Shown piece by piece: positions 1 to 38,472 of a stretch of 38,472 nucleotides of DNA; position 1 is the first letter of the stretch; every line of letters begins with the position of its first letter. The translations under genes were made by a program, and so were the position numbers. A model generated the notes under the pieces. That model was not told the DNA's origin and did no database searches. It saw only the letters and a program-made list of their open reading frames with translations. The DNA is from Saprospiraceae bacterium (GTDB taxonomy: Bacteria; Bacteroidota; Bacteroidia; Chitinophagales; Saprospiraceae). The stretch spans positions 1 through 38,472 of the forward strand of contig JAJCYI010000050.1 of assembly GCA_029263015.1 (NCBI GenBank), given 5' to 3'.

Positions 1-110
1 GAAAATGTTACGTACCTACGGCACGAAAAATACCGTTGGTTTGGCATTGCTACCCATGTTCCGTCCCTAACGGGACAATCAAAGGACTGAAACCGCCATA
101 AGCTCTTGAT
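1..110. repeat. Probable interspersed repeat with two short hairpins
   Basis: Two small stem-loops lie close together. One is around 11-25, a GTACC/GGCAC-type stem with one wobble pair. The other is at 62-74, GTCCC-TAA-GGGAC. From memory, short elements built around GTCCC...GGGAC and GTGCC...GGTAC hairpins recur in Bacteroidota intergenic DNA. Membership of such a family is inference, because only one copy is visible here. A further pair, GACAATCAA near 75 and TTGATTGTC near 108, brackets the downstream part. Confidence 0.35.
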
Positions 111-122
111 TGTCAAGGATTA

Positions 123-285
123 TTATCCAGAACTCACGTTAAAATAGAACCTGCCATGCCCTTCAGCAATATTCGCTGTCACCGATCTGGAAGAGCAAAG
201 TATTTGTGATGTCAATAAATATTTTTATTTGGTCGGGAAATGGTTCTTTGTCAATTTTGAAATCTTTTTCCTTAAAAACCTGCAT
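123..285 (-). pseudogene. Decayed four-helix-bundle (23S rRNA intervening-sequence type) protein
   Basis: On the minus strand a reading frame opens with ATG at 285 and continues to a TGA at 163-165. A second frame, entered near 188, reads RSVTANIAEGHGRFYFN before stopping at 123-125. The segment NIAEGHGR followed by an aromatic is the hallmark of the small four-helix-bundle family (TIGR02436-like). In intact members it follows a run of the type QIRRSAVSIP. Here the two halves are in different frames, and the C-terminal helices are missing where the hairpin repeat begins. I therefore read it as a truncated, frameshifted relic. The family assignment rests on this one motif. Confidence 0.55.
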
Positions 286-380
286 TTTTTATAAACATCC
301 AAATCTGTAAAGCTTCGAGAACTCATAACTTAAGTTTTTGGGGTAAGGGAGTAGGCAAAATTCTTCTCAAGGCACCTTCC

Positions 381-422
381 TAATCACTATTCACCGGTCA
401 CGAATCACTAAAGACTAATCAA
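381..422. repeat. Degenerate 7-base tandem array, 6 units
   Basis: Consecutive units are TAATCAC, TATTCAC, CGGTCAC, GAATCAC, TAAAGAC and TAATCAA. The stop codon of the minus-strand gene (415-417, TAG in its sense) lies inside the array, which forms the 3' boundary of that gene. Confidence 0.7.
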
Positions 423-1437
423 AAAAGTTATCGTATTGATTCCTATGTCCAACCCGTTCGGGCATTTTGATAGGTTCACTTAGGTCCAGGACATCAGTGT
501 CGTCGTTGGCTTGTTGGAGGATGGTTTTTTTCTCAGAACCAAGCAACAAAGACATACTTTCATTTTCCCACTTCTCCAGCATTTCAAGTCCTTCTTCTTC
601 GAAAACTCCATTTTGTAGGTCAATGGAATCCATGAAACTGGCAGACACCTCCATGAAGCGTTCCATCTCCCCGACCTTTTGGCTCACATCGTCAGCGATG
701 GCTTCCAATGCTTCATCGAACATGGCTTTTTTGTCTTTATCCCCCTGAATGATATTACGGGCATTCCGCATCGCCGAAGTAGAAGCCATAATAGCTTTAC
801 GCTCTTGTTCTTTGAGTTCTATCTGGTCTTTGATGTCTTCCATCATGATCTCCGAATTCTCGTACATCTTTTTCAAGACCCGGTACAAAACTTCCATTTT
901 TTTGTACAGCACATCGAGGCGCATGTTGGAATCCCTGAGTCGCCCAGCTTTTCTTGACTTCAGCACGACCATCGCTTTATTGTCCACTTCTTTGGCCTTG
1001 CTGGCAAGTTCCAAGTTGTTCCTGATTTCCTTCTTGTTCTTGTGGATGATCTCACCCAACTGGTGCATTTGCCCCCGCAGTTTATTGATCTGTTTGTTCA
1101 TGTTGCGCAGATTATCCTGCAAATCTTCGATATAGCTTTTCAAAATGCCAATAGGATCAATTCGGACAAAAAGCCCTGTAATCCAACGCATGACACTTTT
1201 GTAGCCATAACCGATCAATGCCCGCATTTTGGGATCCAACATTAAGTAGATCAACCCTGAAAGAGCAATCAACATAATGACCAGATAAACGGTGTTTTGA
1301 GCCAATATCAATAAAGGCCCGATCACGCTTGAAAGCAGAAAACCTCCACCAATGAGCAAGAGTATCAGGAACAATGCCCCTGTCACGCCTTCAGGGCGTT
1401 TCCAAAATGATTTGCTTTTTAAGTTGTTATTTGCCAT
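415..1437 (-). CDS. Membrane-anchored coiled-coil protein, function unknown
   Basis: The 340-residue product has two hydrophobic segments near the N-terminus (about residues 18-38 and 43-67). A long charged, largely helical region follows, with probable coiled coils at about 95-150 and 165-225, then an acidic tail. No enzymatic motif is visible. The shape suggests an inner-membrane protein with a long cytoplasmic coiled coil, loosely like PspA or YaaN partners, but I do not recognise the family. The start is the ATG at 1437, and a well-formed promoter lies upstream. The neighbouring minus-strand gene also encodes a coiled-coil protein, so the two may act together. The stop codon is embedded in a heptamer array. 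Confidence 0.8.
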   Translation of the reverse strand: MANNNLKSKSFWKRPEGVTGALFLILLLIGGGFLLSSVIGPLLILAQNTVYLVIMLIALSGLIYLMLDPKMRALIGYGYKSVMRWITGLFVRIDPIGILKSYIEDLQDNLRNMNKQINKLRGQMHQLGEIIHKNKKEIRNNLELASKAKEVDNKAMVVLKSRKAGRLRDSNMRLDVLYKKMEVLYRVLKKMYENSEIMMEDIKDQIELKEQERKAIMASTSAMRNARNIIQGDKDKKAMFDEALEAIADDVSQKVGEMERFMEVSASFMDSIDLQNGVFEEEGLEMLEKWENESMSLLLGSEKKTILQQANDDTDVLDLSEPIKMPERVGHRNQYDNFFD

Positions 1438-1501
1438 ATATGAACGGAAGGTGTTAGGTTGGTTTTTGGTTACTGCCTACTGCTCCATCTGGGTTAGGCT
1501 G

Positions 1502-1534
1502 CAAATTTAACTTAAAAGTTTCAGCACATTCAAA
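1502..1534 (-). promoter_or_regulatory. Bacteroidota-type promoter for the coiled-coil membrane protein
   Basis: Read on the minus strand, TTTG (1531-1534) is followed after 21 bases by TAAATTTG (1502-1509). This fits the Bacteroidota primary-sigma consensus TTTG-N19-21-TAnnTTTG. The predicted leader before the ATG at 1437 is about 55-60 bases. The gene therefore need not depend on read-through from the gene upstream. Confidence 0.6.
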
Positions 1535-1671
1535 AGGAATCCTAAACAGAAAAAACGAATTCCAAAACTTGCAACATTAACCAAATCACTGTTATTCAAA
1601 AACATGCTCCGACCAACCCTTTTTTATTTAAGATAAAACCATCATTTAAAGTATCATTGACCAACGGCCCC

Positions 1672-1776
1672 ACCATTCACCATTCACCATTCACCATTCA
1701 CCATTCACCATTCACCATTCACCATTAATCATTAATCATTAATCATTAATCACTCATCACTCATCACTCATCACTC
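1672..1776. repeat. Perfect 7-base tandem array, 15 units in three blocks
   Basis: Fifteen consecutive heptamers occur without a phase break: seven ACCATTC, one ACCATTA, three ATCATTA and four ATCACTC. Each block differs from its neighbour by one or a few bases, so the array changes sequence stepwise along its length. It ends at 1776, inside the stop codon (1775-1777) of the minus-strand gene that follows. In that gene's sense the units are GATGAGT, then GATTAAT, then GGTGAAT. The rest of the 1438-1774 gap holds a promoter (1502-1534) and otherwise nothing recognisable. Confidence 0.95.
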
Positions 1777-2449
1777 ATTTCAAATACTTCTTCATATTCT
1801 CTACGTCTTTCAAAATCTGTGCGACCAAAGTATTGTATGAGGCAATAAAATTATTCTTGGTGGTTTCCATATTGGTCGTGGCTTGACCGATTTCTTGCCG
1901 CAATTTCTCCATTTCTACTTGGTGTTTTTTCACTTCCCCCGTCAGTTGCTTTATTTGTTCCACCTTCTTTTGGGCAGCAGCTTCCAATTGGTTGATTCTG
2001 TTTTTCCGGCCTTCTACTTTGGCCGTTTCTTGGTTGGCCAGTGCTTGTTCAAACTTCGCTTCTTCCCCTTTCAGCACATCGAGGTAATGACTCGCCGTTT
2101 CAATTAATTTTGGTGGGGTGGCCCCCATTGCCTGGGCCATCGCAAAAGCAGATTGGTAACGCACCTTTTCCTCCATGGCCATTTTCTCCAGCGATTGAAG
2201 TGATTGCTTGTATTCCAGATAATCAACTCCGGGCAGGTTGTTTTTTTCTAAAGCACCAAAAAGTATATCCGTGAACTTGGCCGAAACCTTTCCTGGCTTC
2301 CCTGCAGTGGATTCTTTTACCATCGCCTTTTTAGGGTCGTTTGGATTAGACGAGGGCCTTGTCCCTTTGGATGCAGGCGGTTTGCCGGCACCTGGTTTTT
2401 CTTCTTCTATTACAAACAACGATTTTATACTTTTGAAATCGAAAGCCAT
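1775..2449 (-). CDS. Cytoplasmic coiled-coil protein, function unknown
   Basis: The 224-residue protein has no signal peptide or membrane segment. The first 20 residues (MAFDFKSIKSLFVIEEE) are followed by a low-complexity Pro/Ser/Lys linker (about 20-55). A helical region comes next, and a strong coiled coil rich in Gln, Lys and Glu (about 130-215). I do not recognise a named family. It lies upstream of, and in the same direction as, the membrane coiled-coil gene at 415-1437, with a 337-base gap containing its own promoter. A shared complex is plausible but not shown. The stop codon is supplied by the last unit of the adjacent heptamer array. Confidence 0.8.
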   Translation of the reverse strand: MAFDFKSIKSLFVIEEEKPGAGKPPASKGTRPSSNPNDPKKAMVKESTAGKPGKVSAKFTDILFGALEKNNLPGVDYLEYKQSLQSLEKMAMEEKVRYQSAFAMAQAMGATPPKLIETASHYLDVLKGEEAKFEQALANQETAKVEGRKNRINQLEAAAQKKVEQIKQLTGEVKKHQVEMEKLRQEIGQATTNMETTKNNFIASYNTLVAQILKDVENMKKYLK

Positions 2450-2453
2450 TTTT

Positions 2454-2481
2454 TAGTGATTGGTGAATAGTAGTTGGTGAC
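2454..2481. repeat. Degenerate 7-base array before the coiled-coil gene
   Basis: Units are TAGTGAT, TGGTGAA, TAGTAGT and TGGTGAC. In the sense of the minus-strand gene they read as the 5'-type (GTCACCA...ATCACTA) and end four bases before its ATG. Confidence 0.55.
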
Positions 2482-2551
2482 TTCGCAATGGTATTGAGCT
2501 TATTGAATATGATAAGACCTAACGCCTGAATTGCTTAATTACCGAATAATG

Positions 2552-2559
2552 CAAAGTTA
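2552..2559 (-). promoter_or_regulatory. -7 element for the coiled-coil gene at 1775-2449
   Basis: The minus strand reads TAACTTTG, a full match to TAnnTTTG. No convincing TTTG is found 19-21 bases further upstream. It forms a divergent pair with the plus-strand element at 2605-2612. Confidence 0.4.
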
Positions 2560-2604
2560 TGATAACAGTCAACATATTATAATGCGATTACCTATTGGAC
2601 TAAA

Positions 2605-2612
2605 TATATTTG
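2605..2612 (+). promoter_or_regulatory. -7 element for the glycosyltransferase operon
   Basis: TATATTTG matches TAnnTTTG. It lies about 50 bases before the ATG at 2662, a reasonable leader length. The -33 element is weak. Confidence 0.4.
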
Positions 2613-2631
2613 CGGGCTGGATTACTAATCT

Positions 2632-2659
2632 CTTATAACCAATCACAATTCTCTAATAA
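2632..2659. repeat. Degenerate 7-base array before the glycosyltransferase
   Basis: Units are CTTATAA, CCAATCA, CAATTCT and CTAATAA, ending two bases before the ATG. Its CCAATCA unit is the inverse of the GATTGGT junction near 2458-2464, across the divergent intergenic region. Confidence 0.5.
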
Positions 2660-2661
2660 AC

Positions 2662-3381
2662 ATGACCTTCGACGTTACCATTCCTGTGCTTAACGAAGAA
2701 CCTACTCTTGAAAAACAGGTGCTCATTTTACATGGTTTTTTGAAAAAGAATTTCCCCAAAAAAGGTCAATGGAAGATCATTATTGCAGACAATGGCTCAA
2801 CTGACCGAACTATTGAAATTGCCGAATCCATCGCAAAAAAACACCCAGAAGTGGTGCCCTTGACTGTTCCCAGAAAAGGAGTTGGACTGGCATTGAAACA
2901 TTCTTGGGGACAATCCACCGCCGATATGGTTGGTTACATGGATCTTGATTTAGCGACTGACCTATCGCATTTTTTAGAAGCATACAAAGCCATTGCAGAG
3001 CAAGATTATGACCTCGTGTATGCCACCCGTTTGCACCCAAAGTCACGGGTCTTCGGGCGTACCCTGAAGAGGGAAATCAGTTCCCGTGGCTTTAATTTTT
3101 TACTAAAAGCATACTTGGGCGTGGACTTCTCCGATGGCATGTGTGGTTTTAAATGGCTTAAGCGGGAGGTGTACCCTCAACTCCATGCCGCAGGAGCCGA
3201 TAACGATGGTTGGTTCTTCTCCACCGAATTGTTGACGGTCGCAGAATGGCAGGGGTTGAATATATATGAACTCCCTATAAAGTGGTCTGATGATGTAAGT
3301 AGCAGTCGGGTCGAGATCATTCCGTTGGCCAAAAAATACGTTTCTTCCATGATTGACCTGAAAAAAAGAAAACCCGCATAA
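2662..3381 (+). CDS. Family 2 glycosyltransferase (dolichyl-phosphate mannosyltransferase-like)
   Basis: The 239-residue soluble GT-A enzyme probably transfers a sugar from a nucleotide donor to a lipid or glycan acceptor at the inner membrane face. Motifs in order are IPVLNEE (7-13), the nucleotide-binding ADNGSTDRT (42-50, Asp43) and the DxD-type metal site DLD (94-96). A later acceptor-side segment contains DGMCGFKW. Length and order match the DPM1/GtrB-like branch, but no C-terminal membrane domain is present. The stop overlaps the next gene's ATG by one base (TAATG), so translation of the two is probably coupled. The substrate cannot be inferred. Confidence 0.9.
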   Translation: MTFDVTIPVLNEEPTLEKQVLILHGFLKKNFPKKGQWKIIIADNGSTDRTIEIAESIAKKHPEVVPLTVPRKGVGLALKHSWGQSTADMVGYMDLDLATDLSHFLEAYKAIAEQDYDLVYATRLHPKSRVFGRTLKREISSRGFNFLLKAYLGVDFSDGMCGFKWLKREVYPQLHAAGADNDGWFFSTELLTVAEWQGLNIYELPIKWSDDVSSSRVEIIPLAKKYVSSMIDLKKRKPA

Positions 3382-4334
3382 TGCCTGACCAACTTCCTCC
3401 ACCAAACCTGATTCTTGGCACCGCCCAATGGGGCTGGACCACCAACCGGCAAACAGCTTTTTCGCTTCTGGACGAATGGTACGCAAATGGCTTTCGGGAA
3501 GTGGATACTGCCACCAACTACCCCATTGATAAAAACCCAGACCATTTCCGTTCGGCTGAGACGATACTCCAGGAATGGGTCAAAGCAAACGGCATTACCG
3601 ACCTTCAAGTAATGATGAAAATTGGTAGCGTGAATAACCTCTTCACTCCCGAACACATCCTCACCAAGTCTTTCCTACTGATGATGCTCGACGAGTACCG
3701 GCACCTGTTCGGCTCCAATCTTGACACCATCTTGGTGCATTGGGACAATCGGGAATCAAAAGATGAAATCAGGGAATCTTTGGAGGCGCTCGAAACAGCA
3801 AAGGAAACCGGGTACAAAATTGGTTTATCTGGCATCCGCTACCCAGCGTTGTATGCCGAACTGAACGAGGAGTTCAATTTTGATTTCCGCATCCAGATCA
3901 AGCACAACGTCCTCCATTCCGACTATCAGCGATATGCGTCTTTTCATGGCAGCCAACGCTTTATCACCTATGGAATCAATGCGGGGGGCATCAAACTCGA
4001 CTCTTCGGAATATGCAGCAAACAGTACCCTTAAGGCACGTGGAGGTGACTTATCTACTGAACCTCCTATTGTGTTGAAAATCAAGGATTTGATCAAATCA
4101 ATTAATTTAAATAACGACCTCCCTCCCATCCATTCTTTTTTCCAAATCGGGATGATAAATGCATTTTACCATACCGATGTTCAGGGAATTTTGCTCGGTA
4201 CATCTAAAATAGAGCAGCTCAAACAAAGCACTGACTTTTATCAGATATTAAGAAAAGCGGACTATTCAGATGTTTACCGTTCTTTGCAGGAAATTATAAA
4301 TCAACAATCAACAATCATAAATTATAAATTATAA
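3381..4334 (+). CDS. Aldo/keto reductase family protein
   Basis: The 317-residue protein has the TIM-barrel aldo/keto reductase pattern. It opens with LILGTAQWGW and carries the full catalytic tetrad: Asp42, Tyr47, Lys80 and His120 (in VDTATNY, MMKIG and ILVHWDN). The predicted reaction is NADPH-dependent carbonyl reduction, probably of a sugar or sugar-like metabolite given the glycosyltransferase it is coupled to. The start is the ATG at 3381, overlapping the upstream stop. The last dozen residues (NQQSTIINYKL) are encoded by a heptamer array and are unlikely to belong to the fold. It overlaps the open frame of the next gene. Confidence 0.9.
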   Translation: MPDQLPPPNLILGTAQWGWTTNRQTAFSLLDEWYANGFREVDTATNYPIDKNPDHFRSAETILQEWVKANGITDLQVMMKIGSVNNLFTPEHILTKSFLLMMLDEYRHLFGSNLDTILVHWDNRESKDEIRESLEALETAKETGYKIGLSGIRYPALYAELNEEFNFDFRIQIKHNVLHSDYQRYASFHGSQRFITYGINAGGIKLDSSEYAANSTLKARGGDLSTEPPIVLKIKDLIKSINLNNDLPPIHSFFQIGMINAFYHTDVQGILLGTSKIEQLKQSTDFYQILRKADYSDVYRSLQEIINQQSTIINYKL

Positions 4335-4340
4335 ATTAAA
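4292..4340. repeat. 7-base array across the reductase/oxidoreductase junction
   Basis: Seven in-phase units occur: AATTATA, two AATCAAC, AATCATA, two AATTATA and AATTAAA. The array contains the stop codon of the reductase and covers the point where the start codon of the following FAD enzyme should be. Confidence 0.85.
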
Positions 4341-5460
4341 ATACGATTTCCTCATCATCGGTGGCGGCATATTTGGCTGTTACGCGGCGCTGTATTTGGC
4401 CGGCAAAGGCCATAGGGTTGCCTTAGTAGAGAAAGAAAAGGAGTTGTTCAAAAAGGCAAGCATCGTGAACCAGGCCCGCCTGCACGGTGGCTACCACTAT
4501 CCCCGAAGTGTGGCGACGGCCATCATGAGTGACGATAACAAGCAACGTTTCACAGAAGAGCATAAATCGTTTATCTTATTTGAATTTGAAAAATATTACG
4601 CGGTGGATAAATTCGGCAGTTTGACCGATGCCGCACAGTTCAAGCGTTTTTGTAGATTCATCGGGATAAAATGCGAACCGATTCACGGGCATCCGCTTTT
4701 TAATTACAACAGACTGGAAGCGCTTTACCTGACCACTGAATACACCTTCGACCCCGTGCTCATCGGTGAGTTTTACAAAGAAAAAATAAAAAAAGTATCG
4801 AACATCGACATTTTCTATTTTCATAAAATAAAAGAAGTAGAAAAGGGAAGCGGGAAGTGGAACGTAATCGTGCAAGACCTTGAGGATAAGTCACTTAAAT
4901 CAATCGAATGTGTCGGTGTCATCAATGCAACCTACTCCGGCAGCAATGCTGTCAACCGCCAATTTGGGGTGGACGACATTCAACTGATGCATGAAATTTC
5001 CGAGATCGCCTTCATCACTTCCCCTCAAGTTGACAACATCGGCCTCACCGTGATGGATGGCCAATTCGGCTCCATCATGCCTTACGGCAAATCCGGCCTG
5101 CTCTCACTTTCTTCCGTTGCTTATACCCATCATAAGGTGAGTTACGACAACCTGCCGCACTTCGATTGCCAGCTGGTCAACAGAGAATGTACGCCCGATT
5201 TTACGTCCATTTGTAATTTTTGCGAAGCAAAACCCCGCTCCAATTACCGTAAAATGATCGGTCAGATGAAACAATACTATTCTGACAAAGTGGCGTTAAA
5301 TTACCTCACTTCATATTACACCATCAAATCGAAACTCAAAGCCAATTTCATCGATGATGGCCGTCCCACCGAAATCAGCCAACTCCATAAAAACCCTGAT
5401 TATTATTGCATATTTGCGGGAAAGATCAATTCGATTTACGAAATAGAAAAAATAGTTTGA
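4321..5460 (+). CDS. FAD-dependent oxidoreductase (DAO-like), start codon abnormal
   Basis: The reading frame encodes an N-terminal Rossmann fold, KYDFLIIGGGIFGCYAALYL, with the dinucleotide-binding GxGxxG as GGGIFG. A VEKE segment typical of the second strand follows, then a long substrate domain. The frame is open from 4321, just after an in-frame TAA (4318-4320). It contains no ATG, GTG or TTG before the TTG at 4396, which would remove the whole FAD-binding motif. By homology the protein should begin at about 4336 (M-K-Y-D-F), where the sequence reads TTA inside a heptamer array. ATT at 4321 and ATA at 4324 are rare possible starts. The enzyme probably acts with the two genes upstream on a common sugar-type substrate. 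It may be poorly expressed or inactivated. Confidence 0.75.
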   Translation: MINYKLKYDFLIIGGGIFGCYAALYLAGKGHRVALVEKEKELFKKASIVNQARLHGGYHYPRSVATAIMSDDNKQRFTEEHKSFILFEFEKYYAVDKFGSLTDAAQFKRFCRFIGIKCEPIHGHPLFNYNRLEALYLTTEYTFDPVLIGEFYKEKIKKVSNIDIFYFHKIKEVEKGSGKWNVIVQDLEDKSLKSIECVGVINATYSGSNAVNRQFGVDDIQLMHEISEIAFITSPQVDNIGLTVMDGQFGSIMPYGKSGLLSLSSVAYTHHKVSYDNLPHFDCQLVNRECTPDFTSICNFCEAKPRSNYRKMIGQMKQYYSDKVALNYLTSYYTIKSKLKANFIDDGRPTEISQLHKNPDYYCIFAGKINSIYEIEKIV

Positions 5461-5462
5461 AA

Positions 5463-5539
5463 CAATTGAGGATTGAAAATGGAGAATTGAGAATTACTCA
5501 AAACATGATGCTCAATTTTTAATTTTTAATTTTTAATTC
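5463..5539. repeat. 7-base array filling the gap before arginine deiminase, 11 units
   Basis: Eleven in-phase heptamers run from just after the oxidoreductase stop to five bases before the next ATG. The first part is GAATTGA-like (CAATTGA, GGATTGA, AAATGGA, GAATTGA, GAATTAC). The second part is the inverse type (TCAAAAC, ATGATGC, TCAATTT, then TTAATTT units). The gap is thus an imperfect inverted repeat made of heptamers. Confidence 0.75.
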
Positions 5540-5544
5540 AGAAC

Positions 5545-6795
5545 ATGCCCATCCAAGTTTCAACTGAAATAGGTAAATTAAAAAAAGTAATCGTGCACCG
5601 GCCAGATGAAGGTATTGCACGGATTTCACCAAAAAGGGCGGAGGAACTGCTTTTTGACGACATTGTTCACCTGCCTCAAATGCAAGAAGAGCACGATGTA
5701 TTTACCGCAGTGCTAAAAGCATTCCTTGGAAAAGACAATGTTCTCGAAACCAATGACTTACTTGCCGAAGCCATTGAAGCTGACAGCGAATCGATCATCG
5801 AGGTGATGGATCTCATTATGCATTATGAGGAGATCAGCACCAAAACCAAAAAGATGTTGCTCGATCTCCCGCCTGAAAAGCTTGCCGACACGCTTATTTC
5901 AGGTCACTTGGACGAAGACCATATTGTATTTGACCCAATCCCCAATTTCATTTTCACCAGGGACATTGCCGTGACGGTCAACGACCATGTCATCATCACC
6001 AAGCCCGAAAAAGAAGCTCGATTCCGGGAAAATTTTCTTGCCCGTTTTATTTTTTGGTCGCACCCGATGTTTGCCCATTTAAAAAAGGACGACCGGGTCA
6101 TCAACATGAACCATGTGGAAGAATTTCCGCCATCACAAAAGGGCAAATACGTCTCGATCGAAGGCGGGGATATGATGATCCTGAACAGGGATTATTTGTT
6201 GATCGGACATAGCGAGCGAACCAGCGAACACGGCATCCATTCCTTACGGGATGTGCTTTTCAATAGAGGTGTTGTGAAAAATATTGTGCAGATCAACATT
6301 CCCCATGACCGCTCCTGCATGCACATCGACACTATTTTTACACAGATAAACAAAAACCACCTCGTGGCCTTCAAGCCAATTGTCGTGGATGGGCTGGCTT
6401 CCAATGTGGAGGTTCACCGACATAATGGCACTTCAGTATTTTACCATTCCATTCGGGACTTCATTACCAATGAAATCAACCCCAAAATGGAATTCATACT
6501 CAGCGGAAACGGTGAATCCCCATTCCAGGAAAGGGAACAATGGACCGATGGATGCAATCTCGTCGCACTGAAACCTGGCGTCGCAATAACCTATGACCGC
6601 AATCCACACACAGAAATAGCCTTTAAGGAAGCAGGCTACAATATTGTCCATGCCCGCCAATTGCTAAAAGATATTGCGGCGGGGAAAGTCAATCCTGATG
6701 AAATAGAAAATACGATCATCAATATTCCTTCAAACGAACTTTCGAGGGCACGCGGCGGATCGCACTGTATGACTTGTCCTGTGGAAAGGGAGTAG
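5545..6795 (+). CDS. arcA: Arginine deiminase
   Basis: The 416-residue protein hydrolyses L-arginine to citrulline and ammonia in the cytoplasm. The guanidine-modifying fold is clear, with catalytic residues in the expected order: Asp140 (FTRD), Glu207 (EGGD), His260 and Asp262 (MHIDTIF) and the nucleophile Cys408 (GGSHCMTCP). Length and C-terminus match bacterial ArcA. Ornithine carbamoyltransferase and carbamate kinase genes are not adjacent, so energy-yielding arginine fermentation cannot be inferred from this locus alone. The ATG at 5545 follows a heptamer array, and no strong Shine-Dalgarno is seen, as is common in the phylum. Confidence 0.95.
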   Translation: MPIQVSTEIGKLKKVIVHRPDEGIARISPKRAEELLFDDIVHLPQMQEEHDVFTAVLKAFLGKDNVLETNDLLAEAIEADSESIIEVMDLIMHYEEISTKTKKMLLDLPPEKLADTLISGHLDEDHIVFDPIPNFIFTRDIAVTVNDHVIITKPEKEARFRENFLARFIFWSHPMFAHLKKDDRVINMNHVEEFPPSQKGKYVSIEGGDMMILNRDYLLIGHSERTSEHGIHSLRDVLFNRGVVKNIVQINIPHDRSCMHIDTIFTQINKNHLVAFKPIVVDGLASNVEVHRHNGTSVFYHSIRDFITNEINPKMEFILSGNGESPFQEREQWTDGCNLVALKPGVAITYDRNPHTEIAFKEAGYNIVHARQLLKDIAAGKVNPDEIENTIINIPSNELSRARGGSHCMTCPVERE

Positions 6796-6914
6796 CCCCT
6801 CCCAGCCTCCCCAAAGGGGAGGGGTTGGGTGCAATAATTACGAGGCTTGACCATCAACGATTCTATTATTTTGTAACTAAATAAGCCCCTCCTTTGGAGG
6901 GGTTTGGGGAGGCT
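6796..6914. repeat. GC-rich inverted repeat pair (CCCCTCC element)
   Basis: Two short GC-rich elements face each other. Around 6804-6826 there is CTCCCC-AAA-GGGGAG, and around 6884-6913 there is CCCCTCC-TTT-GGAGGGG followed by TTTGGGGAGGCT. The shared AGCCTCCCCAAA is in opposite orientation in the two. Each can form a hairpin, and together they form a longer one. This type of element is, from memory, common between genes in Bacteroidota. Its second arm provides the purine-rich GGGGAGG ahead of the next gene's ATG. Confidence 0.65.
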
Positions 6915-7337
6915 ATGTACACGCACAAATTCCAAAAAAGAGTACGCTACGGTGAGACCGACCAAATGGGCTACCTGTATTACGGGCGCTATGCTGACCT
7001 GTATGAAATAGGCCGAGTCGAGATGCTGCGGTCATTGGGGATCACTTATCGGGAAATGGAAAAAGAGATGGGGATCATGTTGCCCGTAAAATCTTTGCAG
7101 ATGCGTTTTGTCCGGCCAGCCAATTACGATGAACTGCTGACCATCAAAACCACATTGCGGGAATTGCCTGACAGTGACATTACATTCCATGTTGAGGTTT
7201 TTAATGAAAAAAACAAATTGGTAAACGGCGGTTCTGTTCGATTGGTTTTTGTGGAAATGGAGACAAATAAAACGATTTTAGCACCTGATTTTCTGATCGA
7301 AAAACTGAAGCCATATTTTAAGGAAATTGGAAATTAG
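6915..7337 (+). CDS. Acyl-CoA thioesterase, YbgC/4-hydroxybenzoyl-CoA thioesterase family
   Basis: The 140-residue hotdog-fold enzyme is predicted to hydrolyse acyl-CoA thioesters in the cytoplasm. The N-terminal active-site block RYGETDQMGYLYYGRY contains the family's catalytic Asp16. The length is typical. The ATG at 6915 is preferred over an upstream TTG at 6894, because homologues begin just before the YxxTDxxG block and GGGGAGG sits at ribosome-binding distance. The last residues (EIGN) and the TAG stop are encoded by a GGAAATT/AGAAATT heptamer array. Confidence 0.9.
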   Translation: MYTHKFQKRVRYGETDQMGYLYYGRYADLYEIGRVEMLRSLGITYREMEKEMGIMLPVKSLQMRFVRPANYDELLTIKTTLRELPDSDITFHVEVFNEKNKLVNGGSVRLVFVEMETNKTILAPDFLIEKLKPYFKEIGN

Positions 7338-7349
7338 AAATTAGAAATT
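7322..7349. repeat. 7-base array at the thioesterase 3' end
   Basis: Two GGAAATT and two AGAAATT units. The TAG stop (7335-7337) bridges units two and three. Confidence 0.8.
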
Positions 7350-7395
7350 CAATTTTTTTTTCTCTCGCAACCAGGCCATTTCTAACATATTCCAC

Positions 7396-7448
7396 CCAAT
7401 TTCAAATTTCCTAATTTCAAATTTCTCAATTTCTCAATTTCTCAATTT
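7396..7448. repeat. 7/8-base array before the amidohydrolase
   Basis: Loose CAAATTT/CCTAATTT units lead into three perfect 8-base CTCAATTT units (7425-7448). The orientation is inverse to the AGAAATT array on the other side of the gap. Confidence 0.75.
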
Positions 7449-7466
7449 CAAAACAAAACTCAAACC

Positions 7467-8756
7467 ATGCGTAAAACGAACTACTTTTTCACTGCACTCC
7501 TCCTCATTCTATCCATTTCACTAAACGCCCAAATAAAATACTTGCATTGTGGCCAACTCATTGACTGCACGGACAATTCGGTAAAAAAAGAAATGACCGT
7601 TATAGTTGATGGGAAGATGATCGTGGAGGTGCAAAAAGGATATGCAGACGCCCCCAAAAGCGCCAGCACAATTGACCTAAAAAACAAAACCGTGATGCCC
7701 GGCTTAATGGACATGCACGTTCACATCGAGGGCGAAATCAGCCCGAAGCGCTATGAAGAAAATTTTCGGATGAATAACGCTGACAAAGCCTTGCGGGCCA
7801 CGCAATATGCTGAAAGAACCTTGATGGCAGGGTTCACGACAGTGCGTGACCTCGGCGGTTCTGGCGTGAATGTCTCCTTGCGGAATGCCATCAACAAGGG
7901 CTGGGTGAAAGGGCCACGCATTTTCACAGCGGAAAAAGCACTTGCAACTACCGGTGGCCATGCCGACCCAACTAATGGTGTCAGGGACGACCTGAAAGGC
8001 GATCCAGGGCCCAAAGAGGGAGTTGTCAACAGCAAGGAAGATGCTTGGAAAGCAGTTCGGCAGCGTTATAAAAATGGGGCGGACTGTATCAAGATCACCG
8101 CAACGGGAGGCGTTTTGAGTGTTGCCGCTTCTGGCCAAAACCCCCAATTCAATGCAGAAGAACTGGCCGAAATTATCAAAGCTGCCAATGACTATGGCTT
8201 CCACGTTGCTGCACATGCACATGGCAAAGAAGGCATGAAAAGGGCAGTAATTGCTGGTGTCACCAGCATTGAACATGGCACTTTCATGGACGAAGAAGTG
8301 ATGGAATTGATGAAAAAACATGGCACTTATTACGTACCCACGATTTCAGCAGGAAAGTCTGTTGCGGAGAAAGCAGCCGTGCCGGGTTATTTCCCAAAAG
8401 TGGTGGCGCTCAAAGCCGCAGCCATTGGCCCACAGATTCAGGATACTTTTGCGAAAGCATACAAAGGGGGGGTGAAAATCGCATTCGGCACCGACTCCGG
8501 CGTTTCCCCCCACGGTGACAATGCAAAAGAGTTTATCTATATGACCGAAGCGGGGATGCCCGTACTGGAAGCCATCCATTCTGCCACCGTGACCACCGCT
8601 GCTTTATTGAAAAAATCAGATGTGCTGGGCACCATCCAAAAAGGAAAATATGCCGACATCATCGCCGTGGACGACAACCCAGTTGACAATATTGAAACAA
8701 TGCTCCATGTGCGGTTCGTGATGAAAGAAGGGGAGGTTTTTAAGCATGAACAGTGA
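7467..8756 (+). CDS. Secreted metal-dependent amidohydrolase
   Basis: The 429-residue protein has an N-terminal signal peptide (cleavage near residue 21, LNA-Q), so the enzyme is exported. The binuclear amidohydrolase signature is complete: HVH (84-86), a carbamylatable lysine in CIKITATGG (Lys209), His250/His252 in AAHAH, His270 in IEHGT and Asp343 in GTDSG. The arrangement matches the imidazolonepropionase-like/Xaa-Pro dipeptidase group. A periplasmic peptidase or cyclic-amidase role is likely, but the substrate is not determined. The stop lies in a short AGTGAGT/AGCGAGT repeat. Confidence 0.9.
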
Positions 8757-8801
8757 GTAGCGAGTAATTGTCTCTACCCTGAACAGATTCGCCGCCGGGA
8801 G

Positions 8802-8822
8802 AAGGCACAGGCACTGTGCCTT
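8802..8822. terminator. Hairpin between convergent genes
   Basis: AAGGCACAG-GCA-CTGTGCCTT gives a 9-base-pair perfect stem with a 3-base loop. It lies 46 bases past the amidohydrolase stop and overlaps the stop codon of the convergent T9SS gene. No T-run follows on either strand, so its terminator role is inferred from position. Confidence 0.45.
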
Positions 8823-10338
8823 ACTCCATCTTCACCAGCTTCCCGCTTTTCAGTAGCGCCCCGCTTTCCCGTATTTCGTAAAAATAAAGCCCCGCTTGTA
8901 GCCCGTCCAGCCAGATGGTGTTCCGCCCCGCAAGGAGGGGCTGCACCTTGTACCTCTGGCCGATGGCATCGTACAGGACAATTTTTACATTTTTGGGTAG
9001 ATAATCTTTCAGTTCTACATATACCAATTCTCGACAGGGGTTGGGGAATACGGCAACCTCGACTTCTGGGACAGTTTCATAAGTTGGAACCAGCCCACAA
9101 TACAGCGTGACCAGACACCCGTCGGCGGTGACCTTGACCAGCCAGATGTAGCGCTGGCCCTGCTCGGTGGCCGAGCCGCCGGCCACGATGCTGCCGCTGG
9201 AGAGCACCCCCACGCCCCCGAAAAAGTGGTCGTTGAGGTTCAAGGACTGGAAAGGCGGCAGGTCGTGCCGCGACCAGATGCTGTCGCCCTCCGGGGAGAA
9301 CTTCATCAGCCAGCCCGAGGCCCGTTTGTCCCCGTTTATTTCCACAATGCTCTCCCCTGCTGCTATAAAATTGCCGTCGGGTGTCGGCTCTATGTCCAGG
9401 AAGTTGACCTGGGAACCCAGGCTGCCGGTACGGCCGTAGCGCTTGACCCATTCTATTTCAAAATCCCCGTTCAGTTTGGATAAAGTGGGCTGGACTATTT
9501 TTACCCCCTGTGACGTTACATCAACTATTGACTTTCCGTAAATGATTATACCGTTGTCACCTGTCACGTTTATTTTCCGGAGGTAGCCGATGTCAGGATC
9601 GGGCTCTGACTCCCAACTGTCAATGATGTCCCCGTTGAGGTTTAGATAACGGATCACCGTCTTGGCAGGAGCGCTAGAGCCAATTTCAAAGGTGGTGTGT
9701 TCTGCGCTTCCCACAACCAATGTCGAATCATCGAGTATGTCAACATCCAGTACATTGCCCCAAAAATTTGGGTCTCCAAAATATTTGTGCCAGACGATTT
9801 CCCCGTTTTCGTCCACCCTTCTAACAAACGGTCGGAGCACCAGGTCTGGGTCCTGGATAGACCCGTACAGGATATAGCCACCGTCGATTTCCAATATGCT
9901 GTACCAAAAATTGCTGGCATTGACTGTGTCGGGGTATTCTTTGATGAACTCCACTTCAAGTTCGCTGTCCACTTTGACCAGCCATGCACTGTTGCTGACA
10001 AGGGGCGCTGTTGTCATGGCATACCCCCCGTCTTGGGCTGCCGTTATTTTCCCCCAGCTTTTATCGATTGACAATAGATCACCTGATGAATCCACTATGA
10101 CATTCGATTTGACCAGGTTTCCAGATGAATCCACTTTCACTAGGATGACACCTTGTTGGTAACCAATGGTATCTGCCTGTGCCATGCCATAGCCTATGAT
10201 CGTATCGTTCACTACTATCATGTCCCGCAAGTGGTTCAAGGGAAAACCAGCATCTATTATTTTGTTGAAGCCGGGCTGCGCGGAGGTTTGGCAAATAAAA
10301 AATAGGAAGGATAGGAACGTATAAAAAATCCTGAACAT
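8821..10338 (-). CDS. T9SS-secreted repeat protein, probable beta-propeller
   Basis: The 505-residue protein starts at the ATG at 10338, which gives a standard signal peptide (MFRIFYTFLSFLFFICQTSA). An ATG at 10404 would add an unconvincing extension. The body repeats a WLVKVD/WLMKFSPEGDSIW-type motif about every 50-60 residues, as in secreted propeller-like proteins. The C-terminus has the type A sorting signal (VAVFPNPCRELVYVEL ... GLYFYEIRESG), which directs transport across the outer membrane. The DNA between about 9110 and 9470 is much richer in G and C than the rest of the gene, suggesting a mosaic. The ligand is unknown. Confidence 0.85.
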   Translation of the reverse strand: MFRIFYTFLSFLFFICQTSAQPGFNKIIDAGFPLNHLRDMIVVNDTIIGYGMAQADTIGYQQGVILVKVDSSGNLVKSNVIVDSSGDLLSIDKSWGKITAAQDGGYAMTTAPLVSNSAWLVKVDSELEVEFIKEYPDTVNASNFWYSILEIDGGYILYGSIQDPDLVLRPFVRRVDENGEIVWHKYFGDPNFWGNVLDVDILDDSTLVVGSAEHTTFEIGSSAPAKTVIRYLNLNGDIIDSWESEPDPDIGYLRKINVTGDNGIIIYGKSIVDVTSQGVKIVQPTLSKLNGDFEIEWVKRYGRTGSLGSQVNFLDIEPTPDGNFIAAGESIVEINGDKRASGWLMKFSPEGDSIWSRHDLPPFQSLNLNDHFFGGVGVLSSGSIVAGGSATEQGQRYIWLVKVTADGCLVTLYCGLVPTYETVPEVEVAVFPNPCRELVYVELKDYLPKNVKIVLYDAIGQRYKVQPLLAGRNTIWLDGLQAGLYFYEIRESGALLKSGKLVKME

Positions 10339-10400
10339 GGTGGATGCATTGAGAAACGCCGGGCATGAAAACCATGTCCGGCGTAATGAATGGATAATGA

Positions 10401-10751
10401 TCAACGGGAAATTATCAGCTTGCTCTGCTGCAATGTATTGTGGTTCCCGTCCCGCACTTCAATGTAGAACAGGCCGGGTAGCAGGCCCTCTACGGAAAAA
10501 GTATTCTTTGTGGTACTGGCAGGCAGTATTTTCCTGAGCACTTCTTTTCCCTGTGCATTCAAGAACACGACAAGCCCATCGGACGGCATCCCTTCTTCCA
10601 GTTCGATGGTCACGGTGCTATTGGCAGGGTTGGGATAAATGCGGAAGCCCTGCCGTGAAAGGCCCTCTTTCTCGTTGACTGTTGTATTGCCGGTGTTCCC
10701 GATGTAATTCTGGTTGGCAGAGCCAGAGCAGTCCGGTATAGACATAAACAT
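10401..10751 (-). pseudogene. Orphan T9SS sorting domain, probable gene remnant
   Basis: The open frame of 116 residues contains little beyond a type A sorting domain (FRIYPNPANSTVTIELEEG ... GLFYIEVRDGN). Ahead of it is a short stretch MFMSIPDCSGSANQNY. No signal peptide starts from the ATG at 10751. The frame continues upstream as hydrophobic FLTLNFFIM without a start codon before a TAA, which looks like a signal peptide that lost its ATG. It lies 62 bases upstream of, and parallel to, another T9SS cargo gene. I infer the end of a deleted cargo gene, but a small expressed protein cannot be excluded. Confidence 0.55.
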
Positions 10752-11095
10752 GATAAAAAAATTTAAGGTTAAGAAATCAAGTAAAACAGGTGGGACTTAG
10801 AGTATTTATTCTTTTGAGAAGAACTTGATCCATGCACGGATTGCACGAATGTAAGCTATTTTAAATGGGTACACATTGATAAAATACAGAATGTCAAAAT
10901 GAATACAAAATGCTGTTATATAACATGGTCGGTATATCTCATTAGGAGACAGTAATGAATTGATTTAATACACTCCTTCTGACCTGAACCATAAACTTTC
11001 GTTAAATCAATTTCACCTGCAAACAAAAGCATTGTAACTTCGGGTTTTATATCGAGTATCAATAGGAAACAAGACTTGGTATTGAGGCCCGTCAA
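10752..11095. other. Divergent intergenic region, 344 bases
   Basis: No gene is supported here. A 12-base perfect palindrome, TGTTATATAACA, lies at 10914-10925 and could be an operator. A weak -7-like TAACTTCG (11035-11042) precedes the TamB-like gene. Unlike most gaps in this window, I see no heptamer array. Confidence 0.3.
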
Positions 11096-14000
11096 ATGGT
11101 AAAAAATTCAACAGAGAATAATGGAATTCCGGAAAAAGAGCCGGAAACAGCAAACAAGCGCAGTGGTAGGTACCGCTGGGTAAAGTGGTCTGTTTATTTT
11201 CTGTTGACTTTGTTCTTCCTCCCCATCCTTCTTTTCCAGATCCCCTTTGTTCAAAATTATGCAGCACAAGAACTGACCAATTTCCTATCGAAAGAATTAA
11301 AAACAGAAGTCTCTATCAAACGGGTTAAGTTGGGTCTTTTTTATGAAATAAAAATGGATGAGTTCTACATCGAGGATTTAAAGGGAGACACGCTTTCATA
11401 TATTGGTCTATTGGATGTTGACCACAGTGGCCTGTACCACTTGATGCACCAAGAACTAGAGATCGAATCGTTGACCCTCAACGATGGCTATTTCAACATC
11501 AGTAGAGAAGCGGGGAAAGAAGAAAACAATTTCCAGTTTATTGTTGACTATTTTTCGAAGCCAAATAATGATGAAGATATTGAACAAAAGCCAGCCAAAC
11601 CATTCTCGCTACTACTAAACCAAGTCATCCTTAACAACGTCCATATTTACAGGCAGGATAGTACCAAATCGGAAATGATTGATTTGAAGATTGGAAGGCT
11701 TGAGGCTAGTATTGACTTATTTGACTTAAGTAATCAAAAAATCGAAATGGCCTCCATGTACATTTTTGGGCCGGAAGTTATACTGGATCAATATGAGCGG
11801 CAGATCTTTCCGGAACCGGCCATTCCTGCGGATTCAGATCCTGACGAAATAAGTACCGAAAATATCCCTCCTCCTTCCCAAAGTTTTCAGTTTTCAATAA
11901 TAGATTTCAACATTTCAGGCGGTTCCTTCAATTTTTCGAATAGGCGTAAAGAACCTATCAAACTGACCGAAGAGGGGGTACTGAACTTAAACCACCTGGA
12001 TGTCTTCTCCATCAACTTCGAATTTAGGGATTTGGAATTTACCGACGAACTTGAATTCCATGGAAAAGTAGAATCTTCATCGCTCCGGGAACGCAATGGG
12101 TTTGTCCTCCAAAACCTCTCGGCCAATGACGCCACATTGACCTGTGAAGGGCTTTCGCTGCTTGGCATGGAATTGAAGACCCCGCAGACTACGCTCGGAG
12201 ACACGCTTATATTCAAGTACAGCAACTACCATGATTGGGAATCCTTTCCCGACGATGTGAAAATGGATTTGAAGTTCAGCGAGGAGGCTTATGTGTCGCT
12301 CAAAGACATCATGACTTTTGCCCCAAAACTTGAGAACAACTTATTTTTTAAAGAAAACAAAAACGAGGAGGTCAATATTACAGGCCGATTCAAAGGCCCC
12401 GTGAACAGGCTTGACGGCAGGGGGTTGAGTATCAACCTCGCCAATGGCGTGCTGATCGAAGGAAACTTCAGTACCATCAATTTAGCCGTAAAAGATGAGC
12501 AATTCCTGCACTTGGAACTTGACAGGATGCGGACTCGGATGCGGACTTTACGGAAACTCATCCCTGGGTTCACCCCTCCCGAAAACTTCGACCACCTTGG
12601 GAAGTTGGATTTTAGCGGAAACTTTGATGGGTTCTTCGTTGATTTTGTGGCCAATGGAAAACTGAAAACAGACATTGGCTCAGGCAGCATGGATGTAAAC
12701 ATGAAACTGGGCGAAGGCCGTAACGAGGCCCTCTATTCCGGAGATCTCCGACTGTTTGACTTTGACCTCGGCGTGTGGTCAGGTAATTCGGATTTTGGCA
12801 ATATAACCGCTCGAACTACGGTGAAAGAAGGCGTCGGCCTTTCATTGAACCAAGCACAGGCCAAAGTGAACGGAAGGATTGACAGTCTAAATTTTAAAGG
12901 GTATCAATACACAAATGCCACACTTAACGGGGAGTTGAAAAAGAACCTCTTCAACGGGGATTTGGCCATCGATGACGAAAATATCCGATTTAATTTTGGT
13001 GGCGAAGTCAACTTTACCGACACCATCCCTGCCTTTGATTTCAAAACCGATATCCGCCGCCTTGCGCTAAAAAAACTTAACCTTTCAAAAAAGGATCTCC
13101 AGTTTAGTGGAAAAGCTGATCTAAAATTGAAAGGGAAGACCCTTTCCGATGTAGTTGGTGATGCAGAAGTCTTTGATTTTCTGGTCATTAAAAACCACAC
13201 TGATACGCTCAATCTTGAATCGGCAACGGTCAGTTCTACTCTTTCTGAAACAGGCGAGAAGCATTTCAAAGTAAATTCCAACCTTGGTAATGTGGATATT
13301 AATGGCCGGTTTGACATCGAAAAAATACCAAACAAATTCGTTGAGTTTCTATATGAAAACTATCCCAGGCTCGCCAGTAAATTGAAGCTGCCAGTAAATG
13401 ATATTATTCCCGACACCATGCAGTTTTTTTACACAGTGGAGTTGTTTGAACTGCAAAACCTCGTCAATTTTTTCGATGAAAAAATCAAAGGGTTTGACGA
13501 GACTAAGATCACTGGCTCTTATGATGGTTATAAATCCAAGCTTGCCCTCGAAATAGAAATCCCGAACTGGAGCTATGAAAATATTTCTTTCGATGATGTG
13601 TATGTCCGCACCAAACTGAACCACAATGAAGGCAGCATTCAATTGGGCGTAATTGAGACGCAGCTAAATAAAGACCGAAAACTATCCCCTATTTCTTTGA
13701 TCGGTTCGGTGTATAGCGATACCCTGGAGTTTTTGATCATTTCTTCCAACTTCTTCAAAATACTTGACAACATCAATATTAATGGTGTGCTTTCACTAGA
13801 TAAAGACGAGTCATGGCACGTCAATTTCAAACCTTCCGATTTGGTGATTATGAACCAGACCTGGAATATTGATACCGCTAACTATATCCGCATTGGGGAA
13901 GGTGAGTTAGAGACCAGGAATTTCCAAATGTACCACCAGGACCAACGCATTGTCCTGGCAAGTTTCCGAGATAGGGGGTTGGAGTTACAGGTGCGCAATG

Positions 14001-16015
14001 TCCCTATTGAGAAGATAGATTTTATCAGGAATATCAAAAACCACAAGCTGGAAGGAGTGGCCAATTTAGATGTAAAAGCAACAAATATATTCAAGCTGGA
14101 GGGGTTGTCCACTTCTTTTAAATTAAATGACCTGACCGTTAATGGCGACAATTACGGCAACTTGAATTTGATCGGTAATGCCAAAAGCATCAAAGAACAG
14201 GTGAATGCTGATTTGTCAATTGTTGGAGATTCCACCAGGGTTTCCCTTAGAGGCTTCTTGAACCCGCCCGGTTTTACCGCCAGCGAAACCAATAAATTTG
14301 GCAAAAATTATTTTGATTTCGATGCTGACCTTGAAAAGATCCCGGTCAAAATAATAGAATATTTTGTCCCGGCGGTACTTAACCCCGTCGGTTCAATTAC
14401 CGGAAAAGACATTCATATATACGGACCGTTTTCTGCCCCAGAACTGGAAGGAAAGATACATGTCAATGATATTTCTTTTAAGTTAAAACCCCTTCAGACA
14501 ACCTATAGAGTTCCAGAAGGGGAAGTAATTCTCACCAGCAGGGCCGTTGATGCAACGGGCAATTTGGTGTATGACCGTTTCAACAATATAGCTGTTCTGA
14601 CTGGAGGCCTCACTCACGACCACCTCCGCAAGTTTGGCCTTGACCTGACGATAAACACCCAAGCCAACTCACCGTTTCTTTCACTTGAAACCACTGAGGA
14701 TGACAATGCCGTATTCTATGGTACTGCACTCGGAACAGGATTCGCCCGTTTTTCTGGCAGTTTCAAACAACCGAGCTTATATGTGAGCGGGAGATCTATG
14801 CCTGGCACACATATGTTCCTTCCACTTACCACTAGTACGGTAAGTCAGGACAACAGGTTTATCCATTTTACAGAAGAAGACCGGAAAAAAGAAAACGTGA
14901 TACTGGAAGAGAACCAGGCCCAGGAACTGAGGGGACTCAATATGGAATACGACCTTAACATCACGTCAGATGCTGTCATGGAAGTTATTTTTGACAAAGC
15001 ATGGGGGGATGTTTTGAGTGGTACTGGCGAAGGACAAGTGAAGGTCATCCTTGACCGCAATGGCCGTTTTGAAATGTTTGGTGATGTTTCCATTTCGAGG
15101 GGTGACTACCTGTTCACCTTGATGAATATTGGTTTGAACAAGCCATTTACCGTAGAGCCTGGAGGCACGGTCTCTTGGACGGGCGACCCCTATAATGCCG
15201 ACATCAATATTGATGCAGTTTACAAAGGGGTAAGTGCCCCGATATATAGTTTTATCCAAGAATACATAAACGTTACATCTTCAGAGACACAGGATCAGGC
15301 AAAGAACAGCACACCGGTCCTCCTGTATATGAACCTGACTGGGAAATTGCTGACGCCAGACATCAGGTTCAATATCGAATTCCCATCACTTGACAGCGAA
15401 CTGAGGGGATTTGCCGAAAACAAACTCCGTACCATAAAACGCGACGAAAATGAACTGAACAGGCAGGTATTTGGGCTTTTGGTTTTGGGTCAATTCCTTC
15501 CTTCTGGATCATCCATTCAAGCTGGTGATGTGGGGTTGAATACTTTGAGTGAAATGCTTTCCAACCAATTGTCCATGTATTTGACAGAATTTATTTCAGA
15601 ACTTTTCACTGGCAGCAGCATTATTAAAGGCATTGATCTCGATCTATCGTACAACCGCTACACAACAGATTTTAGTGATCCTGATGTCAATCCTAATAAT
15701 GAACTGAGGGGCAGGGTGAAAATCCTCGTTACTGATAGGGTGTCGTTCAATTACGGCACACAATACGATACAGGTGGGAGCATATATACCAATGGCAGCG
15801 GACAATGGGCCAATGAGTTTGAAGTTGAAACCATCCTGACCAAAGACCATCGATTGATATTGAACGTATATAATGTCTATGAGCCTGATCTGGCCGGAGG
15901 ACGCCGTAGTAAAATAGGGGGCAGAGTTACCTACCGCAAAGAATTTGATTCATTAAAAGAATTGGTCAGACAGCGTGATAAGAAAAAGAATGGAGAATTG
16001 GAGATTGAGAATTGA
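11096..16015 (+). CDS. TamB-like translocation/assembly module protein (DUF490 domain)
   Basis: The 1639-residue protein has a short charged N-terminus, one membrane anchor (about residues 30-49) and an AsmA-like start (VQNYAAQELTNFLSKELKTEVSIKRVKL). Very long beta-rich repeats follow, then a C-terminal TamB/DUF490 domain (about 1150-1600). Such proteins span the periplasm from the inner membrane and serve outer-membrane protein assembly or lipid transfer. Bacteroidota usually carry one of this size. The last residues (NGELEIEN) and the stop are encoded by a heptamer array, just after the natural-looking end RQRDKKK. No TamA-like or BamA gene is adjacent. Confidence 0.9.
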   Translation: MVKNSTENNGIPEKEPETANKRSGRYRWVKWSVYFLLTLFFLPILLFQIPFVQNYAAQELTNFLSKELKTEVSIKRVKLGLFYEIKMDEFYIEDLKGDTLSYIGLLDVDHSGLYHLMHQELEIESLTLNDGYFNISREAGKEENNFQFIVDYFSKPNNDEDIEQKPAKPFSLLLNQVILNNVHIYRQDSTKSEMIDLKIGRLEASIDLFDLSNQKIEMASMYIFGPEVILDQYERQIFPEPAIPADSDPDEISTENIPPPSQSFQFSIIDFNISGGSFNFSNRRKEPIKLTEEGVLNLNHLDVFSINFEFRDLEFTDELEFHGKVESSSLRERNGFVLQNLSANDATLTCEGLSLLGMELKTPQTTLGDTLIFKYSNYHDWESFPDDVKMDLKFSEEAYVSLKDIMTFAPKLENNLFFKENKNEEVNITGRFKGPVNRLDGRGLSINLANGVLIEGNFSTINLAVKDEQFLHLELDRMRTRMRTLRKLIPGFTPPENFDHLGKLDFSGNFDGFFVDFVANGKLKTDIGSGSMDVNMKLGEGRNEALYSGDLRLFDFDLGVWSGNSDFGNITARTTVKEGVGLSLNQAQAKVNGRIDSLNFKGYQYTNATLNGELKKNLFNGDLAIDDENIRFNFGGEVNFTDTIPAFDFKTDIRRLALKKLNLSKKDLQFSGKADLKLKGKTLSDVVGDAEVFDFLVIKNHTDTLNLESATVSSTLSETGEKHFKVNSNLGNVDINGRFDIEKIPNKFVEFLYENYPRLASKLKLPVNDIIPDTMQFFYTVELFELQNLVNFFDEKIKGFDETKITGSYDGYKSKLALEIEIPNWSYENISFDDVYVRTKLNHNEGSIQLGVIETQLNKDRKLSPISLIGSVYSDTLEFLIISSNFFKILDNININGVLSLDKDESWHVNFKPSDLVIMNQTWNIDTANYIRIGEGELETRNFQMYHQDQRIVLASFRDRGLELQVRNVPIEKIDFIRNIKNHKLEGVANLDVKATNIFKLEGLSTSFKLNDLTVNGDNYGNLNLIGNAKSIKEQVNADLSIVGDSTRVSLRGFLNPPGFTASETNKFGKNYFDFDADLEKIPVKIIEYFVPAVLNPVGSITGKDIHIYGPFSAPELEGKIHVNDISFKLKPLQTTYRVPEGEVILTSRAVDATGNLVYDRFNNIAVLTGGLTHDHLRKFGLDLTINTQANSPFLSLETTEDDNAVFYGTALGTGFARFSGSFKQPSLYVSGRSMPGTHMFLPLTTSTVSQDNRFIHFTEEDRKKENVILEENQAQELRGLNMEYDLNITSDAVMEVIFDKAWGDVLSGTGEGQVKVILDRNGRFEMFGDVSISRGDYLFTLMNIGLNKPFTVEPGGTVSWTGDPYNADINIDAVYKGVSAPIYSFIQEYINVTSSETQDQAKNSTPVLLYMNLTGKLLTPDIRFNIEFPSLDSELRGFAENKLRTIKRDENELNRQVFGLLVLGQFLPSGSSIQAGDVGLNTLSEMLSNQLSMYLTEFISELFTGSSIIKGIDLDLSYNRYTTDFSDPDVNPNNELRGRVKILVTDRVSFNYGTQYDTGGSIYTNGSGQWANEFEVETILTKDHRLILNVYNVYEPDLAGGRRSKIGGRVTYRKEFDSLKELVRQRDKKKNGELEIEN

Positions 16016-16029
16016 GAATTTGGGTTTGG
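15988..16029. repeat. 7-base array at the TamB-like gene 3' end
   Basis: Six in-phase units: GAATGGA, GAATTGG, AGATTGA, GAATTGA, GAATTTG and GGTTTGG. The TGA stop (16013-16015) is inside it. Inverse-type units at 16118-16152 can pair with it to form a long hairpin after the gene. Confidence 0.85.
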
Positions 16030-16117
16030 ATTTGCCCAAAAAATTAGCAAGTCTAAATCGTTTGAAAATTTCTTTGATCTAAAATGTAAATCCTGTTGAA
16101 TTCCCAGTTGCTGGTTT

Positions 16118-16152
16118 CTCAATTCTCAATTCTTAATTTTCCATTCTTAATT
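16118..16152. repeat. 7-base array before the AAA+ ATPase
   Basis: Two CTCAATT, then CTTAATT, TTCCATT and CTTAATT. The first units are the exact inverse of the AATTGAG phase of the array at 15988-16029. Confidence 0.85.
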
Positions 16153-16204
16153 TATTCCCAAAGTTTGCACCTTTGCGTAAACTAAATTTTCACACAGCAT
16201 TTAC

Positions 16205-17686
16205 ATGAAAAAAGTAAAAACACTCGGTGACCTAAAAGCCATTGGTTATAAATCCCGCTCTATTAAAGATGAATTGAGAGAAAACCTCATTCAAAAACTG
16301 AAGAACAAAGAAAAGGTATTCGAAGGCATTTTTGGCTTTGAAGACACCGTGCTGCCAGATGTAGAAAGAGCCATCCTTTCCCGGCACAATATGGTCCTCT
16401 TAGGATTGAGGGGCCAAGCCAAAACACGCATTGCACGCATGTTGATAAACTTGCTGGACGAGTACATGCCGATCGTAGCGGAAAGTGAACTGAACGATGA
16501 CCCATTAGCTCCGATCAGTCGGTACGCACGTGACCTGGTAACAGAAAAAGGCGATGACACACCGATCAGCTGGGTACACCGCAACGACCGATATGTGGAA
16601 AAACTCGCCACACCCGATGTGAGCATTGCTGACCTGGTTGGTGATGTGGATCCGATTAAAGCTGCCACCTTGAAATTGGCCTATGCCGACGAACGGGTGT
16701 TGCACTTTGGCCTCATTCCCCGTTCGCACCGCAGCATTTTTGTCATTAATGAATTGCCGGATTTACAAGCAAGAATCCAGGTCTCTTTATTCAATATTTT
16801 ACAAGAAGGAGACATGCAGATCAGAGGCTTCAAACTTCGCCTGCCACTCGATATCCAGTTTATGTTTACTGCCAATCCAGAGGATTATACCAACCGGGGA
16901 AGCATTATCACTCCACTGAAAGACCGCATCGAGAGTCAGATATTGACCCACTATCCGCGCAGTATCGAAATAGCCAGAAACATTACCAAACAAGAGGCCT
17001 CGATCCCCACAGAACAGCAAAAAAAAATTCTTGTACCAGATATGTTGCAAGTCCTGCTGGAACAGGTTTCCTTTTGCGCCCGCGAAAGTGAATTGATTGA
17101 TGAAAAAAGCGGCGTGTCAGCCAGGCTCAGCATTTCGGCATATGAAAACCTGGTGAGTACTGCCGAGCGCCGTATGCTGCTGAATGGTGAAAAATCTACC
17201 TCCGCCAGGATCACGGATTTTTGGGGAATCATACCAGCCATCACTGGCAAAGTGGAATTGGTTTACGAAGGTGAACAAGAAGGACTTTATACTGTCGCAT
17301 TGAATTTGGTGGGCGCTGCGGTGAAGAAGCTGTTCCTCGACTATTTCCCCAACCCCGACAAGCCCCGCCATGGCGAAAGCAGCGACCCTTATGGCATCAT
17401 CAAAGCCTGGTTTGGAGGTGGCAACAAAGTCAATTTATTGACGGATGCAACAGACCAAGAATATAAAAAAGAACTGAACAAAGTAGCAGGGTTACAAAAG
17501 TTCGTGGCAACATTCAACATCCCCAAAAAGGCGGAACTTGCTTTTATGGAACTCGTTCTTTTCGGCCTAACTGAGTTTAACGTGATCGGCAAAAACCTCG
17601 TTGAGACTACCCTTACCTTTGAGGACAGCCTGGCCGGCATGTTCGATAAGGAAGACGGTGATGATGACATTGGGGGTATGTTTTAG
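16205..17686 (+). CDS. MoxR/magnesium-chelatase-type AAA+ ATPase
   Basis: The 493-residue cytoplasmic AAA+ protein has Walker A at 67-74 (GLRGQAKT, with Ala in place of the usual second Gly). The Walker B position reads SIFVINELPD (179-187), with Asn182 before Glu183 instead of Asp-Glu. Sensor 1 is in FMFTANPED (221-229), and an arginine-rich block TPLKDRIESQ follows. From memory, these variants are shared by a well-populated branch labelled magnesium chelatase or sigma-54-interacting in databases, so they need not mean inactivity. Family members work with VWA-domain partners in remodelling metal or protein complexes. No such partner is adjacent, though a VWA membrane protein lies at 31.1-33.2 kb. 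Confidence 0.88.
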   Translation: MKKVKTLGDLKAIGYKSRSIKDELRENLIQKLKNKEKVFEGIFGFEDTVLPDVERAILSRHNMVLLGLRGQAKTRIARMLINLLDEYMPIVAESELNDDPLAPISRYARDLVTEKGDDTPISWVHRNDRYVEKLATPDVSIADLVGDVDPIKAATLKLAYADERVLHFGLIPRSHRSIFVINELPDLQARIQVSLFNILQEGDMQIRGFKLRLPLDIQFMFTANPEDYTNRGSIITPLKDRIESQILTHYPRSIEIARNITKQEASIPTEQQKKILVPDMLQVLLEQVSFCARESELIDEKSGVSARLSISAYENLVSTAERRMLLNGEKSTSARITDFWGIIPAITGKVELVYEGEQEGLYTVALNLVGAAVKKLFLDYFPNPDKPRHGESSDPYGIIKAWFGGGNKVNLLTDATDQEYKKELNKVAGLQKFVATFNIPKKAELAFMELVLFGLTEFNVIGKNLVETTLTFEDSLAGMFDKEDGDDDIGGMF

Positions 17687-17767
17687 TGTGTAAAATTATT
17701 ACCTGAAATCTGGTCAAAAGCACAACAGGTTAGCCATCTGAAATATCATGGTGTAAGCTTATTTTCC

Positions 17768-17799
17768 TTTGAATAAACCATTTTCATTTGCTATTTTTG
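17768..17799 (+). promoter_or_regulatory. Strong Bacteroidota-type promoter
   Basis: TTTG (17768-17771) and TATTTTTG (17792-17799) are separated by exactly 20 bases, a full match to TTTG-N19-21-TAnnTTTG. The predicted transcription start is about 10 bases before the ATG at 17815, so the transcript has almost no leader. Confidence 0.65.
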
Positions 17800-17814
17800 G
17801 AAAAAAGTAATTTT

Positions 17815-17985
17815 ATGAATGTCAATGTCAATCCACCACTAACAAACCTACAATCTGAGTTGCTAAAGCTTTTTGCAGCCCAAATTCCAGAAGAACATTT
17901 AAAAGAACTGAAAAATGTGATCGCCCGTTTTCTATTGGAAAAGGCGAGGGACAAGGCAGATACGATCTGGGATGAAAAGGATTGA
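17815..17985 (+). CDS. Small protein, possibly antitoxin-like
   Basis: The 56-residue charged helical protein reads QSELLKLFAAQIPEEHLKELKNVIARFLLEKARDKADTIWDEK. It resembles small proteins of the LLKLYSxxxSExxLxEIKxxLAxFFAEKAxxEADKLWDEKG type, which I recall from Bacteroidota and cyanobacteria, some next to toxin genes. Those usually continue for 10-15 residues past the point where this one stops (DEKD), so a recent truncation is possible. The ATG at 17815 is chosen because it follows the strong promoter at 17768-17799. Its end overlaps a second tiny frame by 14 bases. The functional label is tentative. Confidence 0.55.
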   Translation: MNVNVNPPLTNLQSELLKLFAAQIPEEHLKELKNVIARFLLEKARDKADTIWDEKD

Positions 17986-18058
17986 ATTTCCAAAAATCAA
18001 TTTGTTGACCATTGAGGAATTTATGGAGTTGTTAGAACTTCAAGCGGAATCAATTTAA
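17972..18058 (+). CDS. Tiny overlapping frame, possible remnant of a partner gene
   Basis: ATG at 17972, inside the end of the upstream small gene, opens a 28-codon frame (MKRIEFPKINLLTIEEFMEL...) that stops at 18058. LLTIEEFMELLE looks like the beginning of a larger protein, for example the Uma2-type LTxEEF start, but nothing follows. The overlap resembles toxin-antitoxin pairs. It may be the truncated second gene of such a pair, or chance. Confidence 0.25.
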   Translation: MKRIEFPKINLLTIEEFMELLELQAESI

Positions 18059-18108
18059 TTATAGCCGACCTCAATTTAGGAGACTCACAAATTTTTAATT
18101 TCATAAAA

Positions 18109-18720
18109 ATGAAAAATCTGATATTTCTTATCCTTTTGTGTGCCATCTGCTCCAACATTTTTGGCCAGACTTATACTGAAACCATCGCCGAACACCGAGC
18201 CAAATACAAACAAGATTTTATTGAAAACGAACGTTCACCATTGCAAGAAGCAGATCTTGTCAACCTTCGGTTTTACGAATCTGATGAAAAATACATAGTG
18301 AAATGTACATTTCAGCGCACACCTGACGAAAAACCATTTGACCTGCCAACATACAGTGGCATCACCAAACCTTACCAAAAATATGGCGTTTTGTCGTTTG
18401 AATTGGATGGTAAGCCCCGCCAACTTGCTGTTTACCGGAGCCTGCGCCTTATCAATATGCCACAGTACAAAGACCACTTGTTCCTCCCCTACCGCGACCT
18501 CACCAACGATGAAACCACCTATGGCGGTGGCCGGTACATGGACATGACAATCTCCGAAGTAGAATCAGATGAAGTGCATATTGATTTCAACAAAAGTTAC
18601 AATCCTTGGTGTGGTTATTCCGATGGATACAATTGTCCGATACCGCCTACTGAAAATACGCTCAAGCTGGCTATCCATGCTGGCGAGCAAAAATATGCTG
18701 GGGAAAAGAAGCATAAATAA
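18109..18720 (+). CDS. DUF1684 family secreted protein
   Basis: The 203-residue protein has a signal peptide (MKNLIFLILLCAICSNIFG, cleavage near 19). It has the DUF1684 layout: an early EHRAKYKQDF helix, FDLPTYSG, YGVLSFELDGKPRQLAVYRS, LFLPYRDLTNDETTYGGGRYM and a Cys-containing NPWCGYSDGYNCPIPP near the C-terminus. Its biochemical role is unknown. Export is predicted from the signal peptide. The end overlaps the longest possible version of the next gene. Confidence 0.88.
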   Translation: MKNLIFLILLCAICSNIFGQTYTETIAEHRAKYKQDFIENERSPLQEADLVNLRFYESDEKYIVKCTFQRTPDEKPFDLPTYSGITKPYQKYGVLSFELDGKPRQLAVYRSLRLINMPQYKDHLFLPYRDLTNDETTYGGGRYMDMTISEVESDEVHIDFNKSYNPWCGYSDGYNCPIPPTENTLKLAIHAGEQKYAGEKKHK

Positions 18721-18730
18721 TTCCTCATTT

Positions 18731-19534
18731 GTGAATAGAGCTGTTACCGATCAGATGGGCAGGGAATTGATTTTCCCGTTTCCTCCAAAACGGATCATCT
18801 CACTCGTTCCGTCGCAAACAGAACTGCTGTTTGATTTGGGTCTGAACGAGGAGATCGTCGGCATCACCAAATTCTGTGTACACCCAATTAAACAATGGAA
18901 GACCAGACCCAAAGTTGGCGGCACAAAAAAAATCCATTTTGATAAAATAGCTTCCTTGCAACCTGACCTCATCATTGGGAATAAAGAAGAGAATGACAGA
19001 GAGGCGATTGAATTGTTGGAGAAAAAATACCCAGTTTGGATGAGCGACATCAATACCATGAACGATGCGTTGGACATGATTGGGCAGGTGGGGGAATTGA
19101 CAGGAAAAAAAGAAAATGCTCAAGCCTTGGCCTCCAAAATCACCTCAGCGTTTTCCCGATTATCCCACTTTAAAGAAAAGAAGGAAAGGCCCACCGTAGC
19201 TTTTTTCATTTGGCGTAAACCTTATATGATAGCAGCTGGTGGAACATTCATCAACAACATGTTGGAAGAGGCAGGTTTCCGTAATATTTTTTCTGATAAA
19301 ACACGCTATCCCGAAATCACGTTAAGGGAAGTAACAAATCGAAAACCTGACATACTCATGCTCTCTTCCGAACCATATCCATTTTCCGAAAAGCATATCC
19401 CAGAGTTCAATGAAGAATGTCGTAAAAGCACCATCATGGTGGTAAATGGGGAGTGTTTTTCTTGGTACGGAAGCCGCCTTTTGGAGGCCGCCAACTATTT
19501 TCCTAAATTGCACACTTCATTTCAAAAACGCTAA
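18731..19534 (+). CDS. Cobalamin/metal-chelate substrate-binding protein, BtuF-like
   Basis: The product shows the helical-backbone metal receptor fold: RIISLVPSQTELLFDLGL at the start, DLIIGNKEEN, and WYGSRLLEAANYF near the end. It should bind a metal-containing cofactor such as cobalamin or a siderophore. I choose the GTG at 18731, because homologues begin near TDQMGREL and this start leaves ten bases after the upstream stop. ATG at 18695 (26-base overlap) and ATG at 18755 are alternatives. No signal peptide is found with any of them, which is odd for a transporter subunit but, from memory, usual for Bacteroidota members of this branch. No permease or ATPase gene is adjacent. Confidence 0.82.
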   Translation: MNRAVTDQMGRELIFPFPPKRIISLVPSQTELLFDLGLNEEIVGITKFCVHPIKQWKTRPKVGGTKKIHFDKIASLQPDLIIGNKEENDREAIELLEKKYPVWMSDINTMNDALDMIGQVGELTGKKENAQALASKITSAFSRLSHFKEKKERPTVAFFIWRKPYMIAAGGTFINNMLEEAGFRNIFSDKTRYPEITLREVTNRKPDILMLSSEPYPFSEKHIPEFNEECRKSTIMVVNGECFSWYGSRLLEAANYFPKLHTSFQKR

Positions 19535-19556
19535 ACCACCTCTGAATCAACGATTT

Positions 19557-21212
19557 ATGAAAAAAATAATCCCTCTACTGTCCTTGTTATTCTGTTTTGT
19601 TTTGGTGAATGCCCAGTCATCTTCAAAAGTTGAGCAATTTGATATTTTGGTACAATTGCAAGAAGGCCAAGATGTGCAAACGTTCCTATTGGAAAATGAA
19701 AACAGCTTTAACCAGGGTATTCAATTGAAAAAAACGGTCTCCTCTAAATTCGGATTTCATCTATTTTCCATCACAAATGGAATTAATAATGAAAGTATGC
19801 TGACCTCGCTTCGCGAAACTCCTGGTGTAGTTTCCGCACAGTTTGACTCTCCCGTCCAGTTCAGAAATGCAATACCAAATGATCCACTTTGGCCAGAACA
19901 ATGGCACCTGGAGCGCATCGGCCTGCCTAATGTTTGGGATACGACAACTGGCGGCACTACCGCAAATGGCGACGAAATAGTTGTAGCGATACTCGACAGT
20001 GGATTTGATCTGACCCATGAAGATTTACAGGGCAATATTTGGGAAAACAAACTGGAAGCTCAGGGCCTGCCCAATTTTGACGACGATGGAAATGGAAAAA
20101 CTGACGACATCAATGGTTGGAATTTCATTAATGACACCCCAGTTTTAAGCGTTACTGGTCACGGGACTTCAGTCAGCGGTCTTATAGGAGCGAATGGCAA
20201 TAATGGCATTGGGCTATCAGGGGTGAATTGGAATGTGAAAATGATGTTCTTGACGATAGACCTTGTAAGCGAGGTGATCGCAGCATTCGATTATATTATT
20301 TATCAGCGGGAATTGTACAATAACACCAATGGAGCAGAAGGTGCCTTTATTGTGGTGACCAACGGGTCTTTCGGCAAGGATGCTGTCTTCTGCGAGGAAG
20401 AACCTTTGTGGGCAGCAATGTACGACAAGCTTGGCCAAGTAGGCGTCTTGAGCGTGGCGGCCACTGCCAATGAAAATTGGGATGTGGACGAAATTGGTGA
20501 CATGCCGACAACCTGCACCAGCGAATTCCTGATAGCCGTCACGGCCACAGACACCGAAGACTTTCGGGTGTCAAATGCAGCTTTTGGCCCAGCATCCATT
20601 GATCTGGCTGCACCAGGCAGACAGACTTCCACCATCACAACCCAAGACAGGTATATCGATTCCTTTGGAGGCACTTCTTCCGCTTGCCCACATGTATCTG
20701 GTTCGATAGCTTTATTATACAGTGTGCCGTGCAGTGACTTTGCAGCATTGGCATTGGCCGATCCACCAGCCGCCGCCCTACTTATGCGGGAGGCCATTTT
20801 ACGAAATGTCACTCCTTTGTCCAGTTTGCAAGGCAAAACGGTGACAGGGGGAAGGTTGGAAGTTTTTGAGAGCATGAAATACCTCCATGCCTATTGCATC
20901 GCCAATGAACAGGAAAAGCAGGGTGGGAATTTCAAAGAAATATATATTACCCAAAAGGGTTTTGTCCGCATTTTCCCCAACCCTGTCTCTAGCACTTTGC
21001 AAATAGATTATTCAAATGAAGGGTTTATCGATTTCTCTATCCGGGTTTTCAATTCTATTGGCCAAGAGATGGAAATCCAAGCCCCTGACCTGACCACCCC
21101 TTTCGAAACCCAAACTATTGATATTGATGTAAGTGACTGGTCAGCAGGCATTTATTATATCATTGTAAATGGGCCCGAAGAGGAAATTACCAGCCTTTTT
21201 GTGAAGATATAA
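19557..21212 (+). CDS. Secreted subtilisin-like serine protease with T9SS signal
   Basis: The 551-residue protein starts at the ATG at 19557, which gives a clean signal peptide (MKKIIPLLSLLFCFVLVNAQ). A propeptide of about 100 residues follows. The S8 catalytic triad is complete: Asp147 (VAILDSGFDLTHEDL), His202 (GHGTSVSGLI) and Ser374 (GGTSSACPHVSG). The C-terminal type A sorting domain (VRIFPNPVSSTLQIDY ... AGIYYIIVNG) predicts secretion through T9SS and release or surface attachment. It follows the BtuF-like gene by 22 bases and may be co-transcribed with it. Confidence 0.93.
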   Translation: MKKIIPLLSLLFCFVLVNAQSSSKVEQFDILVQLQEGQDVQTFLLENENSFNQGIQLKKTVSSKFGFHLFSITNGINNESMLTSLRETPGVVSAQFDSPVQFRNAIPNDPLWPEQWHLERIGLPNVWDTTTGGTTANGDEIVVAILDSGFDLTHEDLQGNIWENKLEAQGLPNFDDDGNGKTDDINGWNFINDTPVLSVTGHGTSVSGLIGANGNNGIGLSGVNWNVKMMFLTIDLVSEVIAAFDYIIYQRELYNNTNGAEGAFIVVTNGSFGKDAVFCEEEPLWAAMYDKLGQVGVLSVAATANENWDVDEIGDMPTTCTSEFLIAVTATDTEDFRVSNAAFGPASIDLAAPGRQTSTITTQDRYIDSFGGTSSACPHVSGSIALLYSVPCSDFAALALADPPAAALLMREAILRNVTPLSSLQGKTVTGGRLEVFESMKYLHAYCIANEQEKQGGNFKEIYITQKGFVRIFPNPVSSTLQIDYSNEGFIDFSIRVFNSIGQEMEIQAPDLTTPFETQTIDIDVSDWSAGIYYIIVNGPEEEITSLFVKI

Positions 21213-21510
21213 ATAAAGGCAGTGAAGGTGCAGCGCACCGTAATTTGGTTTGTCCTCACCACCACGGGATTGGTCAAAAAAAACCACATTTACCTACAAG
21301 CCCCTCTTAACACACCGCCCAAATACAATTACTTGAACTTTTTCTTGTAAATTATTTTTCTTTTTTGGCTAAACACTTATTTTTGCAGCCGCATTTGAAA
21401 ATCCGTTCTTTAAGTGACTTAATGCTAAGGAAATTTTGAACAAAAACACCCTTGTCCCGTAAAGCTTAGATTCATTTAGTTGACAAGGAATTATGTTCAA
21501 ATCCTAATAT
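21213..21510. other. Gap before tRNA-Arg with hairpin and -7 element
   Basis: Just after the protease stop is GGTGC-AGC-GCACC, near 21225-21240, a short hairpin of a type seen in dispersed Bacteroidota repeats. No T-run follows it. A -7 match TATTTTTG occurs at 21378-21385 and could start the tRNA/ribosomal-protein transcript, though no TTTG is found at the right distance upstream. No coding potential is seen. Confidence 0.35.
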
Positions 21511-21584
21511 GGCCTCGTAGCTCAATTGGATAGAGCGTTTGACTACGGATCAGAAGGTTAGGGGTTCGACTCCTCTCGGGGTCA
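21511..21584 (+). tRNA. tRNA-Arg (anticodon ACG)
   Basis: The 74-base cloverleaf folds fully. The acceptor GGCCTCG pairs with CGGGGTC (with wobble pairs), and A is the discriminator base. The D stem is GCTC/GAGC. The anticodon stem TTTGA/TCAGA encloses loop CTACGGA, giving anticodon ACG. The variable loop is five bases, and the T stem AGGGG/CCTCT encloses TTCGACT. CCA is not encoded. A34 is expected to be deaminated to inosine to read CGU, CGC and CGA. It precedes the ribosomal protein genes and may share their transcript. Confidence 0.95.
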
Positions 21585-21590
21585 CTTAAA

Positions 21591-21674
21591 TTTGAGTTGA
21601 CGAGTTTTGAATTATTGAGTTTTGAGTAAGATTTTTGATTACTCAAAACTCAAAACTCAAAACTCAAAACTAAC
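21591..21674. repeat. 7-base array between tRNA-Arg and rpmB, 12 units, self-inverted
   Basis: Twelve heptamers stay in phase from seven bases after the tRNA to six bases before the rpmB ATG. The first half is TTTGAGT/TTATTGA/GTTTTGA type and the second half is TACTCAA followed by three AACTCAA. A perfect 15-base inverted repeat (21615-21629 with 21639-21653, 9-base loop) forms a strong hairpin, which could separate tRNA from mRNA or act as a terminator or attenuator. Confidence 0.85.
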
Positions 21675-21680
21675 TTCATC

Positions 21681-21929
21681 ATGTCTAGAGTTTGTGAATT
21701 GACAGGAAAACGTCCGATTACTGGAAACAAAGTATCGCACTCAAACAGGAAAACCAAGCGCCGCTTTTTGCCTAATTTATTCAAGAAGCGTTTCTTCGTT
21801 CCTGAAACTGGTAAATGGATTACGTTGAAAATTTCTTCAACAGCCCTTCGCTCCATTGATCGCTTGGGCATTTATGCTTACATCAAAAAGCAACAATCCA
21901 AAGGTAAAGCCTTGGATATTAAACTTTAA
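21681..21929 (+). CDS. rpmB: 50S ribosomal protein L28
   Basis: The 82-residue basic protein carries the L28 signature: SRVCELTGKRPITGNKVSHSNRKTKRRFLPNL and ISSTALRSIDRLGI. It is a component of the large ribosomal subunit and stands first in the phylum-typical order L28, L33, DUF4295, FtsY. The gap to rpmG is only 21 bases. Confidence 0.97.
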   Translation: MSRVCELTGKRPITGNKVSHSNRKTKRRFLPNLFKKRFFVPETGKWITLKISSTALRSIDRLGIYAYIKKQQSKGKALDIKL

Positions 21930-21950
21930 CAAAATAAATTCTTTAATAAG

Positions 21951-22139
21951 ATGGCAAAGAAAGGAAAAGGAAACCGCCACCAGGTCATTATTGAATGTAC
22001 CGAGCATAAAGGTACTGGCGTTGCAGGCATGTCACGTTATGTGACCCAAAAAAACCGCAAAAACACACCTGAGCGGTTGGAGTTAAAAAAATACAACCCT
22101 TTTCTCAAAAAAATGACCGTACACAAAGAGATCAAGTAA
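21951..22139 (+). CDS. rpmG: 50S ribosomal protein L33
   Basis: The 62-residue protein begins [19 protein letters not shown] and ends [14 protein letters not shown], as in L33. It is the Cys-poor, non-zinc form: only one cysteine is present. It lies between L28 and DUF4295 in a compact operon. Confidence 0.96.
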
Positions 22140-22197
22140 TCTCACAAATGGTCTGATGTTTGGGTATCAAGAGTCGAATCAATAAAAACATAATATC

Positions 22198-22371
22198 ATG
22201 GCAAAAGTATCTAAGAACGCAAGGGTTGCTCAACGTGCTGCAAATGCAGGGTCTGGCAGGGATCATGTAAAAGTGATCAAAAGCGTTAAAGACCCCAAAA
22301 CGGGCAAATACACTTACAAAGAATTGATGATCCACAAAGACAAGGTAAAAGAGTTTTTTGCCAATAAGTAA
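22198..22371 (+). CDS. DUF4295 small basic protein
   Basis: A 57-residue protein, MAKVSKNARVAQRAANAGSG ... KELMIHKDKVKEFFANK. This is the DUF4295 family, which I know only from Bacteroidota and relatives and always beside L28/L33. The size, basic character and position suggest a ribosome-associated protein, but that is inference. It is followed by a strong terminator. Confidence 0.9.
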   Translation: MAKVSKNARVAQRAANAGSGRDHVKVIKSVKDPKTGKYTYKELMIHKDKVKEFFANK

Positions 22372-22398
22372 TCATACTTTCCGTGGATTTCATGCTCG

Positions 22399-22443
22399 AA
22401 GGCTTTTCTTAAATTAGGTTTAAGGAAAGCCTTTGTTATTTTT
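22399..22443 (+). terminator. Rho-independent terminator of the L28-L33-DUF4295 operon
   Basis: A 15-base-pair stem (22399-22413 with 22419-22433, one G-T pair) with loop TTAGG is followed by TGTTATTTTT. The T-rich tail overlaps the -7 element of ftsY. Confidence 0.8.
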
Positions 22444-22444
22444 G
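22437..22444 (+). promoter_or_regulatory. -7 element for ftsY
   Basis: TATTTTTG matches TAnnTTTG and lies 52 bases before the ftsY ATG. It is built into the T-tract of the preceding terminator. A -33 TTTG is not obvious. Confidence 0.45.
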
Positions 22445-22495
22445 CCCGATTTTGAATCAAGTTGCAAACCACATCATACCAACAGCCAAAGAAAC

Positions 22496-23443
22496 ATGAG
22501 TTTTTTCAATAAATTTTTTACCAAAAAAAAGGAAGAAGACCTCGATAAAGGGCTCGAAAAAACCAAAACTGGTTTTTTGGACAAATTGACCAAAGCCGTC
22601 GCTGGGAAATCCACCATTGATGTGGAAGTGCTCGATGAACTGGAATCAATCCTGATAGCTTCCGATGTTGGGTTGGATACCACCATCAAGATCATTGAAC
22701 AAATTGAAGAAAGGGTAAAACGGGACAAGTATGTGAATATCAGCGAGTTGGACAGAATCATGCGGGACGAGATCGTGCAGTTGCTGGAAGAAAACAATAC
22801 CGAAGACCATGAAGACTTCACCTTACCTGCTGACAAGAAACCTTATATCCTTCTGGTTGTTGGCGTAAACGGGGTGGGGAAAACCACCACGATTGGGAAA
22901 CTCGCCTACCAGTTCAAACAAAAGGGCAAAAAAGTCGTGATAGGTGCAGGTGACACATTCCGCGCCGCTGCTGTAGATCAATTGAAAATATGGGCGGAGC
23001 GGGTTGGCTGTGAATTTTACGCAAAAGGTATGAACACAGATCCCGCCGCCGTAGCTTATGAAACCGTTGATTTTGCCATTCGGAACGACTGCGATGTGGC
23101 CATCATTGACACTGCTGGCCGCCTCCACACCAAAATCAACCTCATGAAGGAGCTGACCAAGATAAAACGCTCTGCCAGCAAACGCCTGGATGGCACTCCA
23201 CACGACGTGCTCCTAATATTAGATGCCACCACTGGCCAAAATGCCATCGAACAAGCCAAACATTTCACCGCTGCAACGGAGGTTTCCTGCCTGGCCCTGA
23301 CCAAACTGGATGGTACAGCCAAAGGCGGCGTTGCCATCGGCATTTCTGACCAGTTCAAAATACCGATCAAATATATCGGCATTGGAGAAGGCATGGAACA
23401 ACTGCAAGTGTTCAACAAAAAAGCATTTGTCGAATCCCTTTTT

Positions 23444-23452
<9 letters not shown>
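22496..23452 (+). CDS. ftsY: Signal recognition particle receptor FtsY
   Basis: The 318-residue SRP GTPase docks ribosome-nascent chain complexes at the inner membrane. The N domain covers about residues 30-100. The G domain has G1 GVNGVGKTT (123-131), the family-specific AGDTFRAAAVDQL (151-163), DTAGR (205-209) and TKLD (269-272). The acidic N-terminal A domain is very short, as usual in this phylum. The start is the ATG at 22496 (MSFFNKFF). An upstream TTG would add an unrelated 21 residues. Its last codons and stop merge into a perfect heptamer array reaching the next gene. Confidence 0.96.
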
Positions 23453-23520
<68 letters not shown>

Positions 23521-23522
23521 CA

Positions 23523-24143
23523 ATGAACAAGCCCCTCTTCATCGTCATCGAAGGCCTCGACGGCTCAGGCAAATCCACCGCTGCCAAGCAATTGTCAGAG
23601 CAGCTGGAATCATTATTTCCTAACAAAATAAAGCATACCTACGAGCCACACAATCCTTCCTGCGGCGGCGAATATATCCGGGCCGTTTTAGAAAAAAGAA
23701 TTACAGAATTCCACCACCGCACCTTGGCACTCGCTTATGCAGCCAACCGCCTCGACCATTGTGACCGCATCATCCAGCCTTGGTTATCCAATGGAAAAGA
23801 CGGCATTGTGATTTCTGACCGGTATTATCTTTCCTCCCTGGTGTATCAAAGCAGGGATGGTCTTTCCTTTGAATCAGTCATGCAATTGAACGAACTGGCC
23901 ATCCAGCCCGACCTCATTTTTTTTATGAATGTCAGCAACGAAACTTGCTTCAACCGATTGGAAAACCGCAACCAACCTCAGGAAATATTCGATGAAAACA
24001 TGGAAGAAACCCGCCGTAAATATTTCGCCGCCATTGACTTCCTTCGGAAAACGAAGAACGAAAAGGTTATTGAAATTGATGGGAACGGGACGGTGGAGGA
24101 GACGGTTGAGCAGATGTTGGATAAGATTATCGGGAAGCATTAA
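23523..24143 (+). CDS. tmk: Thymidylate kinase
   Basis: The 206-residue cytoplasmic enzyme phosphorylates dTMP to dTDP. The P-loop is EGLDGSGKST (10-19), the DR(Y) substrate motif is ISDRYYLSSLVYQ, and the lid contains ENRNQPQEIFDENMEETRRKY. The length is standard. It lies 70 bases after ftsY, separated only by a heptamer array. Confidence 0.93.
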   Translation: MNKPLFIVIEGLDGSGKSTAAKQLSEQLESLFPNKIKHTYEPHNPSCGGEYIRAVLEKRITEFHHRTLALAYAANRLDHCDRIIQPWLSNGKDGIVISDRYYLSSLVYQSRDGLSFESVMQLNELAIQPDLIFFMNVSNETCFNRLENRNQPQEIFDENMEETRRKYFAAIDFLRKTKNEKVIEIDGNGTVEETVEQMLDKIIGKH

Positions 24144-24284
24144 TAGCATCACATACAAAGCACAGGACACAGTTCATCCTGCGCCAACGGTTACTTCCGC
24201 AGAAATTGCCCAAGAATCATATTTTTTCCCTCCAAAATAATATCTTTAAGTCTATTCTTTGACGGTTTCTAAAACCCAAATGTT

Positions 24285-27200
24285 TTGAAGATATTCTCTG
24301 CAAAATGGATTTGTGTTTTTTGGTTATTTCCCAATATCTTTTTTGGGCAAGGGTTTACCATTGATGTTCAGCATTATGGCATTGAAGAAGGTTTATCCCA
24401 CCGCAATGTGCATTTTGCACACCAAGACAAAAGAGGGCTGATGTGGTTTGGGACAGACTATGGACTAAACCGTTTTGATGGCTATAATTTCAAGTGGATA
24501 ACAAAAGAAAAGCACGGTCTTCAATCCAATAAAATTGAGAAAGCCCTGGAGGACAAGGATGGCCTGATGTGGCTGATGTATGGCAGTACAATGGTTTATG
24601 CAGACAGAAGCCCATACGTGGAAGGCATTGATATTTTTAATCCAGAAACGGAAGAAGTAACTCCTTTTGAAACCTTTTTTAAAGACAAGCCGAAACTCTC
24701 ACCCAAAAATATTCATTCGTTCACGCAAAAGGACAAGGGCGAATTGACCTTCTTAACAAAAGATTCTCAACTGGTTACCTATAATGAAAAAAATGGATTT
24801 GATTCTGTTCCGTTACAAAACCAATACTATTTCATTAAAGGTTTTCACTGGTCGGCGAACGGTTACTTTTGGATGAATGCGAGGAAAGAAAACAATCCAG
24901 ACAGCCAAGTATTCGTCATCGCGCTCAATCAAAAAGGAGAAGAGGTTTATGCCATTCCTGTTGCAAAAGAATTTAGGGTCGTATTTTTTTATAAATCAAA
25001 AACCAGCCCCAATGAAAAATGGATAAGCCTGGTCCATAACCATGTACACAGCATTTTTCAATTCGAAGAAGCGACACCGCAGGGGCAGGTCGTTTCCAAT
25101 TCAGATGGATCCCTTTTTACAAAACTCAATCTTGATTTTATACATTTCGACAAAATTGCAGGCTATACCGATGATGACAATCATAGTTGGTTTTTTTCAA
25201 ATGATGGTTTCTACCTTTTGGATAAAAACCTGGAACAGGTCCATCAGTTGAACGACCAATATCCTGACATTGCCTATGCCTACCACATATATATAGACCG
25301 GCAAGGAAAAACTTGGGTGAGCACACAGTTTGGTGTTTATTTGATTACCCTAAAACCAAATCATTTTACAAAAATCCTGAATCAAAAAAATGAAGTGTTC
25401 CCTGTCAGGGGTTTGGCATTAGATGACGATAATGGCCTTTGGGTTGTCAATGAAAGCATTCCCAATCTTTGGAAAGCTTCCTTGAGTGCCGATAAAAAAA
25501 ACATTTCAAAGGTTGAAACTTCCAATAACCCTATTGACGGAGAGCGGTTATTTTTTGGCGGGCGGCATTACCCGTTGCACAAATCCAAAAGTGGCGATAT
25601 TATCTACAGTCCTGGGAAATACTATTTAAAAAAAATTAATCCTGACAATTATTTTTCTCATACCTATCGCTCTGTCGATACCACCCTGTCCATTGGCGAT
25701 ACATGGTCAATTTTCATGGACAGCCAAAATAAAATCTGGACAGGTAACAGCAATGGGTACATTGGGTTTACTGAAAAAGACAGCATTCACTATTTTCCAC
25801 TTTTGGAAGCTTCGGTAGCTGACCTTCTTATTTATCAATTTATAGAAAATGGTCAAACGCTCTGGGTCGTCAGTGAGGCTGGGCTTTTCCTGTTGGATAA
25901 ACCGTCCCGAAAAATCAATGAACGGTATTGGTCCGGTGGCAATGGAAAATATAAGTTACCATTTGATAAATTGTATCATGCTTTTCAAGATTCGGAATAT
26001 TCCTTTTGGCTGGGAACGAGTGGAAATGGGCTAATTCATTTTAATATAAAAACTGGTGAATATGAGCAATTTACAAAAGCAGATGGTTTGTCCAATAATG
26101 TAATTTATGCAGTTTACCCCGATGATTATAATAATTTATGGCTGACGAGTGATTACGGGATTATGCGTTTTAATAAAACAACTCGACAGGTCAAATCTTA
26201 TTTAACAAAAGACGGGATTACCCACAATGAGTTCAACCGCATTTCCCACCATCAAAGTGGCGATGGCACTTTGTTTTTTGGCGGATTGAACGGCGTGACG
26301 GCTTTTCATCCCAAAGATTTTCAAAGCGACAGCATCATCGCGAACACGCCTTTGATAATCAGTAACTTTCAACAATTTGTCGGCGATGAAAATAAATTGA
26401 CAGATAAAACGAATGAATTATTAATTCAAAATAAAATTGTCCTCGCGCCCAACGACCCGTTTTTCAGGTTGGAATTTGCCCTACTGACTTTTGAAGATGC
26501 AGACAAGGTTCATTATGCTTACCAGATAGAAGGAATTGACCAGGATTGGATCTATCAGAAAGAAAATTACATCCGTATCAACCGATTACAATATGGGAAT
26601 CACACCCTCCACATCAAAGGGCAATCCTCAACTGGGCAATGGTCTGATAATAAACTCAATCTCAACGTTTTAGTCCTCAAACCATTTTATCTGCAAACCT
26701 GGTTCTTGATAGTTGCAGGGTTGATATTTCTGATTAGCGGGCCTTTGGTTTTCAAATGGCGTACCTCACAACTAATAAAACAAAAAGCAAAACTCGAAGA
26801 GGAAGTCGCCATGCGTACCGAAACCATCAGGGAACAGGCAGAAGAACTGAAATCCCTGGAGCGCCTTAAATCCCGCTTTTTTGCCAATGTTTCCCACGAA
26901 CTCAGAACGCCACTTACCCTGTTGCTCGGCCCAATCAACTCATTATTAAAAAGAAGAAGGGAGGATGAAACCGATCGGAAACTGCTCCAATTTGCCCAAC
27001 GTAACGGGCAGCAATTGAAGAAACTCATCAATGAAATACTGGACCTTTCAAAATTGGAGGATAACAAACTGCAAGTAGAGGAAGAGCCTGTCCAGTTTTA
27101 TGAATACATAAAAGACCAGAGCGCCCAATTCCATTCTTTTGGAGCCAGCGAACAAGTCCATTTTGAGGTAGATTACCAAGCGGATCGCTCACAATATATT

Positions 27201-28445
27201 CTATTGGACAAAAACAAGTTTGAAAAAATCCTCCATAATTTCCTCTCCAATGCGCTAAAGTTTACCCCTCCCGAGGGTTTGGTAAAATTGACCATCAAAG
27301 AAAAAGGAACCAATCTTATAATAAAGGTAAAAGATACTGGCCCAGGCATCCACCCTGATGACCTGCCTTTTGTGTTCGACCGTTTTTACCAAGCCAAACA
27401 AACCAGTAAAATGGAAAAGGGTGGCACCGGCATCGGGCTTTCGCTGTGCAAAGAACTGGCGGAATTGTTGGGCGGCAAAGTCTGGGTAAAAAGTGAACTG
27501 GGCAAAGGAAGCAGTTTTTATTTTGAGTTTCCTAAGAAAGCAGTACTTGGCGAAGTTCAGTTGGCAGTTGGCAGTCGGCAGACAGCAGAGCGTGATCTTC
27601 TATTTGAGCTAGCTACTCCAAAAACGGACAAAGCTGTTTTGCCCGACACAGACCAACAAGCCAACAAATCAACAATTTTGATTATAGAGGACAACCAAGA
27701 CCTCAGAGAATATCTCAAATTCCTGCTCTCCGATTACAAGGTCATCGCCGCTGAAAACGGAAAAGTGGGCCTCGACTGCTTACTGCAGACTGCCAACTGC
27801 CAACTAATCATCAGTGACCTGATGATGCCCGTCATGGATGGTTTTGAATTTTTGGAAAAGGTAAAATCTGATGATCGGTGGCGGCACATCCCAGTGATAA
27901 TGCTCACCGCAAAGGTAAACATCAAATCCAAGCTCAATGCTTTGCGTATCGGAGTAGATGATTATTTGAACAAACCTTTTGAAGAGGAAGAATTGAAAGC
28001 TCGGATCGAAAACCTTTTGAGAAATTATCGGGAAAGGATGCTATTGTTTTCACAAAAGGACGGGTCAAATATCGGAATGGAAGAACCGGAATCAGAGGCC
28101 AGCAACCTCCCCGTAATTGCCCAGGCAGACGCCAAATGGCTGGAGGAGGTCGAAGAAGTTTTAAATAAATTTTTACCTGAATATAATTTGAATATGGACC
28201 GGGTGGCAGAAGAACTCTATATAAGCCACCGTCAATTCAGCCGAAAACTCAAAAGGCTGACCGGGTTGACGGCCAGTCAATACCTGCAGGAAATGCGCCT
28301 CCATAAAGCAAAAGAAGTGCTCCTCATCGGAAAATACAAAACCATAAAAGAGGTTTCATTCGCCGTCGGTTTTAAAGATACCCGCTATTTTTCAGACTTG
28401 TTCCAAACCCATTTTGGGATCAAAGCTTCTTCCCATCTAAGGTGA
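24285..28445 (+). CDS. Hybrid two-component sensor/AraC-type regulator
   Basis: The 1386-residue one-protein signalling system (HTCS type) spans the inner membrane. In order it has a signal segment (1-21), two-propeller reg_prop repeats (about 30-720), a Y_Y_Y domain (about 735-800) and a membrane helix (about 801-825). Then come HisKA with phospho-His871 (FANVSHELRTPLT), HATPase (N-box near 985, DTGPG and GTGIGLSLC), a receiver with Asp1178 (IISDLMMPVMDG), and an AraC HTH (about 1290-1386). TTG at 24285 is the only usable start after an in-frame TAA at 24270, and it yields a proper signal peptide. Two heptamer arrays interrupt it: in the kinase-receiver linker (QLAVGSRQTA) and inside the receiver (LLQTANCQL). 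Probable targets include the adjacent T9SS gene. Confidence 0.93.
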   Translation: MKIFSAKWICVFWLFPNIFFGQGFTIDVQHYGIEEGLSHRNVHFAHQDKRGLMWFGTDYGLNRFDGYNFKWITKEKHGLQSNKIEKALEDKDGLMWLMYGSTMVYADRSPYVEGIDIFNPETEEVTPFETFFKDKPKLSPKNIHSFTQKDKGELTFLTKDSQLVTYNEKNGFDSVPLQNQYYFIKGFHWSANGYFWMNARKENNPDSQVFVIALNQKGEEVYAIPVAKEFRVVFFYKSKTSPNEKWISLVHNHVHSIFQFEEATPQGQVVSNSDGSLFTKLNLDFIHFDKIAGYTDDDNHSWFFSNDGFYLLDKNLEQVHQLNDQYPDIAYAYHIYIDRQGKTWVSTQFGVYLITLKPNHFTKILNQKNEVFPVRGLALDDDNGLWVVNESIPNLWKASLSADKKNISKVETSNNPIDGERLFFGGRHYPLHKSKSGDIIYSPGKYYLKKINPDNYFSHTYRSVDTTLSIGDTWSIFMDSQNKIWTGNSNGYIGFTEKDSIHYFPLLEASVADLLIYQFIENGQTLWVVSEAGLFLLDKPSRKINERYWSGGNGKYKLPFDKLYHAFQDSEYSFWLGTSGNGLIHFNIKTGEYEQFTKADGLSNNVIYAVYPDDYNNLWLTSDYGIMRFNKTTRQVKSYLTKDGITHNEFNRISHHQSGDGTLFFGGLNGVTAFHPKDFQSDSIIANTPLIISNFQQFVGDENKLTDKTNELLIQNKIVLAPNDPFFRLEFALLTFEDADKVHYAYQIEGIDQDWIYQKENYIRINRLQYGNHTLHIKGQSSTGQWSDNKLNLNVLVLKPFYLQTWFLIVAGLIFLISGPLVFKWRTSQLIKQKAKLEEEVAMRTETIREQAEELKSLERLKSRFFANVSHELRTPLTLLLGPINSLLKRRREDETDRKLLQFAQRNGQQLKKLINEILDLSKLEDNKLQVEEEPVQFYEYIKDQSAQFHSFGASEQVHFEVDYQADRSQYILLDKNKFEKILHNFLSNALKFTPPEGLVKLTIKEKGTNLIIKVKDTGPGIHPDDLPFVFDRFYQAKQTSKMEKGGTGIGLSLCKELAELLGGKVWVKSELGKGSSFYFEFPKKAVLGEVQLAVGSRQTAERDLLFELATPKTDKAVLPDTDQQANKSTILIIEDNQDLREYLKFLLSDYKVIAAENGKVGLDCLLQTANCQLIISDLMMPVMDGFEFLEKVKSDDRWRHIPVIMLTAKVNIKSKLNALRIGVDDYLNKPFEEEELKARIENLLRNYRERMLLFSQKDGSNIGMEEPESEASNLPVIAQADAKWLEEVEEVLNKFLPEYNLNMDRVAEELYISHRQFSRKLKRLTGLTASQYLQEMRLHKAKEVLLIGKYKTIKEVSFAVGFKDTRYFSDLFQTHFGIKASSHLR
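27558..27588. repeat. In-frame heptamer array in the sensor kinase linker
   Basis: CAGTTGG, CAGTTGG, CAGTCGG, CAGACAG, CAG. It encodes QLAVGSRQTA between the ATPase and receiver domains. Its 18 bases at 27559-27576 are the exact inverse of 27788-27805. Confidence 0.85.
27774..27808. repeat. In-frame heptamer array inside the receiver domain
   Basis: Five units: GACTGCT, TACTGCA, GACTGCC, AACTGCC and AACTAAT. It encodes DCLLQTANCQLI immediately before the phospho-acceptor strand IISDLMMP, where receivers normally have a variable loop and the start of strand 3. Confidence 0.85.
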
Positions 28446-28946
28446 TTCCTTCCTAAAAATAGAGTTCTTTACGTAAATGTCCTGTTAACAACACAATGTT
28501 GTCCTGATCCTCGCATCTCCTCCTGCCTAACTTGCCATTGAATTTACACGGTTTTCCAAGGTCATTTTATTCTTCGGAGTAAGTTTCAATTTGCTGAAAA
28601 TCATCAGCAAAAAATAGGCTGACCTGGGCATTGACAATTTTTAAAGTGTCTATCGCCCAGGAAGGTCTTATTTGAATAGACACTTAAAAATTGTCACATG
28701 AAAAAGATTCATACACCTTTTCACCTAACCTGGCTATTTTCTTACCACGACGCTGCATTTAAACTGGTTCCACCCTAATAATAATCCATAGGAATATCAG
28801 GTAGCTTATCAGCGACTTGATATTTTATTCCCTGACCTTTTACGATTATTTCAATCATCTATTTCCATTATGCGAAGGAATTGGATAGGACATTCAATAC
28901 CCATTTCTTTCGCAACAGGAAATTTTAACTTTAAAACTTATCAATC
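28446..28946. other. Structured 501-base gap with interlocking inverted repeats
   Basis: No protein is supported on either strand. A hairpin TTTGCTGA/TCAGCAAA lies at 28590-28611. Two pairs of inverted segments interlock. P (28621-28629, GACCTGGGC) pairs with P' (28655-28667, a split inverse). Q (28632-28653) pairs with Q' (28676-28696), 21 base pairs with one bulge. The order P-Q-P'-Q' is that of a pseudoknot, or of two mutually exclusive hairpins. AATATCA/TGATATT flank about 28800. A structured leader of the next gene, a small RNA, or an element remnant are all possible. Confidence 0.5.
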
Positions 28947-30890
28947 ATGACATTTACAAAAATCAACGTAAATCCACTTATTAACAGTACTTTGCGAATT
29001 TCAAATCTTCAGCCATTTAGGAGAACATTTACTTTTTTGTTACTTTTTGTGGTATATACGCTAAGCCTATCGGCACAGCAGGGTGAGGCTCTCTGTTTCC
29101 AACATCACAGCAATGACCATGTTAATTTAGGTAATCTGGGAGGAGCCTTAGACGGAGTACAAAAATTCACAATTGAGGCTTGGTTAAACCCAAATGATCC
29201 CGATGCAATTGGGGGAGTGTTCCCAGGAATTTTTTCAAAAAGGGCTGGCGGAAATGGATTCGCACTTTACATACAAGCATCAGGATCAAGTAATCCCGGA
29301 GCTGTTACTGTATTGTGGCTTGGCAGCATAAATGCGGGTGGTATAACCTCAACACTTTTACCTCCGTTTACATGGACCCATGTAGCTTTTGTTTTTGATG
29401 GAACTCAGGCAAATGTTGCGGACAAAATGAAATTCTATTTTGATGGAGTACTGCAACCATCAACTTTCTTTTTAGACGCAAACACAGTAACTACTTTCCC
29501 CACGAATTCACATGATGCAATGATTGGCACACTGGAATCATCATCTAATCATTCTTGGCTTGGTTGTCTGGACGAAGTGCGTATTTGGAACGAAGCCCTT
29601 TCAGCATCTACTATTTCTGCACAAAAGGACATTTGTTTATCCGGGTCAGAGAGTGGTCTTATTGCTTATTATCAATTTGATGAAGGTATAGCAGGAGGCA
29701 ACAATGCGGGAGTTACCAATTTGCCTGATATGACATCAAATGGCAATGACGGATCCCTTTCTTCAAGTTTTGCCCTTTCAGGCACTATTTCTAACTGGAA
29801 CGCACCCGGCGGTATGTTATGTACGAGTTCTTGCCCAGATGATGACAACGATGGGGTTTGCAACGACGATGACAACTGTCCGTCAATAGCTAATGCCGGG
29901 CAAGAAGATGCTGACAGTGACGGCTTGGGGGATGTGTGCGACGACGACGACGACAATGACGGTTGCCTCGACGTAGACGATGCCAATCCATTAACAGCAA
30001 GCACAGATTCTGACGGAGACGGCGATGCCGATGATTGCGATGTTTGTCCGAATGATGCGGACAATGACATTGACGGCGACGGCGTATGTGGCGATGTGGA
30101 CAACTGCCCGACAACTGCCAATTCAGACCAGGCCGATGCGGATGGCGATGACGAGGGGGATGTCTGTGATGTGTGTCCTTACGACCCCGACAATGATGCA
30201 GACGGTGACGGTGTGTGCGGCGATGTTGACAACTGTCCAGCAGATGCCAATCCTCACCAGAAAGACCTTGATGCAGATGGTTTGGGCGATGCCTGCGATG
30301 CAACCGTGAGCGTCTGTGACGCCCTCGATGCACTCGCTGATTATGTGGAGTCGCTCAACCTACCAAACAATACCAAGAATTTCCTATTAAGTAAATTGGA
30401 CAAGGCAAGCGATAAATTCCAAAGTGGCAACAACAATGCAGCCATTGGCAACTTGACTGCCTTCATCAACAAGGTGAATGCAAAGACGCCAAGTCAGATT
30501 TCCCAAAGTGAGGCAGATGCATTGATTGCAACAGCCAATGCCATCATTAATGCCATCAACAATGGAAATACCAACTGTACCAACAGCCAAAACCTGATAA
30601 TCCAAGATGGCCCTGTGATTGCCAGCACATCAGCGGAAACAATTGGACTCAGGCTGTTCCCGAACCCTGCGGACAACAAGGTGAATATCCAATTAGATGG
30701 TATGGAGGGTATTGCCAACTTGGCAATTTATGACCAGTTCGGCAGGATAGTTTGGTCACAACAACTGGAAAAAGGACAGCTTTTCTTTAAAATTGACTTG
30801 TCCGGTAGCAAATTCGTCAATGGCATCTACTTTGTGCATGCCACTTCTGAAGGACAACGGCTTACGCAGAGATTGGTGATAGCTAAATAA
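28947..30890 (+). CDS. T9SS surface protein with LamG and thrombospondin type 3 repeats
   Basis: The 647-residue protein has an unusually long n-region and a signal peptide ending at LSLSAQ (about residue 44). A concanavalin/LamG-like jelly roll follows (about 48-255, from EALCFQHHSNDHVNLG to YYQFDEG). Next is an Asp-rich calcium-binding stalk of thrombospondin type 3 repeats (about 293-450, repeated DxDxDG and DNCP). A helical FIVAR-like segment comes next (about 455-515), then a type A T9SS domain (LRLFPNPADNKVNIQL ... GIYFVHATSEG). This is the layout of a cell-surface glycan-binding adhesin. It lies directly downstream of the hybrid regulator across a structured gap and ends with a clear terminator. 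Confidence 0.9.
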   Translation: MTFTKINVNPLINSTLRISNLQPFRRTFTFLLLFVVYTLSLSAQQGEALCFQHHSNDHVNLGNLGGALDGVQKFTIEAWLNPNDPDAIGGVFPGIFSKRAGGNGFALYIQASGSSNPGAVTVLWLGSINAGGITSTLLPPFTWTHVAFVFDGTQANVADKMKFYFDGVLQPSTFFLDANTVTTFPTNSHDAMIGTLESSSNHSWLGCLDEVRIWNEALSASTISAQKDICLSGSESGLIAYYQFDEGIAGGNNAGVTNLPDMTSNGNDGSLSSSFALSGTISNWNAPGGMLCTSSCPDDDNDGVCNDDDNCPSIANAGQEDADSDGLGDVCDDDDDNDGCLDVDDANPLTASTDSDGDGDADDCDVCPNDADNDIDGDGVCGDVDNCPTTANSDQADADGDDEGDVCDVCPYDPDNDADGDGVCGDVDNCPADANPHQKDLDADGLGDACDATVSVCDALDALADYVESLNLPNNTKNFLLSKLDKASDKFQSGNNNAAIGNLTAFINKVNAKTPSQISQSEADALIATANAIINAINNGNTNCTNSQNLIIQDGPVIASTSAETIGLRLFPNPADNKVNIQLDGMEGIANLAIYDQFGRIVWSQQLEKGQLFFKIDLSGSKFVNGIYFVHATSEGQRLTQRLVIAK

Positions 30891-30920
30891 AGTTATCGAA
30901 CTGAAGCCCGTTAGAACCTT

Positions 30921-30955
30921 GAGGGGATGGCATTGAGCCATCCCCTCATTTTTTC
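30921..30955 (+). terminator. Rho-independent terminator of the adhesin gene
   Basis: An 11-base-pair perfect stem GAGGGGATGGC/GCCATCCCCTC with loop ATTGA is followed by ATTTTTTC, 30 bases after the stop codon. Confidence 0.9.
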
Positions 30956-31083
30956 TGCATAGTGCCACATGAAGACATTTGACTGATTCTTTTTCACTTT
31001 GAAAACAGATAGCAATCATTCCCAAAAGTAAAGCAGTTGAAATGCGGGAAGTGGTAGCATTTTTTTACAAATATCTCAAAACC

Positions 31084-33180
31084 TCAATAACCCCCAAAAT
31101 ACCGCCGTAAAAACCACTCCACCGACAGCAGCCCCATGAGCAGGAAGAAAATCCATTTCACATTGATGATCGAGCGGGTACGGGTAGAGGAATAGATGAT
31201 AGGCTTGATGTCTTTTTCCGAGAGGGAGATGCCCAGTTCAGCTAATTGGTTTTGGTAAAAGACGTCGCCGCCATATTCCCGGCTCAGGTTTCGGAGCATG
31301 GCATGGTCGGCAGTTGTTTCGTATAGTTCGAGCTGGATGGGCTGTACGGTAAATTGGCCATTGTAATTGAGGTTCTGACCGTTGTAATTGACATTGCCAC
31401 GGAAGCGGTAAGCGCCAACTGGCAGCACTCCAGCAGACAGCGTATATGCGTTTGTTGTTCTATTGAAAGTGAAATTGAAGTCCCTGCCCTCGGCATCGGT
31501 AACGGTCAAGCTCACATCTGGATCGTTGATGAGTTCGTAACTTTCATTGTAAAGTTCCGCATCGAAAATGACGGGTTCATTTTCATCAAAAATGTTTTTG
31601 CTCAACGAAACCCGGAAACGGCGCTTGTCTGTTTTCAAGGTTGCATACTGGAAATTTTTGCCGATCAACTCCTCAAAAATATTGTGGTTCTGGTGCTGCA
31701 TATAATCGAACAGCCGCCAACGCCAAATGCCTTCTGCTGCCAGTACAGCTATTTTCACCTCGTTTTCCTCACCAAAAAGCAACAGTGGATATTTGGTATC
31801 AATTTTCCCAATGCGCTGATAAAGAAGTATTTGAGCGTCGCCCCTGGCTTTAAAATCCCCAAAAGGGGCAACCAGCGGATTGAATGTCGGCAGGTTGTTG
31901 CGCAAGTTGTCATCAATGGTAAACAGGTTGAAATCATTGCTGAGAATGCCTTGGACATCGTTGGTGTTCCTGATGTCCCCCTGGATGGTGAGCAATGGTT
32001 GCACGGTATTGAAACGGGACAGGTTGGTCTGCGTGCCAACAATGAACATGCGAGGGATTTTACGGCTGTTCATCACATTTAGCACACTGGAAATATCACT
32101 TTGCACGCTCGGCAAATTGTGCAGCACCACAAAATCAAAATCCGCCACCTTGTCTTTCATCTTGTTGATGTAATTGACGGTGACCTGGTAGTTCTTGTTT
32201 TTTTCGAGCACTTGCCGCAAGGCGGAAATATCTGGGTGAGGGGAATTTGCCAACAACAAAAGCTTTTGCCTGGCATCCAGCACATCTACAAAAATCTCTT
32301 TGACATTGTTGCCGGCAGTCGCTTCTCCAGCAATCCGGCTCAGCGAAATGCGATATCGCTGCACACCACTTTCGTTAGCGTCCAGCACAATTTCCCGAGT
32401 GGTGAAGAAGTCGTTTTTATCAATGGCAATAGGAATGTCCTGCAATTTGCGCCGATCGTTGCCGACCATTTTGGAAACGGTAACGGTGGTATTGCTGCCG
32501 ACAGCGTTGCGGGCTGCCACATCTATTTGCACGCTGAATTTATCACCCAAGTAGGCTATTTTATTATGGAAAACCCGTTTGAGAATAAGATCCTTTTTGA
32601 GCGTTGTATCGCCCAAGGCAATCGTGTAAACAGGTACATTTAATTTTGCCCCGGCATATAATGGATTACTCCCTTCATTATAAATACCGTCTGTTGCCAT
32701 AACTACTGCCCCAAGGTTCTGATTGCCGTACAAGTCGCCAATATCAGAGATTACTTTTGATAGGTTGGATATTTTATCCCCAAGCTCAAAATCGACCCCT
32801 TCCCGAACATCGCTGCCAAAAGCGTATTCTTTTACCTCGTATTTTTCCTCAAGGTTGGTTTTCAGTCCCCCCCAGCTGGTCCGATAAGCCGCCAGGCCTT
32901 CTTCAGCAAAAGCAGTACCGATCGATTCGGATTGGTCTTGCGCCAGCACCACAACAGGTTTTTTAGTTTCTGTAATCAGGGATTTTAATAGTGGTTTTAA
33001 TAGAAGGAAAGCCAGAAGGGTAACAGCCAGAAAACGCACAACGCCCAATATTTTATGCAGATTGGGATATTGTTCCACAAAAGTCCGGTCTTTGTAATAG
33101 AGTCCCAGCGCATAAACAAGGCCACAGGCTACGCAAAGCAATATGTACCAGGCTGGGTATTGAAAACTAAGATTTTCCAT
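31084..33180 (-). CDS. VWA-like membrane protein
   Basis: The 698-residue protein has two N-terminal membrane helices (about 8-28 and 44-66), a large periplasmic region and a C-terminal helix (FFLLMGLLSVEWFLRRYFGGY). A von Willebrand A-like domain begins at LAQDQSESIG with the metal-site pattern DxSxS (Asp82, Ser84, Ser86). A glutamine-amidotransferase-like middle (about 300-420) and a beta-sandwich follow, the layout of large BatA/VWA-type proteins of this phylum. Such proteins are thought to work with MoxR-type ATPases in envelope processes, but no ATPase is adjacent. A long plus-strand open frame across its middle (31354-32082) is a shadow. Confidence 0.85.
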   Translation of the reverse strand: MENLSFQYPAWYILLCVACGLVYALGLYYKDRTFVEQYPNLHKILGVVRFLAVTLLAFLLLKPLLKSLITETKKPVVVLAQDQSESIGTAFAEEGLAAYRTSWGGLKTNLEEKYEVKEYAFGSDVREGVDFELGDKISNLSKVISDIGDLYGNQNLGAVVMATDGIYNEGSNPLYAGAKLNVPVYTIALGDTTLKKDLILKRVFHNKIAYLGDKFSVQIDVAARNAVGSNTTVTVSKMVGNDRRKLQDIPIAIDKNDFFTTREIVLDANESGVQRYRISLSRIAGEATAGNNVKEIFVDVLDARQKLLLLANSPHPDISALRQVLEKNKNYQVTVNYINKMKDKVADFDFVVLHNLPSVQSDISSVLNVMNSRKIPRMFIVGTQTNLSRFNTVQPLLTIQGDIRNTNDVQGILSNDFNLFTIDDNLRNNLPTFNPLVAPFGDFKARGDAQILLYQRIGKIDTKYPLLLFGEENEVKIAVLAAEGIWRWRLFDYMQHQNHNIFEELIGKNFQYATLKTDKRRFRVSLSKNIFDENEPVIFDAELYNESYELINDPDVSLTVTDAEGRDFNFTFNRTTNAYTLSAGVLPVGAYRFRGNVNYNGQNLNYNGQFTVQPIQLELYETTADHAMLRNLSREYGGDVFYQNQLAELGISLSEKDIKPIIYSSTRTRSIINVKWIFFLLMGLLSVEWFLRRYFGGY

Positions 33181-33204
33181 TAAAGGTTGGTTTACTGGTG
33201 TAAC

Positions 33205-33228
33205 GGTTTATAGGTTTATAAGTTTATG
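33205..33228. repeat. 8-base array before the VWA-like gene
   Basis: Two GGTTTATA and one AGTTTATG. In the sense of the minus-strand gene they read TATAAACC, the 5'-type orientation. Confidence 0.55.
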
Positions 33229-33417
33229 GTTCAAGGCATTCCAATTTACCTTGCACCGATTTGCCGATACACCAAAAAAAGAACGGCAATAGTAAGGTCT
33301 CGTTGCTTTTTTCGCAAACTTTTTGCAACAGAGAGTTAGAATAGCGTTAAAACAATGTCCCGTAACCTACGTTAGTTTATTTTGATTTCCTGTTTTTGAT
33401 AAATAACAACCATTACA

Positions 33418-34707
33418 ATGTTTAAGAAATCCCTGTTTGCAACTATTTTATTTATTTGTTTTTTCCTGAAAATGAATGCATCCATGATCCTCCTCCCCAT
33501 GGATCTGGAACAAAAGAACCACCTCAAAGCCTACGGCATCACTTTTTGGATACTTGATCTGGATGTGGAAGCCTGGTGGCTGCTCAATTATCGGGGCGGC
33601 AGTTTTGCATTTCCCCACTCCCTTGCCTTTGAAAAAGAATGCCAGACCCGGGGCGTCAGTTTTGAGGTCATGCCCGACGCTGCGTTCAACCGCATCCTAG
33701 ATGAAATTGCACAACCTGAAGTCAATATGGATGTGATGAAATTGGAGAAAGCCCCGAAAGTCGCCGTTTACACGCCTTCTGAAGGTTTCAAGACCCAAAA
33801 AGGAGAACAGATACAACCCTGGGACGATGCAGTTACCTTGGTCTTGCAATACGCCGAAATCCCGTTCGATAAGATTTATGATGATGAAGTGATGAGCGAC
33901 AAACTGATTGAATACGATTGGTTACACCTCCATCACGAGGATTTTACGGGACAATACGGTAAGTTTTATGCTGGCTATCACTCCCAGATTTGGTACAAGG
34001 AAAACCAGGAACTATCTGAATCGATTGCCCGCAGCCACGGCTTTGAAAAAGTTTCGCAACTCAAATTGGCAGTTGTCAAAAAAATAAAGGAATATGTGAT
34101 CGGCGGTGGTTTTATGTTTGCCATGTGCTCGGCCACTGATACTTATGACATTGCACTTGCTGCCGACGGGGTTGATATTGTGGATAAATATTATGACGGC
34201 GATGCGCCTGATCCTGGCGCCCAGCAGAAACTTAATTTTGATAAAACTTTTGCTTTTGAAAATTTTCAGTTGGTTAAAAATGCATTGGAATATGAGCATT
34301 CCACCATCGACAACCACTATGGCCGGAACATTAATCCAGAACAGGATTATTTTACACTGTTCGACTTTTCCGCAAAATGGGACCCCGTACCAACCATGCT
34401 GACCCAATGCCATACCCGCACCGTGAAAGGGTTCATGGGGCAAGCTACTTCCTTTCGCAAAGAGCACATAAAATCAAGTGTACTGGTCATGGGCGAAAAC
34501 AAACCTATGAACGAGGCCAGGTATATCCACAGTCCTGTCGGGCAAGGTTTTTTCACCTTTTATGGGGGCCACGATCCAGAGGATTACCGCCATTATGTTC
34601 ACGACCCCGACACTGACCTGAACCTCCACCCGCAGTCCCCTGGTTACCGATTGATATTGAACAACGTACTGTTCCCAGCTGCAAAGAAAAAGAAAAGGAA
34701 AACATAA
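33418..34707 (+). CDS. Conserved exported protein, often labelled asparagine synthetase B
   Basis: The 429-residue protein has a signal peptide (ending near MNAS, about 22). It matches, from memory, a strongly conserved Bacteroidota family. Landmarks are LKAYGITFW, LLNYRGGSF, RGVSFEVM, WDDAVTLVLQYAEIPFD, YDWLHLHHEDFTGQYGKF, GGGFMFAMCSATDT, GFFTFYGGHDPEDY and the ending LFPAAKKKKRKT. Databases often call it asparagine synthetase B. It lacks the N-terminal nucleophilic Cys2 and the SGGxDS ATP-pyrophosphatase loop of that enzyme, so the label is unsafe. GGGFMFAMCSATD and HHEDF suggest a class I amidotransferase-like fold. The function is unknown, and it is probably periplasmic. Confidence 0.8.
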   Translation: MFKKSLFATILFICFFLKMNASMILLPMDLEQKNHLKAYGITFWILDLDVEAWWLLNYRGGSFAFPHSLAFEKECQTRGVSFEVMPDAAFNRILDEIAQPEVNMDVMKLEKAPKVAVYTPSEGFKTQKGEQIQPWDDAVTLVLQYAEIPFDKIYDDEVMSDKLIEYDWLHLHHEDFTGQYGKFYAGYHSQIWYKENQELSESIARSHGFEKVSQLKLAVVKKIKEYVIGGGFMFAMCSATDTYDIALAADGVDIVDKYYDGDAPDPGAQQKLNFDKTFAFENFQLVKNALEYEHSTIDNHYGRNINPEQDYFTLFDFSAKWDPVPTMLTQCHTRTVKGFMGQATSFRKEHIKSSVLVMGENKPMNEARYIHSPVGQGFFTFYGGHDPEDYRHYVHDPDTDLNLHPQSPGYRLILNNVLFPAAKKKKRKT

Positions 34708-34710
34708 GGA

Positions 34711-34766
34711 TTGATGAATTATGAGTGATGATTTATATAAATCATCACTCATAAATTATAAATCAA
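34711..34766. repeat. Palindromic 7-base array between convergent genes
   Basis: Eight in-phase units: TTGATGA, ATTATGA, GTGATGA, TTTATAT, AAATCAT, CACTCAT, AAATTAT and AAATCAA. The right half is the inverse of the left. The stop of the minus-strand gene (34763-34765) lies inside it. Confidence 0.9.
34719..34754. terminator. 36-base perfect palindrome, probable bidirectional terminator
   Basis: Two 18-base arms (34719-34736 and 34737-34754) are exactly complementary with no spacer. Pairing continues imperfectly for five more bases. The position between two convergent stops fits transcription termination in both directions. Confidence 0.65.
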
Positions 34767-35227
34767 AATTCTTTCACTGGCAATTTCTCATGGATTTCAG
34801 TCACCTTCATCAATGCTGCTGATCCGTACCAAGGGTGCAGTTCCATCACCAAACTACCTGCCTGAATAGCAGGGTCAGACTTGGTTAATTTTTTTGCTTC
34901 CTCAATTGTTTTTACATTAAAAATATAAATACCACGGATATCTCCGCTATCCAAAAAAGGGCCAGCAAGTACCAGCGTTCCTTCTTCTGCCATTCGGCCA
35001 ATATTCTCGAGATGGGCTTTTTGTAATTCGGCAGCTTCAGCAGGTGAGCGGTCACGGTTGGGGCCACGTTTTAAAAAAGCCATGACATATTGTTTCATGC
35101 CATATTCGTCGGCATCTAATTCTTGTGCAAGCGCCGTGTCCCTTTCCATGGTTTCATTGTTTTGAGAAAATAATAAAACTGGGAACAACAAAATCAAAAT
35201 AAATGATTGAAAGTATTTCATATTCAT
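34763..35227 (-). CDS. Exported YCII-domain protein
   Basis: The 154-residue protein has a signal peptide (MKYFQSFILILLFPVLLFSQ). The YCII-related alpha/beta-barrel domain covers about residues 40-140. It contains MAFLKRGPNRDRS, HLENIGRMAEEGTLVLAGPFLDSGDIRGIYIF, an EEAKKLTKSDPAIQAG segment and HPWYGS near the end. The order matches YciI-like proteins, of unknown catalytic role and usually cytoplasmic, so export is notable. The start is ATG at 35227 or 35221 (MNMKYF). The stop is supplied by the palindromic array. Confidence 0.85.
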   Translation of the reverse strand: MNMKYFQSFILILLFPVLLFSQNNETMERDTALAQELDADEYGMKQYVMAFLKRGPNRDRSPAEAAELQKAHLENIGRMAEEGTLVLAGPFLDSGDIRGIYIFNVKTIEEAKKLTKSDPAIQAGSLVMELHPWYGSAALMKVTEIHEKLPVKEF

Positions 35228-35262
35228 TATTTATTTAGAATAAATTAGTTAGTTAAAGTTGA

Positions 35263-35325
35263 ACCACATAAGACATAAAAGGTAACATAAGTAAATCTCT
35301 TTTGTGGCTTTTGTGGCTTTTGTGG
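35263..35325. repeat. 9-base tandem array, 7 units, self-inverted
   Basis: Units are ACCACATAA, GACATAAAA, GGTAACATA and AGTAAATCT, then three CTTTTGTGG. The first half (ACCACATAA.. AAAAG) is the loose inverse of the second (CTTTTGTGG), so the array can fold back. ACCACAAAAG occurs again near 36692 on the other side of the flippase gene. Confidence 0.8.
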
Positions 35326-35345
35326 TTAAATAAAATCGTTCCAAT

Positions 35346-36650
35346 TCAAAAATTAAGAGAAAACAAAAAACCGATAATCAAAAGGAAGTTATAAAATAAA
35401 TAGATTTTTAAATCGACATATTTTGAGAGGGGTATTTTTAATATTTTCCAATTATAAATTATCAAAATAATTCGATCAACCATAAAAGCAACAACTGCGG
35501 CATACGCCACTCCATGCAAACCAAAAAGTTTCCCCCACCACAAACTCAGCGCCAGCAAAACCCCCATTTCCACAAGTGCGCTGGCGGTTAAAATATAATT
35601 TTTCTGATGTCCCATTGCAACCACTTGAGGCAATAAAATCCGGCTGGAAAGCAATAAGGTAAAAATATTAAAAATATAGGCAGATTCCTTAAAATCAGGA
35701 TTAAATACAAAGGGGAATATAAGAGGGCTGCTCAACATTGCAAGAATACTAATCGGAAACAACCAATGTGAAATCCGGCGGGTCTCCCGCTTTATTTTTG
35801 CCAACCCCGCTTCTATGTTTCCTGACACTTCTGGGATCAATGAAGTCGCTAACGCACCAACCAATAACACAGCCAAAGGCAATTCCCTTGCCCCATACCG
35901 AAATATGGCGAAGGCCTTTTCGTCATCAAACATGGAAGTCACGACAAGACCGCTGATGTACTCTGACCCTTTACCAATTAATGCAAATAACAAAAGCGGC
36001 AGAAGCACGGGCAGGTATATTTTAAAAAAAGAAAAATCCAATTTCCACTCACAATATTTCACCAATAAAATAATACCCCATAAATACTTGAAGCCGGCCC
36101 AAAAAATCAATCCCAAGACTGCCGTCTTTAAAGTCATGCCGAGGTAGATGGGCAAAACCACTACAATGAATTGCAATAAAAAACTTACTGAACCAAAAAT
36201 AACAATGGTTCTATATCTTTTTAATAATAAATAATAATATTGAATTAAAAAGGTTGGACAATTAAACAACAAAAAAAGGGCTAATAAATCAAGGTATGGT
36301 AATTCGTCAAAATTAACAAGGTGGTTGGCTACAAGTGGTTTTGTGAAATATAGCAGGGCAGCTGACCCAATACCCAATATTGAATAAAATAAATAAACAT
36401 TAAACAAAGCTCTGGGCCGAGCAGCCTGTTCTAATTTAGGGTACAATTGCAGTAATGCGTTCTGGCCACCCACGATCCAAAAAAAACAATATAAACTGGC
36501 TACAAACAAAAGGGCTTCATAAATCGAAATCTGTCCTGTTGGCAGACCACTTTTAGCCAGTAGTATTCCTATCAAAACAGCGGTGCCGAATTGGAGCGCC
36601 TGGAATACTTGCAGGGAATTTATGTTGTTAAATGATTTGATTATTGATAT
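35346..36650 (-). CDS. Polysaccharide flippase-like membrane protein, start codon abnormal
   Basis: The integral membrane protein has about 12 hydrophobic segments with the spacing of Wzx/MATE-type exporters. Motifs include a conserved GGQNALLQLYPKL near the start and RYGARELPLAVLLVGALATSLIPEVS mid-protein. It probably flips lipid-linked glycans. The first membrane helix begins upstream of the only canonical start (TTG at 36575): the frame reads SIIKSFNNINSLQVFQALQFGTAVLIGILLAKSG. No ATG, GTG or TTG exists between the in-frame TAA (36663-36665) and that TTG. ATA at 36650 or 36644, ATC at 36641 or CTG at 36614 would be needed for a full helix. I annotate the longest plausible form. True initiation is uncertain. 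Confidence 0.75.
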   Translation of the reverse strand: MSIIKSFNNINSLQVFQALQFGTAVLIGILLAKSGLPTGQISIYEALLFVASLYCFFWIVGGQNALLQLYPKLEQAARPRALFNVYLFYSILGIGSAALLYFTKPLVANHLVNFDELPYLDLLALFLLFNCPTFLIQYYYLLLKRYRTIVIFGSVSFLLQFIVVVLPIYLGMTLKTAVLGLIFWAGFKYLWGIILLVKYCEWKLDFSFFKIYLPVLLPLLLFALIGKGSEYISGLVVTSMFDDEKAFAIFRYGARELPLAVLLVGALATSLIPEVSGNIEAGLAKIKRETRRISHWLFPISILAMLSSPLIFPFVFNPDFKESAYIFNIFTLLLSSRILLPQVVAMGHQKNYILTASALVEMGVLLALSLWWGKLFGLHGVAYAAVVAFMVDRIILIIYNWKILKIPLSKYVDLKIYLFYNFLLIIGFLFSLNF

Positions 36651-36711
36651 TGGTGGTGATATTTACAAGAATAATGTTCCGCTTTATTTGAACCACAAAA
36701 GGCAGGACATT

Positions 36712-36734
36712 CTCAATTTTTAATTTTTAATTTA
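36712..36734. repeat. 7-base array at the saccharopine dehydrogenase 3' end
   Basis: CAATTTT, TAATTTT and TAATTTA after CT. It shares a 22-base exact stretch with the array before arcA (starting at 5511). The minus-strand stop (36727-36729) is inside. Confidence 0.75.
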
Positions 36735-38076
36735 AATCCTCCTCCCGCTCATTAAACTTAATCCCGTAATCCTCCAATTCTTTAAGCACAGGTTCATAAG
36801 CTTCTTTGCTAACAGGAATATTGACACCTCTCGAAGTTATTTTGCCAGTCATTACAAGTTTTGCAAATATGCCCAAAGGCAGGCCCACCGTTTGGGCAAT
36901 GGCTGTGTCATCGGCATTGTTTCCGTATAACAACATGCTGGAATAGCGGCGTTTTTTCTTTCCATTTAATTCAAAATCAAACTCGTGTTGCATGATAATG
37001 AGATCACGGTCATTTTGTTCGAGTTGCCATTTTTTCAATAATAACTCTTCCAAAATAAGAGCTGGTGTTGCTTTGGCCAAGGTGATTTTCTTTTTGCTGA
37101 AAAGTCCGAGCCAATCCAATTTTTTCATCACTGGCGAAAACGGGCGCTCACCCAAAAGCTCCCCTACCCTATCTTTTACCGAAAGCCCTGGCTTATTATC
37201 AACGCTAAGATATGCTTCCATCAACTCGTGATAACTTAATTTTTCAGAATCCATGATCGGGTATGACCCATCTGTAAGTCCAATCTTGATGAGGGCGTTC
37301 CAGGCATCACAAAATCCTCGGTATCGAATAGTGCCCCGGTAAAGGTTCGGAATATCCCCAAGTCCATATGCTTCGCGGTAAAGCAGGGATTCCCTGTTTG
37401 CATAAACCTCAAACGGCTCATCAAATCCAGGGATGTTGACCAATTTGTATTCCTTGAAAAGGCGGTTGTAGGGAATGTATTTGAACTTATCATCCTCCAG
37501 GTATTGGGCAGTGCCCTGTCCAGCCTTCACTACGTTACGGGGATTCCAGGTAAACTTGTACCTCCAAGGGTTTTTCTCTAAATATTCTGGCGCTACCAAT
37601 CCTCCCGCATTGGACCGGAAAGCCATGAGCTTCCCGCCTATCCCTTTTATTTCGTCAATGGTTTTCATGGCCGACATGTGGTCAATGCCAGGGTCGAGGC
37701 CCAATTCGCCCATAAAAATCAGTTCTTTGTGGCGGAAATCATCGCTGAGTTTATAAATATCCTTGGAGACATAAGACGCAGTGATTAGGTGTTTGTTAAG
37801 CTGGATGCAATCAGTTGCCACATCAATGTGGAGATGGGCAGGGAGCAATGAAATAACAAGATCTGCTCGGTTGATTAAGTCGCGGCGGTCGTTGACTTTC
37901 ATCACATCAAGCCACACCGCAAGGCCATTCGGATGGCCATTTACCTTTTTGGTTGCTACCTGTGGGTCGGCATCAGCCACAGTCACATGCCAGTTGTGGC
38001 TTTTTGCTTGATCTAGTACATAGCGAATAAGTGCAGAAGAAGATCGGCCTGCGCCGAGTATTAGAATGTTGTTCAT
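36727..38076 (-). CDS. Saccharopine dehydrogenase-like oxidoreductase (LYS9 type)
   Basis: The 449-residue enzyme begins with a Rossmann fold (ILILGAGRSSSALIRYVLDQA, 4-24) and an acidic strand-2 end (ADADP). LGLDPGIDHMSA (about 144-155) and the catalytic-domain segment RYRGFCDAWNALIKIGL follow, as in glutamate-forming saccharopine reductase/LYS9. The expected reaction interconverts saccharopine with aminoadipate semialdehyde and glutamate using NAD(P), in lysine breakdown. The partner lysine-ketoglutarate reductase is not in the window, so a related carboxynorspermidine-type role is not excluded. The start is the ATG at 38076, preceded by a long CCATTAA-type array. Confidence 0.88.
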   Translation of the reverse strand: MNNILILGAGRSSSALIRYVLDQAKSHNWHVTVADADPQVATKKVNGHPNGLAVWLDVMKVNDRRDLINRADLVISLLPAHLHIDVATDCIQLNKHLITASYVSKDIYKLSDDFRHKELIFMGELGLDPGIDHMSAMKTIDEIKGIGGKLMAFRSNAGGLVAPEYLEKNPWRYKFTWNPRNVVKAGQGTAQYLEDDKFKYIPYNRLFKEYKLVNIPGFDEPFEVYANRESLLYREAYGLGDIPNLYRGTIRYRGFCDAWNALIKIGLTDGSYPIMDSEKLSYHELMEAYLSVDNKPGLSVKDRVGELLGERPFSPVMKKLDWLGLFSKKKITLAKATPALILEELLLKKWQLEQNDRDLIIMQHEFDFELNGKKKRRYSSMLLYGNNADDTAIAQTVGLPLGIFAKLVMTGKITSRGVNIPVSKEAYEPVLKELEDYGIKFNEREEDLN

Positions 38077-38093
38077 TGACGGATAGGTTTCGT

Positions 38094-38163
38094 TTTAATG
38101 GTTAATGGTTAATGGTTAATGGTTAATGGTTAATGGTTAATGGTTAATGGTTAATGGTTAATG
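38094..38163. repeat. 7-base tandem array, 10 units
   Basis: One TTTAATG and nine perfect GTTAATG units upstream of the minus-strand dehydrogenase. In that gene's sense they read CATTAAC. The array ends 18 bases before the ATG. Confidence 0.95.
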
Positions 38164-38472
38164 GCACAACGGACAATGGTTGCTTAGTTGCGCCTATGAA
38201 ACGGCGAATATAGCCAATCATTGAAAAAATTAAACTTTTGAAAATAGGAATTGCCTTCTAAATCCTTTTACCTTAGATAAATTATTGAATACCAATTTGG
38301 TAAGAAAATTGGCTAAATCCCCAATCAAGAAAATAAGTAGGTGAACTCAAATAATCGACACTTTTGGCGGCCTCTTTTTCCGCCATACTTTGTTAAAAAA
38401 AATGACCGTAGCTATGGCTATGCTAATTTTTTTTGCCTTGTCTGACGAAAAAACCTGCCTGCCGGTAGGCAG
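38164..38472. repeat. Gene-free end with probable dispersed repeat
   Basis: No gene is supported. From about 38330 the sequence contains hairpin TGGCGG/CCGCCA (38365-38385), a near-palindrome CCGTAGCTATGG (38406-38417) between A- and T-runs, and CTGCCTGCCGGTAGGCAG at the very end. The last, which translates as LPAGRQ, is from memory a very common Bacteroidota repeat. The block before it also resembles a multi-copy element. The element continues beyond the window. About 38165-38330 shows nothing recognisable. Confidence 0.45.

Follow-up and report, generated by a model that had tools for sequence, protein, structure and literature searches.

Heptanucleotide arrays of varied sequence line intergenic spacers in a Saprospiraceae genome, with the G-rich strand leading away from the nearest gene

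Bacterial genomes were reported in 2007 to contain heptamers in excess, and the role of these is described as still open (as told in PMC4692102). The closest described systems are the GGGAATC and GGGGA(C/T)T heptamers of Xanthomonas and Nostoc, which are intergenic; their G-rich strand is the coding strand directly after stop codons, which they may overlap, and the non-coding strand directly ahead of starts. As that account describes them, each genome has one G-tract word family, quadruplex-capable and with four units preferred, and two related species carry the heptamers mostly at the same gene pairs with strong variation in length and sequence (PMC4692102). The STRR heptanucleotides of the cyanobacterium Calothrix comprise three words, as cited in the same account (PMC4692102). 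The TAACTGA direct repeats, a fixed word, are described from Beggiatoaceae, Cyanobacteria and five Bacteroidetes, with up to 43 copies per array in some Bacteroidetes and Cyanobacteria (PMC4679880). Quasipalindrome template switching, an established process in E. coli, is a mutation process rather than a repeat family and would make the arms of imperfect inverted repeats alike; heptamer arrays are not the subject of that work, as its description of the process goes (PMC7202029).

The arrays described here resemble those of Xanthomonas and Nostoc in their 7-base intergenic unit and in the G-rich strand that leads away from the nearest gene, but they use many words with few GGG tracts, and the two arms of a spacer tend to share their word and to swap it together (compare PMC4692102). 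With the STRR sequences they have in common the presence of tandem heptamers in the genome, whereas three words are reported for STRR (PMC4692102). Like the TAACTGA repeats they form intergenic heptamer arrays near gene ends, Bacteroidetes included; those repeats, in contrast, consist of one word placed mostly just upstream of starts in the main genome, and no mirror pairing appears in the parts of that paper that describe their layout (PMC4679880). The arrays do not group with the TAACTGA repeats, since that word was found in only one of 133 edge units (locus L216 of a relative, at a 3' edge). They also differ from REP/RAYT elements in that no conserved dispersed palindromic consensus was found, the words differing by spacer. 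The original prediction, made from the sequence of the window (the whole stretch analysed, 38,472 nucleotides), knew of no account in Bacteroidota with this polarity; our literature searches likewise found none for Bacteroidota, but the rule has been published for the fixed-word heptamers of Xanthomonas and Nostoc (PMC4692102). Free words together with whole-word swapping are the new part; the polarity itself is already published.

Genes were called with a simple caller of our own. Tandem Repeats Finder (TRF) at score 30 returned 43 rows for the window. Twenty have period 7, and 15 of the 20 lie at gene boundaries, where arrays with a 7-base unit had been predicted. An array suspected at 381-420 was not among them even at this score, only a loose 7-base rhythm being visible in the sequence. 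At a score of at least 40, period 7 accounted for 8 of the 13 arrays in the intergenic DNA of the window (7.2 kb) and for one of five in its coding DNA (30.7 kb), and five Markov shuffles of the intergenic DNA yielded six arrays in total, none of period 7. The wider scan for an excess of period 7 over periods 5-9, proposed together with the prediction, gave a positive answer in 1.31 Mb of the own genome: 53 intergenic tandem arrays had period 7, against 0, 1, 18 and 5 with periods 5, 6, 8 and 9. In the spacers of this sample (273 kb) 53 of the 171 arrays were of period 7, while coding DNA (944 kb) had 8 among 83. Periods 8, 14, 15 and 21 were likewise raised in the spacers of the own-genome sample, so the proposed mechanism that counts seven bases is only partly supported. 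Slippage alone leaves the preference for 7-8 over 5-6 bases without explanation.

The larger own-genome sample was picked blind to repeats, with the exception of one locus (L238, on C245) whose CACCATT sites were already listed, and some stretches of relatives (including L209) contain the ftsY spacer, which had been viewed beforehand. Arrays not mostly within a spacer were left out of the counts, as were 16 of 20 loci selected by CACCATT hits, which were used only in the "all" sets. One relative (G013) was array-poor, with arrays in 1 of 34 sampled spacers.

Read outward from the nearest gene, the strand is rich in G and poor in C at both edges of a spacer. In the own genome, left edges carried 22 G-type, 6 C-type and 11 mixed arrays and right edges 3, 22 and 11, respectively (Fisher p 1.3e-6); the sampled relatives, summed, gave 15:1 on the left and 1:15 on the right with 19 mixed. 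These counts leave out arrays with fewer than four G+C and arrays near the spacer middle or near both edges. Sorted by gene end under the same exclusions, the arrays at 3' edges were outward-G in 23 cases, outward-C in 4 and mixed in 13; at 5' edges the figures were 16, 2 and 4. The 7-base period with changing words, the tie to gene ends and the inverted arrangement all hold up under these tests. Opposite unit types at 3' and 5' gene ends, as initially proposed, proved non-random but not strict, with exceptions in 9 of 53 clear edge arrays, plus 22 mixed ones, in the own-genome sample; the polarity is better stated as a rule of the spacer than as a rule of 3' and 5' gene ends.

The units differ from spacer to spacer, but the supposed freedom of their sequence is not complete, since certain words come back: three CACCATT units in tandem are matched exactly 58 times in the genome (overlapping hits counted), while the word spelled backwards gives no match. 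A universally preferred word was considered and rejected. Among 396 genomes of the order, 28 contain (GGTGAAT)3 and 4 contain it spelled backwards, but for (GAGTTAT)3 the figures are 8 of 198 genomes and, spelled backwards, 11 (backward counts by eye); since the latter word is not commoner than its backward spelling, there is no general word rule. GGG occurs within the outward tandem in 13 of 87 3'-edge units and in 6 of 46 5'-edge units.

Table 1. Array features of the window, with the support for each and further observations.
Position	Strand	Feature	Support	Further observations
1671-1778	-	Array, 3' end of minus-strand gene 1775-2449	TRF 1671-1726, 1723-1752, 1749-1778, all 100% period 7	Outward: about four GATGAGT into the stop codon, about four GATTAAT, then eight GGTGAAT
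2450-2490	+	Weak left-edge words GTGATTGGTGAATAG, divergent spacer	Visible in sequence, absent from TRF	Spacer 2450-2661: partner words near 2632-2661; own pairing score 18 vs 12-14 (five swapped spacers)
4291-4342	+	AAATTAT-type array	TRF period 7/14, Pfam, codons	Encodes C-terminus of aldo/keto reductase 3381-4334; overlaps FAD-dependent oxidoreductase start
5464-5495	+	Left-edge G-words AATTGAG, past FAD-dependent oxidoreductase stop	TRF	Pairs with 5514-5538 in RNA fold, z -5.1
5514-5538	-	Right-edge AATTTTT, CTCAATT ahead; before arginine deiminase start	TRF 100% period 7; Pfam ADI	
7323-7349	+	Left-edge GAAATTA array, overlaps end of gene 6894-7337	TRF	Pairs with 7397-7452 in RNA fold, z -4.8
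7397-7452	-	Right-edge array, 7+8 units, CAATTTCAAATTTCT, ahead of gene 7467-8756	TRF periods 8, 15	
15987-16020	+	Left-edge AGAATTG array, overlaps end of gene 11096-16015	TRF	Forms long stem with 16116-16153
16116-16153	-	TTCTCAA/TTCTTAA array, 51 nt ahead of gene 16205-17686	TRF	
21602-21671	.	GAGTTTT left (21602-21627) and ACTCAAA right (21641-21671)	TRF, ORF list, Rfam	Between tRNA 21511-21584 (Rfam) and 82-aa ORF 21681-21929; RNA z -6.7
23443-23519	+	11 AAAGTAA-type units	TRF 11.0 copies; Pfam SRP54, Thymidylate_kin	Begins at stop of ftsY-like gene (22433-23452); fills spacer up to thymidylate kinase-like gene (23523)
34708-34762	.	Convergent spacer, a near-perfect single hairpin of 7-base words GAGTGAT/ATCACTC	Folds, z -6.7	TRF row only at 34737-34769
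36715-36733	-	Short right-edge AATTTTT array, 3' end of minus-strand gene 36727-38076	TRF, 2.7 copies	
38095-38164	+	Ten TTAATGG units, left edge, upstream of minus-strand saccharopine dehydrogenase-like gene	TRF 100%, 10.0 copies; Pfam	

Three spacers of the window had been taken to be filled by a single unbroken array. This was correct for the 11-unit array placed at 23444-23520 (Table 1), while TRF divides 5463-5539 and 21591-21674 into two arrays with a gap, the left one of the second spacer containing indels. Inverted arrays had been named at the two ends of six spacers, five of which form long cross-spacer hairpins; the sixth, 2450-2661, folds less cleanly, and the spacer at 7322/7396 does fold as a hairpin but with a right arm of 15-base (7+8) rather than pure 7-base units. 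When arms were exchanged between spacers, the own arms beat all five swaps in the spacers starting at 2450, 7338, 21585 and 34708, but not in those at 5461 and 16016. The successive blocks of related words at 1671-1778 are as expected from repeated local expansion.

Among 87 arrays at 3' edges (own genome and relatives), 32 overlap the coding end and 70 start inside the gene or at most 10 nt away. A stop codon is contained in the outward unit at 65 of the 87 3' edges, versus 55.6 expected (sd 3.6), and at 37 of 46 5' edges, versus 34.4 expected (sd 2.3), where there is no clear enrichment. Where a gene carries a 3' array, its stop codon is TGA, TAG and TAA in 51, 24 and 12 cases, compared with 588, 205 and 488 among all 1281 genes (p 2.8e-6); these genes avoid TAA stops, a result that rests on our own gene calls, in which an array overlapping the gene end can set the called stop. 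Stop-codon recurrence at distances of 7 and 8 (0.086 and 0.082 in 732 own-genome genes) was weak, other distances giving up to 0.090, at 18. A function as stop-codon guard, with stops in all frames, was rejected on the modest excess at 3' edges and the lack of a clear one at 5' edges, and the stop codons are retained as a seed effect only.

The two arms matched in 23 of 153 array spacers, compared with 38 of 2526 pairs of arms from different spacers of one genome and 0 of 29 pairs across a gene. Because clear pairing was confined to these 23, mirroring is not general. It depended on length, with 15 of 38 spacers paired at 40-119 nt, 8 of 40 at 120-249 nt and 0 of 51 at 250-599 nt, classes that omit the array spacers above about 600 nt (24 of 153). 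Some pairing is unrelated to arrays, since 28 of 363 spacers without arrays were also paired (those above about 600 nt left out). Convergent spacers paired in excess of divergent ones, but this was put down largely to spacer length; short divergent spacers were too few for a comparison.

The spacer between the FAD-oxidoreductase and arginine deiminase genes carries arrays in 9 of 11 species, mostly with different words, and its two arms tend to change together between species. Mean pairing was 27.4 for own arms versus 13.5 for cross-species combinations (p 6.7e-5), and the own arms beat all ten swaps in 6 of the 11 species, one of which (G012) is array-free. In G000 and G005 the arm of another species matches better than their own, and in G009 the arms carry unlike words (score 13, fold z +1.1). 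The spacer between the ftsY-like and thymidylate kinase-like genes also has other words in relatives. The same layout in different spelling looks like the product of a fast mutational process checked at gene ends.

The observed period, polarity, unity of the spacer, length-dependent pairing, varied words with matching arms and stop bias led us to a tentative reading, the one we lean to though we would not call it established: slippage seeded at gene ends, mirrored by hairpin template switching across short spacers and filtered by selection. Replication slippage would first duplicate a word of about 7-8 bases. In many cases this word would contain or adjoin the stop codon, since extra copies just outside the reading frame would do little harm. 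Hairpin template switching (quasipalindrome correction) may then mirror the word to the other edge while the spacer is still foldable, which would give both arms the same outward word and make them change jointly. Selection would finally set the direction, 3' edges keeping words with a G-containing stop codon and 5' edges keeping G-free leaders (no start codon, little structure), and both filters would leave the same outward strand, G-rich and C-poor. Turnover of words would make orthologous spacers differ more in spelling than in layout.

Intrinsic terminators are hairpins that follow stop codons and are bidirectional in convergent spacers. The paired arms might accordingly be RNA hairpins under selection, terminators or 3'-end stabilisers that are bidirectional where genes converge, with words that drift while the structure stays, a reading we find rather doubtful. 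It agrees with the folding of all four of the six named window spacers that were compared with shuffles (z -4.8 to -6.7), with z of -3.2 or below in 8 of 11 species for the FAD-oxidoreductase/arginine deiminase spacer (mononucleotide shuffles), and with more frequent pairing in convergent (18 of 72) than in co-directional (20 of 181) spacers at 40-119 nt. However, 130 of the 153 array spacers are without clear pairing, and the mismatches in the sense arms of paired co-directional spacers (78 of 572, with or without arrays) comprised 103 G.U and 101 A.C, with the same null at thresholds 24, 28 and 34. RNA-level compensation was therefore rejected, and the counts favour matching at the DNA level. 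Outward words at 3' edges have nearly equal T (0.307) and A (0.313), hence no A-tract or U-tract signature overall, though single spacers are U-rich. In several relatives, moreover, the ftsY 3' spacer has a separate stem beside an A run, near-identical between species, which adjoins the array hairpin. Unlike intrinsic terminators, the arms here consist of tandem 7-8-mers without an overall U-tract bias and with words that vary by species.

Constraint at the edges might suffice, with leaders that avoid G, stop-linked words that need it, random slippage and mirror pairs that are ordinary terminators among arrays, which we regard as improbable. Spacers without listed arrays do lean the same way, outward G and C being 0.209 and 0.138 at 441 5' edges and, slightly, 0.195 and 0.173 at 353 3' edges. 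Array words lean far more, outward G and C being 0.27 and 0.11 at 3' edges and 0.25 and 0.08 at 5' edges, and composition alone does not give the match of words within a spacer or their joint change between species.

Still more improbable is a dedicated writer enzyme that, telomerase-like, extends the outward 3' strand on both sides of a break in the spacer with the same 7-8-base word. Such an enzyme would yield G-rich strands leading outward on either side, arms with equal words, the spacer as the unit, a nearly fixed word length and replacement of words in one step, but none was identified, the candidates examined being Y1-type transposases and SbcD, which do not track array presence in the genus. 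Templated terminal extension of this kind, an equally long shot, would leave the genes of this lineage capped with telomere-like G-rich words that are wiped out and written anew in one spacer after another.

That palindromes are tolerated because SbcCD was lost was rejected separately: SbcD scores above the cut-off in the window's own genome and in 11 of the 14 genomes compared, and G002 has arrays and no SbcD match. A Y1 transposase as mover was also dropped, as its presence shows no clear relation to arrays: Y1_Tnp is matched in 12 of the 14 (with 8 matches in G000), and G003 and G010 (89% and 78% complete) have none, yet carry arrays in the test spacer. An assembly artefact is hardly credible, for although two long arrays of G000 (C115, C242) run to a contig end, the same spacers carry arrays in many separate genome assemblies, and the contig-end cases suggest that long arrays are under-represented, not invented.

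Under slippage, mirroring and selection, the arrays may be regarded, with due reserve, as heptamer satellites that fill spacers and that mutation keeps young. Where they reach into gene ends, they can provide stop codons and the tails of proteins. The choice of word is free, whereas the period, the direction and, partly, the mirror pairing stay, and the one spacer followed through 11 species presents many spellings of one layout; the process that writes the arrays is therefore separable from any protein that might bind a fixed word.

Tandem Repeats Finder (TRF), run at score 30, listed 43 repeats in the window, of which 20 had a period of 7 bases, 15 at gene boundaries and 5 within genes. The 7-base arrays originally noted at gene boundaries were confirmed, but periods of 8, 14, 15 and 21 also occur, and of three sites at which the arrays had been described as unbroken, two were each found to hold two arrays. 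Our gene calls agreed broadly with the ORF list for the window.

The genome holding the window (6.95 Mb in 245 contigs, the window being contig C50) was then sampled over 1.31 Mb in 85 loci, window included, with arrays accepted at a score of at least 40. The 273 kb of intergenic DNA contained 171 arrays: 53 with period 7 versus 0, 1, 18 and 5 with periods 5, 6, 8 and 9, so the proposed excess of period 7 over its neighbors stands; 2 had period 10, and periods 14, 15 and 21 accounted for 25, 11 and 10. Coding DNA (944 kb) gave 83 arrays at the same threshold, 8 of them with period 7. None of the 43 arrays from five shuffles of the spacers in a 0.40 Mb sample had period 7 or 8. Arrays were present in 97 of 704 spacers of at least 20 nt, and the window was richer in array spacers (7/20) than the other loci of its genome (88/654; spacers of at least 40 nt). 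By gene orientation, array-bearing spacers in a 1.05 Mb sample numbered 27/176 (++), 28/177 (--), 13/89 (convergent) and 13/106 (divergent).

Array orientation was tied to gene ends, as had been claimed. In the 1.31 Mb sample, left-edge arrays were G-rich in 22 cases, C-rich in 6 and mixed in 11, versus 3, 22 and 11 at the right edge (p 1.3e-6). In the 1.05 Mb sample, for which the gene calls differed slightly, the counts were 20:6:9 on the left and 0:19:8 on the right. On the strand leaving the nearest gene, arrays at 3' edges were G-rich, C-rich or mixed in 23, 4 and 13 cases, and those at 5' edges in 16, 2 and 4. Spacers without listed arrays leaned the same way, more weakly. Relatives (G001, G002, G005, G006 with G012, G008, G009 and G013), summed by hand, gave 15:1:13 on the left and 1:15:6 on the right; singly, only G009 was significant (p 0.03), the remaining sets being too small.

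Among 87 arrays at 3' edges (51 from the window's genome, 36 from relatives), 32 overlapped the coding end, and in an aldo/keto reductase of the window the array encodes the terminal residues. The stops of genes with a 3'-edge array were TGA in 51, TAG in 24 and TAA in 12 cases; those of all 1281 genes were 588, 205 and 488.

A scan with the window's FtsY protein provided 50 loci; most of the best ones come from metagenomes and are labelled Saprospiraceae, Lewinella, Phaeodactylibacter or simply Bacteroidetes. The DNA after ftsY was readable in 13 of 14 genomes and was classed by eye: seven carried tandem arrays (the window's genome, G000, with G002 and G008-G012), two a hairpin in which tandem words were not clear (G004, G005) and four neither array nor hairpin (G003, G006, G007, G013). 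Several relatives (loci L054, L055, L057-L059, L061) share a nearly identical stem adjoining an A run in this position, which may be the facing gene's terminator.

We scored arm pairing by comparing each spacer's left half with its reverse-complemented right half, taking 30 as paired. This score was reached by 23 of 153 array spacers and by 38 of 2526 pairs that combined arms of two spacers within one genome. No pair of arms flanking one gene (0/29) and no array spacer longer than 250 nt was paired. It is the spacer that forms the unit. In paired arms of co-directional spacers, with or without arrays, G.U and A.C mismatches numbered 103 and 101. Three spacers of the window's genome have a 16-base phrase, GTAAAAAGGCAAAAGT, in common, in direct or reverse-complement form, hinting at copying between spacers. 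A longer, different inverted repeat, whose core is ACCTGTCAGGT, recurs in spacers and has the look of a dispersed palindromic element, and one window spacer holds CCCCTCC...AAGGGGAGGGG and CCCCTCCTTTGGAGGGG, inverted yet not heptameric.

For the gene pair FAD-dependent oxidoreductase and arginine deiminase, the intervening spacer was read in the window's genome and ten relatives, the remaining three genomes of the genus set having no usable pair. Classed by eye, 9 of the 11 spacers had G-words following the stop, C-words preceding the start, or both (e.g. GAATTGA, AATGGTT, GAGTTAT, GGTGATT, GTCATTG, GAATTGAAA), and G002 and G012 had no edge words. Also by eye, G003 showed a clear right edge and a degenerate left one, and the two edges of G009 carried unlike words; G005 and G010 had words in common. 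Own arms paired better (mean 27.4) than cross-species arms (mean 13.5). In G008 the spacer contains a 127-aa reading frame, with GGTGATT words to its left and AATCACC words to its right; its product may resemble the four-helix-bundle proteins of 23S rRNA insertions. The oxidoreductase itself (in the window and L249-L258) has an in-frame ATC (9) or ATT (2) in all 11 same-genus genomes read, 3-7 codons (exactly 6 in 8/11) ahead of the Tyr-Asp that is conserved in the nucleotide-binding fold; the open frame upstream has no ATG, GTG or TTG in 6/11 and one further upstream in the other 5. Judged from these frames, ATC or ATT may be its start codon.

Coordinates of the genes, reading frame and spacers discussed in the text
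Feature	Sequence	Positions	Strand
Aldo/keto reductase	window	3381-4334	
FAD-dependent oxidoreductase	window	4321-5460	+
Spacer with non-heptameric inverted sequences	window	6796-6915	
127-aa reading frame	L242 (G008)	95-478	
Spacer with 16-base phrase	L035	16388-16489	
Spacer with 16-base phrase	L165	9614-9685	
Spacer with 16-base phrase	L186	5402-5522	
Spacer with longer inverted repeat	L042	16233-16348	
Spacer with longer inverted repeat	L193	12039-12146	
Spacer with longer inverted repeat	L042	4402-4557	

PMC4692102 describes the same polarity for heptamers of Xanthomonas and Nostoc, whose words are fixed whereas those here are free, and cites a hypothesis that derives the seven from the stretch of DNA occupying the active site of the polymerase. 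TAACTGA arrays are reported in PMC4679880 from Beggiatoaceae, Cyanobacteria and five Bacteroidetes. Free-word, mirrored arrays were absent from the passages of PMC9879509, PMC4060949, PMC6749651 and PMC4263839, and the first matches listed from the open-access literature gave no account of them, whether for heptamers or tandem repeats in Bacteroidetes and Saprospirales or for heptamers more generally. The mechanism is one that we infer from the array patterns. The pattern itself is real, polarised and present in the genus; its direction is already known elsewhere for fixed words, and its novelty lies in words that are free, partly mirrored and replaceable.
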